A stretch of DNA of 64,000 nt, taken from Williamsia muralis NBRC 105860. GTDB lineage: Bacteria; Actinomycetota; Actinomycetes; Mycobacteriales; Mycobacteriaceae. Below, piece after piece: positions 1-64,000 of the stretch. The position numbers and the translations under genes were made by a program. Location: NCBI RefSeq assembly GCF_001598915.1, contig NZ_BDAP01000001.1, forward strand, positions 248,001 to 312,000, given 5' to 3'. Below the pieces are notes generated by a model. That model saw nothing but the letters and a program-made list of their open reading frames with translations, did no database searches and was not told where the DNA came from. Numbering within the stretch: position 1 is the stretch's first letter; each line of letters begins with the position of its first letter.

Positions 1-619
1 TAACGGCGTGCTGCATCAGTATCCAGATCCGTTCGGAGATTCGGCGACGCTCCTTCTCGGAGTCGATGTCGGCTTCGCGGGCCCAATGCTCGAGGAGTGC
101 GATGGCTCCGCCGGTGACGAAGTGGGCCAGCTCTTCCTGGTCGCCCCCGCGTGGGTGCACGCGCTGAATGTAATCGATGACCAGGCCGAAGAGGTACCCG
201 GAGATCTCGGTGCGGGCTCGCGTGCCCACATTGGAGTTGATCACCCGGTGATAGAGATCGTGATTCTTGCTGATCTCGGAGACCAGCGCGTTGATCCGCC
301 CAATGGCCTCGTCCTGGGTCGGTGGGCCGGGCGGTAGTTGCTGCTCGCCGTGCAGGATGTCGTCGATCCGCACCTGAATCACCGCCGCAAGTGCTGATTC
401 CTTATCGGCGAAGTGTTGGTAGACGGTGGGGCGACTCAATCCGGCGCGTTGCGCGATGTCGGTGATCGAGATGTCGTCGGGATCGAGCTCGGCAAGCAAC
501 TCGCCTGCTGCCGCGATCAGGGCATCTCGTGATCGGCGAGTCCGTGGATCGGTCCTGGGGGAGCCTGCGGCGGTAATGGAGTCGCGGGTCGACCGGGCTG
601 CGCCACTCGGGGTGGTCAC
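1..619 (-). CDS. TetR family regulator (partial, runs off left edge)
   Basis: DNA-binding transcriptional regulator, probably a repressor of the divergent membrane-protein pair. The frame opens at a GTG (619-617) shortly after an in-frame TGA and stays open to the window edge, giving 206 visible residues; the C-terminus is missing. The N-terminal helix-turn-helix lies around residues 28-75 and contains AGLSRPTVYQHFADKE, a typical TetR recognition helix. The remainder is helical ligand-binding domain with no family-specific motif I recognise. Divergent arrangement with 726 and two palindromes in the 106-bp gap suggest autoregulation and control of the neighbours. The inducer is unknown. Confidence 0.88.
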   Translation of the reverse strand, partial: MTTPSGAARSTRDSITAAGSPRTDPRTRRSRDALIAAAGELLAELDPDDISITDIAQRAGLSRPTVYQHFADKESALAAVIQVRIDDILHGEQQLPPGPPTQDEAIGRINALVSEISKNHDLYHRVINSNVGTRARTEISGYLFGLVIDYIQRVHPRGGDQEELAHFVTGGAIALLEHWAREADIDSEKERRRISERIWILMQHAV

Positions 620-648
620 GCGAGACCCTCACCACTGGCAACTCGACT

Positions 649-668
649 TTTATTACACATGTAGTAAA
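649..668. promoter_or_regulatory. Putative TetR operator 1
   Basis: Near-perfect 20-bp palindrome TTTATTACACATGTAGTAAA in the divergent gap between the TetR gene (start 619) and the membrane protein (start 726). Its AT-rich half-site TTAnTACA stands out from the GC-rich surroundings. Placement suggests binding by the adjacent TetR; this is inference. Confidence 0.6.
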
Positions 669-688
669 GTTTACGTCAGTAGTCTAAT

Positions 689-700
689 TTACATCTGTAA
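689..700. promoter_or_regulatory. Putative TetR operator 2
   Basis: TTACATCTGTAA has perfect 5-bp arms (TTACA/TGTAA) and shares its half-site with the palindrome at 649-668. It lies 25 bp upstream of the ATG at 726, where a bound repressor would block transcription of the membrane-protein operon. Confidence 0.5.
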
Positions 701-725
701 GGTAAGTTCAATCGACGGAGAGATC

Positions 726-1970
726 ATGACTTCTTTTTCAACTTCCCCGTCTACCGGCACCCAGTCGGGCACTGACGGCGCCGTTGTGCCGAACGTGACG
801 CACGAGCACGACAAGGTCCTCGTTCCCAAGCCGCTCCGCAAGAAGCCGCCGGAAAAGGTGATGATGTACGCCGGGCTGTCGATGCCGGTGCTGCTGATGA
901 TCCTGCTGCCGTTGCTCTACACCTGGGGCCTTCACTCTCCGAGCCCTCGCCATATGGAGGTCTCGATCATCGGCTCGTCCGAACAGACGAGCCAGATGGC
1001 CGCAGGGATGCAGGCGCAGGTCGGGTCGAGCTTTGATTTCGGGGTGATCCCCGATGCGGAATCGGCCAGGACCGCCATCATGCAGCTCGACACCCGCGGC
1101 GCCTACGACCCCGCGACCAACACCGTCTACGTCGCCAGCGTCGGCAACCTCGCCGCCAAGCAGGCCGCGACGGCGGTGTTGAAGAGCATCGGTGAGAATG
1201 TCGCCGGTGCCACCCCGAACGTGGTCGATCTGGCGCCTGCCCCAGCGAGCGATGCCCTCGGCAACACCGTGATGTTCATCGCGATCGCTGCGATCATGGG
1301 TGGCTTCCTCACGGCGACGATGATGCGATTGCTCCTGCCCGGCATGGGATTACGCATAGAATTGGCCATCCTCGCGGTGATGTCGGCGATCTCGGGGATC
1401 ATCCCGACGTTCGTCGCCTACTCGGTGTACGGCGCACTGTCGGCAAACGTGCTCGGAGTCGCACTGTTGTTGTCCGCCTTCGCTTTTGTGATCGGCAGCT
1501 TCCATCTCGCCGGGATGAGACTGATCGGGCCTGCGATGGTGTTGCCGACGCTGTTGATCATGTTGTTGTTCGGGGTCCCGGCATCGGGCGGTGCCATTGC
1601 CCCGGAGATGGTGCCCGGCTTCTTCACCCACCTGCACTCGGTGCTGCCGACGCCGGCCCTCATCGAGGGACTCAAGCGGCTCGTGTACTTTCCGGACGCA
1701 CCGCTCGGTGCGACGGTCACCACGCTCGCCGTGTGGGCGGTCATCGCGATCTTCCTGCTGGTACTCGCGGCGCTCAAGCACCCCGCCGAGGAGGAGCCGT
1801 TGCTCACCAACTTCGGCCCGATCCCCGATCCTGTCGAAGAAGAGTCGGCGCCGGCCGAATCGGTTGAACCCGCCGACCCGGCCGACCCGGACTCCGGCGG
1901 GTCCGATTCCCCTGGCCGCGCGAGCGGTGATGAACTCGCAACTAGCGCTGTCGAAGGAGACCCGCGATGA
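726..1970 (+). CDS. ABC-2-like membrane protein, paralogue 1
   Basis: Integral membrane protein of 414 residues. One helix lies at about residues 48-68, then a roughly 115-residue extracytoplasmic domain, then a block of about five helices at 183-350 and an acidic, proline-rich tail (about 355-414). This resembles the ABC-2/YhgE-like architecture. It is clearly paralogous to the next gene: both carry the pattern AYDPATxTxYVAS and a GLKRxVYF segment before the last helix. ATG 726 is chosen because the open frame upstream crosses the operators and GGAGAG precedes this ATG. It overlaps the next gene by ATGA. No ATPase is adjacent, so a transport role is unproven; export of lipids or toxic compounds under TetR control is a guess. 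Confidence 0.85.
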   Translation: MTSFSTSPSTGTQSGTDGAVVPNVTHEHDKVLVPKPLRKKPPEKVMMYAGLSMPVLLMILLPLLYTWGLHSPSPRHMEVSIIGSSEQTSQMAAGMQAQVGSSFDFGVIPDAESARTAIMQLDTRGAYDPATNTVYVASVGNLAAKQAATAVLKSIGENVAGATPNVVDLAPAPASDALGNTVMFIAIAAIMGGFLTATMMRLLLPGMGLRIELAILAVMSAISGIIPTFVAYSVYGALSANVLGVALLLSAFAFVIGSFHLAGMRLIGPAMVLPTLLIMLLFGVPASGGAIAPEMVPGFFTHLHSVLPTPALIEGLKRLVYFPDAPLGATVTTLAVWAVIAIFLLVLAALKHPAEEEPLLTNFGPIPDPVEEESAPAESVEPADPADPDSGGSDSPGRASGDELATSAVEGDPR

Positions 1971-3079
1971 CCGCCCCCGAACCCACCGTGCACCTCGGCT
2001 TCGTCGCCGCCCTGCGCAGGGACGTGCTGAAGTTCTTCGGTGGCGAAGACCACCCGACCGGCAGACAGCTGCGGCGCCGACGCACCCTGCTAAGTGGCAT
2101 GCTGCTCCCGCTGTTCTTCCTGATCGGCCTGCCCCTGGCCTACGTCGGTCTGATGCACTCACCCACCCCGAACGGGATGGAGATCAGCGTTGTCGGCTCG
2201 AGCAGTGCCGCGGAGGAGTTCGTCACCACCGCGGAAAATGGTTCGCCACATGGTGAGTTCGACATCAACCAGGTCGACTCGGTGGACGAGGCCAAGGACC
2301 GAATTATGCATCTCGATTCCCGGGCCGCCTATGACCCGGCGACCGGCACCCTGTACGTGGCGAGCGCGGGTAACGCGACGGCGACCGGTGCGGCCGAGGC
2401 GTTCGCGACCGCCATCGCGGCGTCGAACGATCAGAGTGTGACCGTCGAGAACCTCCAGGGGCTGCCACAGAGTGACGTGGTCGGAGCCGGGGTCATGTAC
2501 ATCGGCCTCGGCGCGATCGTCGCGGGCTTCCTGACCACCACGACCGCTTCGATTGTCGCGCCGCGCATCCGGATCCGCACCAAGGTGATTGTGCTCGGGG
2601 TGATGAGTATTGCTGCGGCGGCGGTCCAGATCTTGATCAGCTACGGGATCACCGGAACCCTGCACGAGAACATGTGGGGTGCCGCGGCCCTTGCGGCACT
2701 GCTGGCCTTCACCTGCGGCATCGTCAATCTGGCCGGTTTCGTCTTGTGGGGGCCCATCCAGTTGCTGGTATCGATAGGACTGTTCATCTTCCTCGGGGTG
2801 CCGGCGTCGGGGGTGCCCATCGGTATCGATATGGCGTCGTCGTTTTATCAGTTCCTGCAACCGTTGCTGCCGAGTTCCGCTGCTCTCGACGGACTCAAGC
2901 GCATCGTCTACTTCGACGCCAACGGAATCGGACCGATCATCCTCACGATGATCATCTGGATCGCTGCCGCGACCGTGGGTCTCGTGTTCGCCCACCGTCG
3001 TCGGTCGAAGATCGTCGCCGAGTACTACGCGCAGAAGGGTCCGGTGGCAGACAAAGAGCGTGAGTCGGTGACTGCATGA
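1967..3079 (+). CDS. ABC-2-like membrane protein, paralogue 2
   Basis: Second member of the pair, 370 residues, with a four-base overlap (ATGA) that implies translational coupling. It has one helix at about 42-64, an external domain, and a C-terminal block of about five helices (about 175-340), ending in a short basic/charged tail instead of the acidic tail of its partner. Conserved matches to paralogue 1 include AYDPATGTLYVAS and LDGLKRIVYFDA. The two probably form a heterodimer after gene duplication. A stem-loop follows at 3124-3164. Function is not established from sequence. Confidence 0.85.
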   Translation: MTAPEPTVHLGFVAALRRDVLKFFGGEDHPTGRQLRRRRTLLSGMLLPLFFLIGLPLAYVGLMHSPTPNGMEISVVGSSSAAEEFVTTAENGSPHGEFDINQVDSVDEAKDRIMHLDSRAAYDPATGTLYVASAGNATATGAAEAFATAIAASNDQSVTVENLQGLPQSDVVGAGVMYIGLGAIVAGFLTTTTASIVAPRIRIRTKVIVLGVMSIAAAAVQILISYGITGTLHENMWGAAALAALLAFTCGIVNLAGFVLWGPIQLLVSIGLFIFLGVPASGVPIGIDMASSFYQFLQPLLPSSAALDGLKRIVYFDANGIGPIILTMIIWIAAATVGLVFAHRRRSKIVAEYYAQKGPVADKERESVTA

Positions 3080-3123
3080 TTGCACGGTACCCGGACGCAC
3101 GGCCGCGATGACGCGGTGAGCAC

Positions 3124-3164
3124 GACAACCCTCTACTCTCCACAAGAGCCGGTAGGGGGTTGTC
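3124..3164 (+). terminator. Stem-loop downstream of the membrane-protein pair
   Basis: Arms GACAACCCTCTAC (3124-3136) and GTAGGGGGTTGTC (3152-3164) pair at 12 of 13 positions around a 15-base loop. It starts 44 bases after the stop codon at 3079. No T-run follows, so it is a probable rather than canonical intrinsic terminator. Confidence 0.5.
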
Positions 3165-3269
3165 CTTCATCTAGGTCGATTCTGGTCGACAATGGGAATT
3201 TCAGTCGAGAACCGGACTCGCCGTGCCTGTACTTGAGAAAGACGTTGAACGTGATCCTCATTTCGGGAG

Positions 3270-3606
3270 GCTATGGCGCAGTAAAGGTCTCGGCGTTCGG
3301 CCGACTTCAACCCACACCTCGAATCGGTCAAGTAGTTCACTGCTGTGCTTGCCAAATACGGTGACGGCACGAACGTTTCATCGGTGTCCAACTGTGGGTG
3401 CTCGCCGGCGGCGATCAAGTCCGCGCCTCCGACTGAATTGCTGAACTCCGATGGAATCATGTTCCAACGCAACGGAAACAGATTGCGTTCTCGCCAAACA
3501 CCTGCAGTGCCGACGGTATTCTGGCGACCGCGGACAAGAAAAGCAGCCCTTCGGACTCCAGCGCATCCCGGCTGATCCCGCGCTCTATGAGCTACCGGGC
3601 AGCTAG
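3270..3606 (+). pseudogene. Relic of a branched-chain-type substrate-binding protein (C-terminal third)
   Basis: Translation in shifting frames reproduces the C-terminus of the lipoprotein encoded at 20816-22084. Segments in order are GGYGAVKVSA (intact gene: NGYEGINVAT), FTAVLAKYGDG (YSAVLAKYGDG) after an in-frame stop, KSAPPTE...DGIMFQRNGN (KTAPPTE...NGIMFQCNGK), then after a frameshift KQIAFSPNTCSADGILA (KQIPISPNICSADGILA), then after another shift a DPALYELPGS end followed by TAG at 3604. At least one stop and two frameshifts make it non-functional. The N-terminal two thirds are absent. I see nothing recognisable from 3607 to 3803. Confidence 0.8.
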
Positions 3607-3803
3607 CAGTCAGCCTGACGCAGATGCCTGAACCCTGTGCGCCGTTGTTTACCGGGTGCACAGCGTTTGGTCTTTTCAAGCCAACAGCAGCTACGTGTTC
3701 TGCCCCCGATTGAAATGCTGGCCGGGTTGAACCGCTATGCGCCTATCGGCGAAGTGATGTCGTCGCCGGCCGGGCGTTTCGGCACGTTCACCGCTCAGTC
3801 TGC

Positions 3804-5037
3804 TCATGCGAGCGCGAGCGTGGTGAGGATTTCGGGAGAGTAGGAGTCGGCCTCGACGCTCCACGGTCCGGAGTGCACCGCTGCAAGTGCTGCTCCGAGC
3901 TCGGGTCGTTGACCGAGCATTCTAATGATGCGTGGCCGTCGCGTCATGCGGTCCGTCATTCCGAATCCAGCTATGAGCTCGGTGAGTGCACTGGCGAAAC
4001 GCAGTCGCGCCATTCTCGCGTTCCGTTCGACGGTGTACTCGGACAGCGTCGCCGGATTCCAGGCAACATTGTCAAGCAACGCTTCGGACAACATTCGTGC
4101 ATCACGGAGGGTGATGCTTAGACCTTGGGCGGTGACCGGGTTGCTCCAGCCAGCCGCGTCGCCGATCAATGCACCACCGGGTACCACTGGGGTATCTGTC
4201 CACGCGTCGTTCATGGGGAATGTGGCGCAGGGGCCGATCGGTGTCGACTCGGCGAGCTGGTCGTGATCGGGAAATATCGGGGTCCGGTACGAGTCGAGGA
4301 AATTCGGTGAGCGTCGCCGGGCCTCTGAGCGGGTCCGGATCGTCGACACGTCGGCCGACGTACAGCCGTAACTTGTTGTCGGCGCGGGGAATAACAATGA
4401 ACTGGTTGCGACCATCGACAGCGATCGTGGTCACGTCACGATCCCATAGTCCTCCGTCGTCGACGAGCATCCCGGTAAGCCTGACGCGTGGCTCACTGGT
4501 GAACATCGGAATGCCCAGTGCCCCGCGCGTCACCGAGAACTTACAGTCGGCCCCGACGATGACGCGGCAGCTGATTGTGCGCTGCGCGCCGTCGCGGCCG
4601 AAAGTGACCTGCGGATCGTCTCCTGCAACCACGGTTGCGCGACGGACGCCATGGACAACGGCCGCACCGGCTTTGGCTGCGGCGTTGGCCAAGGCCGCGC
4701 GGAGCTCGGGGTGACCCACGCCGATCACTCCTGGCGCACCCGGAACGACTGCTGACAAATCGCTGGATCGACTGAGTGCCTGGTCGATCGTCGAAGACTC
4801 GTCATAGGGAACCATTCGAGTGATGACCGATACCCCGTCGGCCTGCAGCACGGCGTCGGCCACACCGAGTTCTCGGGCTTCGGTGAACCCCCATGGAACC
4901 ATCGCCTCGCCGCGCACCATGTCCCGGTACGTGGCTTCGCGTTCCAGAACGGTGACGGCAACACCCGCCGTCGCCAGTCGGGTGGCCAGCGCGCAACCAC
5001 CGATTCCTCCACCCATGACCACAACATCCGCGTCCAT
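3804..5037 (-). pseudogene. FAD-dependent monooxygenase/oxidoreductase, frameshifted
   Basis: PHBH/geranylgeranyl-reductase-like flavoprotein. The N-terminus (ATG 5037) has the dinucleotide-binding motif VVMGGGIGGCALATRLA. The frame is lost after residue ~246, but the second FAD motif GALIGDAAGWSNPVTAQGL and the rest of the C-terminal domain continue in another frame to the stop at 3804. Removing one A from the AAA run at 4300-4302 (TTT on the coding strand) restores one continuous protein of about 410 residues: LTEF joins directly to LDSY. This could be a real inactivating mutation, a slippage site or an assembly error. It is divergent from the TetR gene at 5133. The substrate is unknown. 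Confidence 0.75.
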
Positions 5038-5059
5038 TCAACCAAATCCTCTCGAGGGT

Positions 5060-5080
5060 CCATTAACAACCGGTCAATGG
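5060..5080. promoter_or_regulatory. Possible operator in divergent gap
   Basis: Inverted repeat CCATT (5060-5064) / AATGG (5076-5080) with an 11-base spacer, between the flavoprotein start (5037) and the TetR start (5133). The arms are short, so this is only a candidate site for the adjacent TetR. Confidence 0.3.
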
Positions 5081-5132
5081 CCGTCATTTACTATGGCATA
5101 ATGGGCTCGACGAGACCAGAAGGGGGGTAACG

Positions 5133-5756
5133 GTGGTGCGGAACCGGGGTGGGACCCAACCGTCGCCGATGTCGGAGTTCGACCTAGTCGAGGCGGCGTT
5201 GCGGGTGGTGGAACGATCGTCTCTTCACGAGCTGACCGTTCGTGCAGTCGCCGATGAGTGTGGTGTCACTGCTCCTGCAGTCCACTATCACCTGCGGGGC
5301 AAGGCCGACCTCGCCGATCGTGTGGTCGAGGCGGTCGCGGCGGGTATCGAGATCTCGATCGAGCCGGACGACCATTGGATCGATCAGTACATCTGCCTCG
5401 TCGCGGCGATGGACCGCGCCTTCCTGCGATATCCGGGTACGGGATTGCGTGCACTGACGGCTGAAGGCAGATCCGCTGCTGCAGCGCGGTTGAGCGCCAC
5501 CGCACTCGACATCCTGCGCGGCGCGGGGTTCCCGGATCGGGATGCCCGGGAGATCTTCACCGCGACATACCTGATCTTCGTGGGCTGGCTGGCGACTCGC
5601 GGACGCGCGCAGAGCGGTACGATCCACCCCGCCCTCGCCGCGGTCGGCACCGCGGCCGGTAATGACGGCATCGAAGCTCTGGAATCCGCACTGCGCCACC
5701 TCTTCGAAGGCGCCAAGCATGTCACACACAATGAGAGAAGCAACATTGAGCATTGA
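5133..5756 (+). CDS. TetR family regulator
   Basis: Regulator of 207 residues starting at GTG 5133, preceded by a strong AAGGGGGG ribosome-binding site. The helix-turn-helix is at about residues 17-62, with recognition segment ECGVTAPAVHYHLRGK; HLRGK replaces the commoner HFxxK. The C-terminal domain is of the kind seen in regulators with a TetR_C-type effector pocket, effector unknown. Its 3' end overlaps the start of the SnoaL-like gene, so the two are probably co-transcribed. Likely targets are itself and the divergent flavoprotein gene. Confidence 0.88.
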   Translation: MVRNRGGTQPSPMSEFDLVEAALRVVERSSLHELTVRAVADECGVTAPAVHYHLRGKADLADRVVEAVAAGIEISIEPDDHWIDQYICLVAAMDRAFLRYPGTGLRALTAEGRSAAAARLSATALDILRGAGFPDRDAREIFTATYLIFVGWLATRGRAQSGTIHPALAAVGTAAGNDGIEALESALRHLFEGAKHVTHNERSNIEH

Positions 5757-6096
5757 CAAGAGCGACTGGATAGCGGCGTACTTCGCGGCCTGGGATTCGG
5801 CGGACGTTGAGGCCATCGTTGAATGTTTTGCCGAAGACGTTGTGCTGGAGGATATCCCAACCGGACACGGAGCGAAAGGTAAAGAGCAGGCCAGAACATT
5901 GGTGGTGGAGTCGCTCAAGCTGGTACCCGGCGCGACGTACAAGGTAGTGACCGAACTGGTTGCTGGTGAACATTTTGCAGTCGAGTGGATCATGCAACCG
6001 GCCGGACTGCGCGGATCATCCGTGGGCACTGTTGCTCATGACGGCAGAATTACCACGAATCGCGATTACTGGAGCGCAAATACAGCCGCGGACTGA
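5719..6096 (+). CDS. SnoaL/NTF2-like protein
   Basis: Small cone-shaped alpha+beta barrel protein of about 125 residues. The family pattern is clear: an opening helix (SDWIAAYFAAWDSADVEAIV), a short strand pair with the conserved EDIPTGHGAKGKEQ turn, and the terminal strands ending RDYWS. Members act as isomerases or hydrolases, or bind small polyketide or steroid-like ligands; activity here is not determinable. Start is uncertain: ATG 5719 has GAAGG eight bases upstream, while TTG 5746 follows GAGAGAAG. It overlaps the end of the TetR gene. Confidence 0.75.
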   Translation: MSHTMREATLSIDKSDWIAAYFAAWDSADVEAIVECFAEDVVLEDIPTGHGAKGKEQARTLVVESLKLVPGATYKVVTELVAGEHFAVEWIMQPAGLRGSSVGTVAHDGRITTNRDYWSANTAAD

Positions 6097-6216
6097 TCCC
6101 CGTGCGGGCACGGACCGGGCCGGGGCAACGAACTCTGCGATCGGACGTAGAGGCACTGGTGCACAGCGTGGAAAATGTCTGGGATCAGTCGGACCCCGGC
6201 AGTTGAAGGAGGCAAT

Positions 6217-7200
6217 GTGCCGGGTGATTTGATGATTGTTGATCTCGCCGATCCGGCTGTCCCCACGGTGGGGGAGTGGTCGCTGCCCGGGGTGATGGTG
6301 GGGGTGTGCCGAGGTGGCGTCCCGCGCTCGGACAGTGCAGACCGGTGGCTCGATCTGAGCTCCTTCACCGTGACCGACACTGCGTCCGATGATCGACGGG
6401 TGGTGCAGGTCTCAGACATTGACGAGACCATCGCGTTGTTGTCCGACAGGGTCGCGTCGCGGCCGGTCGCGGCGGCCATCTGCGATGACGTCTTGCGTGC
6501 CGGGTCGGCCGCCGGTAGCACCGCCGGTGGGTTGATCACCGAGTCGCTGGCCTACTCGACCTTGCAGGCCGGGGCCGAGTTCGGTGGGTGGCTCGCAGCC
6601 CAGGGTCCGCGGCGTCGTCACGAGCAGGATGATGCTGTGTTGTTGTCTCGCGATGGTTTAGCGATGGACATCACCTTCAATCGCCCGGATCGTCATAACG
6701 CCTTCAGCAATGCCCTGCGCGCCGGGTTGATCGACGGTTTGACGGTGGCACTGGCGGACCCTTCGGTCGAGTCGGTGAGGTTGAGCGGCCGGGGCCGTTC
6801 CTTTTGCAGCGGTGGTGACCTCTCGGAGTTCGGAATGTTCTCCGATCCCGCCGACGCCCACCTCGCTCGTACACGGCACAGCCCGGCATTGCTTCTCGAT
6901 GCTCTGACCCGTCGATTGGGCGCGGGTTGCCGGGCGGATGTTCATGGCGCTGTTCTCGGCAGTGGAATGGAGATGGCAGCCTACTGCGGTGTTGTTGCCG
7001 CGCATCCGGATACGGTGTTCGGCCTACCGGAGTTGGACCTGGGGCTGGTTCCGGGTGCCGGTGGCACGGTGAGCGTTCCTCGGCGGATCGGGCGCTGGCG
7101 TACCGCATATCTGGTCCTCACCGGGCACCGGATCGACGCGGCCACTGCGCTGCGATGGGGCTTGGTCGATGAGGTGAATGAGCCGGCACCTCCGTCATAG
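6217..7200 (+). CDS. Enoyl-CoA hydratase/isomerase family protein with extra N-terminal region
   Basis: Crotonase-fold protein of 327 residues starting at GTG 6217, four bases after a perfect GAAGGAGG. Residues ~145-327 form the catalytic crotonase core: ITFNRPDRHNAFS, then FCSGGDLSEFG (oxyanion hole), HGAVLGSGMEMAAYCG, and FGLPELDLGLVPGAGG with an acidic residue at the usual catalytic site. The core stops at WGLVDEV, so the C-terminal trimerisation helices are missing there. Residues ~75-140 resemble such a C-terminal region (SRPVAAAICDDVLRA; ESLAYSTLQAGAEF), so the domain order looks reversed. It converges on the amidohydrolase, overlapping by six bases. Substrate is unknown. Confidence 0.82.
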   Translation: MPGDLMIVDLADPAVPTVGEWSLPGVMVGVCRGGVPRSDSADRWLDLSSFTVTDTASDDRRVVQVSDIDETIALLSDRVASRPVAAAICDDVLRAGSAAGSTAGGLITESLAYSTLQAGAEFGGWLAAQGPRRRHEQDDAVLLSRDGLAMDITFNRPDRHNAFSNALRAGLIDGLTVALADPSVESVRLSGRGRSFCSGGDLSEFGMFSDPADAHLARTRHSPALLLDALTRRLGAGCRADVHGAVLGSGMEMAAYCGVVAAHPDTVFGLPELDLGLVPGAGGTVSVPRRIGRWRTAYLVLTGHRIDAATALRWGLVDEVNEPAPPS

Positions 7201-8544
7201 GCCGACGCTGTGACGGATGTGTCCGCCGATGACCGTGGCCGCGACCAGTTCCGCGGAGAGTTCGGCCAGTACGGCGTCGGGCCCGGCGGACATGAGGCAC
7301 AGATCGGCGCGTTCTCCCGCCACCAGGTCGCGCGGTCGTGCCGGCGTGTGCGGATCGCCGAGGAACATCGCCAATGCTGTTGCCGCGGAAACACGTTCGT
7401 CTGGCGAGAGGAGGGTTCCCGATGTGGTGAGCCGGTCTCTGGCTGCGCGCATGGCCGCCCACGGATCGAGCTCGCCGAATGGCGCATCGGTACTTCCCGC
7501 GATCGGCACACCCGCTCGAGACAGGCTTGCGACCCTCCACAACTCGTGCTGCTCGGCGGCGGGTACGTCGACGACGTACTCCTCGCCCCGTTCGGCGACG
7601 AAATTGGGTTGTGTCACCACGGTGATTCCGAGACCGGCCAGATCGTCGAGCATGTCGTCCGGCACCATCGCCGCGTGCTCGATCCGATCGCCCGTACGCA
7701 CACCTGCAGTTCGTAGGGCGGTGAGTGCGACGACAAGTTGAACGACCGTCACGCAGTGCAGAGCCACCGCGTGACCACTCGAGTGTTGCCGGGCCACCCA
7801 CAGCGTCAGTTCGTCGAGGTCGAGTGAGTTGTCGTCGAGGATCCGTTTGGTCGGCCCGAACTCGAGCCGCGAAAAGCGCTGTCCCTCAGGGCGCGAGAGC
7901 ACCATCACCCGCTGTGGGAGTTGTCCCGTGTGCACGGCTGCGTCGAGGGCCTCGAGATCAGCGGCACCGAGATTCGGTGTGGCCTCCGTGATCCCGGTGA
8001 CGCCGAACGCTGCCAGCGCTGAGCCGAGTGGGCGAAAGTCCATCGATTCGCCGGCTGTGATCGCCGCGAACTCGACGTCCTGTCGAAAGAACAGGCCGGT
8101 GGGGTGATCCGGCCGACCAAGAGCGATCAGGCCAGGTGTGTTCACGATCCACAGTGCGCCGCTGCGGTGTTGGATTCTCACCGGTGCACCGTCGAACAAT
8201 TCGTCGAGGCGGTGGCGGTCCAGCTCGCCGGCGACGCTGTCGTGGTATCCGACCGCACGTATCCAGCCGTCGGTGCGAGGTGCACATCGGTGGAGTGTCT
8301 CGGCCAGCTGCTGCGGTGTCGTCACATGTGGCGGGCCGACTTTCACTGACTGCATCGCAGCCACCGCGGCCCTGGCGTGCACATGATGATCGTGTAGTCC
8401 GGGCAGCAGCGTGCCACCTCGGGCATCGAGCACCGGTTCGTCACCGGTCGCCGACAACTCGAAGGCCACGTCTGCCAACCGGTCGCCGGCGATACGAACC
8501 GCAATGGGCTCACCGGTGATCCGGCGTGCGCCGGTGATCAGCAT
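7195..8544 (-). CDS. Amidohydrolase family protein, YtcJ-like
   Basis: Metal-dependent hydrolase of 449 residues. It begins with the short beta-sandwich typical of the family and the metal-binding motif LLPGLHDHHVHA at about residue 50. Further family signatures are VALHCVT (around 262), DRIEHAAM (around 287) and GSTDAPFGELDPWAAM (around 355), the last supplying the catalytic aspartate. It ends with the usual C-terminal sandwich. Family members hydrolyse C-N bonds in amides, ureas or lactams. The first 7 bases overlap the end of the upstream CaiB-like gene, so the two are co-transcribed. Confidence 0.85.
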   Translation of the reverse strand: MLITGARRITGEPIAVRIAGDRLADVAFELSATGDEPVLDARGGTLLPGLHDHHVHARAAVAAMQSVKVGPPHVTTPQQLAETLHRCAPRTDGWIRAVGYHDSVAGELDRHRLDELFDGAPVRIQHRSGALWIVNTPGLIALGRPDHPTGLFFRQDVEFAAITAGESMDFRPLGSALAAFGVTGITEATPNLGAADLEALDAAVHTGQLPQRVMVLSRPEGQRFSRLEFGPTKRILDDNSLDLDELTLWVARQHSSGHAVALHCVTVVQLVVALTALRTAGVRTGDRIEHAAMVPDDMLDDLAGLGITVVTQPNFVAERGEEYVVDVPAAEQHELWRVASLSRAGVPIAGSTDAPFGELDPWAAMRAARDRLTTSGTLLSPDERVSAATALAMFLGDPHTPARPRDLVAGERADLCLMSAGPDAVLAELSAELVAATVIGGHIRHSVGL

Positions 8545-9782
8545 GCCCGGCCCCGACGCTCGGCGACGATGTCGAGAACCGTTGTGTCGTCGATTCTTTC
8601 GAATATTGGATCGGAGAACTGTGGGAGAGCCGGCGGCGAGATGTCGATACCGGTGGGCTTGGTCCCCTCGATTGTCGGGAGGGCGGCGTACTGGGCAGCC
8701 ACTCCGGCCATCGCCACGTCGATGATCTCACCGCCACCGCGAGCGAGAGATGCAAGTACCGCCCCCGCAGCCTCCAGGCCGGTGAGCGGGTCGGCGATCG
8801 CGTCGCCGCAGAACACCGGGCCGCGTGTACCGCGTCCGACGAGACCACCGGCGACGGCGGCGTCATCGCCGAAGGCGACGCGGTTGGTCATCCCGGTAGC
8901 CCGGCCATAGCCGGTGATCCGCACCCACACACGCCCGTCCCGGGGCGATCTCGTCGGCGCATCGAGACCGGCCTGTTCGAGCGCGCGAGGGCGGGATGCC
9001 TCGATGACCACGTCCGCGACGTCGAGCAGGCCGGTGAGTCCGACAGCGCGGTGACTCAGTTCTGATGTGTAGAAGAGCTTGTGGCCGTTCATCCACGCGA
9101 AGAAGTCGCGGTTGCCGGCTCTGGCCCCGTCCGGCCGGTGCGGGCTCTCCACCTTGATCACGGTGGCGCCGAGCTTCTGCAGGAGATGGCCACACAACGG
9201 TCCGGCCCACATGGCAGACAGGTCCACCACCAACAGATCCGAGAAATCGGGGGCCGGATGTGCCGGCCACGCACTGGTGATCTCGAATGGGTCGGTGGTC
9301 ACCGACCCCAGTACGGCGGCCGGGATCTCGAGCATCTGGGCACGATCAACGATCTGATCGGCATACAGGTGGGGCAGCCGCTCGTTCAGCACATCCCACG
9401 GGTTCTCGATCGGATCCGCTGATTCGAGCAGCGCCGGGAGTGAGTCGATATCGCCCGCGCGCGACAACGTGATAGCCACCCAGGTGTCGCGGCACCGGAT
9501 CAGGCGCGTGCCGCCTCCTGCACCCTGTTGGCCGGCGCGGGATGTGCCCATGAGCGCCGCCCGGCCTGTCAAGAGCTCGCCGGCATCCGCGCCGAACGTC
9601 GCGGCGACGGTATCGGCCCGCTCCAGGATCTGCGCTCGGGAGTAGTCGGGGGTTTCGGGATCGCCGGTCAGGTAGGCCATGCCGCTCTGCGCCCATCGCC
9701 GCACGAACGTCTGGACGTCGCCTCCCGACCGGTCTCCTCGCGCCATGACATCAAATGTGTCAGGTACCGACGGCGCGCGCAC
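8538..9782 (-). CDS. CaiB/BaiF-like CoA-transferase family protein with reversed domain order
   Basis: 414-residue protein. The usual CaiB N-terminal signature (VVDLSAMWAGPLCGHLLQKL followed by KVESPHRPDG) appears only at about residue 195, followed by DVADVVIEASRPRALE, VRITGYGR, a conserved D near GDAIADPLTG (position of the nucleophilic aspartate in the family) and GGGEIIDVAM. The first ~190 residues resemble the normal C-terminal domain (CRDTWVAITLSRAGD; QMLEIPAAVLGSVTT). The normal C-terminal half after the catalytic core is missing. It could be a permuted enzyme or half of an ancestral tandem. GTG 9782 is used; an internal ATG 12 codons later is possible. Operon with the amidohydrolase. 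Confidence 0.75.
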   Translation of the reverse strand: MRAPSVPDTFDVMARGDRSGGDVQTFVRRWAQSGMAYLTGDPETPDYSRAQILERADTVAATFGADAGELLTGRAALMGTSRAGQQGAGGGTRLIRCRDTWVAITLSRAGDIDSLPALLESADPIENPWDVLNERLPHLYADQIVDRAQMLEIPAAVLGSVTTDPFEITSAWPAHPAPDFSDLLVVDLSAMWAGPLCGHLLQKLGATVIKVESPHRPDGARAGNRDFFAWMNGHKLFYTSELSHRAVGLTGLLDVADVVIEASRPRALEQAGLDAPTRSPRDGRVWVRITGYGRATGMTNRVAFGDDAAVAGGLVGRGTRGPVFCGDAIADPLTGLEAAGAVLASLARGGGEIIDVAMAGVAAQYAALPTIEGTKPTGIDISPPALPQFSDPIFERIDDTTVLDIVAERRGRAC

Positions 9783-10001
9783 AGAACTACCTAAGAAGGC
9801 CGCGACTGGGCGGCTTGATCGATCCGCAGGTCACCCTGGCCAGGCAAGCCCGACGCCTAGACGACGACCGGTACCCAGCTCCCGGTGAGCGTCGATGAGC
9901 CCGGCCCAAGGCAGCGTAACCGGTTGACACTGAGGACATTTCGCGACCGGTTTGTCTGAATTGCCCGTTCTGGGACGCCTCGTAAGTGTGATTCAGACCT
10001 C

Positions 10002-10023
10002 AAGCGGAGCGTGCACTCCGCTT
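10002..10023. promoter_or_regulatory. Putative TetR operator, copy 1
   Basis: Perfect 8-bp arms AAGCGGAG / CTCCGCTT separated by CGTGCA, about 65 bp upstream of the MFS transporter start. A second CGGAG...CTCCG palindrome follows at 10047-10063. Both probably bind the TetR encoded downstream (11560). Confidence 0.6.
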
Positions 10024-10028
10024 CGGGT

Positions 10029-10046
10029 GATACGTTTTTTCGTATC
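10029..10046. promoter_or_regulatory. GATACG-T6-CGTATC hairpin between the twin operators
   Basis: Perfect 6-bp arms GATACG/CGTATC around a run of six T. It lies between the two CGGAG palindromes and could be a terminator for read-through, a promoter element or a third protein site. Role undetermined. Confidence 0.4.
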
Positions 10047-10063
10047 CGGAGCCGAGCGCTCCG
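10047..10063. promoter_or_regulatory. Putative TetR operator, copy 2
   Basis: Arms CGGAGC / GCTCCG separated by five bases, 24 bp before the ATG at 10088. It repeats the half-site of the palindrome at 10002-10023. Occupancy here would cover the transcription or translation start region. Confidence 0.55.
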
Positions 10064-10087
10064 CTTTCGAAGCTTTTGGGGGAATCC

Positions 10088-11563
10088 ATGGAAACCACAC
10101 CTCGCCGTGCGCACTATCAAGTGACATTCGCGGTCCTGACCGTGGGAGTTGGGGCTTTTGCTCTCTTGCAGTCTCTGGTTACGCCGGTCTTGCCGACTAT
10201 CGAGGCGGCGCTTCACACGAGTCAGACCAATGTCACCTGGGTGTTGACGGCATACCTTTTGTCGGCGTCGATCTTCACGCCGATCATGGGTCGTCTCGGC
10301 GACATGACCGGGAAGAAGCGCATCTTTGTGATCGCGATGTTCGCGCTTGCAGTCGGTTCGCTGTTGGCGGCACTCGCCACGTCGCTCCCGGTCATGATTG
10401 TCGCTCGCGTCATTCAAGGTGTGGGTGGTGGCGTACTGCCGTTGGCGTTCGGCATCATTCGTGATGAGTTCCCCAAGGAGAAGGTTGCCGGCGCGGTCGG
10501 CGTCATCGCTGCACTCACCGCGGTGGGCGCGGGTCTGGGCATCGTGCTCGCCGGCCCGATCGTGGAGGCGCTGAGCTACCACTGGCTGTTCTGGATTCCG
10601 CTGATGATGATCGTCCTGGCTGGGGTCGCTGCATTCTTCTTCGTCCCTGAATCAAAAGTTCGGACCGCAGGAAAGATCAACTGGATCACCGCTGTGTTGT
10701 TGTCTGCGTGGCTCGTTGCTCTGCTGTTGGGAGTCAGCCAGGCGCCGACGTGGGGTTGGGATTCGCCCAAGGTCATCGGCCTGCTCGTGGCCGCTGTGTT
10801 CCTCGTGGTGACCTGGGTGTTCGCCGAGGCGCGTTCGTCCAACCCGTTGATCGACATGAAGATGATGCGGGTTCGCACCGTGTGGGCGGCCAACCTGGTG
10901 GCCCTGCTCATGGGCGTCGGTATGTATGCATCGTTCGGGTTCCTGCCGCAGTTCCTGCAGACACCAAAGGACTCCGGGTACGGATTTGGCGTATCGGTGA
11001 CCGAGTCGGGAATGATGTTGCTGCCCATGAGCATCGGCATGTTTGTCCTCAGCCTCGCATCCGGCCGTCTCGCCGCACGCTTCGGTTCCAAGAACATCTT
11101 GGTGGTGGGCTCTGTGATCGGTGCGATCGGGTACTTCATGGTCGCTTTCCTGCATGAATCGAAAGTCGACATCTACCTGGCTATGGCCATTGTGGGAGTC
11201 GGATTTGGACTGGCTTTCTCGGCGATGTCGAATGTCGTGGTCGCCGCTGTGCCGGCGGAACAGACCGGGGTCGCGAGTGGGATGAACGCGAACATCCGCA
11301 CCATCGGCGGCTCCCTCGGCGCGGCGTTCATGGCCAGCGTCGTCACAGCCGGTGCGTCGTCATCTGGACTTCCAAAGGAATCCGGTTACACCAACGGCTT
11401 CGTCATGCTGGGAGCAGCAGTCGCTCTCGCAGCCGTTGCGGCGCTGTTCATCCCGGCGATTACCCGCGACAAGAAGAGCCATCTCGAGAAGCAGGCGGAA
11501 CTCTCGCACCCCGAACTCGCGCTGGTTGCCGCAGGCACAGTGGTAGGCGACAAGTCGGAATGA
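10088..11563 (+). CDS. MFS multidrug efflux transporter, DHA2/EmrB-QacA type
   Basis: Inner-membrane proton-coupled drug exporter of 491 residues with about 14 predicted helices. Motif A of the superfamily is present as GRLGDMTGKKRI between helices 2 and 3, and motif C-like ALTAVGAGLGIVLAGPI in helix 5 marks an antiporter. The start is ATG 10088, four bases after GGGGGA. The stop overlaps the ATG of the TetR gene, indicating translational coupling with its own regulator. Length fits the family. Export substrate unknown; typical members export dyes, antiseptics or hydrophobic antibiotics. Confidence 0.93.
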   Translation: METTPRRAHYQVTFAVLTVGVGAFALLQSLVTPVLPTIEAALHTSQTNVTWVLTAYLLSASIFTPIMGRLGDMTGKKRIFVIAMFALAVGSLLAALATSLPVMIVARVIQGVGGGVLPLAFGIIRDEFPKEKVAGAVGVIAALTAVGAGLGIVLAGPIVEALSYHWLFWIPLMMIVLAGVAAFFFVPESKVRTAGKINWITAVLLSAWLVALLLGVSQAPTWGWDSPKVIGLLVAAVFLVVTWVFAEARSSNPLIDMKMMRVRTVWAANLVALLMGVGMYASFGFLPQFLQTPKDSGYGFGVSVTESGMMLLPMSIGMFVLSLASGRLAARFGSKNILVVGSVIGAIGYFMVAFLHESKVDIYLAMAIVGVGFGLAFSAMSNVVVAAVPAEQTGVASGMNANIRTIGGSLGAAFMASVVTAGASSSGLPKESGYTNGFVMLGAAVALAAVAALFIPAITRDKKSHLEKQAELSHPELALVAAGTVVGDKSE

Positions 11564-12243
11564 GCATCAGACCCGCTGTTCGCTCGGATTCCGTGGTCGA
11601 AGGTAGAGCGCTGCGCCGCGACGCGGCGGAGAACCGCAAGCGACTACTCGCTGCCGCCGAGCAGGTGTTCAGCGAGGGCGGTCTCGACGTCGGTGTCGAA
11701 GAGGTCGCGCGCGTCGCCGGTGTCGGGATGGGAACGTTGTATCGGCGATTTCCGACCAAGGAAGCCCTGATCAGCGAGCTGGTTCGTGAGATGTTCGTCG
11801 ACCTCGTCGAGATGGCCACCGCCACGCTGCAAGTGCCCGAAGGTGAAGGATTAGAGCAGCTCCTGTACGGAACCGGTGTACTCCAGGCCTCGCACCGAGG
11901 CTGTCTGTCGCGGCTCTGGAATGACGATCAGACTACGGCGATGAAAAACGAGTATCGCCGGATCATCGCCGAATTGCTCGTCCTCGCCAAGGACGCCGGA
12001 CGAATCCGCCGCGACGTCACCCACACCGACATCGATCTGACCTTCTGGGCGATTCGAGGTGTCATCGAAACCACCCGCGGTGTCAGTGACACCGCGTGGC
12101 GCCGGCATCTGGCGGTCGTGATCGCCGGAATGCGTCCAGGCGCTGAAAAATTCGCTGAACCGCCGGTGGACGAGCATGACGTGGCGCGCGCGAAGTCGCG
12201 GTCGGTGCCATCGACGGGTAGATCGCCCTTCGTCGAAAGCTGA
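11560..12243 (+). CDS. TetR family regulator of the MFS exporter
   Basis: 227-residue regulator coupled to the exporter by an ATGA overlap. The N-terminal helix-turn-helix spans about residues 24-72 and contains VARVAGVGMGTLYRRFPTKE, a strong TetR signature. The C-terminal domain should bind the exporter's substrate. The twin CGGAG/CTCCG palindromes upstream of the operon are its likely operators, making a simple drug-inducible efflux loop. Confidence 0.92.
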   Translation: MSIRPAVRSDSVVEGRALRRDAAENRKRLLAAAEQVFSEGGLDVGVEEVARVAGVGMGTLYRRFPTKEALISELVREMFVDLVEMATATLQVPEGEGLEQLLYGTGVLQASHRGCLSRLWNDDQTTAMKNEYRRIIAELLVLAKDAGRIRRDVTHTDIDLTFWAIRGVIETTRGVSDTAWRRHLAVVIAGMRPGAEKFAEPPVDEHDVARAKSRSVPSTGRSPFVES

Positions 12244-12258
12244 GGTCCGGCGTCGGCG

Positions 12259-12774
12259 CTAGTGCGGCTCAGGTCGGTGGAAGGTGGCCAGCTGTGCACC
12301 TGCGGCAACCAGCCCGAGACCGGCAGCCAATGCCGCAGCGTGATTTCCACTGACCTTGGTGTCGAGTCCGAGCGCCCGATCGACACTCCAACGACCGGGA
12401 CCGATGCCAGCGAGGGCGACAGCGCCGACGGCGAGGTTGGCGACGTACTCCCATCCTTCCGAGGTGATGAAGAAACCGTTCGGCATGTGTACCGATCGGG
12501 CCGCGACGGCCATCGTGCCGACCACCGCCGCGGCAGCCAGCGGTGTCGCGGCGCCGGCGACTATCGCCGCGCCGGAACCGACTTCTACGACCGCGCTGGC
12601 CTGGGCCTGAAGTTTGGGTCGGCGAAAGCCGATCGATCCGAACCAGCCGGCCGTGCCGTCGATGCTGCGGCCGTGCTTGAGCCCATGAGCGATCATTGTG
12701 CCGCCGATTGCTGCTCGGAGCAGCAACTGGATACCGGTGTTGTCTGGTTGCGATCGGGAGAAGAGGTGTGCCAT
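12259..12774 (-). CDS. DoxX family membrane protein
   Basis: 171-residue membrane protein with four predicted helices, beginning LLLRAAIGGTMIAHGLKH, the conserved first helix of DoxX-like proteins. A loop PNGFFITSEGWEYV precedes helix 3; the combination FxxxGWEY is characteristic. The start is ATG 12774, preceded by AGGA. DoxX proteins are linked to redox or thiol homeostasis and lipid-associated oxidation; no specific reaction can be assigned. It is last in the same-strand series acyl-CoA dehydrogenase, GntR, DoxX. Confidence 0.85.
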   Translation of the reverse strand: MAHLFSRSQPDNTGIQLLLRAAIGGTMIAHGLKHGRSIDGTAGWFGSIGFRRPKLQAQASAVVEVGSGAAIVAGAATPLAAAAVVGTMAVAARSVHMPNGFFITSEGWEYVANLAVGAVALAGIGPGRWSVDRALGLDTKVSGNHAAALAAGLGLVAAGAQLATFHRPEPH

Positions 12775-12808
12775 AGGATTTCCTAACTCTGAAGTTCGTG
12801 CCGGACGT

Positions 12809-13549
12809 CTAGGCCCGCTGCAATGTGACGCGGTAGGTGTAGTGCTCGGGCAGGTAGTGACTGACCGACAGTTCTCGCGCGACACCGCGTTCGTCGCTGT
12901 ACAGGCGGTCGATGCGCAAGACCGGATGCCCCTGATCGCAGCAAAGATTGACGGCATCGGCGGCGTCGGCGATGTCCACTGTGATCGATTGCGCCGCTTC
13001 GGAAATCGGTGATGACAGATGTGGCTCGAGCAGTCCGATAACCGTGCATGTACTTTCGGCACCGGTAGTCATTTCTGGTGCCTCGAGAATGAGCCTGGCG
13101 GTCTCCTGGGGTAGATGGACGGTTGTCAGTACGAATGGCACGCCCTCGTGAAACCGCCGGAACACCACCGTGTAGACGACGTCACTGTCGAGTCGCAGCC
13201 GGCTGGCCGCTTCGACGTCGACACGACGTTGGAGCGCGCTGACGACTTCCATCGTGGTGTCGGTCGACAGGTTCATCAGGTCCTGGATCGAACCCTGCTG
13301 CCGCAGATACCGACCGCCGGATTCGTTGACGAAGGTTCCCCGCCCGGGTACGCGGTAGACGATGCCCGCGGCCACCAGATCGACGAACGCGCGCCGCACG
13401 GTCTGCCTGCTGACCTCGTAGCGGTCGGACAGTTCTGATTCGGTGGGCAGCCGGGCCCCGTTGTCGTAGAGCCCGGCGACTATGTCTTGGCGCAGTTGAT
13501 TCGAGAGCACCTGGTAAGCGGGCTCAGTCTCGCGTTTCTTGACGATCAT
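12809..13549 (-). CDS. GntR family regulator with UTRA ligand domain (HutC type)
   Basis: 246 residues. The winged helix is at about 8-75: YQVLSNQLRQDIVAGLYDNG, LPTESELSDRYEVSRQTVRR and GIVYRVPGRGTFV are textbook GntR. The rest is a UTRA domain (FRRFHEGVPFVLTTVHLP; ending ELSVSHYLPEHYTYRVTLQR), which binds a small acid or sugar-like effector. ATG 13549 is used; GTG 13558 is also in frame. It lies 28 bases after the acyl-CoA dehydrogenase stop codon, so is co-transcribed with it and probably controls the divergent CitE-MaoC pair as well. Confidence 0.88.
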   Translation of the reverse strand: MIVKKRETEPAYQVLSNQLRQDIVAGLYDNGARLPTESELSDRYEVSRQTVRRAFVDLVAAGIVYRVPGRGTFVNESGGRYLRQQGSIQDLMNLSTDTTMEVVSALQRRVDVEAASRLRLDSDVVYTVVFRRFHEGVPFVLTTVHLPQETARLILEAPEMTTGAESTCTVIGLLEPHLSSPISEAAQSITVDIADAADAVNLCCDQGHPVLRIDRLYSDERGVARELSVSHYLPEHYTYRVTLQRA

Positions 13550-13577
13550 GGTGTCCACGATGGTACGGCGGGTGCTC

Positions 13578-14732
13578 TCAGAGCTTTCCGCGTGACACGA
13601 GCTGGGCCGCGATGACGTTGCGTTGGATCTCGTTGGTGCCTTCACCGACGATCATCAGCGGCGCATCACGCAGATAGCGTTCCACGTCGTATTCGGTGGA
13701 GTAGCCGTATCCGCCATGGATGCGAACAGCATTCAAGGCGATCTCCATGGCCGCTTCGGATGCGAAGAGCTTCGCCATGCCGGCCTCCATGTCGCAGCGC
13801 TCTCCCGAATCGAACTTCTCGGCGGCATAACGTGTGAGCTGACGGGCGGCGGTGAGTTTGGTGGCCATATCGGCGAGATAGTTGCCGATGGACTGATGCT
13901 TCCATATCGGCTGACCGAAACTCTCCCGCTGCTGGGCGTACGCGAGCGCGTCTTCCAGAGCTGCGGCCGCGACACCGAGTGCTCGCGAGGCGACTTGGAT
14001 GCGGCCGGTTTCCAGGCCCTTCATCATCTGCCCGAACCCCTTGCCCGGGATGCCACCGAGGATCGCTGACGTGGAGGTTCGGTAGTTGTCGAAGGACAGT
14101 TCGCACGTCTCCACCCCCTTGTAGCCGAGTTTGGGTAGGTCCCGTGAAATGTTCAGGCCGGGACCGTGTTCGACAAGAACTATCGAGATGCCCTTGTGAC
14201 GTGGAGTCGCAGTCGGGTCGGTCTTGCACAGCAACGCGATCAGACCCGATCGGCGGGCGTTGCTGATCCACGTCTTGGATCCGTTGATGACGATGTCGTT
14301 GCCATCGGTCTTCGCTACTGTGGACATCGCCTGCAGGTCCGAGCCACCACTGGGTTCGGTGAGGGCCATCGTCGCGCGCAGCTCACCGGTCGCCATGGTC
14401 GGCAGGTACTGCCGCTTCTGCTCCTCGGTACCGAACAGCGACAGCAATTTGGCGACCACTGTGTGACCTCCCATCGCGCCGGCCAAGCTCATCCAGCCGC
14501 GCGCGAGCTCCTCGGTCACCTGTACGTAGCACGGCATCGATACCGGGGAACCGCCGTACTCCTCGCCGACAGCGAGCCCGTAGATGCCGATCTGCTTCAT
14601 CTGCTCGATCCACTTCTCGGGATACTCATTCGCATGCTCGACCTCGCGCACCGACGGCTTGACCTCGCGATCGATGAAGTCGCGCACCGTCTTGACCAGG
14701 AATGCCTCTTCGTCGTTCAGGTCGTGTTTCAT
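13578..14732 (-). CDS. Acyl-CoA dehydrogenase
   Basis: Flavin-dependent acyl-CoA dehydrogenase of 384 residues, standard length. It shows the two FAD/substrate signatures: MALTEPSGGSDLQAMSTVA (around 125) and the C-terminal RIHGGYGYSTEYDVERYLRDA with the terminal TNEIQRNVIA. A glutamate in EGTNEIQ near residue 363 is at the usual catalytic base position. ATG 14732 follows GGAGGGC. It is divergent from a CitE lyase and MaoC hydratase, so the substrate may be a methyl-branched C5 dicarboxylyl- or acyl-CoA; that is inference from context. Confidence 0.92.
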   Translation of the reverse strand: MKHDLNDEEAFLVKTVRDFIDREVKPSVREVEHANEYPEKWIEQMKQIGIYGLAVGEEYGGSPVSMPCYVQVTEELARGWMSLAGAMGGHTVVAKLLSLFGTEEQKRQYLPTMATGELRATMALTEPSGGSDLQAMSTVAKTDGNDIVINGSKTWISNARRSGLIALLCKTDPTATPRHKGISIVLVEHGPGLNISRDLPKLGYKGVETCELSFDNYRTSTSAILGGIPGKGFGQMMKGLETGRIQVASRALGVAAAALEDALAYAQQRESFGQPIWKHQSIGNYLADMATKLTAARQLTRYAAEKFDSGERCDMEAGMAKLFASEAAMEIALNAVRIHGGYGYSTEYDVERYLRDAPLMIVGEGTNEIQRNVIAAQLVSRGKL

Positions 14733-14930
14733 CTGCCCTCCGGCGGTTCGTCTTTGTACGGCCATATTTGGCTATTTTGCCTTCTAAGTCAACCAGCCGT
14801 CCTTGACATATGCCTTCGGAGGAACCAGCATCTGCCGAGGACAAAGAATTTCGCCATACGTTGGCCGAACTGGAGCGTCAGTCTTTCTGCACACTTTGGC
14901 CGGACATATCTACCAGACTTGGAGAGCAAG

Positions 14931-15776
14931 ATGCACCGCCGTAGATCGGTTCTGATCGTGCCTGGGTCGCAGCGCCGCAAAATCGACAAGGCGCTCGGTC
15001 TGGGAGCTGACGAGGTGGTGATCGACCTCGAGGATGCGGTTGCGCCGCCGCAAAAGGATCTAGCCCGCGAACTCGTCGTCGAGGTTCTCGCCGGGGCCGA
15101 TGCGAATGGTCCCAAGATCGCGGTTCGGATGAACAGTATCGATTCACCCTGGGCGCGTGACGATCTGGCAGCCCTGGCAATGACAAGTGAGAACTTGTCG
15201 AGTGTGGTCGTCCCGAAAACGGAGAGCCCACAAGACCTGGAAGCAGTGGTGGAAGGGTTGGACGGACACGAGGCCACAGTGCAGGCGTTGATCGAGACGC
15301 CCGCCGGACTCACGTTCATCGACGACATCTGCCGCTCTTCTGACCGGTTGGATGCGGTGATCATCGGTTACGCCGACCTCGCCGCGACCTTGGGCCGCCA
15401 GCGCGATCTCCCAGCGCACCGGTGGGCGAGCTTGCAGGATCGGGTCCTGGTTGCCGCACGAGCAGCCGGGGTAGCAGTCATCGATGGACCACACCTCGGA
15501 ATCTCAGACGACGCCGACTTCCGTGCCGCGACGAACTGGACCCGCGAATCGGGCTTCGACGGCAAGTGGGTCATCCACCCCTCTCAAATAGACTTCGTCA
15601 CGCGAGCGTTCACTCCGACGATCGACGCCGTGACGCAGGCCCAGCGGATACTGGACGCCCTGGCCGATGCGGAGGCTCGCGGCGCAGGCGCTGCGGTTCT
15701 CGACGGGCAGATGCTCGATGAAGCGATCGCCGCATCGGCGCGTCGCGTATTGGCACAAGCCGAGGAGCTTCGATGA
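14931..15776 (+). CDS. CitE-like CoA-ester lyase (HpcH/HpaI family)
   Basis: 281-residue TIM-barrel lyase. Family marks: RSVLIVPGSQRRKIDKAL at the N-terminus, VVIDLEDAV (metal-binding acidic pair), VRMNSIDSPW, VQALIETPAGL (second metal-binding glutamate), IIGYADLA, and KWVIHPSQIDF near the C-terminus. Such enzymes cleave malyl-, beta-methylmalyl- or citramalyl-CoA with Mg2+. ATG 14931 follows GGAGAG. It overlaps the MaoC gene, so hydration of an enoyl-CoA by MaoC followed by retro-Claisen or aldol cleavage here is a plausible two-step module. Confidence 0.9.
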   Translation: MHRRRSVLIVPGSQRRKIDKALGLGADEVVIDLEDAVAPPQKDLARELVVEVLAGADANGPKIAVRMNSIDSPWARDDLAALAMTSENLSSVVVPKTESPQDLEAVVEGLDGHEATVQALIETPAGLTFIDDICRSSDRLDAVIIGYADLAATLGRQRDLPAHRWASLQDRVLVAARAAGVAVIDGPHLGISDDADFRAATNWTRESGFDGKWVIHPSQIDFVTRAFTPTIDAVTQAQRILDALADAEARGAGAAVLDGQMLDEAIAASARRVLAQAEELR

Positions 15777-16783
15777 TGGCCGGATCCGAGCCTGCCGACG
15801 CAACCACGGTCGGCGGACCGTACTTTGACGAACTCACAGTTGGGCAAGTCTTCGACTCAGCGCCGTCGATGACCCTCACCAGCGGTGCAGCAGCGTTGCA
15901 TCAGGCCATCCTCGGCGATCGTCTGCGGCTGCCCCTCGATGCCCATCTGTCGTCAAAAGTCACTGGGCGAGACACCGCGCTCGCCCATCCGGGACTGGTG
16001 TGCGATGTTGCCATCGGCCAGTCGACACTGGCCACCCATCATGTGAAGGCGAACCTCTTCTACCGCGGCCTGCGGTTCCATAGTTTCCCCCACATCGGCG
16101 ACACGCTGCACACTCGCACCGAAGTCGTTGGCCTGCGCGCCAATTCGGTCAAGCCCGATCGGCGGCCCACCGGTCTCGCCGCGTTGCGGATGGAGACCAC
16201 CGATCACAACGGACGTCTGGTCTTGGACTTCTATCGTTGCGCGATGATCCCGTTCTCTGACGCCGACCAGAGCGGCAGCCCAGCACCCACCGACGACCTG
16301 ACTGCCATCGGCCCGACAGTCGAGCCGACGTGGGCCATCCCCAGTGGCTGGGATCTCGCTGCTTTCCCTTCGAAATCCGATCCTGCCGACTTGGTGGGAA
16401 GAACATTCATCAGCAGCGCCGACGTGGTTTCCAGCGCTCCCGAACTCGCGCGTCTCACATTGAACATTGCGGCGACGCATCATGATTCGCACGTCAATGG
16501 CGGACAGCGTCTGGTCTACGGTGGTCACACCATCGGTATCGCGCTGGCCCAGGCGACGCGGGCATTTCCCGACCTGATCACCGTCCTTGGCTGGCAATCA
16601 TGCGACCACTTGGGACCCGTCCGCGAAGGCGATACCATCACCAGCCGGCTACATGTCGACGGGACCGAATCACTCCGCGACGGAGCCAGGGCGCTGCGAC
16701 TGCGGTCGATCGCCGAAGTGGTGCACGGTGACAAAGAAAACGTGCCCGTACTCGACTGGCGTTTCACGGCGTTGACCGCATAG
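15773..16783 (+). CDS. MaoC-like double-hotdog hydratase
   Basis: 336 residues, the length of mesaconyl-CoA hydratases, with an N-terminal hotdog (about 15-160) and a second one (about 185-330). In the first, LVCDVAIGQSTLATHHV and the HIGDTLHTRTEV strand are typical. The second carries YGGHTIGIALAQATRAFPD and HLGPVREGDTI. The overlap with citE suggests a shared pathway, for example mesaconyl- or itaconyl-type C5-CoA hydration to citramalyl- or methylmalyl-CoA. The exact substrate is inferred only from the neighbour. Confidence 0.8.
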   Translation: MMAGSEPADATTVGGPYFDELTVGQVFDSAPSMTLTSGAAALHQAILGDRLRLPLDAHLSSKVTGRDTALAHPGLVCDVAIGQSTLATHHVKANLFYRGLRFHSFPHIGDTLHTRTEVVGLRANSVKPDRRPTGLAALRMETTDHNGRLVLDFYRCAMIPFSDADQSGSPAPTDDLTAIGPTVEPTWAIPSGWDLAAFPSKSDPADLVGRTFISSADVVSSAPELARLTLNIAATHHDSHVNGGQRLVYGGHTIGIALAQATRAFPDLITVLGWQSCDHLGPVREGDTITSRLHVDGTESLRDGARALRLRSIAEVVHGDKENVPVLDWRFTALTA

Positions 16784-16807
16784 TCGCCCGCAGAAGTAGT
16801 CGCCATC

Positions 16808-16822
16808 GATGTGACTGACATC
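16808..16822. promoter_or_regulatory. Short palindrome GATGT-N5-ACATC
   Basis: Perfect 5-bp arms around GACTG in the gap before the ABC transporter operon, 37 bp upstream of the stronger regulon site at 16859. It resembles a loose regulon half-site (TGACATC) but I cannot say it is used. Confidence 0.25.
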
Positions 16823-16858
16823 AATCCGCGGCAAAGGGGTGACGTAGGTCGCAGTATG

Positions 16859-16875
16859 ATCTAACATCAGTGTCA
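16859..16875 (-). promoter_or_regulatory. Regulon operator A (upstream of livHMG-livF)
   Basis: Read on the minus strand this is TGACACTGATGTTAGAT, matching the island consensus TGAC-N5-TGTCAGA with one change (T for C). It lies 35 bp upstream of ATG 16911 and is almost identical to the site at 24223-24239. Confidence 0.7.
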
Positions 16876-16910
16876 CCTTTGAAAGATCTCCGGTGAGGAA
16901 TGGCGTCACA

Positions 16911-19676
16911 ATGCAGCATCTGGTGTTTTTGCTACTCGGGCTAGGCAACGGCGCGGTTTTCGGCGCTTTGGCACTGGCTGTCGTCCTGACGTATCGCAGT
17001 TCTGGCGTCGTGAACTTTGCGACGGGAGCCATCGCGCTGTACACCGCGTACACGTACGCATACCTACGAGAGGGCGAGCTACTCATCCTCATCCCGGGTC
17101 TGCCGGACTCGATAGATCTCGGCGGGCCGATGGGACTGTGGCCTGCGATGGCGATCTCACTGGTCATCGCCGCGCTTCTCGGCCTGATCCTCTACTTACT
17201 GGTCTTCCGGCCGCTGCGCACCTCGCCGCTCGTGGCGCGGGCAGTCGCGGCGCTGGGAATCTCGCTTCTGATTGCGGGATTGGTTGCCCAAAAACTCGGC
17301 ACTGACCCGATCTCGGTGGATCCGATCTTCCCAGTCGACATCTGGCAGTCCGGTGACCTCCAGTTGTCGGCCGACCGCTTCTACTTCGCGCTCACGATCG
17401 TCGTCCTGGCGATCCTGCTGGCACTCGTCTTCCGCTACACGAAGTTCGGCCTCGCAACACGTGCATCCGCAGAAACCGAGCGCGGCGCCTACGTCAGCGG
17501 TATCTCACCCGACCGGATCGCGGCCTACAACTGGATGCTCAGTTCCGCTGTTGCCGGCCTGGCGGGCATCCTCATCGCGCCCATCGTCCCGTTGGTGCCG
17601 GTTGCGTACACCCTGTTCATCGTCCCGGCCTTGGCCGCAGCCATCCTGGCCCGCTTCGATCTTGTGGTGGTAGCCGTATTCGCCGGCCTGGCGGTCGGAA
17701 TGCTTCAGTCCGAAGCGCAGTATCTGGCAACGAAGTTCGACTGGTTGCCGGCCGCCGGACTGCCCGAACTGGTTCCGCTGATCCTGATCCTGCTGGTGCT
17801 GCTGATCCGTGCCAAGCCCTTGCCGGCCCGCGGTGCGATCATCTTGCAGACCCTTGGACGTGCGCCGAGACCGAATCATGTGGCACCTACCGCCGTTGTG
17901 ATGACGATCGTCGGTGTACTGGCCCTGGTGCTGCTCGACGACCGCATGCGTACCGGACTGATCGTCAGCTTCATCATGGCCATCGTCGCGCTGTCGTCGG
18001 TCGTGGTCACCGGCTACGCGGGACAGGTCTCCCTGGCCCAGTTGACCATCGCCGGTGTCGCGGGCTTCCTGCTCGGTCCGATCGCCAACACATTCCATCT
18101 GCCCTTCCCGATTGCTCCGATCGTGGCGGCGCTGTGTGCGGCCGCACTCGGTGTCCTGATCGGGCTGCCCGCCTTGCGAATTCGAGGACTCACCGTTGCG
18201 GTGGTGACGCTCGCGATGGCATTCGCGGTCGAGGCCATCTGGTTCCGGAACGTCGACATCGTCGGCGCCGAGGGTGTCAAGGCACCGAAGCCCAGCCTGT
18301 TCGGTTGGGATCTGGGTATCGGTCAAGGACTGGACTATCCGCGAGTCACCTTCGGGGTGCTTGTGCTCCTGGTCTTCGTCGCCGTCGCCGTCTTCGTCGC
18401 CTTGTTGCGGCGTAGCCGCCTCGGTACGGAAATGCTTGCTGTGCGAGCTAACGAAAGATCTGCTGCCGCGGCCGGTGTCAGCGTTGTCCGGGTGAAGATC
18501 CTGGCGTTCGCGATCGGTGCATTCATCGCCGGCATCGGTGGTTCCCTGCTCGCCTATCAACAGCAGACGGTGACCTTCGATTCCTATGCGGCGTTGGGCG
18601 GTGTGGCTCTCTTCGCCACCGTCTATCTGGCGGGCATCACGTCCGTGGCCGGCGGCATCCTGGCGGGCGTCACAGCAGCCAACGGGCTCTTGTTCATCTT
18701 CGTCGACGAGATGTGGTCGGTGAGTGGGTGGTACGTCGTCATCTCCAGCGTGCTGCTGATCTTCACGGTGATCATCAACCCCGAGGGCATCGTCGGACCG
18801 GCCCATACGTTGCTGGCGAATCGTCGCGCTGCGTCACTCAAAGCGAAGGCCAAAGCGGTGTCGGCTGCGGACGCGGCCACCGATGTTCCCGCCAAGGACC
18901 TGTCGGCCGAGCCCCGGGTCTTCGACCGCACAGCGCTGCCGGAGCTCTCCCTCACTGATGTCTCGGTGAAATACGGTGGTGCGGTTGCACTGTCAGACGT
19001 GTCGCTGCAGATCCCCAAGGGTGCACTGGTGGGGCTCATCGGCCCGAACGGCGCCGGCAAGACGACGCTGATGGACGCGATCACCGGATTTGCCGACTAC
19101 ACCGGCGATGTAACCCTGGCCGGTGCCTCGATGGGCGGGCTCGCACCGCACAATCGGATCAGGGCAGGTCTCGGTCGAACCTTCCAGGCGATCGAACTCT
19201 ACGACGACCTCAGTGTGACCGAGAACGTCAAGGTCGGCCGCACCGCCGCGGTGCACCGTCCGGACGTCAAGGCCGAACACAGCGACATCGGCCATCTGAC
19301 CGAGGTGTTCGAACTTCTGGGCATCGGCGACATCAGTGAGCGTCCGGCCGGCGAATTGTCTCAGGGGCAGCGCCAACTGGTATCGATCGCTCGCGCTCTG
19401 GCCGGTTCACCCAACCTGCTTTTGCTCGACGAGCCGGCCGGTGGATTGGACAGCACCGAAAGCCGTTGGCTGGGAGAACGATTGAGAAGGATCTGCGACA
19501 GTGGGATCACAATTCTCATGGTCGATCACGATATGGATCTGGTTCTGAACATCTGCGATGAGGTCCACGTCCTCAACTTCGGTGAGCTCATCGCCTCCGG
19601 AACCCCAGCGGAGATCCGGGCGAACCGGACCGTCGCGACCGCATACCTAGGAAGAGAGGCTCAGGTTCATGGCTGA
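16911..19676 (+). CDS. LivH-LivM-LivG fusion: branched-chain-type ABC importer, two permeases plus ATPase in one chain
   Basis: 921-residue three-part protein. Residues ~1-305 are a LivH permease (opening LLLGLGNGAVFGALALAVVL), ~325-640 a LivM permease (VVTGYAGQVSLAQLTIAGVA), a linker of about 40 residues rich in Ala, Lys and Asp follows, and ~670-915 are a LivG ATPase with Walker A GPNGAGKTT (~711), signature LSQGQRQ (~817) and Walker B LLLLDEPAGGLD (~835). These are normally three proteins. ATG 16911 is used; GTG 16893 is possible. LivF follows with an 8-base overlap; the lipoprotein receptor is at 20816-22084. Such importers take up amino acids, but also aromatic, steroid or amide compounds in catabolic islands. 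Confidence 0.93.
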   Translation: MQHLVFLLLGLGNGAVFGALALAVVLTYRSSGVVNFATGAIALYTAYTYAYLREGELLILIPGLPDSIDLGGPMGLWPAMAISLVIAALLGLILYLLVFRPLRTSPLVARAVAALGISLLIAGLVAQKLGTDPISVDPIFPVDIWQSGDLQLSADRFYFALTIVVLAILLALVFRYTKFGLATRASAETERGAYVSGISPDRIAAYNWMLSSAVAGLAGILIAPIVPLVPVAYTLFIVPALAAAILARFDLVVVAVFAGLAVGMLQSEAQYLATKFDWLPAAGLPELVPLILILLVLLIRAKPLPARGAIILQTLGRAPRPNHVAPTAVVMTIVGVLALVLLDDRMRTGLIVSFIMAIVALSSVVVTGYAGQVSLAQLTIAGVAGFLLGPIANTFHLPFPIAPIVAALCAAALGVLIGLPALRIRGLTVAVVTLAMAFAVEAIWFRNVDIVGAEGVKAPKPSLFGWDLGIGQGLDYPRVTFGVLVLLVFVAVAVFVALLRRSRLGTEMLAVRANERSAAAAGVSVVRVKILAFAIGAFIAGIGGSLLAYQQQTVTFDSYAALGGVALFATVYLAGITSVAGGILAGVTAANGLLFIFVDEMWSVSGWYVVISSVLLIFTVIINPEGIVGPAHTLLANRRAASLKAKAKAVSAADAATDVPAKDLSAEPRVFDRTALPELSLTDVSVKYGGAVALSDVSLQIPKGALVGLIGPNGAGKTTLMDAITGFADYTGDVTLAGASMGGLAPHNRIRAGLGRTFQAIELYDDLSVTENVKVGRTAAVHRPDVKAEHSDIGHLTEVFELLGIGDISERPAGELSQGQRQLVSIARALAGSPNLLLLDEPAGGLDSTESRWLGERLRRICDSGITILMVDHDMDLVLNICDEVHVLNFGELIASGTPAEIRANRTVATAYLGREAQVHG

Positions 19677-20433
19677 CTTGAAACTGGCTGACAAAGCGAA
19701 CCACCCGAACGACCCAGGGCCCACTGCGGTTCCGATCCTGGAATGCCGCAACGTTTCCGCCGGCTACGGCTCGGTCAAGGTGGTCCGCGATGTCAGCTTC
19801 TCGCTGCAGGCCGGGTCTGTCCTCGCAATCCTCGGCCCGAACGGTGCCGGCAAGTCGACACTGATGAACACTCTGGCGGGATTGCTGCCGCGAAAGGGCG
19901 GCGACGTAGTCGTCGAGGGCAAGGAATTGCGGAGTGGCCGGCCCGGAGAGGCCAATCGTCGCGGACTGGTGCTGGTTCCGGATGACCGCGCGCTCTTCAC
20001 GTCGATGACGGTGCGCGAGAACCTGTCCATCGCGAAGCGATCCGGTGGTCTCAGCGTTGATGCGGCGATGGAGATGTTCCCGGCTTTGGCGAAGCGGATC
20101 AGGGTCAATGCAGGGTCGCTGTCCGGTGGCGAGCAACAGATGCTGGCCGTGGCTCGCGCCCTGACCCAGAATCCCAGAGTTCTCCTCATCGATGAGATGA
20201 GCATGGGGCTGGCACCGGTCATCGTCGAGGAGTTGCTGCCGATCGTCCGCCGGATCGCCGATGAGACCAATGCTGTTGTGGTGCTGGTGGAACAGCACGT
20301 CCAGTTGGCCCTCGAGGTTGCCGATGAGGCGTTGGTCATCGTCCACGGTGGTGTCCGGCTCAGCGGCTCCGCAAGCGATCTCGCAAAGAATCCCGAGCTC
20401 CTGGAGCAGGCCTACCTCGGAGAGGCTGTCTGA
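19669..20433 (+). CDS. livF: LivF-type ABC transporter ATPase
   Basis: 254-residue cytoplasmic ATPase. Walker A GPNGAGKST is at about 57, signature LSGGEQQMLAVARAL at about 151 and Walker B VLLIDEMSMGLAP at about 172, the last being diagnostic of LivF. It overlaps the fused LivHMG gene by eight bases and completes the importer with it. The operon ends at the strong stem-loop 20446-20486. Confidence 0.93.
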   Translation: MADLKLADKANHPNDPGPTAVPILECRNVSAGYGSVKVVRDVSFSLQAGSVLAILGPNGAGKSTLMNTLAGLLPRKGGDVVVEGKELRSGRPGEANRRGLVLVPDDRALFTSMTVRENLSIAKRSGGLSVDAAMEMFPALAKRIRVNAGSLSGGEQQMLAVARALTQNPRVLLIDEMSMGLAPVIVEELLPIVRRIADETNAVVVLVEQHVQLALEVADEALVIVHGGVRLSGSASDLAKNPELLEQAYLGEAV

Positions 20434-20445
20434 CCTTTCGACACG

Positions 20446-20486
20446 AAGGCCGGCCATCCTCCGCGCAGCGGAGGGTGGCCGGCCTT
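20446..20486. terminator. Terminator after livF
   Basis: A 19-bp stem (20446-20464 with 20468-20486), AAGGCCGGCC... closing with ...GGCCGGCCTT around a GCA loop, 13 bases after the livF stop codon. No long T-run follows; the strength of the stem supports termination. Confidence 0.75.
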
Positions 20487-20506
20487 GTTGTGCTCGCACG
20501 TCCTCC

Positions 20507-20742
20507 GCCGACCGTGCCAATCCAACCGTCGACCGTGCCGAAAGTACTGCCGATCGTGCCCTACCAACCATCGAGTGTGCCGATGTCGCCGCCGAGGCTT
20601 CTCCTGGTGCGATCTACTCGTCGGTGAGTGTGCAAAGTCGGGGTGTCGTCGGCGCGATGGGCACGCTCGGCGGCAACGAGGGCACGCTCGATGGTTGGTA
20701 GGGCACGCTCGGCGGTGATATCGGCACGGTCGATGGCGGGGT
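20507..20742. repeat. Convergent 21-bp repeat element, copy 1 (4 direct + 4 inverted units)
   Basis: Four degenerate 21-bp units in direct orientation (20507, 20528, 20549, 20570; pattern G-Y-CGA-Y-CGTGCC plus nine variable bases) are followed after ~68 bp by four units in inverted orientation (20659, 20680, 20701, 20722; pattern GGGCACG-CTCGRYGG). The unit at 20549 plus the next (CGTGCCCTACCAACCATCGA) is the reverse complement of 20681-20705 apart from minor changes. The element sits between convergent livF and the lipoprotein gene, flanked by two ordinary terminators. It resembles the element at 41730-41931. Confidence 0.75.
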
Positions 20743-20762
20743 GGGACATTAAGCGACAACGA

Positions 20763-20798
20763 AACTGGCCGCCAACCCTTTCGGGTTGACGGCCAGTT
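20763..20798. terminator. Terminator after the lipoprotein gene (minus strand)
   Basis: Arms AACTGGCCGCCAACCC (20763-20778) and GGGTTGACGGCCAGTT (20783-20798) pair with one mismatch around TTTC. It lies just beyond the minus-strand stop codon at 20816. Confidence 0.7.
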
Positions 20799-20815
20799 GA
20801 GTTCGAGCTATTCGA

Positions 20816-22084
20816 TCAGGCGCTCGGTGTTGCGTACAGCTTCGGATCGATGGTCACCTGTTGGAAGTCGGTGAGTTCACCGTTCTTGGTTGCCTTGGCG
20901 AGAATGCCGTCGGCGCTGCAGATGTTGGGCGAGATGGGGATCTGCTTACCGTTGCACTGGAACATGATTCCGTTGGTGAGCGGGTACTCGGTGGGCGGAG
21001 CCGTCTTCATGGCTTCCATGACGGTCTGCTGCGTCGGGTCGGTGACCTTGGCGGCGTTGAGTGCCTTGATCATGCCGAGCATCGGGGCGTATCCGGCCGA
21101 GGACAGCTGGCCGAACTTGGCGCCGTCGCCGTACTTCGCGAGAACCGCCGAGTAGAGCTGTGAATCGGGAGCATCCGGGCTCAGATTCAGAGCCGTGGCG
21201 ACATTGATGCCCTCATAGCCGTTGGGGATCGAGGAACCGCCACCGATGGTGACGCACCGGTCGATCGCGAAGATCGGTGCGGTCGGCTTGGTGGTCTTGA
21301 TCGCCTTGAACGCACTGGTGCAGAAGCTGTCGTTGCCGATGACGAAGAAGTTGTCGGCGTCGGCCCCTGCGGCGCTGATCTGCGGGGTCATGTCCGCGGT
21401 GCCGGGCGGGATGCCGACGACATTGAAGTCGAGACCTGCGTTGCCCCAGATCAAACTACCGAGCTGACGGGTGGGTCCCTCGGCGCCCGGTACGCCGATG
21501 GCGACACCGACGGTGTTCTTGAGTCCCTCGTCCTTCGCCGCAGTCGCGGAGATGCCGAAGTAGGCGGTACCGTTCGTCAGCGAGAAGACGCCGGGGGAGC
21601 TGAGACCTTTTTGCGTTGTCCCACTGTGGATCACCAGTGGGATACCGGCCGGTGACAGGACGTCGACAAGGTTGTCGAGTTCACCGGGGGTCGGTCCGAC
21701 CACGGCGGCGGCCTTGGCCTGGACCATCTGATTGGCACAGTCGGTCGCGACGGCGGGCTGCGCCAGTGCCTGGCACGACTTGACCTCGATGGGGTGGCCG
21801 CCGATGCCACCGAGGTACTCGTTGGCGTAGTTGGCGGCAGCTTCGGCACCACGGATCTCGTCGGTGACGTCGATGGACTGAGATTGCCCCTCGCTCACGA
21901 ATCCGATGGTGACGGGAGTCCCCGTGGCCTTGTTCGGCGTGCCGAGTACGGATTCGTTGGCGGAAGGCTCAGCGGCCTTGTCGCCACCATCATCCGAACT
22001 GCTACAGGCGACCATTCCGGCGGCGAGGGCGGCCGACAACAGGGTCGTTGCGATCAACCGCCGGCCTGTCCTTGATTTCTGCAT
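20816..22084 (-). CDS. Branched-chain-type substrate-binding lipoprotein of the ABC importer
   Basis: 422-residue extracytoplasmic receptor. A basic N-terminus, a hydrophobic segment and a lipobox-like GMVAC give lipidation at Cys27. The mature part is a Peripla_BP_6/LivK-like fold: VTIGFVSEGQSQSIDVTDEI at the start, VVGPTPGELDNLVDVLSPAGIPLV in lobe 1, and FFVIGNDSFCTSAFKAIK in lobe 2. It converges on the fused livHMG-livF operon and is its obvious receptor. Start is ATG 22084. Two regulon sites lie upstream (22189, 22393). A decayed copy of its C-terminus lies at 3270-3606. Confidence 0.93.
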   Translation of the reverse strand: MQKSRTGRRLIATTLLSAALAAGMVACSSSDDGGDKAAEPSANESVLGTPNKATGTPVTIGFVSEGQSQSIDVTDEIRGAEAAANYANEYLGGIGGHPIEVKSCQALAQPAVATDCANQMVQAKAAAVVGPTPGELDNLVDVLSPAGIPLVIHSGTTQKGLSSPGVFSLTNGTAYFGISATAAKDEGLKNTVGVAIGVPGAEGPTRQLGSLIWGNAGLDFNVVGIPPGTADMTPQISAAGADADNFFVIGNDSFCTSAFKAIKTTKPTAPIFAIDRCVTIGGGSSIPNGYEGINVATALNLSPDAPDSQLYSAVLAKYGDGAKFGQLSSAGYAPMLGMIKALNAAKVTDPTQQTVMEAMKTAPPTEYPLTNGIMFQCNGKQIPISPNICSADGILAKATKNGELTDFQQVTIDPKLYATPSA

Positions 22085-22188
22085 GTTGTGCTCCTGAGGT
22101 CGGGACGAAAACTGCGCCCGCACGTTGGTTGTTGCGTGAGCGTCGTATCGGATTCTGCGGGCAGTCACCCGAATCGGACTTATTCGGA

Positions 22189-22205
22189 GACGCAGTGTCA
22201 GATAC
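22189..22205 (+). promoter_or_regulatory. Regulon operator C2 (upstream of the binding-protein gene)
   Basis: GACGCAGTGTCAGATAC differs by one base from the site at 47215-47231 (GACGTAGTGTCAGATAC). It is 105 bp upstream of the lipoprotein ATG. Confidence 0.6.
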
Positions 22206-22392
22206 GGACCCCTGAATCGTGGACTATGACCGGCGTCACTCCTACTGTTTGACGACAATGTTATCGAACCGTGATCTAAAGGAATGCCAGAATTTGGACT
22301 GCGGCGGCGATTTGGGCATGTGGCAACGGCGGAAGGCGTATCGCACCGATCGTTCACGCTGCGTCGGCGGAAGTCTAGAGCGGGACCACAGA

Positions 22393-22411
22393 TATCCGTC
22401 AGTGTCAGATA
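22393..22411 (+). promoter_or_regulatory. Regulon operator C (second site before the binding-protein gene)
   Basis: TATCCGTCAGTGTCAGATA contains the conserved half AGTGTCAGATA, with outer TATC/GATA symmetry. It lies 30 bases from the fprB stop codon and 309 bp upstream of the lipoprotein start. The 22206-22392 interval between the two sites holds nothing else I recognise. Confidence 0.5.
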
Positions 22412-22440
22412 GCGACAATTCGAACGCGACTGGTGGGTAG

Positions 22441-24120
22441 TCAGTCCCCGCGAACCACAGCCCTCATCGAGTCGACGTCGACGAACTTCACCCGCGGCCG
22501 CTTCCGCGGTTTGCCCGCGGCCTTTTCGGCCTTGTCGATCAGTGTCCACCCGGCAAAATCGACGACTTCAGGAGCCCGTTGCGACACCAGGTCTGCGAAA
22601 GAATCCGTGTCCTTCGGCGGATCTGCGAGTGCGCCGGCGACATAGTCCTGAAGGAGGAGGTCGACGGTATCGGCCGCGCATTTCTTGTTGGTTCCGATGA
22701 CACCGGACGGACCCCGCTTGACCCACCCGGTGGCATAGACGCCTTGGATGGGCCGATCGCCGCCCAGCGCGACAACCCGGCCCTCGATGTTCGAGATAAC
22801 ACCACGAGCGTCGTCGAAGGGCACTCCGGGGACTGGGGCACCTCGATAGCCGACCGCCCGGAGGATCAGGGTCGCGTCGATCGTCTCGTCTGTCTCTGTC
22901 GCTACGGCGACGACTGTGCCCGTGTCGGTTAGTTCTAGTTTGTTGCGCGTGACGCGGACGGACTCGACCCGGTCGGTGCCCGAGATCTCGGTGGGGGAAG
23001 CCAGGTACCTCAACACGAGGCGTTTCGCCGCACCGGAACCGCCCTCTTCGGCGACCTTACGGGCCAGGGAGACCTTGGCCTTGACCGACGATTCGGTGTC
23101 GGGTGAATCGAGGATGCCGCGCGTCACTTCGTCGATCTGCGTCTCGTCCGGATCGATCAAGAGGTCGACTCCGGGCAGGTGGCGCAATGCCATCATTTCG
23201 GGATTCGTGTAACCGGCTTGCGCGACACCGCGACGGCCGAGTACGACCACTTCGCGGATGTTACTGGTGCGCAACACTTCCAGTGCGTGGTCGGCGATAT
23301 CGGTGCGGTCGAGGTCATCCGGATCGGTAAGCAGGATGCGGGCGACGTCGAGTGCAACGTTGCCGTTGCCCACGATGACGGCCCGTTCTCCGCTCAGGTC
23401 GTAGGTCCGGTCCGCGAAGTCGGGGTGGCCGTTGTACCAGCCGACGAATTCGGTGGCCGTGTGACTGCCGGGCAGATCTTCTCCACTGATGCCAAGGCGC
23501 CGATCGGATGACGCGCCGACTGCATAGATGACTGCGTGGTTGTGGGCGAGTAACTCTTCGTGCGTCAGGTCGACACCGATCTGGACTCCGAGATGCAGCC
23601 TGAAGTTCTTGCGGCGCTCCAGGGTTCGGAAGATGTCGGTGACCGCCTTCGTGCCCGGGTGATCGGGAGCGACCCCGGACCGCACCAGTCCGTACGGGGT
23701 GAGCAGGCGCTCGAACATGTCGACCTGGACACCTTTGAGCGCGATCAGTTCGGACGCTGCGTAGAACGCGGCCGGCCCCGAGCCTACGATGGCCACGCGC
23801 ATCTGCGAGAAATCCGCCTTCCGCCACAGGGGCTTCGGGACGTCGAGCTGTCCGGTCTGCAGGGGGTGCTGTTCGAAGTAGTCGGCGTTGAGCTCGATGA
23901 ACGGGAGCTCCGGGTCGTCCAACTCGTCCTCTGCCTTGATCGCCTCGACGGGGCAGGCCTCCACGCACGCGCCGCAATCGATGCACGTCTGCGGATCGAT
24001 GTGCAGCATCTCGGTGCGCATGAAGTCCGGCTCATCGGGTGTCGGGTGGATGCAGTTAACCGGGCATACGTCGACGCACGAGGCGTCGTTGCAACAAGCT
24101 TGCAGGATCACAAAAGCCAC
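22441..24120 (-). CDS. fprB: Ferredoxin/ferredoxin-NADP reductase fusion, FprB type
   Basis: 559-residue electron-transfer flavoprotein. Residues 9-56 form a two-cluster ferredoxin: C9, C15, C19, C23 (CxxxxxCxxxCP) and CIDCGACVEACP at 46-57. The rest is an adrenodoxin-reductase-like FAD/NADPH enzyme with IVGSGPAAFYAASEL (~110), GLVRSGVAPDHPGTK, VIVGNGNVALDVAR (~252) and a closing GWVKRGPSGVIGTNK. Start is GTG 24120, seven bases after GGAGGGC. M. tuberculosis FprB has the same plan and length. Here it could supply electrons to the island's P450, though no separate ferredoxin lies in the island. Confidence 0.9.
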   Translation of the reverse strand: MAFVILQACCNDASCVDVCPVNCIHPTPDEPDFMRTEMLHIDPQTCIDCGACVEACPVEAIKAEDELDDPELPFIELNADYFEQHPLQTGQLDVPKPLWRKADFSQMRVAIVGSGPAAFYAASELIALKGVQVDMFERLLTPYGLVRSGVAPDHPGTKAVTDIFRTLERRKNFRLHLGVQIGVDLTHEELLAHNHAVIYAVGASSDRRLGISGEDLPGSHTATEFVGWYNGHPDFADRTYDLSGERAVIVGNGNVALDVARILLTDPDDLDRTDIADHALEVLRTSNIREVVVLGRRGVAQAGYTNPEMMALRHLPGVDLLIDPDETQIDEVTRGILDSPDTESSVKAKVSLARKVAEEGGSGAAKRLVLRYLASPTEISGTDRVESVRVTRNKLELTDTGTVVAVATETDETIDATLILRAVGYRGAPVPGVPFDDARGVISNIEGRVVALGGDRPIQGVYATGWVKRGPSGVIGTNKKCAADTVDLLLQDYVAGALADPPKDTDSFADLVSQRAPEVVDFAGWTLIDKAEKAAGKPRKRPRVKFVDVDSMRAVVRGD

Positions 24121-24136
24121 GAGTGTCGCCCTCCAG

Positions 24137-24154
24137 TATCTGACAGTTACGTAC
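24137..24154 (-). promoter_or_regulatory. Regulon operator M (upstream of fprB)
   Basis: TATCTGACAGTTACGTAC on the plus strand; its reverse reads AACTGTCAGATA, the conserved half-site. It is 17 bp upstream of the fprB GTG and overlaps the promoter region. The other half is weaker (GTAC instead of TGAC). Confidence 0.55.
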
Positions 24155-24222
24155 ACTTTGAGTGTGGATACCTCGATCTGTCAAGTGTGTAAGACATGAC
24201 TCTCGACTAGTGTGGGCAACTG

Positions 24223-24239
24223 ATCTAACGTCAGTGTCA
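24223..24239 (-). promoter_or_regulatory. Regulon operator B (upstream of the extradiol dioxygenase)
   Basis: ATCTAACGTCAGTGTCA; on the minus strand TGACACTGACGTTAGAT. It differs by one base from operator A at 16859. It lies 59 bp upstream of ATG 24298. Confidence 0.68.
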
Positions 24240-24297
24240 CTATTGGTTCACTTGCCGCGACAGTCAGGCGGCCGAACGTGTAATGACAAGGAGTGTC

Positions 24298-25158
24298 ATG
24301 ACCGAACAGAACCGGCTGGTGGTGTGCGCAAGTCACAGCCCCGGCATGGAACGCGACACCGACCATGTCTTCGGATCCGAGTTCCGGGCCGGTCTGGCGG
24401 ACGCGCGCGCCCTGGTGACCGAGTTCGACCCCGACTTCGTCATCTTGTTCGGCGGCGACCATCGTCGCGCTTTCCGGCACGTCGTCCCGACCTTTGCTGT
24501 TGCCATGACGGCGTCGATACTCCCTGAAGGGGGCCACGCCGAAGGAACTCTTGACATCCCGGTCGACGTCGCCAAAGACCTTGCGGCCCATCTGCTGGAC
24601 TCCGAGTTCGACATCTCGATCTGCCGGGATGTGGGCCTCGACCACGCCTTCGCGCAACCGCTGCGAGACCTCACCGGAGATCTGAACGCGTACCCGGTCA
24701 TCCCGGTGCCGATCAACTGCGCGACGGGGCCGTTGCCGTCGGCTGCGCGGGTCCTTTCATTCGGAGAAGCTGTCGGACGATTTCTCGACACCCTCGATGC
24801 TCGCGTGCTCGTCATCGGAACCGGAGGGTTGTCGCACTCCCCACCCAGCCTTGAACTCGATGCCTACGACATCAGCGACGAGGAGCGTCGCCGCGTGATC
24901 GCCGAGGGCGCCGCGGCTGCACGCAAGAAGATAAAGCCGCAGTGGGACAAAGCGTTCCTGAACGCGCTGGCCGAGTGGGATGGTGCCGAACTCGCCTCAC
25001 TCACCGACGACGCGCGCGCCCAGGCCGGTGTCGGTGCCAACGAGGTACGAACCTGGCTCGCCGCGGGAGCCGCGGGCGGTGGCAAACCGCTCGACGCGAT
25101 CGTTTACCAGCCGGTAGAGGAATGGATCACCGGGATGGGGCTCGCCGTGTCGCGGTGA
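24298..25158 (+). CDS. Class III extradiol ring-cleavage dioxygenase (LigB/MhpB-like)
   Basis: 286-residue protein of the LigB superfamily, closest in layout to 2,3-dihydroxyphenylpropionate 1,2-dioxygenase. N-terminal CASHSPGM supplies the first iron-ligand histidine (His13); DFVILFGGDHRRAF (~55-68) supplies the second; VGLDHAFAQPL and VIGTGGLSHSPP match MhpB in position. The C-terminus ends in an EWITGMG motif like MhpB. ATG 24298 is chosen over 24283 because AAGGAG ends four bases before it. It cleaves a catechol-type ring with Fe(II) and O2, though no catechol-forming hydroxylase is evident nearby. Operon with the following SnoaL-like gene. Confidence 0.88.
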   Translation: MTEQNRLVVCASHSPGMERDTDHVFGSEFRAGLADARALVTEFDPDFVILFGGDHRRAFRHVVPTFAVAMTASILPEGGHAEGTLDIPVDVAKDLAAHLLDSEFDISICRDVGLDHAFAQPLRDLTGDLNAYPVIPVPINCATGPLPSAARVLSFGEAVGRFLDTLDARVLVIGTGGLSHSPPSLELDAYDISDEERRRVIAEGAAAARKKIKPQWDKAFLNALAEWDGAELASLTDDARAQAGVGANEVRTWLAAGAAGGGKPLDAIVYQPVEEWITGMGLAVSR

Positions 25159-25207
25159 GCCGCACTAGGACAGCAACCTCGGGTCGCAAGAGAAGGAAGG
25201 GATTTTG

Positions 25208-25795
25208 ATGGCGGATTTCGAAAAGGCAGAAGTGGAAGCCGCGTTCCGGCACTACTTCATGGTTGGTCAGGTCGCCGAGGACTGGGAAGCGTGGGCGAAC
25301 CTCTTCACCGGTGACGCGACCTACACCGACCACTTCTACGGCACCTTCACCGGACCCGACGAGATCGTCCGCTTCATCGAAGGGACCATGGGCGGCGCAC
25401 CGCACGTCTACAACCCCCTGATCTGGTACGTGATCGACGGACATCGAGTGGTCTATAAGCTGGCCAATCGTGCCGACAATCCGCAGCCCGGCGCTCCGCC
25501 CATCGACTTTCCGTCGCTGCAGATCATCGAGTACGCCGGGGACGGCAAGTGGCGTTCGGAAGAAGACGTGTGGGTGATGGGTGAGATGAAGGCCTTTGCC
25601 AAGAAATATGCCGAGGCATCTGCGCAGTGGCCGCAGACACTCGACGAGAAGCTCAGCCGCAAGGATTGGGGGCCCTGGGTGGACTGGGCACGGCCCGAGC
25701 CTGGACACATCGCGCGGCCATCGTGGGTCGATCGTGAGGGATTCACACCGTTCGCGAGTATCGATGAGATCAATTTCGGCGTTCGTTCGCACTGA
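25208..25795 (+). CDS. SnoaL-like (NTF2 fold) protein
   Basis: 195-residue protein with an N-terminal NTF2-like half: VEAAFRHYFMVGQVAEDWEAW, LFTGDATYTDHFYGTFTGPDEI, VYNPLIWYVIDGHRVVYKLAN. The last ~70 residues (FAKKYAEAS... and a Trp-rich WGPWVDWARPEPGH stretch) extend beyond the usual fold. ATG 25208 follows GGAAGGG; TTG 25205 is the alternative. Same-strand follower of the extradiol dioxygenase at 49 bases, hence possibly acting on its product. Catalysis cannot be assigned. Confidence 0.85.
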   Translation: MADFEKAEVEAAFRHYFMVGQVAEDWEAWANLFTGDATYTDHFYGTFTGPDEIVRFIEGTMGGAPHVYNPLIWYVIDGHRVVYKLANRADNPQPGAPPIDFPSLQIIEYAGDGKWRSEEDVWVMGEMKAFAKKYAEASAQWPQTLDEKLSRKDWGPWVDWARPEPGHIARPSWVDREGFTPFASIDEINFGVRSH

Positions 25796-25804
25796 GTGAC
25801 GCCA

Positions 25805-25845
25805 AAACGGACTGCCCCGGAGTATGGCTCCGGGGCAGTCCGTTT
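25805..25845. terminator. Bidirectional intrinsic terminator
   Basis: Perfect 18-bp stem AAACGGACTGCCCCGGAG / CTCCGGGGCAGTCCGTTT with loop TATGG, between the convergent SnoaL-like (+) and enoyl-CoA hydratase (-) genes. A- and T-rich ends allow it to work in both directions. Confidence 0.9.
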
Positions 25846-25862
25846 GAGTTGGTGCGAGCCGG

Positions 25863-26663
25863 TCAGCGACCCTGCCAGACCGGGGCTCGCTTCTCGGCGA
25901 AAGCCCGCGGTCCCTCCTTGGCGTCTTCGGAGTACGCAATCGCCGGAAGTGCGGCGTTGGTCATCTCCCAGCCGGCGCTTTCATCGGGCCGTTCGCCAGT
26001 CTCGCTCTGCGCCAGTGCGATCCTCTTGGTGGCGGCCACGGCGAGTGGCGCGTTCGACGCGATCTTCTCGGCGAGCGCCAGTGCGGTGTCGACGACATCG
26101 GCCGCCGGTACCACGCGATTGACCAAATGCAGCTCGAGAGCCTGCGCAGCGGTGATCGGTTCGCCGGTCAGCAGCAATTCCATCGCCACGACCGGTGGCA
26201 GTTTGGCAGCGAGGCGGAACGCACCGCCGGCTCCGGCGATCAGACCCCGCGTCACTTCTGGCAGCCCGAACACCGCGGTATCGGCCGCGACGACCAGATC
26301 GCTGGCAAGCACCAGTTCGGTGCCACCGCCGAGGGCGGGTCCGTTGACGGCCGCGATGGTGGGTTTGCTGATCGCCTGTCCGACATAGCCCGCCAGACCC
26401 CACTGCTCGCGTCCTGGCGGGATCACGGGTTCTCCGCGCATGAGGGCCTTGAGGTCGGCGCCGGCACAGAACGCTTTGTCGCCGGCACCGGTGAGCACTA
26501 CCGCGCGAACTTCCGGGTCCTTGTCTGCCTCAGCCAGGGCATCTCCCACTAGAATGCACATCTCGGCATTGACGGCGTTGCGCGCCTGTGGACGATTCAG
26601 GGTGATGAGCATGACGTGCCCGCGGCGCTCGATCAGCGCGGGAGGTTCAGGTGTCTCGGTCAT
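25863..26663 (-). CDS. Enoyl-CoA hydratase
   Basis: Crotonase-family protein of 266 residues, standard length. Signatures: LITLNRPQARNAVNA, AFCAGADLKAL (oxyanion hole), AAVNGPALGGGTELVLASDL, FGLPEVTRGLIAGAGG with the catalytic-type glutamate in PEV, and a C-terminal EGPRAFAEKRAPVWQGR. ATG 26663 follows GGAGGA. Last gene of the minus-strand operon ligase, 101-residue protein, racemase, hydratase. Likely hydrates a 2-enoyl-CoA in the beta-oxidation sequence. Confidence 0.92.
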   Translation of the reverse strand: MTETPEPPALIERRGHVMLITLNRPQARNAVNAEMCILVGDALAEADKDPEVRAVVLTGAGDKAFCAGADLKALMRGEPVIPPGREQWGLAGYVGQAISKPTIAAVNGPALGGGTELVLASDLVVAADTAVFGLPEVTRGLIAGAGGAFRLAAKLPPVVAMELLLTGEPITAAQALELHLVNRVVPAADVVDTALALAEKIASNAPLAVAATKRIALAQSETGERPDESAGWEMTNAALPAIAYSEDAKEGPRAFAEKRAPVWQGR

Positions 26664-26704
26664 GGTTGATTCCTCCAAAGTAGTTGTCGAACAACGGATG
26701 ACGA

Positions 26705-27805
26705 TCAAGCCCAGACGTCCACGGCGTCGACAGCGTGGCGGGGCGGTGATGCAGGCACTGCGGGCGACGTGCGTGAGAACGATGGTGCAGGTGCAGGTTG
26801 GGTGATCCCGTCGATTGTCGTGAACACACCGCGGGACACCATGTGCGGATCGGTCTCGGCTTCGGCAAAAGTCAGGACCGGGGTGACGCAGGCATCGACG
26901 CCGGCGAACGTGGTTGCCCACTCGTCACGAGATCGCGAAGCAAAGCGTTCGGTGAAGAGTTCGCGCATTCGTGGGTAGTTCTTCCGATCGCGCTGGGCGC
27001 CGACCTCGGCCGGATCGATATCGAGAGTCTTCAACAGCATCGAGAAGAATTGCGGTTCCAGGGCCCCGACCGCGACGTACTTGCCGTCGGAGCATTCGTA
27101 GGTGTCATAGAAAGGAGCAGAGCCGTCGAAAACGTTCTCGCCCCGGTCATCCGACCAACGACCGGATCCGCGCATGGCCCACAGCAGGTGTCCGAGTGCC
27201 GGCGTGCCGTTCACGATCGCCGCGTCCACGACCTGACCGCGCCCGGAGGTCTGCCGTTCGACGAGCGCGGAAATGAGGCCGATCAGCAGGAACATCGATC
27301 CGCCACCGAAGTCGCCGAAGAGATTCAGGGGCGGGGCCGGACGTTCACCCGGTCGCCCTACGGCGTGCAGCAGCCCGGTCAATGCGATGTAGTTCAGGTC
27401 GTGGCCGGCCTCCATCGCCCGAGGCCCGGTTTGTCCCCATCCGGTCATGCGACCGTAGATGAGACGTGGATTGAGTTCGGCGGCGTCGTCGGGGCCGAGG
27501 CCGACGCGTTCTGCCACGCCCGGGCGAAATCCCTCGATCAAGATGTCAGCCTGTTGCACAAGGCGTTTCACCTCGAGCAGGTCGCCGGAGTTCTTGAGGT
27601 CGGCTTCGACGATTGTTCGGCCTCGAAGCCCGGCACCTGATGGTTGTCCGGGCGCAGGGAGCCCACCTCGTCGCTGAACGCGCACCACGTCGGCACCTAG
27701 ATCTCCCAGCACCATCGCGGCGTGGGGACCCGGGCCGACGCCGGCGAGTTCGAGCACCCGGATTCCGGCGAGAGGACCTCTGGCGGGAATGCGGTGATCA
27801 GTCAC
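26705..27805 (-). CDS. CaiB/BaiF family protein, alpha-methylacyl-CoA racemase-like
   Basis: 366 residues. In addition to the family opening (LAGIRVLELAGVGPGPHAAMVLGDLG), it shows the residues that mark racemases: histidine in GHDLNYIALTG, aspartate in LFGDFGGGSM and glutamate in DTYECSDGKYVAVG, equivalent to the catalytic set of mycobacterial MCR. It would epimerise 2-methylacyl-CoA esters so that only the S form enters beta-oxidation. GTG 27805 overlaps the upstream 101-residue gene by eight bases. Its presence points to a 2-methyl-branched substrate. Confidence 0.87.
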   Translation of the reverse strand: MTDHRIPARGPLAGIRVLELAGVGPGPHAAMVLGDLGADVVRVQRRGGLPAPGQPSGAGLRGRTIVEADLKNSGDLLEVKRLVQQADILIEGFRPGVAERVGLGPDDAAELNPRLIYGRMTGWGQTGPRAMEAGHDLNYIALTGLLHAVGRPGERPAPPLNLFGDFGGGSMFLLIGLISALVERQTSGRGQVVDAAIVNGTPALGHLLWAMRGSGRWSDDRGENVFDGSAPFYDTYECSDGKYVAVGALEPQFFSMLLKTLDIDPAEVGAQRDRKNYPRMRELFTERFASRSRDEWATTFAGVDACVTPVLTFAEAETDPHMVSRGVFTTIDGITQPAPAPSFSRTSPAVPASPPRHAVDAVDVWA

Positions 27806-28103
27806 TGGAGGGAAGTGGCTTGGCGCTCTTGATGTCCAAAGGTGTGCCGCCGAGAGAAAGGCTTCCGGCACCGGGCTTGGTGACAAGGATTTCGACGGTG
27901 TCGGCAGCATCGACGTAGCGTTTGCCGATCTGAGTGCCGCCGTCGAGTCCGGCGGCCGGCGTGAGGCCTGGAGTCGGCGTCTGCGCCACATCGATCATCG
28001 GCTGGCCGCCGCAATCGAGTTCCGAATCACCGTTTGCCGCTTTGATGATGATGACCTGCGTGCCACAAACCTGGCTTTGCAGACGAGTTCCGGTTTTCAA
28101 CAC
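27798..28103 (-). CDS. Conserved small protein of unknown function
   Basis: 101 residues from GTG 28103, preceded by GGGAGA. It has two cysteines near the N-terminus (QSQVCGTQV and ELDCGGQP, about 20 apart), a glycine/proline stretch, and a C-terminal VEILVTKPGAGSLSLGGTPL segment. No catalytic motif is recognised. The two cysteines could bind metal or form a disulphide. It is translationally coupled to the racemase and sits directly behind the acyl-CoA ligase, so it probably assists an acyl-CoA step. Confidence 0.78.
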   Translation of the reverse strand: MLKTGTRLQSQVCGTQVIIIKAANGDSELDCGGQPMIDVAQTPTPGLTPAAGLDGGTQIGKRYVDAADTVEILVTKPGAGSLSLGGTPLDIKSAKPLPSSD

Positions 28104-28154
28104 GGTGTCTCCCTTGTACTAGTTGTTGATTCAACGCCCCGGGGTCACCCCCGG

Positions 28155-29666
28155 TTACGCGGATGATGCCGCCGACGGTTCGACGATGTCCGCTACGACT
28201 TTCTTGCGCAATATCTTTCCCGTTGCGGTTGTCGGGAGATCGTCGAGAAAAACAATCCGGTCCGGCGTGCGCGAGCCTCGGAGGCGTTCCCGAACGTAAG
28301 TCCGCAACTCCTCGGCATCGGGGTTGGCCTCCGGCTCGACAACCACTGCAGCGACGATTGCCTCACCCCAGTGATCGTCGGGCACACCGACGACCACCAC
28401 CGAACGTACCGAAGGATGTTGTACTAGTACGTCTTCGATCTCGGCAGGCGCGATGTTCTCGCCGCCGCGAATTATGGTGTCGTCGTTGCGGCCGACGATG
28501 AACAGGAAACCCTCGGAGTCGGTGTATGCGAGGTCCTTGGTGGGGAACCATCCCTCGGCGTCGAGGACCGACCCGGCCCCCATGTACTCGCCGGAGACCT
28601 GCGGTCCGCGAACCCACAGCTCGCCTTGCTCGCCTGCGACCACCGGGACGCCATCGGCGTTCCGCAGCTGGATCTCGATGCCCGGTACCGGCCGTCCGAT
28701 GGATCCCAGACGCGCCTGCACAGCAGGGTCGTCACTTTCCAGCGCGGCGCGGTGATCCTCGGGTCCCAGAAGCGCGATGGTCGAACTCGTCTCGGTCAGT
28801 CCGTATGCGTTGACGAAACCGGCTCCGGGGAATGCGCGCAGCGCAGCTTCGAGCGTCGGACGCGGCATCCTTGCTCCGCCGTAGGACAGCGATCTGAGTG
28901 TGGGGACGTCGGCGGGCTCGCCGGCCAGAACATCGACGATGCGGTCCAACATCGTCGGCACGACCATTGCGGATGTTGCACCTTCACGACGCACAAGTTC
29001 CACCCATGCGCGCGCATCGAACTGCGGGAGATAGATCATGCGCCGACCTGCGTAAATGTTGGTCAGGATCGTCCCCATGCCGGCGATGTGGTACGGAGGG
29101 ACGCTGATCACCGCACCGTCTGATTCGGCCGCCGACCCGTATTCCACCGTGCTCATGACGTAGCTGAGCAGGTGACTGTGCCGGAGGATCACACCTTTGG
29201 GCGCAGATGTCGTTCCACTGGTGAACAGGACGATCGCCGGATCGTCCGGGTCGACGGTGGCGGCGGGTAGAGGATCCGCTGCGGCGGCACGCGACACCGC
29301 GGCGAACTGATCGGTGGTCATCACGTCGAGAACGGAGGACAGTTCGGAAACGTATCTGGGGTCCGCGATGACTAGAGGTGAGTCGGTGCGTGCGATCAAC
29401 TGCTCGAGTTGGGCAGTTGCCAACCGGTAGTTCACTGGCACGAACGGAACACCTGCATGGGCGGTGGCGAACAGCAGTACTGGAAGTTCCAGCCCGGAGT
29501 TCCCGAGGAAGACGACGTTCTTGGCGCCGGTCTCCGCGATGACGGTCGCCGCGCCGGCAACCAGTTCGCCGAACTCGGCGTAAGTCAGCGACGTGTCATC
29601 GACCGTGATCGCCGTCTGGTCGGGGTTGCCCGACATCGCCATGTCCAAGATCAGCGAGATGCTCAT
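28155..29666 (-). CDS. Acyl-CoA synthetase (AMP-forming ligase)
   Basis: 503-residue ANL-superfamily ligase. The P-loop is FTSGTTSAPKGVILRHSHL (~165-185), then VNAYGLTETSST, GWFPTKDLAYTDSEG (adenylate-binding aspartate) and the C-terminal lysine in TTATGKILRKK. It activates a carboxylic acid as CoA thioester with ATP. ATG 29666 follows GGAAG. First gene of a four-gene operon whose promoter carries regulon site N. Confidence 0.92.
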   Translation of the reverse strand: MSISLILDMAMSGNPDQTAITVDDTSLTYAEFGELVAGAATVIAETGAKNVVFLGNSGLELPVLLFATAHAGVPFVPVNYRLATAQLEQLIARTDSPLVIADPRYVSELSSVLDVMTTDQFAAVSRAAAADPLPAATVDPDDPAIVLFTSGTTSAPKGVILRHSHLLSYVMSTVEYGSAAESDGAVISVPPYHIAGMGTILTNIYAGRRMIYLPQFDARAWVELVRREGATSAMVVPTMLDRIVDVLAGEPADVPTLRSLSYGGARMPRPTLEAALRAFPGAGFVNAYGLTETSSTIALLGPEDHRAALESDDPAVQARLGSIGRPVPGIEIQLRNADGVPVVAGEQGELWVRGPQVSGEYMGAGSVLDAEGWFPTKDLAYTDSEGFLFIVGRNDDTIIRGGENIAPAEIEDVLVQHPSVRSVVVVGVPDDHWGEAIVAAVVVEPEANPDAEELRTYVRERLRGSRTPDRIVFLDDLPTTATGKILRKKVVADIVEPSAASSA

Positions 29667-29796
29667 ACAGACTTCCAAATCTCTCGTGTGACGTGGACTC
29701 CACGTACAGGACCTCAGGACCGCCTCGACGACGGATGTAGTCGAATGTTCCGGCAGAATGACGTGGGTCACTTCTAGGTGAAACCATAGTAGATCA

Positions 29797-29810
29797 TCTG
29801 ACACATTGTC
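29797..29810 (-). promoter_or_regulatory. Regulon operator N (upstream of the acyl-CoA ligase operon)
   Basis: TCTGACACATTGTC; on the minus strand GACAATGTGTCAGA, with GACA/TGTC symmetry. It lies 131 bp before ATG 29666 in the 345-bp divergent gap shared with the FadE34-like gene. Confidence 0.55.
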
Positions 29811-29943
29811 TACGCGTTGGCCGAATCAGTTCCCCTTGGGACTGCTGACGACCATTTATGCAGTTCAGAACCAACTATCTGGACTGCGCCAGCCTCCTGG
29901 ACGGTTTGTAGCCTCGTTCTACAGCGAGCCTTGAATATCCGTG

Positions 29944-29961
29944 ATCTGACATCTAGGGTCA
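29944..29961 (-). promoter_or_regulatory. Regulon operator O (upstream of the FadE34-like gene)
   Basis: ATCTGACATCTAGGGTCA; on the minus strand TGACCCTAGATGTCAGAT, the six-base-spacer form also seen at 35732 and 37857. It lies 50 bp upstream of ATG 30012. Apart from sites N and O, I see nothing else in 29667-30011. Confidence 0.68.
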
Positions 29962-30011
29962 GTTGCGTATGCCGAAAGGCGAACGAGTTCGCAAATCGAA
30001 AGGTGGCCGAG

Positions 30012-32156
30012 ATGGCGCTTGCCATATCCTCCGAACACATTGACCTGGCAGATGCCGCAGCAGGGCATCTCGCGCGCCATGGTGTTCGCCAGGCCGCGCG
30101 CGACTCCCTTGACGGAAAAGCTGATCTGGGGAAGTTCTGGTCCAGCACTGCGGACCTCGGCTGGCTCGGCCTGCACCTTCCGGAAGAATATGGTGGCTCG
30201 GGCTACGGCATCGCGGAGTTGACCGTTGTACTCGAGACGATGGGGCACGATCTGGCACCCGGGCCGTTCCTGCCGACGGTCATCGCGTCGGCCGTCATCG
30301 CGCACGCCGGCGACACCGACCTCAAGGCGGAAGTCCTCCCCGGGCTGGCGGACGGATCAACGGTTGGTGGGGTCGGCCTCGCGACCGGATTGTCTCTCGA
30401 CACCGACGGCTCGATCAGCGGCCAGGTGCGCGCCGTGTTGTCGGCTCCGGAGGCAGACCTACTCGTCCTCGCGCTCGGCGACGATCTCGTGGTGCTCGAC
30501 AAGACTGCTCCCGGCGTCGACATCACTGCTGCGAAGGCCCTCGACACCACCCGCGGGCTCGGTACGGTCTCGTGCTCGGGTGTGACGGTCCCGGCCAATC
30601 GAATTTTCCGCGGCGCAACACGTTCGGGACGAAGCATCCTGCGCATTCTCGCGTCGGCGGAGGCCATCGGCGGGGCGTTGGCTTGTCTGGAGATGGCGAC
30701 CGATTACGCAAAAGTCCGTGAACAGTTCGGGCGAACCATCGGCTCTTTCCAGGCGGTCAAGCATCACTGTGCCAATATGCTCATCGCCACCGAGGCGACC
30801 ATTGCGAGCACGTGGGATGCCGCCCGCGCGAACGACATCGACGGGACCTGGTTCGCTGCGGCTGTCGCTGCCTCCTACGCGGGTCCGACACAACTCAAGA
30901 ACGCACGGATGAACATCCAACTCCACGGTGGCATCGGCTTCACCTGGGAGCACGATGCGCACCTGTATCTGCGCCGGGCAACCACGGTCGCCGCCATCCT
31001 GTCCGACGGAACCGATCCGTTGTCCGACATCGTCGCCGCCTACCGGGCCGGACAGGCCCAGGGTGCGTCGTTCGAGCTGCCCGAAGAAGCCGAATCGTTC
31101 CGCGCTGCTGCGCGCACCGAGGCAGAGGCTGTTCGGTCCCTGCCCGAGGCTCAGCGTCGCGATCACCTCGTCGACAGCGGATACTTTGTCCCGCACTGGC
31201 GTAAGCCCTGGGGACGTGAGGCCGGGGCAATCGAGCAGTTGGTCATCGAGGAGGAATTCGAGGGCATCGACCTTCCCGACCTGGGAATCACAGGCTGGGT
31301 CAATCTGACCATCGCGCAGGTGGGTTCGGATGACCAGCGCAACCGCTGGATCGAGCCTGTGCTCCGCGGGCGGGACCAATGGTGCCAGCTGTTCAGCGAG
31401 CCCGGCGCCGGATCGGATGCCGCCGCCGTCCGGACCGTCGGGAAGAAGGTCGACGGTGGCTGGCGGGTGACCGGCCAAAAGGTCTGGACCAGTGTGGCTC
31501 TCGAATGCCAGTGGGGCCTCGCGACCGTCCGCACCGATCCTGATGCATCCAAGCATGCGGGAGTATCGATGATGGCAATCGACCTTTCGTCCGAGGGCGT
31601 CCAGATCCGCCCATTGCGTGAGATCACCGGTGACGCGCTGTTCAACGAGGTGTTCTTCGACGAAGTCTTCGTGCCCGACTCCGATGTGGTCGGGGGAGTG
31701 GGCGAAGGCTGGAAGGTCGCCCGCGCCACCCTGGGCAACGAACGCGTATCCATCGGTGGCGGAAGCGGTTCCATCGCATTCGGTACGGCAGAGTTGGTGA
31801 AGTTACTCGACGAAACCGGATCGACTGACGGCGAGCACCGCGTCGGCGAGATGATTGCCGAAGCCCACGCACTCCGGCTGCTGAATCTGCGGCAGGCTGC
31901 CCGCGCGGTGATCGGTGCGGGTCCCGGGCCGGAGGCCAACGTCACCAAGTTGGTCAAAGCGGAGCATTCGCAGCGTATTACCGAGCTCGGTATCGATCTG
32001 GCCGGCACCGCGGCGGTCACCGGCGATACTCCAGAGTTGACCTACGCTTACCTCTTCGCACGTTGTCTGACCATCGCCGGTGGTACATCGGAGATCATGC
32101 GCAACACCATCGCCGAACGCCTTCTCGGGCTGCCTCGCGATCCCTTGGCGCGATGA
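30012..32156 (+). CDS. Two-domain acyl-CoA dehydrogenase, FadE34-like
   Basis: 714 residues formed by two acyl-CoA dehydrogenase units in tandem, close in length and plan to mycobacterial FadE34, which works on steroid side-chain CoA esters. Unit 1 (~1-345) has DLGWLGLHLPEEYGGSGYG and a C-terminal REQFGRTIGSFQAVKH ... NIQLHGGIGFTWEHDAH. Unit 2 (~370-714) has QLFSEPGAGSDAAAVRTVG, GQKVWTSVA, and ends FARCLTIAGGTSEIMRNTIA. Usually only one half binds FAD and is catalytic. ATG 30012 follows AAGGTGG. It overlaps the following CaiB gene by ATGA. Confidence 0.9.
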   Translation: MALAISSEHIDLADAAAGHLARHGVRQAARDSLDGKADLGKFWSSTADLGWLGLHLPEEYGGSGYGIAELTVVLETMGHDLAPGPFLPTVIASAVIAHAGDTDLKAEVLPGLADGSTVGGVGLATGLSLDTDGSISGQVRAVLSAPEADLLVLALGDDLVVLDKTAPGVDITAAKALDTTRGLGTVSCSGVTVPANRIFRGATRSGRSILRILASAEAIGGALACLEMATDYAKVREQFGRTIGSFQAVKHHCANMLIATEATIASTWDAARANDIDGTWFAAAVAASYAGPTQLKNARMNIQLHGGIGFTWEHDAHLYLRRATTVAAILSDGTDPLSDIVAAYRAGQAQGASFELPEEAESFRAAARTEAEAVRSLPEAQRRDHLVDSGYFVPHWRKPWGREAGAIEQLVIEEEFEGIDLPDLGITGWVNLTIAQVGSDDQRNRWIEPVLRGRDQWCQLFSEPGAGSDAAAVRTVGKKVDGGWRVTGQKVWTSVALECQWGLATVRTDPDASKHAGVSMMAIDLSSEGVQIRPLREITGDALFNEVFFDEVFVPDSDVVGGVGEGWKVARATLGNERVSIGGGSGSIAFGTAELVKLLDETGSTDGEHRVGEMIAEAHALRLLNLRQAARAVIGAGPGPEANVTKLVKAEHSQRITELGIDLAGTAAVTGDTPELTYAYLFARCLTIAGGTSEIMRNTIAERLLGLPRDPLAR

Positions 32157-33343
32157 CAAGCACACACCCGTTGCCGCTCAACGGCATCACCGTGATCAGT
32201 CTTGAGCAGGCGGTAGCGGCCCCGTATGCCACCCGGCAACTGGCTGATCTCGGTGCGCGGGTCATCAAGATCGAACGCCCCGGTGCCGGTGACTTCGCGC
32301 GGGGCTATGACGAGACGGTGCACGGCGAATCGAGCTACTTCGTCTGGCTGAACCGGTCGAAAGAATCTCTCACCCTCGACCTCAAGAGCGCTGCGGGGCA
32401 GAAGGTACTGCGGGAACTGGTCGCCGGCGCGGACGTATTCCTCCAGAACCTGGGGCCCGGCGCGACAAGCCGGATGGGTCTTGGCGCAGACGCCCTCAAG
32501 GAATTACATCCACGCCTGGTCGTATGCGACATCACCGGTTATGGCGAAGGGCCGTGGCAATCGCGCAAAGCCTACGACCTGCTGGTGCAGGCCGAAGCCG
32601 GGTTGCTTGCAGTCAGCGGTACTGAGGATGATGTGGCGAAGGCGGGTATCTCGGTCGCAGACATCGCGGCCGGGAGCTTCGCGTACTCGGGGATCCTTGC
32701 CGCGCTCTATACGCGCGCGATGACGGGAGAGGCTCCGGCAGTCACGGTCTCGCTGTTCGAGGCTTTGGCTGAATGGATGGGTTCGCCGATGTACTACTCG
32801 CAATACGGCGGCACACCCGCGCGTCGCACCGGCGCCAGGCACGCGACCATCGCCCCCTATGGTCCGTTCACCGCGGGAGACGGCGGCACGGTGCTTTTGG
32901 CCATTCAGAATCAGCCCGAATGGGAGCGCCTGTGCACGGAGGTCTTGGACCTTCCGGATCTGGTAGACGACCCGAGATTTGCGAAAAACCCTGCCCGCGT
33001 TCTTCATCGCGAGGAGCTGGAGGCCATCATCACCGCGGCCATCGAACCCTTCAGCGCGGACGAACTCGAAGAACAACTCGAAAACGCTGGGGTTGCCAAC
33101 GCCAGGATGAACACCATGGCGCAACTGTGGGATCACCCGGTGCTCTCCGAACGAGATCGCTGGCGTGACGTAAAGACGCCTGGCGGGCACATCCGGGCGC
33201 TGTTACCGCCCGCCACCCTGCGGGGGGTCGAATCCCGGATGGATCCGGTTCCGGCACTGGGCGAACACACCGCGGCGATTCTGAGAGAACTGGGCAGGTC
33301 CGATACCGACATTGCCGAGTTGCGCGAACAGAGGGTCATCTAG
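32153..33343 (+). CDS. CaiB/BaiF family CoA-transferase
   Basis: 396 residues. The family opening VISLEQAVAAPYATRQLADL is followed by VIKIERPGAGDFARGYDE, ESLTLDLKSAAG, and the nucleophilic aspartate position in SVADIAAGSFAYSGILAAL. The C-terminal domain has GTVLLAIQNQPEWERLC and VANARMNTMAQLWDHP. The racemase His/Glu set is not present, so transfer of CoA between carboxylates is more likely than racemisation. Coupled to the double acyl-CoA dehydrogenase by ATGA. Confidence 0.88.
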   Translation: MTSTHPLPLNGITVISLEQAVAAPYATRQLADLGARVIKIERPGAGDFARGYDETVHGESSYFVWLNRSKESLTLDLKSAAGQKVLRELVAGADVFLQNLGPGATSRMGLGADALKELHPRLVVCDITGYGEGPWQSRKAYDLLVQAEAGLLAVSGTEDDVAKAGISVADIAAGSFAYSGILAALYTRAMTGEAPAVTVSLFEALAEWMGSPMYYSQYGGTPARRTGARHATIAPYGPFTAGDGGTVLLAIQNQPEWERLCTEVLDLPDLVDDPRFAKNPARVLHREELEAIITAAIEPFSADELEEQLENAGVANARMNTMAQLWDHPVLSERDRWRDVKTPGGHIRALLPPATLRGVESRMDPVPALGEHTAAILRELGRSDTDIAELREQRVI

Positions 33344-33353
33344 ATCGACCTTC

Positions 33354-33435
33354 GGACCACAAGTGCACATCGTCCAGCCACGAACACATGTTGTGCAACA
33401 TGTGCTTGTGACTGAACGGTGTGCTTTTGTGGTCC
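33354..33435. repeat. Long imperfect hairpin at a convergent junction
   Basis: Outer arms GGACCACAAGTGCAC (33354-33368) and GTGTGCTTTTGTGGTCC (33419-33435) enclose a perfect inner palindrome, CACATGTTG-TG-CAACATGTG (33385-33404). It sits between the convergent CaiB and SDR genes. Possible 21-bp spacing of the half-units suggests a relation to the repeats at 20507 and 41730, but base identity is low. It may also act as the terminator. Confidence 0.5.
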
Positions 33436-33448
33436 TCGCCAGAAGTGG

Positions 33449-34219
33449 CTACTTCGGCTGGAACCGCAACGCGCCGTCGATGCGGATGACTTCACCGTTG
33501 AGATAGTCGTTCTTGGCGATGTGCTCGACCAGAGCCGCGTACTCCGACGGGCTCCCCATCCGGTTTGGGTAGGGAACCGTTGATCCCCAGTGTTTTTCGG
33601 CCTCTTCGCGCTCCATCTGGAACGCCGGGGTGAAGAAGGTACCCGGAGCAATGGCCATCACACGGATGCCCTGCTTCGTCAGGTCGCGGGCGGCAGGCAG
33701 TGTCAGTCCCACGACACCACCCTTGGCGGCCGAGTAGGCCGTCTGGCCGATCTGTCCCTCGAACGCGGCGATGCTTGCGGTGTTGACGATGACGCCACGG
33801 TTGCCGACTTCGTCGGGCTCGTTCTTGGACATCGCGGCAGCGCCGAGACGCAGCACGTTGAAGGTCCCGTTTAGGAAGAGGTTGATGTACCACTGGAACT
33901 GCTCGAACGAGGCCGGCTCACCGTCGCGACCGACGACGCGTGACGCGCCGGCCGAACCGCCGTGGGCATTGACGACGATACGAAGAGGCGCAAGCTCATT
34001 GGCGACCGCGAGCGCCGCGTTGACACTGCCCTCGTCGAGCACGTCGGTGCTGACGTACCGTACGTGATCGCCGAGCTCGACTTCGAGGGCCTTGCCTTTC
34101 TCGTCGTTGAGGTCGGCGATGACGACGGAGGTGCCAGCGGCGGCCAGGGTGCGAACCGTGGCCTCACCGAGACCGCCGGCGCCACCGGTGACGAGCGCGG
34201 ATGCGCGACTGATATCCAT
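33449..34219 (-). CDS. SDR family 3-hydroxyacyl-CoA dehydrogenase-like
   Basis: 256-residue Rossmann oxidoreductase. NAD-binding motif [16 protein letters not shown], the [23 protein letters not shown] segment with catalytic YSAAK, and [11 protein letters not shown] closely match type-10 17beta-HSD / 2-methyl-3-hydroxyacyl-CoA dehydrogenases. It probably oxidises a 3-hydroxyacyl-CoA (possibly 2-methyl-branched) with NAD+. The ATG at 34219 follows a GGAAAC-containing leader. Single-gene unit, with regulon site L 75 bp upstream. Confidence 0.9.
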
Positions 34220-34293
34220 CTGGAGTTTCCTCTCCTGCCTCGGCACTTCGATCGAGCGCCGACGTGGCTTATAGAACCGAACTCCATCAAAGA

Positions 34294-34310
34294 TGACATA
34301 ATTGTCAGAA
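34294..34310 (+). promoter_or_regulatory. Regulon operator L (upstream of the SDR)
   Basis: TGACATAATTGTCAGAA, an excellent match to TGAC-N5-TGTCAGA with symmetrical TGACA/TGTCA core. It is 74 bp upstream of ATG 34219 and also within 100 bp of the 3' end of the double-TetR gene. Confidence 0.7.
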
Positions 34311-34405
34311 GCAATCAAGTTCCGAACTGGCCAATACTCAAATATCCTGCAGGACACAGGCTATGGCAGCAGAGCGCCAACCGCCGGTCGTCAGATGGAA
34401 ATTAC

Positions 34406-35740
34406 TCAGGTCAGGTGGGTGAAGAAGCCACGTCTGATGCAGGCGATCAAGAGATCGGCGGTCGCGTCTTCCGACAAGGGCGGTGAGAGTTCTTGTGCAG
34501 CTTGCGGAATCCTGGCCACCAGTGAGCGGAAGATGATGGCCGCGACGACCGGATCGAACGGGTAATCCCGTTTCCTCGTGACGAGGTCGGCGACCATCGC
34601 TGAATCCATGGCCGCCTGTCCGCAAATGCCCAGCTGGGTGACGATGTCGTTGTCCGTGGTCTTTTCGGTCCAAGCGCCGATGGATCCCGAGTAGTACGTC
34701 GTGAAGGCGGTGAAGCTGCTGATCCACGCACGGAGTTCTGTGGTGTCGGGGTCAGTGAGATCGATCTTGCTCAGGCGTTCGGCGTGTTCGATTGCGTGCC
34801 CGGTGCCCTCGATGCTGATGGCGACGAGGAGATCCTGCTTCTCGCTGAAGTACTTGTAGAAGGTGCCGCGGGCGAGGCCGGCCTCCTCTACGATGTCGTC
34901 GACGCTCGTGCGGTGGTAGCCCTTGAGCCGGAACTGCTTGGCGCCGGCGTCAACCAACGTGCGGACGGTTTTGATTGCGCGCTTGCTCAGATTCGCCGTC
35001 CGGTCCTCCGTCGACAGGCCGGCGGTCGACGGAAGCGCAGGTACTTTGATTACCGGGTCTTCTGGCGGTGTCTCCAACGGAATGCTGTTCAGAACGGATG
35101 ACGGAGTCTCGGGAAACAAAAGCAATTGAAGATAGACGGACAATGAGTCGACCACGGCCTGTGTGTCTCGGCCGTAGGTTCGATCGGTGGCGAGGAACAG
35201 ATTGATGCGGTGCACGATCGCGATCATCGCCATCGCTGCTATCCGCGGCTCGAGTCCCTTCAGTTCGGACTGCTCGAGGCGCGCGGTAACAGTTCGGGTG
35301 TATCCGGACATGAAGGTGTCGATCTGCGGTCGGACGGAGGTATCCGCCATGGCAACGCTCGTCCACTGCACGAACATCGTCGAGTAGCGATCGAAGACCC
35401 AGCTCCACTCGCCGAGCCACCAGTTGAGGTTGTCGAAACCGACTTTGGTGGGACCCAGCGGGCCAATACGCCGCGCCACCCGGAAGAGTGCCCGTCCACA
35501 GACATCGAGCAGTTCCAGAAAGATCTCGTCCTTGCCGGGAAAGTATTGATACAGCGTCGCTCTAGAGATGTCGGCTTCCTTGGCGATCGCGTCGACCGAG
35601 GTGTTGAAGAACCCCACACGACCGAACAATTCCAGGGAAACGTCAACGATCTTGGTGCGCGTGTTAGCGCCCCGGCTACCCACATCGGGGCTGGACGGGC
35701 CGTAGCTGGCTCGGCGTGTAATCGGCGTTGTATCTGACAC
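34406..35740 (-). CDS. Tandem double-TetR regulator, Mce3R-like
   Basis: 444-residue regulator with two complete TetR units in one chain. Helix-turn-helix 1 is at ~26-78 (IAKEADISRATLYQYFPGKD) and helix-turn-helix 2 at ~258-310 (IVEEAGLARGTFYKYFSEKQ); each is followed by a helical effector domain (~80-215 and ~315-440), joined by a proline-rich linker (~210-245). M. tuberculosis Mce3R has this same rare plan. Translation starts at GTG 35740, inside a copy of the island operator (35732-35749), so it should repress itself. It is the natural candidate to bind all 16 sites in the island. As a built-in heterodimer it could read two unequal half-sites, which is what the sites show. Confidence 0.9.
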   Translation of the reverse strand: MSDTTPITRRASYGPSSPDVGSRGANTRTKIVDVSLELFGRVGFFNTSVDAIAKEADISRATLYQYFPGKDEIFLELLDVCGRALFRVARRIGPLGPTKVGFDNLNWWLGEWSWVFDRYSTMFVQWTSVAMADTSVRPQIDTFMSGYTRTVTARLEQSELKGLEPRIAAMAMIAIVHRINLFLATDRTYGRDTQAVVDSLSVYLQLLLFPETPSSVLNSIPLETPPEDPVIKVPALPSTAGLSTEDRTANLSKRAIKTVRTLVDAGAKQFRLKGYHRTSVDDIVEEAGLARGTFYKYFSEKQDLLVAISIEGTGHAIEHAERLSKIDLTDPDTTELRAWISSFTAFTTYYSGSIGAWTEKTTDNDIVTQLGICGQAAMDSAMVADLVTRKRDYPFDPVVAAIIFRSLVARIPQAAQELSPPLSEDATADLLIACIRRGFFTHLT

Positions 35741-35749
35741 TGGAGGTCA
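35732..35749 (-). promoter_or_regulatory. Regulon operator D (over the start codon of the double-TetR gene)
   Basis: Minus strand TGACCTCCAGTGTCAGAT; the GTG start codon (35740-35738) lies within it. Six-base-spacer form. Binding here would block transcription initiation or early elongation of the regulator's own gene. Confidence 0.72.
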
Positions 35750-35777
35750 GCCTAACTGCTGATTGCCGTGATTGACG

Positions 35778-35806
35778 ACCGACAGTCCGGAATCGGGACC
35801 GTCGGT
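35778..35806 (-). terminator. Terminator after the MaoC operon
   Basis: Stem ACCGACAGTCC (35778-35788) with GGACCGTCGGT (35796-35806), one mismatch, seven-base loop, five bases beyond the minus-strand stop codon at 35811. Confidence 0.6.
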
Positions 35807-35810
35807 TTCG

Positions 35811-36242
35811 TCACGTTGTCGCCTTGGGAACGACGAAATCGGCCGACCCGGCGATCGCAACGGCGCCTGTCTGTCGAGTACAGACCAACTCCACCGTGGC
35901 CACGACCTCGCCGCCGGCGCCCTCGGTGATCGCGGTGACGGATCCGTTACAGGTCAAGACGTCGTCCGGCCAGACCTGTTCACGGAACCGGACACCGAAG
36001 CGTCGTACGTTTTCGGCGCCGAGCCAGTCGGTGGCGAAGGTCGCGAGCAATGCTGACTGATGCATTCCCTGGGAGAACACAGAGGGGTTGCCCGCGCTGC
36101 GAGCCATGTTGTCGTCGTAATGCATCGGATTCAGGTCACCGGAGGCGCCGGAATATCGGACAAACATCTGACGGGTCAGTGGTCCGAATTCACGTGGGGC
36201 GGCGGTGTCTCCGACGGCGACAGCGGCTTGGGTGCTGGTCAT
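35811..36242 (-). CDS. MaoC-like hydratase subunit (hotdog)
   Basis: 143-residue single hotdog. It carries the hydratase-2 signature MFVRYSGASGDLNPMHYDDNMA, which contains the catalytic Asp and His, then FSQGMHQSALLATFATDWLG. ATGA overlap with the upstream 150-residue MaoC gene implies an obligate two-subunit (R)-specific or side-chain enoyl-CoA hydratase, as in ChsH1-ChsH2 or HadAB. This would be the catalytic subunit. Confidence 0.88.
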   Translation of the reverse strand: MTSTQAAVAVGDTAAPREFGPLTRQMFVRYSGASGDLNPMHYDDNMARSAGNPSVFSQGMHQSALLATFATDWLGAENVRRFGVRFREQVWPDDVLTCNGSVTAITEGAGGEVVATVELVCTRQTGAVAIAGSADFVVPKATT

Positions 36243-36691
36243 TGTGTTGCTCCTCGAGCAGCGCGTTCGATGAAGGTTGCCTTGGCCTGCGCGACGAGGT
36301 CGCCGGCGCGGTTCCGATAGTCGGTGACCACCACGGCGAATCGCATCTGGCCACCGCGTTTGCCGGGCTTCTCGTATCGGTCGACGATGCGCTCCTGCGC
36401 CACCAGGACGTCACCGACCTTGGGAGGAGGGCCGGTGAACGTGTACTCCTGCTCACCGTGCAGCAGACGCTTGCGCTCGAAGCCGACGTTGATCCGAACG
36501 CCGGCCGGTGCCCATTGCGCGGCGTTTACGAGAAATGTGGGTGGGATGATCGCGTCGGGACCCTGATAGGCAGGGTTGTCCGACTGCATCGCGGCGGAGA
36601 ACTCGCGGATCTTTCCTTGCTCGATCACCATCTCCCAGGGCTGGCCGGTGGTGCCGACCGGTGATGGCTGCGGCGGTGCGCTGTTGGTCAT
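36239..36691 (-). CDS. MaoC-like N-terminal dehydratase subunit (FAS1-DH type)
   Basis: 150-residue hotdog of the FAS1-dehydratase N-terminal type: EMVIEQGKIREFSAAMQSDN, PPTFLVNAAQW, LLHGEQEYTFTGPPPKVGDVL, and FAVVVTDYRNRAGDLVAQAK. It lacks the D-x-N-P-x-H motif of its partner and should be the substrate-binding, non-catalytic subunit. It overlaps both neighbours by four bases, giving a tightly coupled kinase-like, MaoC, MaoC operon. Confidence 0.87.
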   Translation of the reverse strand: MTNSAPPQPSPVGTTGQPWEMVIEQGKIREFSAAMQSDNPAYQGPDAIIPPTFLVNAAQWAPAGVRINVGFERKRLLHGEQEYTFTGPPPKVGDVLVAQERIVDRYEKPGKRGGQMRFAVVVTDYRNRAGDLVAQAKATFIERAARGATQ

Positions 36692-37791
36692 CTGGCTCCT
36701 CGGGTGCTTAGTTCGGTGAGATATCGGTCGACGAGTCCGACAACGGTTGTGGGGTAGCTGTGGGCCACCTCGACGTCGAGACCGTCTCTGGCGAGGTGAA
36801 CGGCGAGGCGATTATTGATGAGCGACAACACAAATGCCGCCACCAGCTTGTAGTAGGTGATGTCACCGTCGACTCGTCCACCGAGTTCGACGTAGCGACG
36901 GACGGTCCCATCGCTGTCGAGAACACCGGGAAGACGTCGGAAACCCATTGCCTCACATAGGAATTCCTCAAACATCAACCACCAACCCAGGTCGATCTCC
37001 GGCGGTCCGGTGGTGGCGGTCTCCCAGTCGAACAGCGCGGCAACCGACATGTCGTCGGCGAAAGACATGTTCCCCACCCGGGCATCACCCCACACGACGC
37101 CGTCCCGGTCGTTGGCCGGCGCTCCGGTCATGATGACGTCGAACGCGCGCTCGAGGGTCTCCGACCCGACCACGAGGTCGGAGCGGGCCCACTCGTACCA
37201 CTTACGGAGATTGTCGAGGTAGCGGGCCAGCCCGGTGGCTCCGGTCATCAGATCGCCGCGGAGGAAGTCCAGCACGTCCGGATCGTCAACCCGGTGAATC
37301 GCGACCAAGGACTTTATCGCGTTGTCGTAGAGCAGTTCTCGTTGCTGCCTCGAGAGCTCTGTAGTCCAGCCGCGCTTGTGCCAGCTGGGAACGTCCGATG
37401 GCGTGCGGCCGGCGACTCGACGCATGAGGTAGAACGGGGCGCCGAGTACCGACTCGTCATGTTCGATCCACACGATCTGGGGAACCGCGATACCTGCCGT
37501 ATGGCCGAGCCGCTGCATGATCTCGGCCTGTCGAGGAGCATCGGGCGTGGTGAACAGCTGATGGTCCGACGCCTGCATACGTAGCACCAGGTCCGTCTGC
37601 TGCCGGGCTCCGGCGGTGTCTGTCCAACTCGCAGTGAAGAACACCGTCTTGCCCGAATAGCCCGCGTCAGGCGCCGAGAAGTCGGAGATCTCGAACTCGG
37701 TGCTGTCGGACGCGATGCGCGCGGGAAGCCAGGAGTCCAGAACTTCGCGAGCGCCGCCACCGAGTTCACCTCGGGTCGGTGTGTAAACCAT
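36688..37791 (-). CDS. APH-like phosphotransferase family protein
   Basis: 367 residues of the aminoglycoside-phosphotransferase/choline-kinase fold. Seen are a nucleotide-binding N-lobe (GYSGKTVFFTASW), FYLMRRVAGRTPSDVP, the catalytic loop VVWGDARVGNMSF (Asp, Asn) and metal-binding AALFDWETATTGPPEIDLGWW. Relatives sit in many actinobacterial acyl-CoA operons next to acyl-CoA dehydrogenases, but their substrate is unclear. ATG 37791 starts the operon; site I lies 65 bp upstream and is shared with the divergent LLM gene. Confidence 0.85.
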   Translation of the reverse strand: MVYTPTRGELGGGAREVLDSWLPARIASDSTEFEISDFSAPDAGYSGKTVFFTASWTDTAGARQQTDLVLRMQASDHQLFTTPDAPRQAEIMQRLGHTAGIAVPQIVWIEHDESVLGAPFYLMRRVAGRTPSDVPSWHKRGWTTELSRQQRELLYDNAIKSLVAIHRVDDPDVLDFLRGDLMTGATGLARYLDNLRKWYEWARSDLVVGSETLERAFDVIMTGAPANDRDGVVWGDARVGNMSFADDMSVAALFDWETATTGPPEIDLGWWLMFEEFLCEAMGFRRLPGVLDSDGTVRRYVELGGRVDGDITYYKLVAAFVLSLINNRLAVHLARDGLDVEVAHSYPTTVVGLVDRYLTELSTRGAR

Positions 37792-37856
37792 GCGATTGCC
37801 TTTCCGGGGCCCGAACAGCCGCCGATAAACTCGGAAGCGAACGCCCTTTCTTAAAG

Positions 37857-37874
37857 TGACCAACACTGTCAGAA
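37857..37874 (+). promoter_or_regulatory. Regulon operator I (between the kinase-MaoC operon and the LLM gene)
   Basis: TGACCAACACTGTCAGAA, six-base-spacer form. It lies 65 bp before ATG 37791 (minus) and 7 bp before ATG 37882 (plus), so occupancy would affect both divergent units. Confidence 0.68.
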
Positions 37875-37881
37875 TAGGGCT

Positions 37882-38964
37882 ATGACCGACGGAAAATCCA
37901 ACATTGCCGAAATTGTGCCGGACCCGGCCCGGAATGCCGAGCATCGAACGTCCCTCGCGCTGGGCGCCTACACACTCCCTGGGCGAGTGCCAGATCCTCG
38001 GCCGGCGATCAGTCAGGCGATCGAGGCCGAGCGGCTGGGATTGAGCACGCTGTGGCTCAGCGAGCGCTGGGGCACGAAGGACTTCGGTGTTCTCTCCGGG
38101 GCCATCGGCCAGGTCACGGACACGATCAAGATCGCCTCGGGGATCACCCACTTCCAGTCGCGCCATCCGGCGATGCTCGCTTCGATGGCGATGACCGCCC
38201 AGGCGATGTCGAACGGACGAATCATCATCGGGATCGGGCGTTCGGTCGATGCCATGTGGAAGGCGGTCGGACTGCACCCGTCCACGAACGCCTCGATTGT
38301 CGACTCGGTCGAACTCTTCCGTCGACTGTGCGGAGGCGAGAAGGTCAAGTACGACGGACCGGCAGGCAAATATCCGTCTCTTCGTCTCACCGATCTCCCG
38401 GACCAGCCGATACCGCCGCTGGTGTTCGCTGCGATCGGCCCCAAGGGTCTCGGAATCGCGGGTGCGCATTTCGACGGAGTGCTTCTGCATCCTTTCCTCA
38501 CTCCGGAGGCAGTTGCCCGGTCGGTGCAACAGGTCCGCGACGCGGAGACACAAGCCGGTCGGCCGGCTGGCAGCGTTCGGGTTTACGCGACCGTGGTGGT
38601 CGCGTCCGGACTCGACCCCGACGAGGAGATGGCCGTGGTCGGCGGGCGCGCTGTGACGTATTACCAGATCCCCAACTTCGGTGAGCAGCTGGCGAAGGTC
38701 AACGGGTGGTCGGTCGACGACCTCGACGCGCTTCGCGCGCATCCGCACCTGATCGGTGTTCGGGGAGCAGCAGATTCGGTCAGGACCCGCGAACAGCTCA
38801 CCGAGGTGGCGTCGTCATTGCCCGAAGAATGGATCCGGTCGGCGTCCGCGGTGGGTTCGGCGAGCGAGTGCTGGGACACCTTCGAGAAATATCGCGATGC
38901 CGGCGCCGATGAACTGGTCCTGCACGGCAGTACACCCGACCAACTGGGGCCGCTGTTCGGCTGA
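37882..38964 (+). CDS. LLM-class (F420-type) oxidoreductase
   Basis: 360-residue luciferase-like TIM barrel. AIEAERLGLSTLWLSERWG, IKIASGITHFQSRHPAMLA, SNGRIIIGIGRS and FAAIGPKGLGIAGAHFDG are standard LLM segments. Such proteins use F420 or FMN to oxidise alcohols, reduce enones or hydroxylate. No loop decides the cofactor by eye; F420 is likely in this lineage. Single-gene unit behind site I, divergent from the MaoC operon. Confidence 0.87.
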   Translation: MTDGKSNIAEIVPDPARNAEHRTSLALGAYTLPGRVPDPRPAISQAIEAERLGLSTLWLSERWGTKDFGVLSGAIGQVTDTIKIASGITHFQSRHPAMLASMAMTAQAMSNGRIIIGIGRSVDAMWKAVGLHPSTNASIVDSVELFRRLCGGEKVKYDGPAGKYPSLRLTDLPDQPIPPLVFAAIGPKGLGIAGAHFDGVLLHPFLTPEAVARSVQQVRDAETQAGRPAGSVRVYATVVVASGLDPDEEMAVVGGRAVTYYQIPNFGEQLAKVNGWSVDDLDALRAHPHLIGVRGAADSVRTREQLTEVASSLPEEWIRSASAVGSASECWDTFEKYRDAGADELVLHGSTPDQLGPLFG

Positions 38965-38996
38965 AACAAGGGCGGTGAGCGATCTTTGCTCTAGAG

Positions 38997-39013
38997 TGAC
39001 ATTACTGCCAGAA
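38997..39013 (+). promoter_or_regulatory. Regulon operator J (upstream of the aldehyde dehydrogenase)
   Basis: TGACATTACTGCCAGAA, one base off the conserved half (TGCCAGA for TGTCAGA), exactly as at 50265. It is 69 bp upstream of GTG 39083. Confidence 0.62.
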
Positions 39014-39082
39014 TTGATCCGATTCGATGGGCGACCGCTGCATTTTGCTCCGACGCTCGCGGAGAAGAATGAAAGGTTGCAC

Positions 39083-40519
39083 GTGTACGAATACGAAGGC
39101 ATGTACGTGTCGGGCAAATGGAGCCCGACGTCCGGGCCGGAGATCGAGGTCCGGTCGCCGGCGGACGGCGAGCTGCTCGGCCAGGTCAGTGAGGCGACTG
39201 CGGCCGATGTCGATGTCGCAGTCGAGGCTGCTCGGGCGGCTCTCGAGCGCGGTCCCTGGAGTCGTAGCACGCCCGCGGAGCGTGCCGCGGCGATCACCGC
39301 GCTGGCCGACGCGATCGAATCCCGAACAAAGGTCTTCGCCGACGTCGTCTCCGCGGAGGTCGGGTCGCCGCGCAAGTGGACGACGTTCGGTCAGCTGGCC
39401 ACCACACTGGGCGTCTACCGGTCCTGTGCCGCCATCGTTCCGGACTACGAGTTCGAGGCGAAACGATCATCGGTGATGGGTGGCGAGGTGCTGGTTCGCC
39501 GACTTCCGGTCGGCGTGGTCGGCGCGATCGTGCCCTGGAACGCACCGCTGTTCACCGCCGCGTTGAAAATGGCTCCTGCGCTGGCCGCCGGGTGCACCAT
39601 CGTCCTCAAGCCGTCACCGGATGCGCCGCTCGGTCTGTCGATGCTCAGTGAATGCATCGAAGAAGCCGGGATCCCGCCGGGCGTGATCAACATCGTTTCC
39701 GGTGGAGTCGAGACCGGCGTGGCACTTGTCGCTCACCCGGGTGTAGACAAGATCAGCTTCACCGGATCCACCGGTGCCGGAAAACAAATCGGTGCCGCCT
39801 GCGCCCAGGACGTCCGCCGCGTCACGCTTGAACTCGGCGGCAAGTCGGCCGCCGTCGTCCTCGACGATGTCGTCGTCGACTCCACACTCATCAAGGGTCT
39901 GGTCACCGGCGTGATGGCGAACAACGGTCAGATCTGCGCCGCGCAGACCCGTATTCTGCTGCCGCGCAGCCGCTACGACGAAATACTGGAGCCTTTCGCC
40001 GCAGCCGTCGCCGCGATGCGGATCGGTGATCCGGCGGAGCGCGACACCGAAGTCGGCCCGGTCATCAACGTCGCATCACGTGACCGGATCGAGGCGGCAG
40101 TTGCCGCTGCCATCGATGCCGGCGCGCGCGTGGTCGCGGGCGGAGCCCGGCCCGAGGGTTTCGACGACGGGTCGTACGTGAGCCCGACTGTGCTCGCGGA
40201 TGTCGACAACGACATGGCGATCGCCCGCGACGAGTTGTTCGGACCGGTGGCCGTGGTCATCGCCTACGACGACGACGATGATGCGGTGGCCGTGGCCAAC
40301 GACTCCGAGTACGGACTCGCGGGCGCGGTCTGGTCGGCCGATTCGGAGCGGGCCACCCGCGTCGCGACACGTATGCAAACCGGTTCGGTGTCGATCAATT
40401 CGCCTGCACCACTTGACTTCGGAAGCCCTTTCGGGGGTTTCAAGAAGTCCGGTATCGGACGCGAAGGCGGGCCGGAAGGCATCGCGGCGTACCTCGAATC
40501 GCAATCGATCATCCTCTGA
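39083..40519 (+). CDS. Aldehyde dehydrogenase
   Basis: 478-residue NAD(P)-dependent aldehyde dehydrogenase. VVGAIVPWNAPLFTAALKMA and LKPSPDAPLGL form the cofactor site; FTGSTGAGKQI, VTLELGGKSAAVVLDD (general-base Glu) and NNGQICAAQTRI (nucleophilic Cys) are intact. It ends SPFGGFKKSGIGREGG. GTG 39083 follows GAAAGG at six bases; TTG 39077 and ATG 39101 are alternatives. In context it may oxidise an alcohol-derived aldehyde or the aldehyde released by the Ltp2-like aldolase. Confidence 0.92.
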   Translation: MYEYEGMYVSGKWSPTSGPEIEVRSPADGELLGQVSEATAADVDVAVEAARAALERGPWSRSTPAERAAAITALADAIESRTKVFADVVSAEVGSPRKWTTFGQLATTLGVYRSCAAIVPDYEFEAKRSSVMGGEVLVRRLPVGVVGAIVPWNAPLFTAALKMAPALAAGCTIVLKPSPDAPLGLSMLSECIEEAGIPPGVINIVSGGVETGVALVAHPGVDKISFTGSTGAGKQIGAACAQDVRRVTLELGGKSAAVVLDDVVVDSTLIKGLVTGVMANNGQICAAQTRILLPRSRYDEILEPFAAAVAAMRIGDPAERDTEVGPVINVASRDRIEAAVAAAIDAGARVVAGGARPEGFDDGSYVSPTVLADVDNDMAIARDELFGPVAVVIAYDDDDDAVAVANDSEYGLAGAVWSADSERATRVATRMQTGSVSINSPAPLDFGSPFGGFKKSGIGREGGPEGIAAYLESQSIIL

Positions 40520-40555
40520 CGTCTCGTCAGAAACGTAGTGTGGAAGGACAAACAT

Positions 40556-41719
40556 ATGGAGACCAAGGCCGCGGTCCTGTGGGAGCGTAATGCTGCCTGG
40601 CAGATCGAAACCATCGAGCTCGATGCTCCCAAAGAGCAGGAGGTGCTCGTCGAGCTGCATGCTTCGGGGATGTGCCATTCCGACGAGCACATCGTGACCG
40701 GCGATATGCCGTTCCGGTTGCCCTGCATCGGCGGACATGAAGGCGCGGGTGTGGTGAAGCAGGTCGGCTCCCACGTGTCCTGGCTGGAGCCGGGGGATCA
40801 CGTGGTCTTCGGGTTCATCCCGTCGTGTGGACGATGCCCGTCGTGTTCCAACGGGCACCAGAATCTGTGCGACCTGGGTGCAAAGATATATGGCGGCAAT
40901 CAGATCCAGGACGACACCGCCCGGCACCACACCAAGGGTGAAGACCTCGCGCTGTCCTGCGGCGTGGGTTCGTTCGCGCACCACACCGTGGTGAACGAAG
41001 CCAGCTGCATCAAGATCGAACCGCACCATCCGCTCGACCGCGCGTGCCTGCTCGGCTGCGGATTCATCACCGGGTGGGGTTCTGCTGTCTACACCGCGGA
41101 CGTACAGCCGGGGGAAAACGTTGTCGTGGCCGGCGTCGGTGGTATCGGCGCGGCTGCGGTCCAGGGTGCGAAACTGTCCGGAGCCCGGACGATCACGGTG
41201 ATCGATCCGTCGGAATACAAGCGCGAGATCGCACTCTCCATGGGTGCCACCCACGTGGCCGCGTCATGGAAGGAAGCGCCGGGTGTGGTCGCCGAGGCGA
41301 CCTGGCACCGAGGCGCCGACAAGTTCATCTGCGCCATGGGTGTCGGTGAAGGGCGTTTGATCGCAAAGGCTTTGGCCATGACGGCCAAGCGTGGCCGCCT
41401 CGTGGTCACCAACATCCATCCGATGCTGGAGCGGGAGGTGTCGGTGAACCTGATGGACCTGACCCTGCAAGAGAAGCAAATTGTCGGCAGTCTCTACGGC
41501 TCGGCCAATCCGCGTGCAGACATCCCCAAAATCCTGGAGCTGTGGAGTGGTGGGCTCGTCGATCTCGACGCGATGGTGACCCGGAGCTACCCGCTCGAGG
41601 GTGTGAACGATGGCTACGACGACATGCGCGCCGGAAAGAATGTTCGCGGCATCCTGCGGTATCCGGCTGCCGAAGCGGCAGACGCCGCTGCCCTGGAAAC
41701 CGCTTCTGCCGGAGTCTGA
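40556..41719 (+). CDS. Zinc-dependent alcohol dehydrogenase (class III-like MDR)
   Basis: 387-residue medium-chain dehydrogenase. Catalytic zinc ligands are in SGMCHSDEHIV and GGHEGAGVV; the structural zinc loop is CGRCPSCSNGHQNLC; NAD-binding is VVVAGVGGIGAAAVQGAKLSG. It resembles NDMA-dependent and formaldehyde-type alcohol dehydrogenases of actinomycetes. ATG 40556 follows GGAAGGA, 36 bases after the aldehyde dehydrogenase stop codon, so the two form an alcohol-to-acid pair. Confidence 0.93.
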   Translation: METKAAVLWERNAAWQIETIELDAPKEQEVLVELHASGMCHSDEHIVTGDMPFRLPCIGGHEGAGVVKQVGSHVSWLEPGDHVVFGFIPSCGRCPSCSNGHQNLCDLGAKIYGGNQIQDDTARHHTKGEDLALSCGVGSFAHHTVVNEASCIKIEPHHPLDRACLLGCGFITGWGSAVYTADVQPGENVVVAGVGGIGAAAVQGAKLSGARTITVIDPSEYKREIALSMGATHVAASWKEAPGVVAEATWHRGADKFICAMGVGEGRLIAKALAMTAKRGRLVVTNIHPMLEREVSVNLMDLTLQEKQIVGSLYGSANPRADIPKILELWSGGLVDLDAMVTRSYPLEGVNDGYDDMRAGKNVRGILRYPAAEAADAAALETASAGV

Positions 41720-41729
41720 TTCACCGACG

Positions 41730-41931
41730 GGCGACGGTGCCCTTCTGACCGTTGACCGTGCCCTTACGCGCGTCGAGTGGGCCCTTGCTGAAATTAACTG
41801 CGCCAAAACGACTGTGCGCGGCAGGCTGAAGACCACTCGATGAGACCAAGGGCCCGATCGACGGTTACAAGGGCACGGTCAGCGCGCTTAACGGCCCGAT
41901 CGACGGCTTCAAGGGCCCGATCAATGACAAA
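41730..41931. repeat. Convergent 21-bp repeat element, copy 2 (4 direct + 4 inverted units)
   Basis: Direct 21-bp units begin at 41730, 41751, 41772 and 41793 (pattern GTYGACCGTGCCCTT plus variable bases); inverted units begin at 41848, 41869, 41890 and 41911 (pattern AAGGGCCCGATCGACGG plus variable bases). The fourth direct unit is the most diverged. The first-half core GTYGACCGTGCC is shared with the element at 20507-20742. It lies between convergent alcohol dehydrogenase and CaiB genes, next to the terminator at 41929. Confidence 0.75.
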
Positions 41932-41964
41932 GAGGGAGTGCACCTTTCGGTGCACTCCCTCTTT
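41929..41964. terminator. Intrinsic terminator before the CaiB gene end
   Basis: Perfect 16-bp stem AAAGAGGGAGTGCACC / GGTGCACTCCCTCTTT with loop TTTC, 11 bases beyond the minus-strand stop codon at 41976. Confidence 0.88.
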
Positions 41965-41975
41965 GTGTCCGCGGC

Positions 41976-43178
41976 CTACAGGATCGCGCCGCTGACCTTG
42001 TATCCGATGATCTCGTCCATCGACAGTCCGAGCTCTTCGAGCACAGCGTCGGTGTGTTCGCCGTGGTCGGGTGCCCGGGTCAGCTCGCTGGGCGTCTCAT
42101 TGAACTGGATGGGTGTGTTGACCAGTTTGTAGTCGACGCCGTTCGAATCGGTGAGATCCGAGATGTACCCGTTGGCCACGACCTGCGGATCGGTGACGAC
42201 CTCGCGAGGCGTCTGGACCACAGACCACGAACCATCGATGTTGGCGAGGTCCTTCTTACATTCTTCGAGCGTCCGTTTGCCGAACGCATTGTTCAGGACC
42301 TCGATGGCTTCGAGGCGATGTTCGCCGCGTTTTGCGTGACTTTCGAACCGAGGGTCGGTGATCATCTCTGGGATCCCCAGAGCGGTAACAAGTTCCGGCC
42401 AGAAGCGGTCCGACTCGAGCATCACCAGTGAGATGAACCGGCCATCGGACGTCTTGTACATGTTCACCAGCGGGTTCGCCGCAGTCGCTGGTGTGTGCTT
42501 CGGGTAGCGCTCCATGTCGAACGCGTGCGCACCCGCGATCGTCGCACCCATCGACCAGGCACCCATTGCCAACAGGGAGCTGTCGACGGTCAGGGCCTCG
42601 CCAGTGCGTTCACGGTGCAGGAGTGCGGTGGAGATGGCGCCGGCGATGGTCAGTCCACCGAGCACGTCACCGAACGCAGGCCCGGGCATGGTGAGCCGGT
42701 AATCGAGTTCGTCCGGGCTGACGTTGTCGGCGGCACCGCCACGACTCCAGAAGGACGTCATGTCGTATCCACCGCGGTTGGACTCTTCGCCGCGTTGACC
42801 GGTCGAGGATCCGCGGACATAGACGATTTTGTCGTTGACCGCCCGGACGTCGTCGACGTCCAGTCCGAGCTTCTTGCGGGCGTCGGGGCGGAAGTTCGTG
42901 AGGAAAACATCGGCTGTCGCGATCAGCTTCATGAGAATCTCATGGCCCTCTTCGGACTTGAGATCAATCGCGACACTGCGCTTTCCGCGGTTCGGCAGTT
43001 CGAACATGTGGTTGACCCCGCCGGCCGGGATCAGGCCGGACGTGACCAGTCCGCGCTGGGGGTCGCCGGATTCGGGATGCTCGATCTTGAGCACATCGGC
43101 GCCCCACTCCGCCAGGATCGCCCCCGCGACCGGCACGTACGTCCATGCCGCCACCTCGACAACACGGATTCCATTCAT
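41976..43178 (-). CDS. CaiB/BaiF family CoA-transferase
   Basis: 400 residues. Opening GIRVVEVAAWTYVPVAGAILAEWGADVLKIEHPESGDP, nucleophile aspartate in AFGDVLGGLTIAGAISTALL and C-terminal domain with SDGRFISLVMLESDRFWPEL are standard. The RVVEVAAWTYVPVAGA motif is typical of a subgroup common in actinobacterial steroid and terpenoid catabolic clusters. ATG 43178 is used; GTG 43190 is possible. Single-gene unit with regulon site G upstream, divergent from DUF35-thiolase. Confidence 0.88.
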   Translation of the reverse strand: MNGIRVVEVAAWTYVPVAGAILAEWGADVLKIEHPESGDPQRGLVTSGLIPAGGVNHMFELPNRGKRSVAIDLKSEEGHEILMKLIATADVFLTNFRPDARKKLGLDVDDVRAVNDKIVYVRGSSTGQRGEESNRGGYDMTSFWSRGGAADNVSPDELDYRLTMPGPAFGDVLGGLTIAGAISTALLHRERTGEALTVDSSLLAMGAWSMGATIAGAHAFDMERYPKHTPATAANPLVNMYKTSDGRFISLVMLESDRFWPELVTALGIPEMITDPRFESHAKRGEHRLEAIEVLNNAFGKRTLEECKKDLANIDGSWSVVQTPREVVTDPQVVANGYISDLTDSNGVDYKLVNTPIQFNETPSELTRAPDHGEHTDAVLEELGLSMDEIIGYKVSGAIL

Positions 43179-43264
43179 CACACCGACCACGGCATTGTTC
43201 CTTTCGGTCCAGACTTCGATGGAACGGGTCGCGACCGAGTGTCGTCGTGTGCCCCATCGACCAG

Positions 43265-43282
43265 TATCTGACTGAGTGTACA
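43265..43282 (-). promoter_or_regulatory. Regulon operator G (upstream of the CaiB gene)
   Basis: Plus strand TATCTGACTGAGTGTACA; resembles site M at 24137 (TATCTGAC...GTACAC). The GTCAGATA half is intact, the other half is weak. It is 87 bp upstream of ATG 43178. Confidence 0.48.
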
Positions 43283-43394
43283 CATAAAATTGTCCGATTT
43301 GTGTCGCGCATCACTGCGAATTCAGTGCCTGATTTTGCAGGTGTAAGGACTATTTCGCTATGGCAGGGCCGCTGGCGCACGAATCGAGGACAAG

Positions 43395-43414
43395 CTATCT
43401 GACGCTATGACCAT
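43395..43414 (-). promoter_or_regulatory. Regulon operator H (upstream of DUF35-thiolase)
   Basis: Plus strand TATCTGACGCTATGACCATA: GTCAGATA half intact, partner half TCAT. It lies 91 bp before ATG 43505. Confidence 0.5.
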
Positions 43415-43417
43415 AAG

Positions 43418-43447
43418 TGGTAGCCTGACTACCCGTGACCGGCGTCA
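43418..43447. promoter_or_regulatory. Two adjacent short palindromes before DUF35-thiolase
   Basis: GGTAG-N5-CTACC (43418-43432) is followed directly by GTGAC-CGGC-GTCAC (43434-43447). The second shares the TGAC half of the island operator. They are between site H and the start codon. Function unknown; nothing else is recognised in 43179-43504. Confidence 0.35.
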
Positions 43448-43504
43448 CGCCGGCACCACGTACTGCCACTTGGGCAACCGGTGGTTCTCGGAAGGAATTA
43501 GACG

Positions 43505-43936
43505 ATGTCAACTGAGACGGGCCGGTCAACTGAGACGGGCCGGATGCTTCCGGAGGTGACCTTGGAATCCCAGGCCTTCTGGACCGGTGGATTCAAAGGC
43601 GAACTCCGCATCTACCGATGCCAGGACTGCCGTGGCTGGATTCATCCACCGGTGGGCGCCTGCTGGCGCTGCCGGAGCCGGAATGTCGGACCTGAAGCGG
43701 CGTCCGGGCGCGCGCGGATCGCCTCGTTCACCATCAACCACCACCCGTGGCTCCCGGCCTTCCCTCCGCCTTATGTCATCGCGGTCGTGGAACTCGACGA
43801 TCAGCCCGACGTGCGGCTGACGACGTGCATCGTCGAGATCGACGTCGATGCAGTCGAGATCGGGATGGCGGTCGAGGTCGTCTTCGAAGAGCATGACGAC
43901 GTGGCCCTACCATTCTTCAGGCCGGTGGCAGCATGA
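43505..43936 (+). CDS. DUF35 OB-fold/zinc-ribbon protein, partner of the thiolase-like aldolase
   Basis: 143 residues. A rubredoxin-like zinc ribbon (CQDCRGWIHPPVGACWRC, four cysteines) precedes an OB-fold with VIAVVELDDQPDVRLTTCIV. Such proteins bind SCP-x-type thiolases and present the acyl-CoA, as the C-terminal part of ChsH2 does for Ltp2. The N-terminus has a short repeated STETGR. It overlaps the next gene by ATGA, fixing a stoichiometric pair. Confidence 0.9.
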   Translation: MSTETGRSTETGRMLPEVTLESQAFWTGGFKGELRIYRCQDCRGWIHPPVGACWRCRSRNVGPEAASGRARIASFTINHHPWLPAFPPPYVIAVVELDDQPDVRLTTCIVEIDVDAVEIGMAVEVVFEEHDDVALPFFRPVAA

Positions 43937-45117
43937 GCTTCGTAGACGACAAGGCCGTCATCAGCGGTATCGGCCAATCACAGATCGGCAGGCGGATCGG
44001 TCGCTCGGGCATCGATCTCGCGCTCGAGGCCACCGAACGGGCAGTGGCCCATGCGGGTCTGTCGTTCGACGACATCGATGGCGTCGCAAGCTATCCCGGT
44101 CCGGTCCTGGCCGAGGGCGGTTTTGTCGGAGCGACTACGCACGATGTTCGTGACGCATTCGGTCTCAAGACCAAGTGGCATGTCAGCGGTGTCGAGACCT
44201 CCGGGCAGATCGGCACACTTCTCGACGCCGCGGCAGCAATCTCGTCCGGCCGGGCCACACACGTCCTGTGCTTCCGGTCCGTGTGGGAGGCAACCGCTCA
44301 GGCATCGGGGCGCGCTGCCGCGCTGACCGGAAAGGCGATGCGGGCATCAGGCCACGCGGAGTTCCGGATGCCATTCGGCGCTGCCTCTCCCGCGAACTGG
44401 ATCGGAATGTACGCCCAGCGCTACATGTACGAGTTCGGTCTGACGCGTGAGCATCTCGGCAAGTTGGTGATCAACGCCCGCAACAATGCCGCATTGAATC
44501 CGAACGCGATCTACCGCAAGCCGATGACGATGGACGACTACCTGAATGCCCGCATGATCTCGACGCCGATGGGCCTCTACGACTGCGATGTGCCGTGCGA
44601 CGGCGCGACGGCGATCATTCTGTCCCGGCGGGAAGAGACCGGAGGGCTCGCCCACACGCCGATCACCATCGAGGCGGCCGGTTCGGCCCTCTATGAGCGC
44701 CATACCTGGGATCAGCGTACGGATTTCACGACGATGGCATCACACGATGCGGCGGCGTCGATGTGGGACAGCACCGAACTCACTCCCGCCGACGTCGACT
44801 TCGCAACCCTCTACGACGGATTCAGCTACCTGTGTTCGCAGTGGATCGAAGCACTGGGTTTCGCCGACCACGGCAAGGTCGGTCAGTTCCTCGACGACGA
44901 GGGTTACTACGCGATCGACGGCACGCTGCCGATCAACCCCCATGGCGGACAGCTCTCCGCCGGACGTTTGCACGGGTACGGATTCCTTCACGAAGCCTGC
45001 ACTCAACTCTGGCGAGAGGCGGGGGACCGGCAGATCAAGAAAGATCTGTCGGTCGCAGCGGTAGGTATCGGTGGCGGTCCCGAGGCGGGCTCGATGCTGC
45101 TGCGTCTGGACGCCTGA
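43933..45117 (+). CDS. SCP-x thiolase-family protein, Ltp2-like retro-aldolase
   Basis: 394-residue thiolase-fold protein. Family segments: VISGIGQSQIGRRIGRSG, VCGA-type site replaced by VETSGQIGTLLDAAAAI, EHLGKLVINARNNAALNP, YDCDVPCDGATAIIL, and NPHGGQLSAGRLHGYGF. The nucleophilic cysteine of true thiolases is absent, and the HGYGF tyrosine is placed as in Ltp2, an aldol lyase that removes propionyl-CoA from tertiary 3-hydroxyacyl-CoA. With the DUF35 partner, retro-aldol cleavage is the best call. Followed by a strong terminator. Confidence 0.87.
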   Translation: MSFVDDKAVISGIGQSQIGRRIGRSGIDLALEATERAVAHAGLSFDDIDGVASYPGPVLAEGGFVGATTHDVRDAFGLKTKWHVSGVETSGQIGTLLDAAAAISSGRATHVLCFRSVWEATAQASGRAAALTGKAMRASGHAEFRMPFGAASPANWIGMYAQRYMYEFGLTREHLGKLVINARNNAALNPNAIYRKPMTMDDYLNARMISTPMGLYDCDVPCDGATAIILSRREETGGLAHTPITIEAAGSALYERHTWDQRTDFTTMASHDAAASMWDSTELTPADVDFATLYDGFSYLCSQWIEALGFADHGKVGQFLDDEGYYAIDGTLPINPHGGQLSAGRLHGYGFLHEACTQLWREAGDRQIKKDLSVAAVGIGGGPEAGSMLLRLDA

Positions 45118-45138
45118 CACACTCGTCTCCACCCGAAC

Positions 45139-45174
45139 GCGTAGTGCCCACCGCAATTGCGGTGGGCACTACGC
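45139..45174. terminator. Terminator between thiolase-like gene and hydrolase
   Basis: Perfect 36-base palindrome, arms GCGTAGTGCCCACCGCAA (45139-45156) and TTGCGGTGGGCACTACGC (45157-45174), at a convergent junction, 21 bases after the stop codon at 45117. Serves either direction. Confidence 0.85.
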
Positions 45175-45216
45175 ATTCAGGTAGGCGGTGGGCCTCCACC
45201 GGTGGCTACGGGCTGA

Positions 45217-46266
45217 TCAGATCCCATCGACCCACGACGTTGCACGGTCGAAGAACTCCCGATTGTTCAACGCGAGGTTCATCGAATGGCCGGCCCCGGG
45301 CAGCACATACGTGCTGAGGTCGGCCTGCGGGAAGAACGGCTGTTCGGACCGGTACAGACTGTCGGCATCGGTGCAGTCGGTGAGCGAACCGCCACCGCCC
45401 TGGGCGCAGAAGACTTTGTCCGCCCGGCCATTGGCGATGAGCACCGGAACATCGATGTCAAACGTCGTCGGGATGAACACCGGAATGGTCGCCAGGACCC
45501 CGATGGTGCCGGCGACCCGGCTCGCCTCGTCGGCAGCCACGACCCCCGGGTCGGAGTCGCCCGGTGCGTGGAATGCTTTCGCGCGGGCGTCGGGGACGCT
45601 GAGGTAGGTGTAATCGCCGGCCGGGACGGAGTCCTTGGTGAGCGGATCGAGGAGTGCGGGCCGCACGGTGCCCTGGATCTGCAGGATTCCGGCCGGACCA
45701 GGAGCGTGCGAGGCGCCACTGATCAACAGCCCGTCGACGTCGTGATAGGTGCCGGCTTCCATCATCGCTGTGAGCGAGCCGAACGAGTGCCCGACCAGGA
45801 CGATCTTCTCCCAGCGATGGCCCAATTGCCCATCGCGGGCAGCCGCGATGACCTCGTGAACGGTCTGCGCGGCCGTATACGCCGAGACCTGAGCGCCGGG
45901 CGGTTTCGAGCTGTTCCCGACCCCGATGGGATCGATTGCCAGAGTGGCTTTTCCGGACTCCAAGGCGTGTCCGACGTACGAGTATCGACTGTCGAATCCT
46001 GGGAAGTCCCAATACGAGCGGTCATAGGTTGCGCCCGGGATCAGAATTTGCAGGGTGGTCCCCGGACCACCGTCCGGGACGCAATAACTCCCGGCTATGT
46101 GGGAGGTGTCCGGGCCGCCGGGATCGAGAGCCACGGGAACCGAGACCTCGGTGCATCCGGTGGTCTGACGTGGGGCCGCGCCGGCAACCGGTGCGCACAG
46201 TCCGACGGCCACGGCGGCCGCGATGACTGGGTAGATGCAATGGCGTAGTGGAAGAGAGAGTTTCAT
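45217..46266 (-). CDS. Secreted alpha/beta hydrolase
   Basis: 349 residues. Residues 1-30 are a signal peptide (KLSLPLRH, hydrophobic core, cleavage near AGAA). The mature enzyme shows IAGSYCVPDGGPG, ATYDRSYWDFPG, the nucleophile elbow VLVGHSFGSLTAM, an acid in PVLIANGRADKVF and the histidine in LPGAGHSMNLA. An esterase, lipase or amidase acting outside the membrane is likely; it could release the catabolic substrate from an ester. Downstream gene of the SDR at 46289 (22 bases apart), under site F. Confidence 0.87.
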   Translation of the reverse strand: MKLSLPLRHCIYPVIAAAVAVGLCAPVAGAAPRQTTGCTEVSVPVALDPGGPDTSHIAGSYCVPDGGPGTTLQILIPGATYDRSYWDFPGFDSRYSYVGHALESGKATLAIDPIGVGNSSKPPGAQVSAYTAAQTVHEVIAAARDGQLGHRWEKIVLVGHSFGSLTAMMEAGTYHDVDGLLISGASHAPGPAGILQIQGTVRPALLDPLTKDSVPAGDYTYLSVPDARAKAFHAPGDSDPGVVAADEASRVAGTIGVLATIPVFIPTTFDIDVPVLIANGRADKVFCAQGGGGSLTDCTDADSLYRSEQPFFPQADLSTYVLPGAGHSMNLALNNREFFDRATSWVDGI

Positions 46267-46288
46267 CGCCTTACCTACTTTCGTCGAG

Positions 46289-47080
46289 CTAGAAGTTTGT
46301 GCCACCGTCGATATTGATGAGCGATCCGGTGAGATAGCCGGCCCGCGGTGAGAGCAGGAACGCAATCAGCTCGCCGACCTCCTCGGGTTTGCCGGGCCGG
46401 CCCAAAGCCGCATCAAAGCCCCACTCTTCGACCATGACCCGTTCGAGTGCGGTCTCCACCGGGTAGCCGCGTTCCTCGGCGAGCTGGATACGCAGCGCCG
46501 CCAGCGGAGCGGTCTCGACGGCGCCTGGGCAGACGCAGTTCGCACGGATGCCGTGCTTCCCGTAGGTCTTCGCGATCCCCTTCGTGAAGACCGCGACACC
46601 GGCTTTCAAGGAGGCGTAGGGGAGCCTCGCGATTTCGGGGGAGCGGATCGAGTACGCGGCAGTGGTGACGATGGTGCCGCGAGACTGCGTCAGGTACGGA
46701 AGAGCTGCTTCGACCGATCGTGTCGTCGCCAGGAGGACGTCGCGAAACGCGGACGTCCAGACGTCGTCCGTCGATTCGACCGGAACCATACCTTCGGTTC
46801 CCATCGTCACCGCCAATCCGTCGATTCCCCCGAGGAGCTCGACGGCGGAGTCGATGGCGGCCTGCGCGCCACCGGGCGCACTCGCGTCGTGGCCGATGCC
46901 GAACGTCTTCGTCGCGCCTGCTTCTGAGGCGGCGCGGGCGGCGGCCTGGGCCCGGGTGAGGTCGCGACCGACGAGGACCATCGAAGCGCCGTCCTGCGCC
47001 AACGCGGCAGCGGTGGCCGAACCGATTCCCGCGGTGCCGCCGATCAGGACATACCGCTTCTCGCGTATCCGCAGATCCAC
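46289..47080 (-). CDS. SDR family oxidoreductase
   Basis: 263 residues. Cofactor motif VLIGGTAGIGSATAAALA, where the usual TG is GG, then GRDLTRAQ, catalytic YASLK in RLPYASLKAGVAVFT, NCVCPGAVET and the C-terminal GYLTGSLINIDGGTNF. GTG 47080 is chosen since GGAAGG lies nine bases upstream; TTG 47086 is only three bases from it. Substrate unknown, presumably a hydroxyacyl-CoA or alcohol in the island pathway. First gene of the operon under regulon site F. Confidence 0.87.
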   Translation of the reverse strand: MDLRIREKRYVLIGGTAGIGSATAAALAQDGASMVLVGRDLTRAQAAARAASEAGATKTFGIGHDASAPGGAQAAIDSAVELLGGIDGLAVTMGTEGMVPVESTDDVWTSAFRDVLLATTRSVEAALPYLTQSRGTIVTTAAYSIRSPEIARLPYASLKAGVAVFTKGIAKTYGKHGIRANCVCPGAVETAPLAALRIQLAEERGYPVETALERVMVEEWGFDAALGRPGKPEEVGELIAFLLSPRAGYLTGSLINIDGGTNF

Positions 47081-47099
47081 TGTCAATCGCCTTCCGTAG

Positions 47100-47116
47100 T
47101 GACATTGATGTCAGAC
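47100..47116 (+). promoter_or_regulatory. Regulon operator F (upstream of SDR-hydrolase)
   Basis: TGACATTGATGTCAGAC contains a perfect 14-bp palindrome, TGACATTGATGTCA, the most symmetrical of the set. It is 19 bp upstream of GTG 47080. Confidence 0.7.
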
Positions 47117-47213
47117 GGAAACGTTACTAGACCAAGTCGAAGGCCAGCGCATTTCCCGAAAAGACAAGAAAATTGCTGGTAGAGCTTGACAGTTGTGATC
47201 GCTGTCACTAGCG

Positions 47214-47231
47214 TGACGTAGTGTCAGATAC
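47214..47231 (+). promoter_or_regulatory. Regulon operator E (upstream of the amidohydrolase)
   Basis: TGACGTAGTGTCAGATAC, a shorter-spacer form. It lies 69 bp before GTG 47301 and is followed by the gene's leader. A TTGACA with an inverted CTGTC lies just upstream (47187-47208) and may be the -35 region. Confidence 0.65.
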
Positions 47232-47300
47232 ACGGGAACGGCGCCGAAATCGCTGGTGTCCCGTTTCTTTTTCAGCCCGTCATACGTAGCAGGAGGCGTT

Positions 47301-48533
47301 GTGCCGCTCCAGGATTACATGCATTTGATTTCAGTCGATGATCACTTGATCGAGCCGCCGGATGTCTGGTCCACCCGGTTGCCGCAGAAATTCCTCGACC
47401 AAGGTCCCCGGATCGTCGAGATGGACATGAGTGAACAGCACGGGGATGAGGGCCTTTCGGCCATCCTGCTCGATGCGGCGCGCGGTGAGGGTGGCCAGGC
47501 TGCTCAGAAGAAGATCGCCGAGGTGTGGAGCTACGAGGGCCGCATCTATCCGAACATCGGTCTGAACGCGGTCGCCGGAAAGAAGCCACAGGAGTACGGC
47601 ATGGATCCGACGCGCTACTCGGACATGCTCCCCGGCTGCTACGACCCCAAGGCCCGAGTTGCCGACATGGACATCGACGGTGTGCAGGCCGCTTTGTGCT
47701 TCCCGTCGTTCCCGCGCTTCGCCGGCACGGTGTTCCTCGAGGGCAAGGACAAGGAGCTTGCTCTGCTGTCAGTGAAGGCCTGGAACGACTTTCACCTCGA
47801 TGAGTGGGCGGCAGCGGCTCCCGACCGGATCATCCCGCTGATCATTCTGCCCCTGTGGGATCCAGAGGCCGCTGCAGCCGAGATCTACCGCTGTGCGGCC
47901 AAGGGTGCGAAGGCCATCACGTTCCCGGAAAATACCGTGTCACTGGGTCTTCCGTCCTTCTACACCGATCACTGGGATCCGGTGTTCCGTGCGGCCGAAG
48001 AAACCAATCTGCCGCTGTGTATGCACTTCGGGTCGTCGGGCCGCGCTCCGATCACCTCGCCCGAGGCGCCGATGGCGGTGATGATCGCACTGTTCGGAAC
48101 CAACTCGATGTACGCAACGGCCGACTTGCTGTTCTCGCCGGTCTTCTACAAGTTCCCGAACTTGAAGGTTGCTCTGTCCGAGGGTGGGATCGGTTGGATG
48201 CCGTACCTGCTAGAGCGGATCGACCTGACGTGGGAGAAGCACCGCTGGTACCAGAACGTCAACAAAGAGGTCCGTCCCTCGGATCTGTTCCGGTCGAACA
48301 TCTATGGCTGCTTCATCGATGACCACGAAGGTGTGGCCCGTCGCCACAAGGTCGGCATCGACAACATCACCTGGGAATGCGACTACCCGCACTCGGATTC
48401 CAACTGGCCCAACAGTCGGCGGTACACGGAGAAGCTCCTCGCCGAGGTCCCCGATGACGAGGCACATAAGATCGTCGAACTCAACGCGCGCAAGTTGTAC
48501 AACTTTCCGCGCGTCGAGGCCGCGGCGCTGTAA
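47301..48533 (+). CDS. Amidohydrolase-2 family metal-dependent hydrolase/decarboxylase
   Basis: 410-residue TIM barrel of the ACMSD-like group. It starts MHLISVDDHLIEPPDVW, with the D-x-H metal motif, followed by a long insertion, ARVADMDIDGVQAALCFPSFPRFAG, NLPLCMHFGSSG (metal histidine), LKVALSEGGIGWMPYLLERID and ITWECDYPHSDSNWPNS (catalytic Asp). Members hydrolyse C-C or C-N bonds or decarboxylate. GTG 47301 follows AGGAGG. In this island a ring- or chain-cleavage hydrolase role is possible. First in an operon with a 68-residue protein and an SDR. Confidence 0.88.
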   Translation: MPLQDYMHLISVDDHLIEPPDVWSTRLPQKFLDQGPRIVEMDMSEQHGDEGLSAILLDAARGEGGQAAQKKIAEVWSYEGRIYPNIGLNAVAGKKPQEYGMDPTRYSDMLPGCYDPKARVADMDIDGVQAALCFPSFPRFAGTVFLEGKDKELALLSVKAWNDFHLDEWAAAAPDRIIPLIILPLWDPEAAAAEIYRCAAKGAKAITFPENTVSLGLPSFYTDHWDPVFRAAEETNLPLCMHFGSSGRAPITSPEAPMAVMIALFGTNSMYATADLLFSPVFYKFPNLKVALSEGGIGWMPYLLERIDLTWEKHRWYQNVNKEVRPSDLFRSNIYGCFIDDHEGVARRHKVGIDNITWECDYPHSDSNWPNSRRYTEKLLAEVPDDEAHKIVELNARKLYNFPRVEAAAL

Positions 48534-48544
48534 GGATCTCGGAC

Positions 48545-48751
48545 ATGGCCCACGGAAAAGACATCGATGCAGCGGACTGGATCGATCAGGACCTCCTCAC
48601 CCGCGAAGAATCCCGGGACCGTCTCGATGAGGAGATCGAGTTCGAGCGCAACAAGCTGAAAGAGCTCGAATCTGTGCCCAGCAGTCAGGATTCGCTCGAC
48701 CTGACGAAGCGAAGGCTGATCGCCATGGAGAATTTGAGAGACTCTCTATGA
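48545..48751 (+). CDS. Small coiled-coil protein of unknown function
   Basis: 68 residues: an acidic N-terminus followed by a charged helix, EESRDRLDEEIEFERNKLKE, and a second helix LTKRRLIAMENLRDSL. It lies 11 bases after the amidohydrolase and overlaps the SDR by ATGA, so it is real and translated. Probably a helical-hairpin adaptor or dimer; no family recognised. Confidence 0.75.
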   Translation: MAHGKDIDAADWIDQDLLTREESRDRLDEEIEFERNKLKELESVPSSQDSLDLTKRRLIAMENLRDSL

Positions 48752-49551
48752 CTACACAGGGTTCGCGTCTGAACGGCAAAGTTGCACTGGTCTCCGGGTC
48801 AACCAGGGGTATCGGACGTTCCATCGCCCAGCACTTCGCGGCAGAGGGAGCCAAGGTGGCCGTCACCGGCCGAACGGTGGAGCGCGGCAACAAGGTCGTG
48901 AAGTTCATTCGCGACGCCGGTGGCGAGGCCGAGTTCTTTCCGCTCGACGTCACCTCTGAGGACAGCGTGCGGAGCACGATCGATGCAGTGGTGTCCCGTT
49001 TCGGTGGTCTCTCGACTCTCGTCAACAACGCGGCTCCGACCGACGTGGTCGCCACGACGGTGAAGCCGTTGCACGAGTACTCGACTGCCGAGTGGGACTC
49101 GATCATGACCGGGACTCTCACTGGAAATGTGTTCTGGGCATCGAAATACGCATGGCCGCACCTGGTGTCGGCGGAAGGCGCGTCGATCTTGAACATCTCG
49201 TCGGGGCAGGCGATCGCAGGCTTCAAGGGTTTCGGGGCCTACGGAGCAGCAAAGTCAGCGGTGGCGAGCCTGACGCGTTCGCTCGCGGTCGAGGGTGGTC
49301 CTGATGGCATTCGGGCGAACTGCATCTTGGTGGGCCGAGTGGTCTCCGGACGTGGAGACTCCGGTCATCACACCGGTGGCGGCCGGCTCACCCGTATCGG
49401 GAATCCGATGGACATCGCTTATGCGGCAACCTATCTGGCCTCTGACGAGGCGGCGTTCGCGACAGGCTCGATGGTTACCGTCGACGGCGGATTCTCCATC
49501 AACGGCGATGCGGTATCCGACGCGGAAGCTGCGGTGTTCGCAGCCAACTGA
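48748..49551 (+). CDS. SDR family oxidoreductase
   Basis: 267 residues. ALVSGSTRGIGRSIAQHFA, TVERGNKVVKF, LVNNAAPTDV, NISSGQAIAGFKGFGAYGAAKSA with catalytic YGAAK, and a GSMVTVDGGFSINGD C-terminus. Ordinary length for classical SDRs. Last gene of the amidohydrolase operon. Substrate unknown. Confidence 0.9.
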   Translation: MTTQGSRLNGKVALVSGSTRGIGRSIAQHFAAEGAKVAVTGRTVERGNKVVKFIRDAGGEAEFFPLDVTSEDSVRSTIDAVVSRFGGLSTLVNNAAPTDVVATTVKPLHEYSTAEWDSIMTGTLTGNVFWASKYAWPHLVSAEGASILNISSGQAIAGFKGFGAYGAAKSAVASLTRSLAVEGGPDGIRANCILVGRVVSGRGDSGHHTGGGRLTRIGNPMDIAYAATYLASDEAAFATGSMVTVDGGFSINGDAVSDAEAAVFAAN

Positions 49552-49564
49552 AGGTCGAGCAACA

Positions 49565-50167
49565 TCACCCCGGCAGCCGGCCGATCACGTCGGCTGCCGG
49601 GGTGACTCGCGTCAGCATCGCCAGCATGTTCTGCACCATGTAGTCGTGGCCTTCGGCGGTGGTCCCGGCAGTGCAATCCTCGGCAAGCACGACGTCATAC
49701 CCTCGGTTGACGGCCTCGAGAGCCAGGCCGGGGATCGCGACGTTGGTGGAGATGCCTGCCAGAACCAGGGTCTGAACACGCTGCAACCGCAGCATCGCAT
49801 CGAGATTGGTGCCATAGAACGCCGTCAGGCCGGTGGCCCTCGAGCTGATCAGGTCAGTCGGCTCGGGTCCGAGTTCGGCGGGAATCGCCACGTCCGGGGT
49901 TCCCTCGACCATCATCCGCCCGCGGATGGCGAGCTTTCCGAGGTACGAGTTCGGCAGCATGCCCATTTGATCGACCCGGTGGGCGATGATGCAGTGGATC
50001 ACGGGCAACGAACGCGTGCGAAAGGCGCGGGCGAGTTCTGCCGTGTGCTCGACAAGGTCGCGCGTGGCGGCCTGCTCGGCGAGTCCGGAGAACGCTCCTG
50101 GAGGCGGATCGAGAAGTCCTTGCTGGCATTCGCTGATGACTAGGGCGGGGGCCGCGTATGTGGCCAT
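49565..50167 (-). CDS. Isochorismatase-like hydrolase fold protein lacking the usual cysteine
   Basis: 200 residues. The family core is visible: ALVISECQQGLLDPPPG (usual catalytic Asp position is Glu or shifted), LPVIHCIIAHRVDQ, and LAGISTNVAIPGLALEAVNRGYDVVLAEDCT. In cysteine hydrolases the STNVAI position reads TxxCV; here alanine replaces cysteine. Isochorismatases proper (EntB, PhzD) also lack that cysteine, so vinyl-ether-type hydrolysis or a non-catalytic role is possible. ATG 50167 follows GGAGG. Divergent from the P450 operon across site K. Confidence 0.8.
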   Translation of the reverse strand: MATYAAPALVISECQQGLLDPPPGAFSGLAEQAATRDLVEHTAELARAFRTRSLPVIHCIIAHRVDQMGMLPNSYLGKLAIRGRMMVEGTPDVAIPAELGPEPTDLISSRATGLTAFYGTNLDAMLRLQRVQTLVLAGISTNVAIPGLALEAVNRGYDVVLAEDCTAGTTAEGHDYMVQNMLAMLTRVTPAADVIGRLPG

Positions 50168-50264
50168 TCTTCCTCCGTGTCTCAAGTGACGTGGTAGCCA
50201 GTTGTGTCCAACTACGCCGAGTTGTAATTGAGCGAACCTGCAGTTCAGCGTGGTTGCCAAAACA

Positions 50265-50281
50265 TGACACCAATGCCAGAA
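50265..50281 (+). promoter_or_regulatory. Regulon operator K (upstream of the P450 operon)
   Basis: TGACACCAATGCCAGAA, same TGCCAGA variant as site J. It is 32 bp before ATG 50314 and 97 bp before the divergent ATG 50167. Confidence 0.65.
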
Positions 50282-50313
50282 TGTACCCAGCATATCTATC
50301 AGAGGCGGTGCCC

Positions 50314-51579
50314 ATGATCGAAACCGACGAGATCGCGTCGACCCCGTTGCATGACCTTTCCTGGTGGCAGCAGTCGCCGGCCGAACGAGATGCGGTGTTT
50401 GCAAGCCTGCGCCGTGATCGCCCGCGGATGTTCGTGCCGCTGGGCCCGGCCAAGGAAGGTCAGCGCCCCAAGGGTTTTTGGGCGCTGACCACGTACCAGG
50501 ACGTTCTCGAGGTGAGTCGGCGTCCTGAGGACTTCTCGTCGGGCATCGGCGGAACCCAGATCTTCGACCAGCCTGCCGAACTCCAGGAGTACCGCGGTTC
50601 CATCATCGACATGGACAACCCGGAGCATGCGCGACTTCGCAAGATCGTCTCGCGTGGCTTCACTGCCCGCAACCTCTCCGGCCTGCGAGACGAGATCGAG
50701 GAGACCGTCAGCGAAATCCTCGACGAGATGTCCGGCACCGGCGAATGCGACTTCGTCGAGGAGTTCGCATCGCTGCTGCCGCTGCGCATCATCGACAATC
50801 TTCTCGGAATCCCGCGTGAGCACGAGAAGTTCATCCTCGAGGCGACCAACACCATTCTCGGTGCGTCGGACTCCGAGTACGTCGAGGACCAGTCGGCCCG
50901 TGGAATCGGCAAGGCGGTCACTGCGGCGAGTGAAGCACTCATCGCGCTCCTCAACAACCTCGCCGAGGACCGGATCGCCAACCCGCAGGACGATCTGATC
51001 ACCAAACTGGTTGCCGCAGACGACGAGAACCTGACTCCGCAGGAGATGGCGAAGTTCTTCATCTTGCTGGTCGGCGCCGGCAACGAGACCACGCGCAACG
51101 TGATCTCGCACGGCCTCCATGTTCTGACCCAGCATCCGGATCAACGTGACCTCTGGCTGTCGGACTACGAGGAGTACGCGACGACGGCCATCGAGGAGAT
51201 GCTCCGGTGGGCGACACCGGTCATCCACTTCCGCCGGACGGTGACGCGCGATGGCGTGATGCTGGGAGACCTCGAATTGTCCGAGGGCGACAAGGTCGTG
51301 ATGTGGTACACCTCGGCCAACCGTGACGAGACCATCTTCGAGGACCCGGAGAAGTTCGACATCACCCGGGATCCCAACCCGCACGTGGCCTTTGGTGGGG
51401 CCGGCGCGCACTTCTGCCTGGGTGCACACCTTGCCCGGCTCGAACTCGACGTCGCCTTCCGCATGCTCTTCGAGCGGTATCCGGACATTCGTGCAGTGGG
51501 GGAGCCGGTGCGATTGCGGTCGAACTTCCTCAACGGAATCAAGCACCTTCGTGCCGAATACAGCGTGGCACCACGATGA
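50314..51579 (+). CDS. Cytochrome P450 (CYP125/CYP142-like)
   Basis: 421-residue soluble P450. Heme signature FGGAGAHFCLGAHLAR with Cys near 369, I-helix GAGNETTRN (~254), K-helix EEMLR (~294) and HFRRTVTRD nearby. Overall layout and the FGGxGxHxCLGxxLAR pattern resemble mycobacterial CYP125/CYP142 sterol side-chain oxidases, which hydroxylate a terminal methyl to alcohol, aldehyde and acid. ATG 50314 is used; GTG 50308 is in frame. Overlaps the enoyl-CoA hydratase by ATGA. FprB (22441) may reduce it. Confidence 0.92.
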   Translation: MIETDEIASTPLHDLSWWQQSPAERDAVFASLRRDRPRMFVPLGPAKEGQRPKGFWALTTYQDVLEVSRRPEDFSSGIGGTQIFDQPAELQEYRGSIIDMDNPEHARLRKIVSRGFTARNLSGLRDEIEETVSEILDEMSGTGECDFVEEFASLLPLRIIDNLLGIPREHEKFILEATNTILGASDSEYVEDQSARGIGKAVTAASEALIALLNNLAEDRIANPQDDLITKLVAADDENLTPQEMAKFFILLVGAGNETTRNVISHGLHVLTQHPDQRDLWLSDYEEYATTAIEEMLRWATPVIHFRRTVTRDGVMLGDLELSEGDKVVMWYTSANRDETIFEDPEKFDITRDPNPHVAFGGAGAHFCLGAHLARLELDVAFRMLFERYPDIRAVGEPVRLRSNFLNGIKHLRAEYSVAPR

Positions 51580-52400
51580 CGGACGTGACAGACGTGCGGA
51601 TCGACGAGGAAGCCATCCAGAGCGAGCTGGCCGAGGGCATTCTCACCATCCATCTCAACCGCCCGAAGGCGGCCAATGCCATCCGGCCAGACGACCGCAA
51701 CACTCTGATCGACTTGTTCACGGATGCGAGCGTCGACCACGAGGTGCGGGTTGTGGTGTTGCGTGCCCGCGGCAAGCAGTTCTGCGCCGGTGCCGATGTG
51801 GTGAGACTCGCCGACGGTCATGCCAATAACATCAAGCGGACCACCGGGCCGATGAAGACCATCATGGGTGGAGCGCAGCGACTCGTCGCGTCTGTGCTCG
51901 ATTGCAGCAAACCAGTGGTCACCGCGGTCCAGGGAGCGGCGGCCGGTGTCGGCGCCCATCTGGCGTACGCCTCGGACCTCGTGGTCGCGACCGATAATGC
52001 CTACTTCGCAGAATCTTTCGTCAAGCGCGGGCTGGTCGTCGATGGTGGCGGCGCCTACCTGTTGCCCCGACGGATCGGTATGCAGAAAGCGAAGGAGATG
52101 GCATTCTTTGGTGAGAAGCTGTCAGCCGCCGAAGCATTCGATCTTGGACTGGTGAACAAGGTCGTCCCTGCGGCAGAGCTCGACGCGGCCATCGACGACT
52201 ACGTTCAACGATTGGCCGGGGCCCCCACCAGCGCGATCGGCTTGACCAAGCGGCTGTTCAACGAATCTCCCGACGTCGACCGCGCCGGATCGTTCGTGAC
52301 CGAGGCCATGGCCCAGGAGATCCAGTCCTATTCGCTCGACGCCCGCGAGGGTGTCCAGGCGTTCGTGCAGAAGCGGCCGGCGAATTTTGTGGGGTGGTGA
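51576..52400 (+). CDS. Enoyl-CoA hydratase/isomerase
   Basis: 274-residue crotonase. ILTIHLNRPKAANAIRP, QFCAGADVVRLADG, VQGAAAGVGAHLAYASDLVV, YFAESFVKRGLVVDGGGAYLLPRR. The aspartate/glutamate positions are AES and VDG; gain of isomerase activity is possible. Ends EGVQAFVQKRPANFVGW. Coupled to the P450 upstream, and the DUF35 gene starts two bases after its stop. Confidence 0.9.
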   Translation: MTDVTDVRIDEEAIQSELAEGILTIHLNRPKAANAIRPDDRNTLIDLFTDASVDHEVRVVVLRARGKQFCAGADVVRLADGHANNIKRTTGPMKTIMGGAQRLVASVLDCSKPVVTAVQGAAAGVGAHLAYASDLVVATDNAYFAESFVKRGLVVDGGGAYLLPRRIGMQKAKEMAFFGEKLSAAEAFDLGLVNKVVPAAELDAAIDDYVQRLAGAPTSAIGLTKRLFNESPDVDRAGSFVTEAMAQEIQSYSLDAREGVQAFVQKRPANFVGW

Positions 52401-52402
52401 CG

Positions 52403-52843
52403 ATGGCAGAGACAGCTAAGCCGGATGCGACCAGGCCCGCGAAGCCGCGTGCAGACATCCCGACAGTCGAGACCGCGACCAAGCCGTACTGGGACGCAGC
52501 GGCCGAGGGCAAACTCCTCGTCGCGAAATGTGAGGACTGCGGCAAGGTCCATCATTATCCGCGGCCGTTCTGCCCGTCCTGCTGGAGCGAGAATGTGACC
52601 AGCATCGAATCAACCGGTCGCGGAACGCTGTACACGTACTCGACGGTCTACATGAATGATCTGCATCCGTTCAAAGAGCGGCTGCCGTATGTTGCGGCCA
52701 TCGTCGAACTCGACGAGGGTCCGCGGTTGATGACCAACATGGAGGACTGCGAACCCGCCGACCTCGAGGTCGGGATGCCGGTGACGGTCGGCTTCCGGCC
52801 GATCACCGATGACTTCACGGCGACCATCTTTCGCCCGGCCTGA
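52403..52843 (+). CDS. DUF35 OB-fold/zinc-ribbon protein
   Basis: 146 residues: N-terminal helix, zinc ribbon CEDCGKVHHYPRPFCPSCWS with four cysteines, and an OB-fold (YTYSTVYMND... VAAIVELDEGPRLMTN). It normally pairs with a thiolase-family lyase, but no thiolase gene follows here; the Ltp2-like gene has its own DUF35 at 43505, so this one may serve a protein encoded elsewhere or outside the window. ATG 52403 is used; GTGs at 52394 and 52397 are in frame. Confidence 0.87.
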   Translation: MAETAKPDATRPAKPRADIPTVETATKPYWDAAAEGKLLVAKCEDCGKVHHYPRPFCPSCWSENVTSIESTGRGTLYTYSTVYMNDLHPFKERLPYVAAIVELDEGPRLMTNMEDCEPADLEVGMPVTVGFRPITDDFTATIFRPA

Positions 52844-52909
52844 TCTTTTCGCCCGGACCGCGTTCAGACGGCCGCACACACATATCGATTCACAAGGAGT
52901 AGCACCATT

Positions 52910-53833
52910 ATGAGCGGATTGCTCGACGGCAAGGTTGCACTGGTCACCGGTTCCGGACATGGAATCGGGCGAGGCCACGCGCTCGAACTCGCGAAACAAG
53001 GCGCCACCGTGATCGTCAACGATCTGGGTACCTCCCTCGACGGCCAGGGCACCGGCAAGGTTGCCGACGAGGTCGTCCAGATCATCGAAGATCGTGGCGG
53101 CAAAGCGATCTCGGACTTCAGCGACGTCGGTGACGAGGAGTCCGTCGACCTGCTCGTCGAGCGAGCGTACTCACAGCTGGGTCGCCTCGACATCGTGGTC
53201 AACAACGCCGGGATCGTCCGGGACAAGGCCATCTGGAACATGAGTGTCGACGACTTCGATCTGGTGATGCGAGTGCATGTGCGCGGTAGCTGGTTGACCA
53301 GCCGCGCCGTCGCCCGCAAGTGGCGTGAAGAATCCAAGGACACCGGTGGGAAGGTCTACGGCCGCATCATCAACACCACATCAGGTGCCGGACTGCAGGG
53401 CCATTTCGGACAGACCAACTACAGTGCTGCAAAGGCGGCCATCGTAGGCCTGACGCAGACGCTGAGTCTCGAACTGGCCTCGACGGGTGCAACCGTCAAC
53501 GCCATCAGCCCGGGTGGACGCACTCGCATGTCGGCCACGATGGCCGGCGCCGCAGCCCCCATCGAACCCGACGAGCGTTCCGAGGACGAGTTCGACCCCA
53601 AGGATCCGTCTTTGGGTTCGCCGGTCGTCGCATGGCTGGCGAGTCCAGAAGCCGGGCACGTCAGCGGCCAGGTCATCAAGGCACTCGGCGAGAACATCCA
53701 GTGGCTCAAGGGGTGGACACCCATCAGTGTGGTGTCCAACGGTGGAAAGCGTTGGGACGCCAACAAGCTCGGTAGCGTCATGGGTATCGACGTGTTCGGT
53801 ACGCGCGCCTCGGGCCTGCGTATGGGCGGATAG
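52910..53833 (+). CDS. SDR family 3-hydroxyacyl-CoA dehydrogenase (MFE-2/17beta-HSD4 type)
   Basis: 307 residues, longer than classical SDRs because of the C-terminal extension typical of the HSD17B4 dehydrogenase domain. KVALVTGSGHGIGRGHALELAKQGATVIVNDLG, VNNAGIVRDKAIWNMS, GQTNYSAAKAAIVGL with catalytic YSAAK, NAISPGGRTRM. The RGHALELA and VNDLG elements match peroxisomal-type (3R)-hydroxyacyl-CoA dehydrogenases, which suits products of the MaoC (hydratase-2) pair. Confidence 0.9.
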   Translation: MSGLLDGKVALVTGSGHGIGRGHALELAKQGATVIVNDLGTSLDGQGTGKVADEVVQIIEDRGGKAISDFSDVGDEESVDLLVERAYSQLGRLDIVVNNAGIVRDKAIWNMSVDDFDLVMRVHVRGSWLTSRAVARKWREESKDTGGKVYGRIINTTSGAGLQGHFGQTNYSAAKAAIVGLTQTLSLELASTGATVNAISPGGRTRMSATMAGAAAPIEPDERSEDEFDPKDPSLGSPVVAWLASPEAGHVSGQVIKALGENIQWLKGWTPISVVSNGGKRWDANKLGSVMGIDVFGTRASGLRMGG

Positions 53834-53838
53834 TCGCG

Positions 53839-54651
53839 ATGTCATCGACACCGCGTCCGCCAGAGGGAGACTGGCTGGGTACTCCGTTCCTCACGCTGGA
53901 ACGTCGCGGGCCCTTCGCAGTGGTGACGGTGGATCGTCCGGATGCGCGCAATGCGCTGAGTCCGGCCATGTACTTCGGACTGCGCTACGCGATCGCCCAT
54001 TGTGAGGCGGATCCGGATATCCACGGATTGATCCTGACCGGTACCGGTGATGTCTTCATCCCCGGAGGGGATCTGGGACGGACCGGCGTCGACGACTGGA
54101 TGGACATGGGCCACCTGGGGATGGACGCCACCCCCTTCGACACCTTGCGCGTCACCTCGCTGCCGGTGGTGGTGGCCGTCAACGGCATCTGCCAGGGTGG
54201 CGGGTTCATGATCACTCTCTGCAGCGACATCTCTGTGGTCAGCGAGCGCGCGACCTTCCGGGTCCCGGAACTCTTCCGCGGCATCAGCGATACCTATTAC
54301 GCGCAGATTCTGGCGCGGACCGTCGGTCCGGTCCGGACTCGGGATCTCATGCTGACCGGACGGGTGCTGACCGCTGACGAAGCGCTGGACTGGGGACTCG
54401 TGAACCGGGTTGTGCCGCATGACCAGCTCATGGAACGCGCGACCGAGGTCGTGACCGGGGTCTGCCGGACCGCCCCGGTCGCGCGACTCGACATCAAGAA
54501 GAGCCTGGACGGCTATCTGGGGCTGTTCGATCGGATCGCCATGCGGCAGAGCCAAACCGGAGCCGAAGCGATCGAGGGGTTCCGCGCCTTCAAGGAACGC
54601 CGCTCACCCTCCTGGGTGCCCGAAGAGCTTCGCGTCGAAGGCCGTCTCTAA
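53839..54651 (+). CDS. Enoyl-CoA hydratase/isomerase
   Basis: 270-residue crotonase. VVTVDRPDARNALSPAM, DVFIPGGDLGRTG (oxyanion-hole region with IPGGD in place of CAGAD), VNGICQGGGFMITLCSDISV, FRVPELFRGISDTYYA (catalytic Glu in PEL). Last gene of the P450 operon, five bases after the SDR. The unusual glycine-rich oxyanion loop suggests a different substrate from the other two hydratases. A hairpin follows at 54655. Confidence 0.88.
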   Translation: MSSTPRPPEGDWLGTPFLTLERRGPFAVVTVDRPDARNALSPAMYFGLRYAIAHCEADPDIHGLILTGTGDVFIPGGDLGRTGVDDWMDMGHLGMDATPFDTLRVTSLPVVVAVNGICQGGGFMITLCSDISVVSERATFRVPELFRGISDTYYAQILARTVGPVRTRDLMLTGRVLTADEALDWGLVNRVVPHDQLMERATEVVTGVCRTAPVARLDIKKSLDGYLGLFDRIAMRQSQTGAEAIEGFRAFKERRSPSWVPEELRVEGRL

Positions 54652-54654
54652 TTT

Positions 54655-54719
54655 CCGAAGATGTGCCCTTTTGGCGGACCCGACCTGGGGTTATGTTCGC
54701 CACAAGGGCCCAATTTCGG
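54655..54719. repeat. Imperfect long hairpin at a convergent junction
   Basis: CCGAA...GCCCTTTTGGCG (54655-54676) pairs with CGCCACAAGGGCCC...TTCGG (54699-54719). The GTGCCCTT core is shared with the 21-bp repeats at 41730. It lies between convergent enoyl-CoA hydratase and quinone oxidoreductase genes and may terminate both. Confidence 0.5.
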
Positions 54720-54724
54720 GGTGG

Positions 54725-55693
54725 TCAGGGTCGGATGATCACTTTTCCGACCGCCTTGCGGTCGGCGACGTGGCGTAGCGCTGCAGCGGTCTCGGCAAGC
54801 GGGTACACCTCGTGCACATAGGGCGTCAGTGCACCGGCGGCGAATAGTCGGTGCAGTTCGGTCCCGCCTTGTTTCTCGACTTCGGGGTGATGGATGGTCA
54901 TCGTCCCGATATCCACGCTGGTAATCGTGATCCCTTTGAGTAAAACGAGATTCAGCGGGATCGCCGGTATCTCACCGGATGCGTAGCCGACGGTGACAAA
55001 GGTCCCCCCGCGACGCAGGGCACGCAGCGCGGATTCCGACGCCGGGCCTCCCACGGGGTCGACGACAACATGCGCGCCCTCACCGGTGATCGCCTTGATC
55101 CGGCGCCGCAGATCGTCGGTTCGGTAGTCGATGGCTGCCTCGGCACCGCGCTGAAGACACAGTGCCAGCTTGTCGTCGCCGGACGCGGCGGCGATCACCC
55201 GTGCTCCGAAGTGTCGGGCGAGATCAACTGTCGCCAGTCCAACGCCGCCGGCGGCACCGAGAACGACAACCCAATCGCCGGAACGTATTTCGGACGCGGT
55301 ACGGAGCGCGTGGTAAGCGGTCGTGTACGCGACACCGAAGCCGGCGGCTGCGTCGAAGTCGACGGAGTCGGGCATGCGCTGCAGTCGCGTGACGGGTAGG
55401 GTCACGTATTCGGCGAACGCTCCGGAGTGGATGGTGCCGTAGACCCGGTTGCCATCTGCGAAGCCGTGGTCGGCGCCGCCGGAGACGACGTGTCCCGCGA
55501 ACTCGCTGCCGGGGATATAGGGCAACGGAGTCGACCGTTGGTACTCGTCGGCCATCGACAACACATCGGGGAAGTTGACCGCTGCCGATCGCACGGCGAC
55601 TACAACCTCCCCGTCGGCGGCTACGGGGTTGGCAAAGTCGCCGATCTCGATCACTTCCGGTGGTCCGTACCGTCGGCAGATCGCTGCGCGCAT
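54725..55693 (-). CDS. NADPH:quinone oxidoreductase-like MDR protein
   Basis: 322 residues, zinc-free medium-chain dehydrogenase. MRAAICRRYGPPEVI, VNFPDVLSMADEYQRSTPLPYIPGSEFAGHV, VVVLGAAGGVGLATVDLARHFGARVIA (NADPH site) and GKVIIRP at the end. It could reduce quinones or 2-enoyl-CoA. Last gene of a five-gene minus-strand operon, nine bases after the TetR gene. Confidence 0.9.
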   Translation of the reverse strand: MRAAICRRYGPPEVIEIGDFANPVAADGEVVVAVRSAAVNFPDVLSMADEYQRSTPLPYIPGSEFAGHVVSGGADHGFADGNRVYGTIHSGAFAEYVTLPVTRLQRMPDSVDFDAAAGFGVAYTTAYHALRTASEIRSGDWVVVLGAAGGVGLATVDLARHFGARVIAAASGDDKLALCLQRGAEAAIDYRTDDLRRRIKAITGEGAHVVVDPVGGPASESALRALRRGGTFVTVGYASGEIPAIPLNLVLLKGITITSVDIGTMTIHHPEVEKQGGTELHRLFAAGALTPYVHEVYPLAETAAALRHVADRKAVGKVIIRP

Positions 55694-55702
55694 CTGGTAA
55701 AC

Positions 55703-56314
55703 CTATTCTGCTCCAAGCCCTTTCAGGCAGAATGAAATGAAGAAGTCGATGTCGTGGGTGTCTGCGGGCCGGTCCAAAGACAGTTGCCTGCGCATCATGC
55801 CGAGTGCCGCGGTGAAGACTGTGTCGGTGGCGCGGTCGGGATCGGGGATACCCAATTCGGAGACCGGGCGAAACAACAGGTCTCGCATCGGCTGGGTCAC
55901 CCGCACATCTGCTTGTCCCGAGTCCTGGGTGACACTGAGTTGCCGGGTCACCGCGCGACTCATACTCGCCAGCTGCGGGTCCCCCACTTGGGCCATGACC
56001 CCCCTGATCCACCGGGCGATCTGCCCGACCGGGTCCGACTCCTTGGACATCTGGTGATCGAGATACGAGGCGACGATCCCGACACCACGCTCCATCACCG
56101 CGAGGATCAGATCGTCTTTACCCGTGAAGTATCGGTAGAAGGTCTTGTTCGAGGTACCGGCTTCGGCGACGATGTCGGACACCCGCGGGTCGGCGGGTGT
56201 GGTCCGCTCCATCACGGTAACCGCGGCGACCAGGATCCGCTCGACATCGGCAGTCGCCTGGCGCTGCTTTTTGTCCAGGGCCCGGTCGACCGCCGCGGTT
56301 GCACGTGAACTCAT
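55703..56314 (-). CDS. TetR family regulator
   Basis: 203 residues. Helix-turn-helix around 30-78 with VSDIVAEAGTSNKTFYRYFTGKD. ATG 56314 follows CAGGAG. It sits fourth in the operon phosphotransferase, SDR, acyl-CoA dehydrogenase, TetR, quinone oxidoreductase and probably acts at the palindrome 59515-59531 in that operon's promoter. Confidence 0.9.
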   Translation of the reverse strand: MSSRATAAVDRALDKKQRQATADVERILVAAVTVMERTTPADPRVSDIVAEAGTSNKTFYRYFTGKDDLILAVMERGVGIVASYLDHQMSKESDPVGQIARWIRGVMAQVGDPQLASMSRAVTRQLSVTQDSGQADVRVTQPMRDLLFRPVSELGIPDPDRATDTVFTAALGMMRRQLSLDRPADTHDIDFFISFCLKGLGAE

Positions 56315-56361
56315 TTGCGACTCCTGGTGACGACTGCGAGATTCGAGGATATCGCCCGCAG

Positions 56362-57681
56362 TCATGGACCGGTCGGCGGTCCGACCGGGACTGACGGGAC
56401 GGAGTCGACGAGATCGCCGTACTTGATCTGTGCAGACTCGATCTTGCGTCCCAGGAATTGCGAGGGCCACATCGGGTCGTCGGCCTTGTAACCCTTGAGC
56501 AGTCCTCGCGCCAGGTTCATCTTGTGCACGTCGGTGGGGCCGTCGGCCAGACCCAGTGCGATGCCGGTCATCAGCATGTCGACGAGGGGGAGTTGTTCGG
56601 TGGCCCCGAGTCCCCCGTGTATCTGGATGGCGCGCAAAGTGATCGATTGGAGCACTTTGGGAGTGAGCACCTTGAGGGCGCCGATGTCTGTGCGGGCGGC
56701 GTGTTCCCCGCGTTCGTCGATGAGCCAGGCGGCATGCAGGACGGCCAGCCGGAACGGCATCAGTTCGGTGTAGGAGTCGGCGATCGCCGCTTGAACCAAC
56801 TGTTTGTCCGCGAGCAGCGAGCCCTTGGTCTCGCGGCTCAATGCACGTTCAGCCATCATGTCGATGGCCTTTTGGGCGACGCCGATCGACCGCATCGCGT
56901 GATGCAGTCGGCCGCCGGCCAGTCGCGACTGGGCGACTTCGAATCCGCCGCCCTCGCTGCCGAGCATGGCGTCACTGCTGACACGCACCCCCTCGTAGCG
57001 GACCAGCGAATGGCCCGGCTCATGCCGGTGCGCCCCGAACAAGTGGTGGCTGGCCTCGATGACCACACCCTCGGACTCGGCGGGCACCAGGAAGGTGGTG
57101 GCACCGTGGTGGACCGGGACGTCGGGGTTCGTGATCGCAACGACGATGAAGAAAGACGCGACCGCGGCGTTGGAGGACCAGTATTTGCTGCCGGTGATGA
57201 TCCAGTCGTCACCGTCGCGCTCGGCCCGGGTGGTGAAGACACCGGGGTCGGCGCCGCCTTGGGGTTCGGTCATCGAAAAGCACGAGAACACTTCACCCGC
57301 GAGCAGCGGTGCGAGGTAGCGATCACGTTGAGCTTCGGTCCCGAACCGGGCCAGGATCTCGGCGTTGCCGGTGTCCGGCGCCTGGGTGCCGAACACGATC
57401 GGGCCCCAGTCGGTTCTGCCGAGGATCTCGTTGATCAGTGTCAATTTGACTGCGCCGTAACCCTGTCCACCGAGTTCGGGGCCCAGATGCGCGGCCCACA
57501 GTCCCTGATCGCGGACGCGTTGCTTGAGAGGGTCGACGATCTTGCGGCGCTCGTCGTCGAGAGGCAGATATTCGCATCCGGGGAACAAGACGTCGAGAGG
57601 TTCGACTTCCTGCTCGACGAATGTCTTGATCCAGTCGAGCTTCTCCTGGAACTCCGGATCGGTGGAAAAGTCCCACGCCAT
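56362..57681 (-). CDS. Acyl-CoA dehydrogenase
   Basis: 439 residues, slightly longer than usual. LGPELGGQGYGAVKLTLINEILG, FSMTEPQGGADPGVFTTRAER, GSKYWSSNA, and C-terminal AIQIHGGLGATEQLPL and LADGPTDVHKMNLARG in place of the usual EGTNEI motif. This form is found in the animal ACAD10/11-like group, which works with phosphotransferase-like proteins; the APH-like gene of the same operon fits that. ATG 57681 follows AAGGAG. Confidence 0.91.
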   Translation of the reverse strand: MAWDFSTDPEFQEKLDWIKTFVEQEVEPLDVLFPGCEYLPLDDERRKIVDPLKQRVRDQGLWAAHLGPELGGQGYGAVKLTLINEILGRTDWGPIVFGTQAPDTGNAEILARFGTEAQRDRYLAPLLAGEVFSCFSMTEPQGGADPGVFTTRAERDGDDWIITGSKYWSSNAAVASFFIVVAITNPDVPVHHGATTFLVPAESEGVVIEASHHLFGAHRHEPGHSLVRYEGVRVSSDAMLGSEGGGFEVAQSRLAGGRLHHAMRSIGVAQKAIDMMAERALSRETKGSLLADKQLVQAAIADSYTELMPFRLAVLHAAWLIDERGEHAARTDIGALKVLTPKVLQSITLRAIQIHGGLGATEQLPLVDMLMTGIALGLADGPTDVHKMNLARGLLKGYKADDPMWPSQFLGRKIESAQIKYGDLVDSVPSVPVGPPTGP

Positions 57682-57700
57682 GGTCAAAGCTCCTTCGGGT

Positions 57701-58462
57701 TCACGGGATGCCGCCGTCGACCCGAAGGGTCGCGCCGCTGGTGTAGCTGGATGCGCCGGACATCAGATAGAGTGCGGCGCCGATGATCTCGGGCGGATCG
57801 CCGGCCCGCTGTAGAGCGTGGGCCTTGGTGGCTTCTTTGGTGGCCTCGAGGTCCCAGTGCTTGCTGACGTCGGTGTAGAACGGTCCGGACATCAATGTGT
57901 TGACGCGGACGGTTGGTCCCAGGGTCAGTGCCAGTCCCTCGGTGAGTGCGTTGAGCCCGGCTTTGGCCGCGGCGTAGGGAATGATCCAGGGCGCGGGCCG
58001 GATGGAACCGGTCGAGCTCACGTTGATGATCGACCCGCTGCCGGCCTTGTGCATCCGCTCACCGAAGAGGACCGAAAGGCGAAACGGCCCTTTGAGGTTC
58101 AGATTGACGACCGAGTCGAACATCTTCTCGCTGACGTCGGACACCGAGTCGTAGACCGGCGACATCCCCGCGTTGTTGACCAGGACGTCGGCTCGACCGA
58201 ATCGGTCGTAGACCGCGTCCGTGAGTCCGTCGAGCTGATCCCAGCGGCCCACGTGGACCCCGAATGGCATGGCGGTGCGGCCGGTGGTTTCTTCGATTTC
58301 CTTGGCGGTGGTCGCGCACGACTCGAAGTCGCGGCTGGCGATCACCACATCGGCGCCACACTGGGCGGCACCGAAAGCCATCTGGCGACCTAGACCACGG
58401 CTGCCGCCGGTGACGACGACCACCTTGCCGGTCAGATCGAACAAGGCATCTGCATATCCCAT
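57701..58462 (-). CDS. SDR family oxidoreductase
   Basis: 253 residues. VVVVTGGSRGLGRQMAFGAA, VLVNNAGMSPVYDSVSD, INVSSTGSIRPAPWIIPYAAAKAGL with catalytic YAAAK, and YTSGATLRVDGGIP. Lies one base beyond the phosphotransferase stop and 19 bases before the acyl-CoA dehydrogenase. ATG 58462 is used; GTG 58471 would overlap the upstream gene. Likely 3-hydroxyacyl-CoA dehydrogenase by context. Confidence 0.9.
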   Translation of the reverse strand: MGYADALFDLTGKVVVVTGGSRGLGRQMAFGAAQCGADVVIASRDFESCATTAKEIEETTGRTAMPFGVHVGRWDQLDGLTDAVYDRFGRADVLVNNAGMSPVYDSVSDVSEKMFDSVVNLNLKGPFRLSVLFGERMHKAGSGSIINVSSTGSIRPAPWIIPYAAAKAGLNALTEGLALTLGPTVRVNTLMSGPFYTDVSKHWDLEATKEATKAHALQRAGDPPEIIGAALYLMSGASSYTSGATLRVDGGIP

Positions 58463-58463
58463 G

Positions 58464-59483
58464 TCACACACTCTCTGTCTGCGTGGTCAGGTCCGCGGCG
58501 GTCGCGATCAGATCGAGTATCAGCGGCCCGAAGGTTTCGATCTTGTCGTCTTTGCGATCGCCCTTGACCAGTGCCGCGTAGCTCTTCTCCAAGACCACCC
58601 CGAGCTTCCAGTTGGCCAGTACCAGGTAGTAGTGAATGTCGGCGGTTGAGCGTCCACTGATCTTCTCGTAGTGTGCGATCAACTCTGAGCGCTTCGGCAT
58701 TCCCTCAAGGTCGACATAGAAGTCGGTCTTGGGGGATTCACCGTCCCAGCCCAGCAGGGCCCACGCCAGGTCGAGAAGGGGATCACCGATGGTGGTCATC
58801 TCCCAGTCGATGATCGCCGCAAGCTTTGCGGGCGCGCCGTTCTCGAACATGACGTTGGCGAATTGATAGTCGCCGTGCATGATTCCCGGTGACCAACTGG
58901 TGGGCCGATTCTTGCGTAGCCACTCCGCAGCGACGTCCAGGCCGGGCAGCTCACGGAACCGGTAGCCCTCCAGGAACGCGAGCCAGCGGTCGACCTGACG
59001 CTCGTGAAAGTTCTCCGGACGGCCGAACCCGGTCAGACCGCGGGCCTGCCAGTCCACCTTGGACAGCTGAGCTATTCCGCCGACCAGTTCGAACGCCAGC
59101 TCGCCGCGGGCTTTGAGGTCGGCGTCGAACGGCGGCGCCCACGACCCCGTCGGGCTCCACCCGTCGATGGCCTCCATCAGATAGAACGGCGATCCCAGCA
59201 CCTCGCCGGTCGGCTCGCCGCCGATGAGTTCGGCGTGAGGAACCTCAGAACCCTTGAGTGCGGCCAACAATCGCAACTCGCGTCGCAAACCGTCGAGCCG
59301 GGCGTCGTCGGCGCCCGCCGGTGGCATCCGCAGCACACCTGCAAGGCCGCTACGGCTGACCGTGAACAGTTCGTTCTGAGATCCGCCGGTCAGGCGTTCG
59401 ATCGCCGGCGCCTCACCATTGCCGGGTGCCCCGACATCATCGAGCCACCTGGCCAGCGCGGCCTTGTCTTCTGGATTTTCCAC
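58464..59483 (-). CDS. APH-like phosphotransferase family protein
   Basis: 339 residues. IERLTGGSQNELFTVSRSG (nucleotide-binding loop), FYLMEAIDGWSPTGSW, catalytic loop PGIMHGDYQFANVMF and IDWEMTTIGDPLLDLAWALLGWDG. Resembles mycobacterial FadE36-type proteins and the kinase half of ACAD10/11, which phosphorylate 4-hydroxyacyl-CoA before elimination by the partner dehydrogenase. The pairing with the 439-residue dehydrogenase supports this. First gene of the operon. Confidence 0.88.
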   Translation of the reverse strand: MENPEDKAALARWLDDVGAPGNGEAPAIERLTGGSQNELFTVSRSGLAGVLRMPPAGADDARLDGLRRELRLLAALKGSEVPHAELIGGEPTGEVLGSPFYLMEAIDGWSPTGSWAPPFDADLKARGELAFELVGGIAQLSKVDWQARGLTGFGRPENFHERQVDRWLAFLEGYRFRELPGLDVAAEWLRKNRPTSWSPGIMHGDYQFANVMFENGAPAKLAAIIDWEMTTIGDPLLDLAWALLGWDGESPKTDFYVDLEGMPKRSELIAHYEKISGRSTADIHYYLVLANWKLGVVLEKSYAALVKGDRKDDKIETFGPLILDLIATAADLTTQTESV

Positions 59484-59514
59484 AGATACCTCCGAATCGA
59501 GAATGTCGATACCT

Positions 59515-59531
59515 GGAGAATAACGTTCTCC
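59515..59531. promoter_or_regulatory. Putative operator of the five-gene operon
   Basis: Perfect palindrome GGAGAA-TAACG-TTCTCC, 31 bp upstream of ATG 59483. It is unrelated to the TGAC/TGTCA motif of the core island. The TetR at 55703 is the likely ligand. Confidence 0.6.
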
Positions 59532-59614
59532 ATTATGGAGGTCAAGAGGTTCCCAGAATGAGCTTAATGTGTGATCATGTACCGATCAGGCCGTTGATTC
59601 CGGGAGCCATCGCC

Positions 59615-59645
59615 GCCACGCGCCGTATCCGATTCGGCGCGTGGC
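59615..59645. promoter_or_regulatory. 11-bp inverted repeat before the HIBADH-like gene
   Basis: Perfect arms GCCACGCGCCG (59615-59625) and CGGCGCGTGGC (59635-59645) with a nine-base spacer, between divergent genes, 64 bp before ATG 59709. Could be an operator or a stem-loop in the leader. Confidence 0.45.
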
Positions 59646-59708
59646 CGTTTGGATACTGGGCGGACGGATCCGGCTTTTTGGGGCGGATCTCGCTAGAAGG
59701 GAACAGGA

Positions 59709-60533
59709 ATGCCTTCAGTAGTAGGGTTTGTCGGCGCCGGCCAAATGGGTGAGCCAATGGTGATACGTTTGCTCGCCGCCGGCCATGAGGTACACGTATA
59801 TGCCCGCAAGGACGCGGTGGCAGACAGGTTACGAGCGCGAGGTGCGCATTCGGCACCATCGGTGGCGGCACTCGGCTCCTGTGATGTCGTGTTCTGCACG
59901 TTGTTCTCGGATGCGCAGCTGGAGGATGTCGCGCTGGGGAGCGGGGGCCTCATTGCTGCGATGAAGGCCGGGAGCACGTTGGTCTCACACACCACCGGCA
60001 GCGTGGAAACAATCCGCCGACTCGCCGATGCTGGGGAAGCAGTTGGGGTGGGTGTGATCGACGCGCCGATCAGTGGGACCGCCGAAGAGATCCTCGCCGG
60101 AACGCTGACAGTCCTGCTCGGCGGGGCCCCCGAGCCGATCGATACAGTTGTTCCGATTCTGGATAGTTATGCGCGACATATGATCCGGACCGGACGTCTC
60201 GGGTCCGCAGTGAATGTGAAACTGATCAACAACTTGTTGTTCGCCGCCAATCTCCAGCTCGTCGCAGACGCTGTGAGGATCGGCGACGAATTAGGCATCG
60301 AGCCTGAGGGTCTCCTGGGCGCGATACAGCACTGCAGCGGTAGCAGTTCGGCAACCGCACGAGTGGTCGAAGTCGGTGGTCTGTTGAACTTTGTGGACCG
60401 TGCCCGTCCGTTTCTCAGAAAGGACATCGCGGTATGCCTCGACGCGGTGCGGGATTCCGGTGCGCAGAAAGGTGTTCTCGGCCACGCAGCCGTTGAGGGT
60501 CCGCTGGATTTCAGCGCAGATCCGCCACGGTGA
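59709..60533 (+). CDS. 3-hydroxyisobutyrate dehydrogenase family protein
   Basis: 274-residue beta-hydroxyacid dehydrogenase. VGFVGAGQMGEPMVIRLLAAGHEVHVYAR is the NAD(P) site; DAPISGTAEEILAGTLTVLLGG is the substrate-binding motif (DAPVSGG in most relatives, here SGT), and VKLINNLLFAANL carries the catalytic lysine. Family enzymes oxidise 3-hydroxyisobutyrate, tartronate or similar, or reduce imines. Monocistronic, preceded by AGAAGGG. Confidence 0.88.
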   Translation: MPSVVGFVGAGQMGEPMVIRLLAAGHEVHVYARKDAVADRLRARGAHSAPSVAALGSCDVVFCTLFSDAQLEDVALGSGGLIAAMKAGSTLVSHTTGSVETIRRLADAGEAVGVGVIDAPISGTAEEILAGTLTVLLGGAPEPIDTVVPILDSYARHMIRTGRLGSAVNVKLINNLLFAANLQLVADAVRIGDELGIEPEGLLGAIQHCSGSSSATARVVEVGGLLNFVDRARPFLRKDIAVCLDAVRDSGAQKGVLGHAAVEGPLDFSADPPR

Positions 60534-60553
60534 ACCCGGCGCACACCGTGCTG

Positions 60554-60748
60554 TCAGTCCTCGACGACCTTGATCGCGCTCATCGGGCAGCGAGTTGCGC
60601 CGTTTCGTGCGGCGGTCTCCATACCTGGGGGGACAGCGAAATCGGCGTTGGCAGCGTAGCCGTCGTCATCGAGTTCGTACAGGTCGGGTTCGTGTAGGGC
60701 GCACATCCCGTGCGCCTCGCATTCGTCGAGGGCGATCTGGATCCGCAT
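60554..60748 (-). CDS. Small ferredoxin ([3Fe-4S]-type)
   Basis: 64 residues. Three cysteines, in ECEAHGMC and near the C-terminus in TRCPMSAI, match single-cluster ferredoxins that serve actinobacterial P450s (CxxHxxC pattern variant). Last gene of the minus-strand operon thiolase, ligase, phosphatase, ferredoxin. A P450 partner is not in this operon's visible part; the window P450 is 9 kb away. Confidence 0.88.
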   Translation of the reverse strand: MRIQIALDECEAHGMCALHEPDLYELDDDGYAANADFAVPPGMETAARNGATRCPMSAIKVVED

Positions 60749-60775
60749 GGCTGTCTCCTTGAGGTCGTGGGCTTG

Positions 60776-61492
60776 TCAGGGGTTGTCGCGGAGTGTGATT
60801 CGGCGTCGCCAGGCCTGTAGATCAGCCGCCGCGGCACCAGCATCCGTGAACCAACCGTCGACGCCACCGGGCCATCCGGTGAGATGTCCGATGACCTCGT
60901 CGATGGCTTCTGGTGATGTGGTCAGCCAACTGCGCGGCAGGGTGATCCTTGGTGCTGCGCTCGGCCCCTTGGCTTTCCATCGTTCTCGCAGCAGAGCCAT
61001 GTTGGCCGTGGTGGCCAGGTAGTCGTCGCGGACCGCGGCAGGTTCGACGCCGGCCGCGAGCAGCAGGGCCGCCACGACGAGTCCGGTGCGGTCTTTGCCC
61101 GCGGTGCAGTGCACCAGGACGGGACCTTCGGCGTGCGCGACGATCTCCACTACTCGGGCAGCTCGATCGGCCTTGGTCTCCAAGGTGGTCAGGTACAGGG
61201 AACGCAGATCCGGAGGCAGGACGTCACCGGGTGCGGCCGCATCGTTCAGAGGCAGAGAATGCACGACTGTGCCACTGCCCCAGTCGAATCCGGTGCGCTC
61301 GCGCTCCTTGGCCGAGCGCAGGTCGACGACGGTTCCCGGTGGCCAGGCGGGGACATTGGCCGGTGCGATGTCATCGACGTGCGGTGCGTCGCCGCGATAG
61401 AGAACCCCGGCGACGCACCGTCCTCCGTCGACGAGGGGGAGTCCGGTGACATCGCGCAGGTTGACCAGTTGATCGATCGTAGGAGAGCTCAT
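60776..61492 (-). CDS. Tyrosine-protein phosphatase (Y_phosphatase3, PtpB-like)
   Basis: 238 residues. N-terminal NLRDVTGLPLVDGGRCVAGVLYRGDAP, TVVDLRSAKERER, the active-site P-loop VLVHCTAGKDRTGLVVA (Cys and Arg present) and DDYLATT. These are hallmarks of MptpB-type phosphatases, which act on phosphotyrosine, phosphoserine or phosphoinositides. It overlaps the ligase by ATGA, an unusual place for such an enzyme. No signal peptide. Confidence 0.9.
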   Translation of the reverse strand: MSSPTIDQLVNLRDVTGLPLVDGGRCVAGVLYRGDAPHVDDIAPANVPAWPPGTVVDLRSAKERERTGFDWGSGTVVHSLPLNDAAAPGDVLPPDLRSLYLTTLETKADRAARVVEIVAHAEGPVLVHCTAGKDRTGLVVAALLLAAGVEPAAVRDDYLATTANMALLRERWKAKGPSAAPRITLPRSWLTTSPEAIDEVIGHLTGWPGGVDGWFTDAGAAAADLQAWRRRITLRDNP

Positions 61493-63036
61493 GCGCGCGG
61501 CGGCGGTGGATGTGCGACGGCCAGCTCACGTAGGCGTGAGCGATCTGTCTTGGACAGCGCGGTCTGCGGGATGGCATCGACTATTACTACGTGATCGGGC
61601 GCCTTGTAGTCGGCGAGCAACGACTTCGTCCATGCCCGCAGTTCGGTCAGAGCTGGTGGGTGCGCCGGATCGGCCGGTACCACGAAGGCCACCCCGATCT
61701 CACCGATCACCGGCGCACTGTGCCCGACGACGGCGGCATCCCGGACCGCTGGGTGGCGGGCGATGACCTGCTCCACCTCGACCGGATGGACGTTGAACCC
61801 ACCACGGATGTACATGTCACCGGCTCGGCCCACCAGCGTGAGGTTCCCCTCCGGCGTGAACCTACCGAGATCGCCGGTGAGCAGGAAGCCATCGGAATCA
61901 AAGGCAGCGTTGCTCAATTCTGTGTCGTGCCAGTAGCCACGCATCACACAGCCACCCTTGATGCGGACCCGGCCGACCGCGCCGGGCGGGAGAACGGTTC
62001 CCTCATCGTCGACGACGTGCACGGTCATCCCGTGCTGTGGGCGCCCAACGGTTCGAAACTGTACTTCGGGTGGATCGCTCGGCTCGGTCCCGCAGACCGT
62101 CGGCGACTCGGTCATGGCGTAGCGGACGACAAGCGGCACGCCGATCAGTTCGGCGGTGCGCTTGACCAGTTCTGGGGAGGCCGGTGCGGTGGCGACCACT
62201 CCGACCCGGAGATCGGGAAACGAACTCCGATCGAGACCGGGTTGTTCGAGCAGCTTTGCCCACTGGGTCGGCACTCCACCGCCGACCGTCACGCTTTCGT
62301 CGGTCAGGGTGCGAGCCATCCCGGCCGCCGTCCACGGTGCCGGCGGGATGACGAGGGCGGTGCCCCAAAGCAATTGGTCCCACAGCTTCGACATGTAGCC
62401 GGCGTGGGAGAACGGTGTCGACGTCATCCGGCGGTCATACGGCGCACTCATGATCCCGGCGGCCTGAGCGGACGCGGCAAGATTGTCGGCGTCGAACCAG
62501 GCGCCCTTGGGCAGGCCGGTGGTCCCGCTGGTGAAGATGATGGCCACCGGATCGTCGCGGCCGATATCGACGGCCGGTAGATCGCCTTCCTTGTCGAAAT
62601 ACCACGTTCGGAGTTCGTCGAGGCTCACGCTGGCTCTGATCGATTCCGATTCCGGCGGCTGCGATCCGTACACCACGAGCGCCGGTGTGGACACCTCCAG
62701 AATGGAACTGGTTTCCGTCGGGCCGAGCCGTCCGTTGACACCCGTGGTGATGGCGCCGAGCATCGCGGCGGCGGCGTAACAGGTGGCGTAGTCGATTCCG
62801 GAGGGCAGGAGCAGGGTGACGACGTCACCCTTTCCGACTCCCGTTGCGGCGAAGTGGCTCGCCACCGCTCGGGCACGGGACACCCACTGCACGAACGAAA
62901 CCCGCGACCCGGGCTCGACGTACGCGTCCCGGTCGCCGTGCACCTTCGCGGCAGCCTCCAGGAGTTCCTTGGTGTTCGCGAAGGTGTCCGGCAGCGGCGG
63001 CGTGCTTCCGGTTGTGGCGGCAGCCGGAGCGCTCAC
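61489..63036 (-). CDS. Acyl-CoA synthetase (AMP-forming ligase)
   Basis: 515 residues. IIFTSGTTGLPKGAWFDADNL, VVRYAMTESPTVCGTEPSD, GFLLTGDLGRFTPEGNLTLVGR and QTALSKTDRSRL mark an ANL ligase; the C-terminal lysine is in SKTDRSR. GTG 63036 overlaps the thiolase stop codon (GTGA) and follows GGAGAA. It activates an unidentified carboxylic acid. Confidence 0.92.
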   Translation of the reverse strand: MSAPAAATTGSTPPLPDTFANTKELLEAAAKVHGDRDAYVEPGSRVSFVQWVSRARAVASHFAATGVGKGDVVTLLLPSGIDYATCYAAAAMLGAITTGVNGRLGPTETSSILEVSTPALVVYGSQPPESESIRASVSLDELRTWYFDKEGDLPAVDIGRDDPVAIIFTSGTTGLPKGAWFDADNLAASAQAAGIMSAPYDRRMTSTPFSHAGYMSKLWDQLLWGTALVIPPAPWTAAGMARTLTDESVTVGGGVPTQWAKLLEQPGLDRSSFPDLRVGVVATAPASPELVKRTAELIGVPLVVRYAMTESPTVCGTEPSDPPEVQFRTVGRPQHGMTVHVVDDEGTVLPPGAVGRVRIKGGCVMRGYWHDTELSNAAFDSDGFLLTGDLGRFTPEGNLTLVGRAGDMYIRGGFNVHPVEVEQVIARHPAVRDAAVVGHSAPVIGEIGVAFVVPADPAHPPALTELRAWTKSLLADYKAPDHVVIVDAIPQTALSKTDRSRLRELAVAHPPPPRA

Positions 63037-64000
63037 GGTTTCTCCGAGCCGAGCAATACCGTCCCGCTCGAGCAGAACCAGCCCCCGGTTCCGCTGACAC
63101 AGGCGATCTTTGCGTCCGGGACCTGGCGAGCACCGCTTTCGCCCCGCAGTTGCCGGGCCGCCTCGACGAGGAGGAAGAGCCCACGCTGTCCGGGATGGCA
63201 GGCCGACAGACCGCCGCCGTCGGTGTTGGTCGGTAACTCGCCCCCGAGGCGCAGGCTCTGTTTGGCCGCAAAGGCCCCACCTTCGCCCTTTTCGCAGAAG
63301 CCGAGGTCTTCGATGGTCAGCAGGAGCATGTAGGTGAACGCGTCGTAGATCTCGGCGACATCGACGTCGGACGGCTTGAGACCGGCGCGTTCGAACGCGA
63401 GGGGACCGGTAACGGCGGCGGGACCGACGGTCATGTCGTCCCACTGGCTGGTCAGCATGTGCGAGGTGGCGTCTGCCGATCCCAGGACCCAGACCGGTGG
63501 CGACTTGAGGTCAGGCACTCGGTCTTCGGCGACCAGGATGACCGCGGCCCCACCGTCGGAGCGAATGCAGCAATGCAGTTTCGTGAACGGATCGGCGATC
63601 ATCGGTCCGGACAGCACGTCGTCGATGGTGATCGGGTCCCGGTACATCGCTTCGGGGTTCTCGGCGGCATTGAATCGCGCCGATACCGCGACCTCGGCGA
63701 GTTGCTCGATCGTTGTTCCGTACTGGTGCATATGCCGCCGGGCGGCCATGGCGTACTTGGAGATCAGGGTGTGCCCGTAGGGTGCATCCCACTGCAAGGG
63801 GCCGCGGGCGCCCCAGTTGATGTTCGCGCCTCGCAGTCCTTTCCTGATGTCGGCACGTGCGGTGGATCCGTAGGTCAGCAGGACGACGTCGGCGTGGCCG
63901 GCGGCGATCGCGTCGGTGGCGTGGGAGACCATGACCTCCCATGACGCCCCACCAACTGAGGTCGAGTCGATCCACCTCGGCTTGATGCCGAGGTATTCGC
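63033..64000 (-). CDS. SCP-x-type thiolase (partial, N-terminus beyond right edge)
   Basis: About 322 visible C-terminal residues in an uninterrupted frame to the edge. WIDSTSVGGASWEVMVSHATDAI, EQLAEVAVSARFNAAENPEAMYRDPIT, RSDGGAAVILVAED, VAEIYDAFTYMLLLTIEDLG, and GGGLSACHPGQRGLFLLVEAARQL. Unlike the Ltp2-like protein at 43933 it keeps a cysteine in SACHPG, close to where thiolases have the second catalytic cysteine. A DUF35 partner may lie outside the window. First visible gene of the right-edge operon. Confidence 0.88.
   Translation of the reverse strand, partial: EYLGIKPRWIDSTSVGGASWEVMVSHATDAIAAGHADVVLLTYGSTARADIRKGLRGANINWGARGPLQWDAPYGHTLISKYAMAARRHMHQYGTTIEQLAEVAVSARFNAAENPEAMYRDPITIDDVLSGPMIADPFTKLHCCIRSDGGAAVILVAEDRVPDLKSPPVWVLGSADATSHMLTSQWDDMTVGPAAVTGPLAFERAGLKPSDVDVAEIYDAFTYMLLLTIEDLGFCEKGEGGAFAAKQSLRLGGELPTNTDGGGLSACHPGQRGLFLLVEAARQLRGESGARQVPDAKIACVSGTGGWFCSSGTVLLGSEKP

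Follow-up and report, generated by a model that had tools for sequence, protein, structure and literature searches.

The window, the whole 64,000-nucleotide stretch of the Williamsia muralis NBRC 105860 genome analysed here, contains an island of catabolic genes around a gene for a 444-residue protein of the TetR type. The original prediction held that one motif, TGAC-N5/6-TGTCAGA, stands in front of nearly every transcription unit of this island. The predicted operators and the genes discussed below are as follows (match scores in bits; fractions give the core bases kept in the sister species).

16854–16878, minus strand: operator of the importer operon (16893 onward, plus strand); 24.7 bits; 17/17
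16893–20433, plus strand: Liv-type ABC importer genes (Pfam BPD_transp_2, ABC_tran)
22184–22208, plus strand: weak operator, substrate-binding protein; 9.7 bits; 16/17
22273–22297, plus strand: 17th operator, absent from the earlier list and located between 22184 and 22391; 10.6 bits; an 18.5-bit site near the equivalent position of the sister, not alignable
22391–22415, plus strand: weak operator, substrate-binding protein; 12.7 bits; sister counterpart 16.0 bits, not alignable
24133–24157, minus strand: operator, ferredoxin-NADP reductase-like gene; 20.9 bits; 16/17
24218–24242, minus strand: operator, LigB-type extradiol dioxygenase (24283 onward, plus strand); 22.4 bits; 17/17
24283–25158, plus strand: LigB-type extradiol dioxygenase, 3-carboxyethylcatechol 2,3-dioxygenase subfamily (NF009909, 452.8 bits, cut-off 286)
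29791–29815, minus strand: weak operator, CoA-ligase operon; 8.7 bits; 17/17
29939–29963, minus strand: operator (N6), FadE34-like double acyl-CoA dehydrogenase; 14.1 bits; 17/17
34291–34315, plus strand: operator, SDR unit 33449–34357 (minus strand); 25.5 bits; 17/17
34406–35740, minus strand: double-TetR regulator with two TetR_N stretches, the proposed reader of the motif
35727–35751, minus strand: weak operator over the start codon of the regulator; 11.7 bits; 17/17
37855–37879, plus strand: operator (N6), LLM oxidoreductase/APH-kinase-MaoC pair; 21.7 bits; 16/17
38994–39018, plus strand: operator, aldehyde and NDMA-dependent alcohol dehydrogenases; 25.6 bits; 17/17
43261–43285, minus strand: weak operator, CaiB-type CoA-transferase; 11.9 bits; 17/17
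43392–43416, minus strand: weak operator, DUF35-thiolase pair; 12.2 bits; sister counterpart 12.4 bits, not alignable
43505–45117, plus strand: OB_ChsH2_C (DUF35) protein and thiolase (Pfam)
47097–47121, plus strand: operator, SDR/alpha-beta-hydrolase unit (minus strand); 22.8 bits; 17/17
47210–47234, plus strand: weak operator, amidohydrolase operon (47256 onward, plus strand); 11.0 bits; 17/17
50262–50286, plus strand: operator between isochorismatase (minus strand) and P450 operon (plus strand); 22.0 bits; 17/17
50281–54651, plus strand: P450-ECH-DUF35-SDR-ECH genes behind the 50262 site (Pfam; P450 start and operon predicted)

To score these sites we used DNA from other genomes. At least 44 long orthologues of the regulator are present among the 80 loci listed. 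In an unbiased count of 7-mers over the non-coding DNA that surrounds 42 foreign orthologues, TCTGACA had the highest z-score (109 occurrences, 7.7 expected), with copies in 38 of the 42 loci. A weight matrix was then iterated at a threshold of 9 bits or more from these 42 loci only; two Williamsia loci (L001 and L002), with a 94% identical regulator, were kept out. The matrix collected 205 sites, and none of the loci was without one. An initial EM motif model, which expanded to 1470 sites, was dropped for this thresholded iteration. Alignment A1 and model R1 were built on 60 of 79 reduced sites.

With the foreign matrix we could establish that all 16 coordinates of the original prediction carry a recognizable site (8.7–25.6 bits). 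Eight positions of the window exceed 18 bits where 0.04 are expected, and 17 exceed 10 bits where 3.3 are expected; the latter comprise 14 of the listed sites, the site at 22273 and two intragenic matches at 15158 (12.8 bits) and 17335 (11.5 bits). Control stretches of the same genome, 400 kb in total, contain no match above 16 bits (best 15.2), and in a model search of the genome all five matches at E ≤ 10 fell at C1:264.9–314.5 kb. The predicted consensus fared less well as a literal pattern. Its N5/N6 gap is borne out, but with two mismatches allowed the pattern does not exceed chance (N5, 22 versus 17.3 expected; N6, 18 versus 17.4), and an exact match is present at only 5 of the 16 sites (N5 at 34294 and 47100; N6 at 29944, 35732, and 37857). 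The exact N6 pattern occurs three times in 5.54 Mb, each time inside the island (reversed pattern: two). Exact TGAC-N5-TGYCAGAW occurs six times in the genome, five of them at C1:243–315 kb and three of these inside the window; with up to one mismatch there are 68 occurrences versus 35 for the reversed control. Support for the motif comes from these exact matches and from the weight matrix.

The operator consists of a loose TGACA half, a gap of 5 or 6, and a strict TG(T/C)CAGA(A/T) half. Among 187 anchored sites elsewhere, TGAC is found at N5 in 91, at N6 in 22, and at N4 in one. In the anchored sites, which were seeded on the right half, the outer right half holds 4.72 bits versus 1.28 for the mirrored left. 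An unseeded check on 47 symmetric TGAC-GTCA cores at gaps 5 or 6 found GA on exactly one outer side in 39, on both in four, and on neither in four. At sequence level the site thus appears asymmetric and oriented, as in Mce3R-type double TetR systems. The 5/6 gap is also present at 38 of 116 anchors in coding stretches as delimited by a rough gene caller; 33 of these are no more than 250 bp away from a gene start, and five are farther off.

Sites also tend to come in pairs. Among the 205 sites in other loci we counted 65 neighbor pairs within 260 bp, of which 53 remained after 12 redundant ones were dropped. The two sites share their orientation in 44 of these 53 pairs and in all six pairs of the window. 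Spacing is 64–98 bp in 35 of the 53 and 85–148 bp in the window, and many sites are single. Helical phasing of the pairs, which are not independent of each other, gives a vector length of 0.41–0.54 at periods of 10.4–11. A search for TANNNT −10 words near the sites was discarded, since these words are confounded by the letters of the motif itself.

The regulator contains PF00440 in two stretches of its 444 residues, both conserved across 23 aligned orthologues, so that a single polypeptide carries two TetR DNA-binding domains. The recognition-helix residues are invariant or nearly so over the 23 orthologues, and the two halves differ from each other. An AlphaFold2 model (pLDDT 90, pTM 0.86) has Mce3R (9b7y) as its best PDB match by sequence and by fold. 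9b7y_A is the sole whole-chain match among the 50 structures listed, albeit a loose one (TM 0.57/0.64, rmsd 9.3, 16% identity). The protein stays far below the cut-offs of the NCBIfam equivalog model for KstR (41.1 bits versus 280) and of TIGR03968 for the mycofactocin regulator MftR (80.4 versus 224.9). None of the 50 proteins scanned, which lie beyond the window's first 14 kb, has an Mce domain, and no adjacent yrbE3A/mce3 operon was found among them. The GTG start of the regulator falls inside the weak operator at 35727–35751. A site of at least 9 bits lies within −260 to +20 of the regulator start in 19 of 44 orthologues versus 10 of 348 control gene starts; the other 25, including all mycobacterial ones, lack such a site. 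No site lies close to another double TetR encoded in this genome, where the best match scores 10.3 bits.

Since the orthologue loci were fetched by way of the regulator, linkage of motif and regulator in them is given by construction. A test on 81 genomes of the family avoids this problem. For each genome, no more than 100 first-look candidates were scored, under stricter filters. The regulator is present in four genomes, with 5, 6, 6, and 4 motif matches at E ≤ 5. Of the 77 genomes without it, 66 have no match and 11 have one or two, so that three or more matches occur only together with the regulator; these four genomes represent about two lineages (three fall in one genus), and further genes of the island accompany the regulator. 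The operator is common to Williamsia, Gordonia, Rhodococcus, Nocardia, Mycobacterium, Nocardioides, and Streptomyces, in part on plasmids, and distant relatives occur in Actinomycetota MAGs (L039–L043), one labeled Acidimicrobiaceae. The co-occurrence in 81 genomes, together with the orthologue loci of other genera, supports the predicted link between the motif and the 34406–35740 protein.

The predicted absence of sites from 0–16 and 51–64 kb holds above 13 bits, the best match there being the one at 15158. The same prediction described a single, sharply bounded regulon. A single operator motif is what we find, but sharp bounds are not: past the right end there are two further sites, at window coordinates 66441 (2.4 kb away) and 69112 (5.1 kb away), the former with the best score of all (27.5 bits). 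The first precedes a pair of acyl-CoA dehydrogenase genes, the second a meta-cleavage operon. Behind the 69112 site follow an alpha/beta hydrolase, an HpaH-type hydratase (416.5 bits, cut-off 351.5), and an HpaI-like aldolase that stays below its cut-off (346.6, cut-off 368.8). A stretch without strong sites separates the island from these two sites, and the regulon is discontinuous because a site-free cluster with its own TetR (54.7–59.5 kb) intervenes. Left of the window there are two candidate matches at −4961 and −15431. The substrate of the pathway is named neither by the Rhodococcus plasmid neighbors nor in the papers listed.

Taken together, these data make it very probable that the 34406–35740 double-TetR protein uses the motif as its operator; it would read oriented sites and most likely represses. 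By analogy with Mce3R, a single chain would form an internal pseudo-dimer whose two DNA-reading helices differ, and would therefore read an oriented site, each half of the protein presumably contacting one half-site. Bound to sites that sit at gene starts or a short distance upstream, often in directly repeated pairs, the protein most likely blocks transcription. It would be released by an intermediate of the pathway, which is probably an aromatic acid or a CoA thioester. Import and CoA activation would then be induced, together with side-chain beta-oxidation or retro-aldol steps and with LigB-type meta-cleavage. The oriented operator, its use in direct repeats, and the double-TetR nature of the regulator point beyond the original prediction.

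The sites could instead belong to more than one regulator, with the double TetR reading the strong N5/N6 sites while the degenerate or N4-like ones at 22184, 29791, 43392, and 47210 serve a second factor or arise by chance. The near-absence of N4 elsewhere speaks for such a division, as do the seven sites at 8.7–12.7 bits (22189, 22393, 29797, 35732, 43265, 43395, and 47214), a range in which control stretches yield about 1–4 matches per 64 kb. These seven were accepted because of conservation and pairing, not on score alone. All have a counterpart in the sister species; the five that can be aligned keep 16–17 of 17 core bases, and six of the seven (all but 35727) have a neighbor of the same orientation within 150 bp. 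Over the 16 of 19 sites that can be aligned (22273, 22391, and 43392 are left out), 269 of 272 core bases are identical to the sister compared with 1351 of 1549 in the flanks. We consider the division unlikely.

Still less probable is that the motif is read by a different island regulator, such as the single TetR at 55703–56470, and that the double TetR has another role. This second TetR gene does lie in the window, and gene linkage alone cannot separate the two candidates, but it has no relative (E ≤ 1e-8) in 44 orthologue loci that keep the double TetR (by construction) and, in 42 of them, the motif. Two Rhodococcus plasmids likewise retain both, and the 55703 gene's own cluster is the site-free one. 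An artefact of promoters or start codons, in which ATG/GTG-TCA-GA(T/A) encodes Met-Ser-Asp/Glu or forms a −35-like element, is hardly credible. At the start of the regulator the right half is indeed start codon plus Ser-Asp, and we accept the artefact as a complication there while rejecting it as a general cause: start codons leave unexplained why TGAC stands upstream at a distance of exactly 5 or 6 bases in 113 of 187 sites, and the control stretches have no strong sites. A promoter element is disfavored by the mixed orientation relative to the gene, which is the same in 45 cases and opposite in 39, where determinable.

A sharp asymmetric operator common to several actinobacterial genera was obtained from sequence alone, and with it a code, open to experimental test, for a pair of dissimilar recognition helices. 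The operator also serves as a genome tag: it located likely pathway genes beyond the visible cluster, namely the acyl-CoA dehydrogenase pair and the meta-cleavage operon, and should aid the search for the pathway substrate. More speculatively, double TetRs might be single-chain repressors of a widespread class that has oriented operators in place of palindromes. Dimers of the regulator would link head-to-tail operator pairs by looping the DNA between them, whole catabolic islands would be controlled in this way, and an operator code shared across genera would mark the catabolic pathway.

KstR and KstR2, the TetR-type repressors that govern cholesterol catabolism, have a single TetR unit each, and their large regulons include FadE, thiolase, CaiB, and P450 genes. 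The regulator described here resembles them in being a TetR-type protein over a large catabolic gene set, and differs by its two TetR units and its oriented operator; KstR and KstR2 motifs are palindromic (PMC4482099). With the Mhp and Hpa pathways the island shares a LigB-type 3-carboxyethylcatechol dioxygenase and, beyond the window's right end, an alpha/beta hydrolase, an HpaH-type hydratase, and an HpaI-like aldolase. Unlike there, the meta-cleavage genes stand amid CoA-thioester side-chain genes with a DUF35-thiolase, a MaoC pair, and a P450. The Mhp and Hpa regulators belong to other families.

Mce3R was the only double TetR found in the literature searched, and a search on TGTCAGA with TetR gave nothing relevant among 15 matches listed out of 1,761. 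Mce3R of M. tuberculosis (cryo-EM 9b7y) combines two TetR units in one chain with an asymmetric operator, binds two 25-bp sites 53 bp apart in regions that contain no direct palindromes, and regulates genes implicated in cholesterol and lipid metabolism; its motif was derived from three mycobacterial species (PMC11667970). The Williamsia protein likewise has two TetR units in one chain and, as far as sequence tells, an asymmetric operator. The Mce3R register of 78 bp, our sum of 25 and 53, compares with the 64–98 bp seen in most pairs here. Unlike that of Mce3R, the present core is quasi-palindromic (TGACA/TGTCA) with one half extended, and the regulon is an aromatic and side-chain catabolic island. 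Further differences are the low identity and the lack of Mce domains in the proteins scanned. The regulator appears, by analogy, to follow the Mce3R paradigm with an operator and a regulon of its own.

We derived the motif from loci other than our own. From a scan of genome contigs the best 80 of 140 loci were taken; 44 of these (L001–L044) carry a long orthologue of the proposed reader of the motif, the 444-residue protein encoded at window position 34406–35740 (−). After exclusion of the two Williamsia loci, 42 loci remained for motif derivation. In their non-coding DNA the highest z-score of an unbiased 7-mer count belongs to TCTGACA (109 occurrences vs 7.7 expected, in 38 of 42 loci). An iterated position weight matrix (PWM) seeded on TGTCAGA yielded the consensus AagTGACAttAaTGTCAGAATa, with 205 sites at or above the threshold of 9 bits; every locus has at least one, and four (L009, L040, L042, L043) have a single one. 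Among 187 non-coding TG[TC][CT]AGA anchors, TGAC precedes at a gap of 5 in 91 cases, 6 in 22, 4 in one and 0 in two, and at no other gap within 0–15. In stretches called coding by a rough gene caller, 38 of 116 anchors show gap 5 or 6. Of these 38, 33 have a gene start no more than 250 bp away and five do not, so most are probably operators beneath misdrawn starts.

When applied to the window, which contributed nothing to the matrix, the PWM found all 16 sites listed in the original prediction (8.7–25.6 bits), while the literal consensus proposed there, with two mismatches allowed, occurs at chance level. Aligned on the right half, the 16 places show a strong TG(T/C)(C/T)AGA(T/A) and a looser TGAC on the left. 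Eight window positions exceed 18 bits, compared with 0.04 in 100 Markov simulations, and no site above 16 bits was found in 400 kb of control stretches. Because the source loci share ancestry with the window, this recovery measures conservation as well as recurrence. The 5.54-Mb genome contains three exact copies of TGAC-N6-TGTCAGA, each of them within the island, and two of the reversed control. TGAC-N5-TGYCAGAW occurs six times, five of them at C1:243–315 kb, including three in the window (C1:248–312 kb); with up to one mismatch the count is 68, vs 35 for the reversed control.

A whole-genome scan with a sequence-only model built from 60 sites (150 of 497 first-look candidates scored) gave five matches at E ≤ 10; all fall at C1:264.9–314.5 kb, and the best one lies outside the window. 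Two candidate operators were located there.

Candidate operators past the right end of the window
66441: 27.5 bits, ahead of two acyl-CoA dehydrogenase genes
69112: 13.7 bits, before genes for an alpha/beta hydrolase, an HpaH-type hydratase and an HpaI-like aldolase

Between the island and these sites lies a separate cluster (54725–59483, −) encoding an alcohol dehydrogenase (ADH), its own single TetR, an acyl-CoA dehydrogenase, an SDR and an APH kinase, in which the PWM scan found no site. Given the outside sites and this intervening site-less cluster, the regulon is discontinuous, divided into two parts, and its description as sharply bounded does not hold. On the left-hand side, matches of 16.2 and 17.0 bits occur at −4961 and −15431, at genes for an esterase and a 2-oxoglutarate oxygenase. 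Both score above everything in the control stretches; the contig of the sister genome (G040) ends before both. Blocks matching window 3814–6119 and 16809 onwards directly abut in G040, so that about 10.7 kb (6119–16809) at the left regulon edge were either inserted here or lost there. Two symmetric TGAC...GTCA palindromes at 93058 and 93140, beside a gene at C1:341162, are probably operators of another regulator.

The outer right half of the motif carries 4.72 bits vs 1.28 for its left mirror, in a matrix that was seeded on the right half. We therefore collected, without a seed, every symmetric TGAC-GTCA core at both gaps in non-coding DNA (n = 47). GA flanks exactly one outer side in 39 cores, both sides in four and neither in four, where independent sides would predict about 23.5 with GA on exactly one side. 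This observation supports an asymmetric operator. Neighbors within 260 bp form 65 pairs among the 205 sites, 53 of them non-redundant, although orthologous pairs are not independent; 44 of the 53 are co-oriented and 35 are spaced 64–98 bp. By strand count, all six neighbor pairs in the window are co-oriented. Relative to the adjacent gene, 45 sites lie on the same strand, 39 on the opposite one, and 121 are ambiguous or gene-less. The near balance of same and opposite strands disfavors a promoter element as a reading of the motif.

The operator reading is consistent with the distribution of the regulator. In a sample of 81 genomes from the family (regulator E ≤ 1e-60; motif E ≤ 5; up to 100 first-look candidates scored per genome, under stricter filters), the regulator was found in four, which hold 5, 6, 6 and 4 motif matches; three of the four belong to one genus, so the co-occurrence amounts to about two independent lineages. 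Of the 77 genomes lacking the regulator, 66 have no match and 11 have one or two; two congeners without it have none. The regulator is accompanied in this test by further genes of the island. All 17 window sites (the 16 listed and 22273) and both outside sites have a counterpart in G040. Alignment was possible for 16 of these 19 sites, and there the two genomes agree at 269 of 272 core positions, vs 1351 of 1549 in the flanks (Fisher p = 1.7e-11). The site at 35727 overlaps the GTG start of the regulator gene, and at 35727–35751 the right half doubles as its first codons (GTG-TCA-GAT). Sites scoring 9 bits or higher within −260 to +20 of the start occur in 19 of 44 orthologues vs 10 of 348 control starts. 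None of the mycobacterial orthologues has one in this interval; their genes begin with ATGTCCGA, which no longer forms the site.

The candidate regulon comprises an importer, an FprB-like reductase, a LigB dioxygenase, a P450 and an isochorismatase; a CoA ligase, enoyl-CoA hydratases, CaiB transferases, a FadE34-like double acyl-CoA dehydrogenase and a DUF35-thiolase; aldehyde (ALDH) and NDMA-dependent alcohol dehydrogenases; and SDRs, an APH kinase with a MaoC pair, an F420-type LLM protein and an amidohydrolase. These genes point to breakdown of an alkyl- or alicyclic-aromatic acid via CoA thioesters and meta-cleavage. The LigB dioxygenase is probably followed by the enzymes of the 69112 operon. 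Across the 44 loci, the regulator is accompanied by MaoC1 and MaoC2 in 39, by ADH and ALDH in 32 and by LigB in 27. Regulator and LigB are present on five Rhodococcus plasmids, and the two examined, pGD02.2.1 and pDK3 of strain DK17 (of which DK180 is described as a mutant), contain candidate operators too. The R. rhodochrous plasmid pGD02.2.1 also encodes a second, diverged regulator of 439 residues (L123:31634–32953, −), with two TetR-like halves by eye, adjoining the LigB dioxygenase gene.

The regulator contains two TetR_N domains, with recognition helices that are unlike each other (SRATLYQYF and ARGTFYKYF) and each invariant or nearly so in 23 orthologues. Equally conserved is a basic arm ahead of the first TetR unit (residues 9–28, RRxSYGPSSPxVGxRGxxTR), which may read the extended half-site; residues 1–20 are disordered (pLDDT < 50) in an AlphaFold2 model built with these orthologues (pLDDT 90, pTM 0.86). 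A second double TetR of the same genome (L114, C2:608092–609336, −; 414 residues; TetR-like in both halves, by eye and from two matches) has different recognition helices, and no motif was found near it.

Among the matches listed from the open-licence PMC literature, no recognizable description of this regulator or motif appears. By sequence, the regulator comes closest in the PDB to Mce3R, the double TetR regulator of M. tuberculosis, which is also the top Foldseek match (9b7y_A, E = 4.5e-8, TM 0.57/0.64, rmsd 9.3) and the sole chain-covering structure among the 50 listed. Mce3R is reported to recognize two asymmetric 25-bp sites with 53 bp between them, and its homodimer to bind two DNAs (PMC11667970). 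The operator letters looked for do not occur in the text of that paper. The system described here is a form of double-TetR regulation, a known kind, with an operator code and a regulon of its own.
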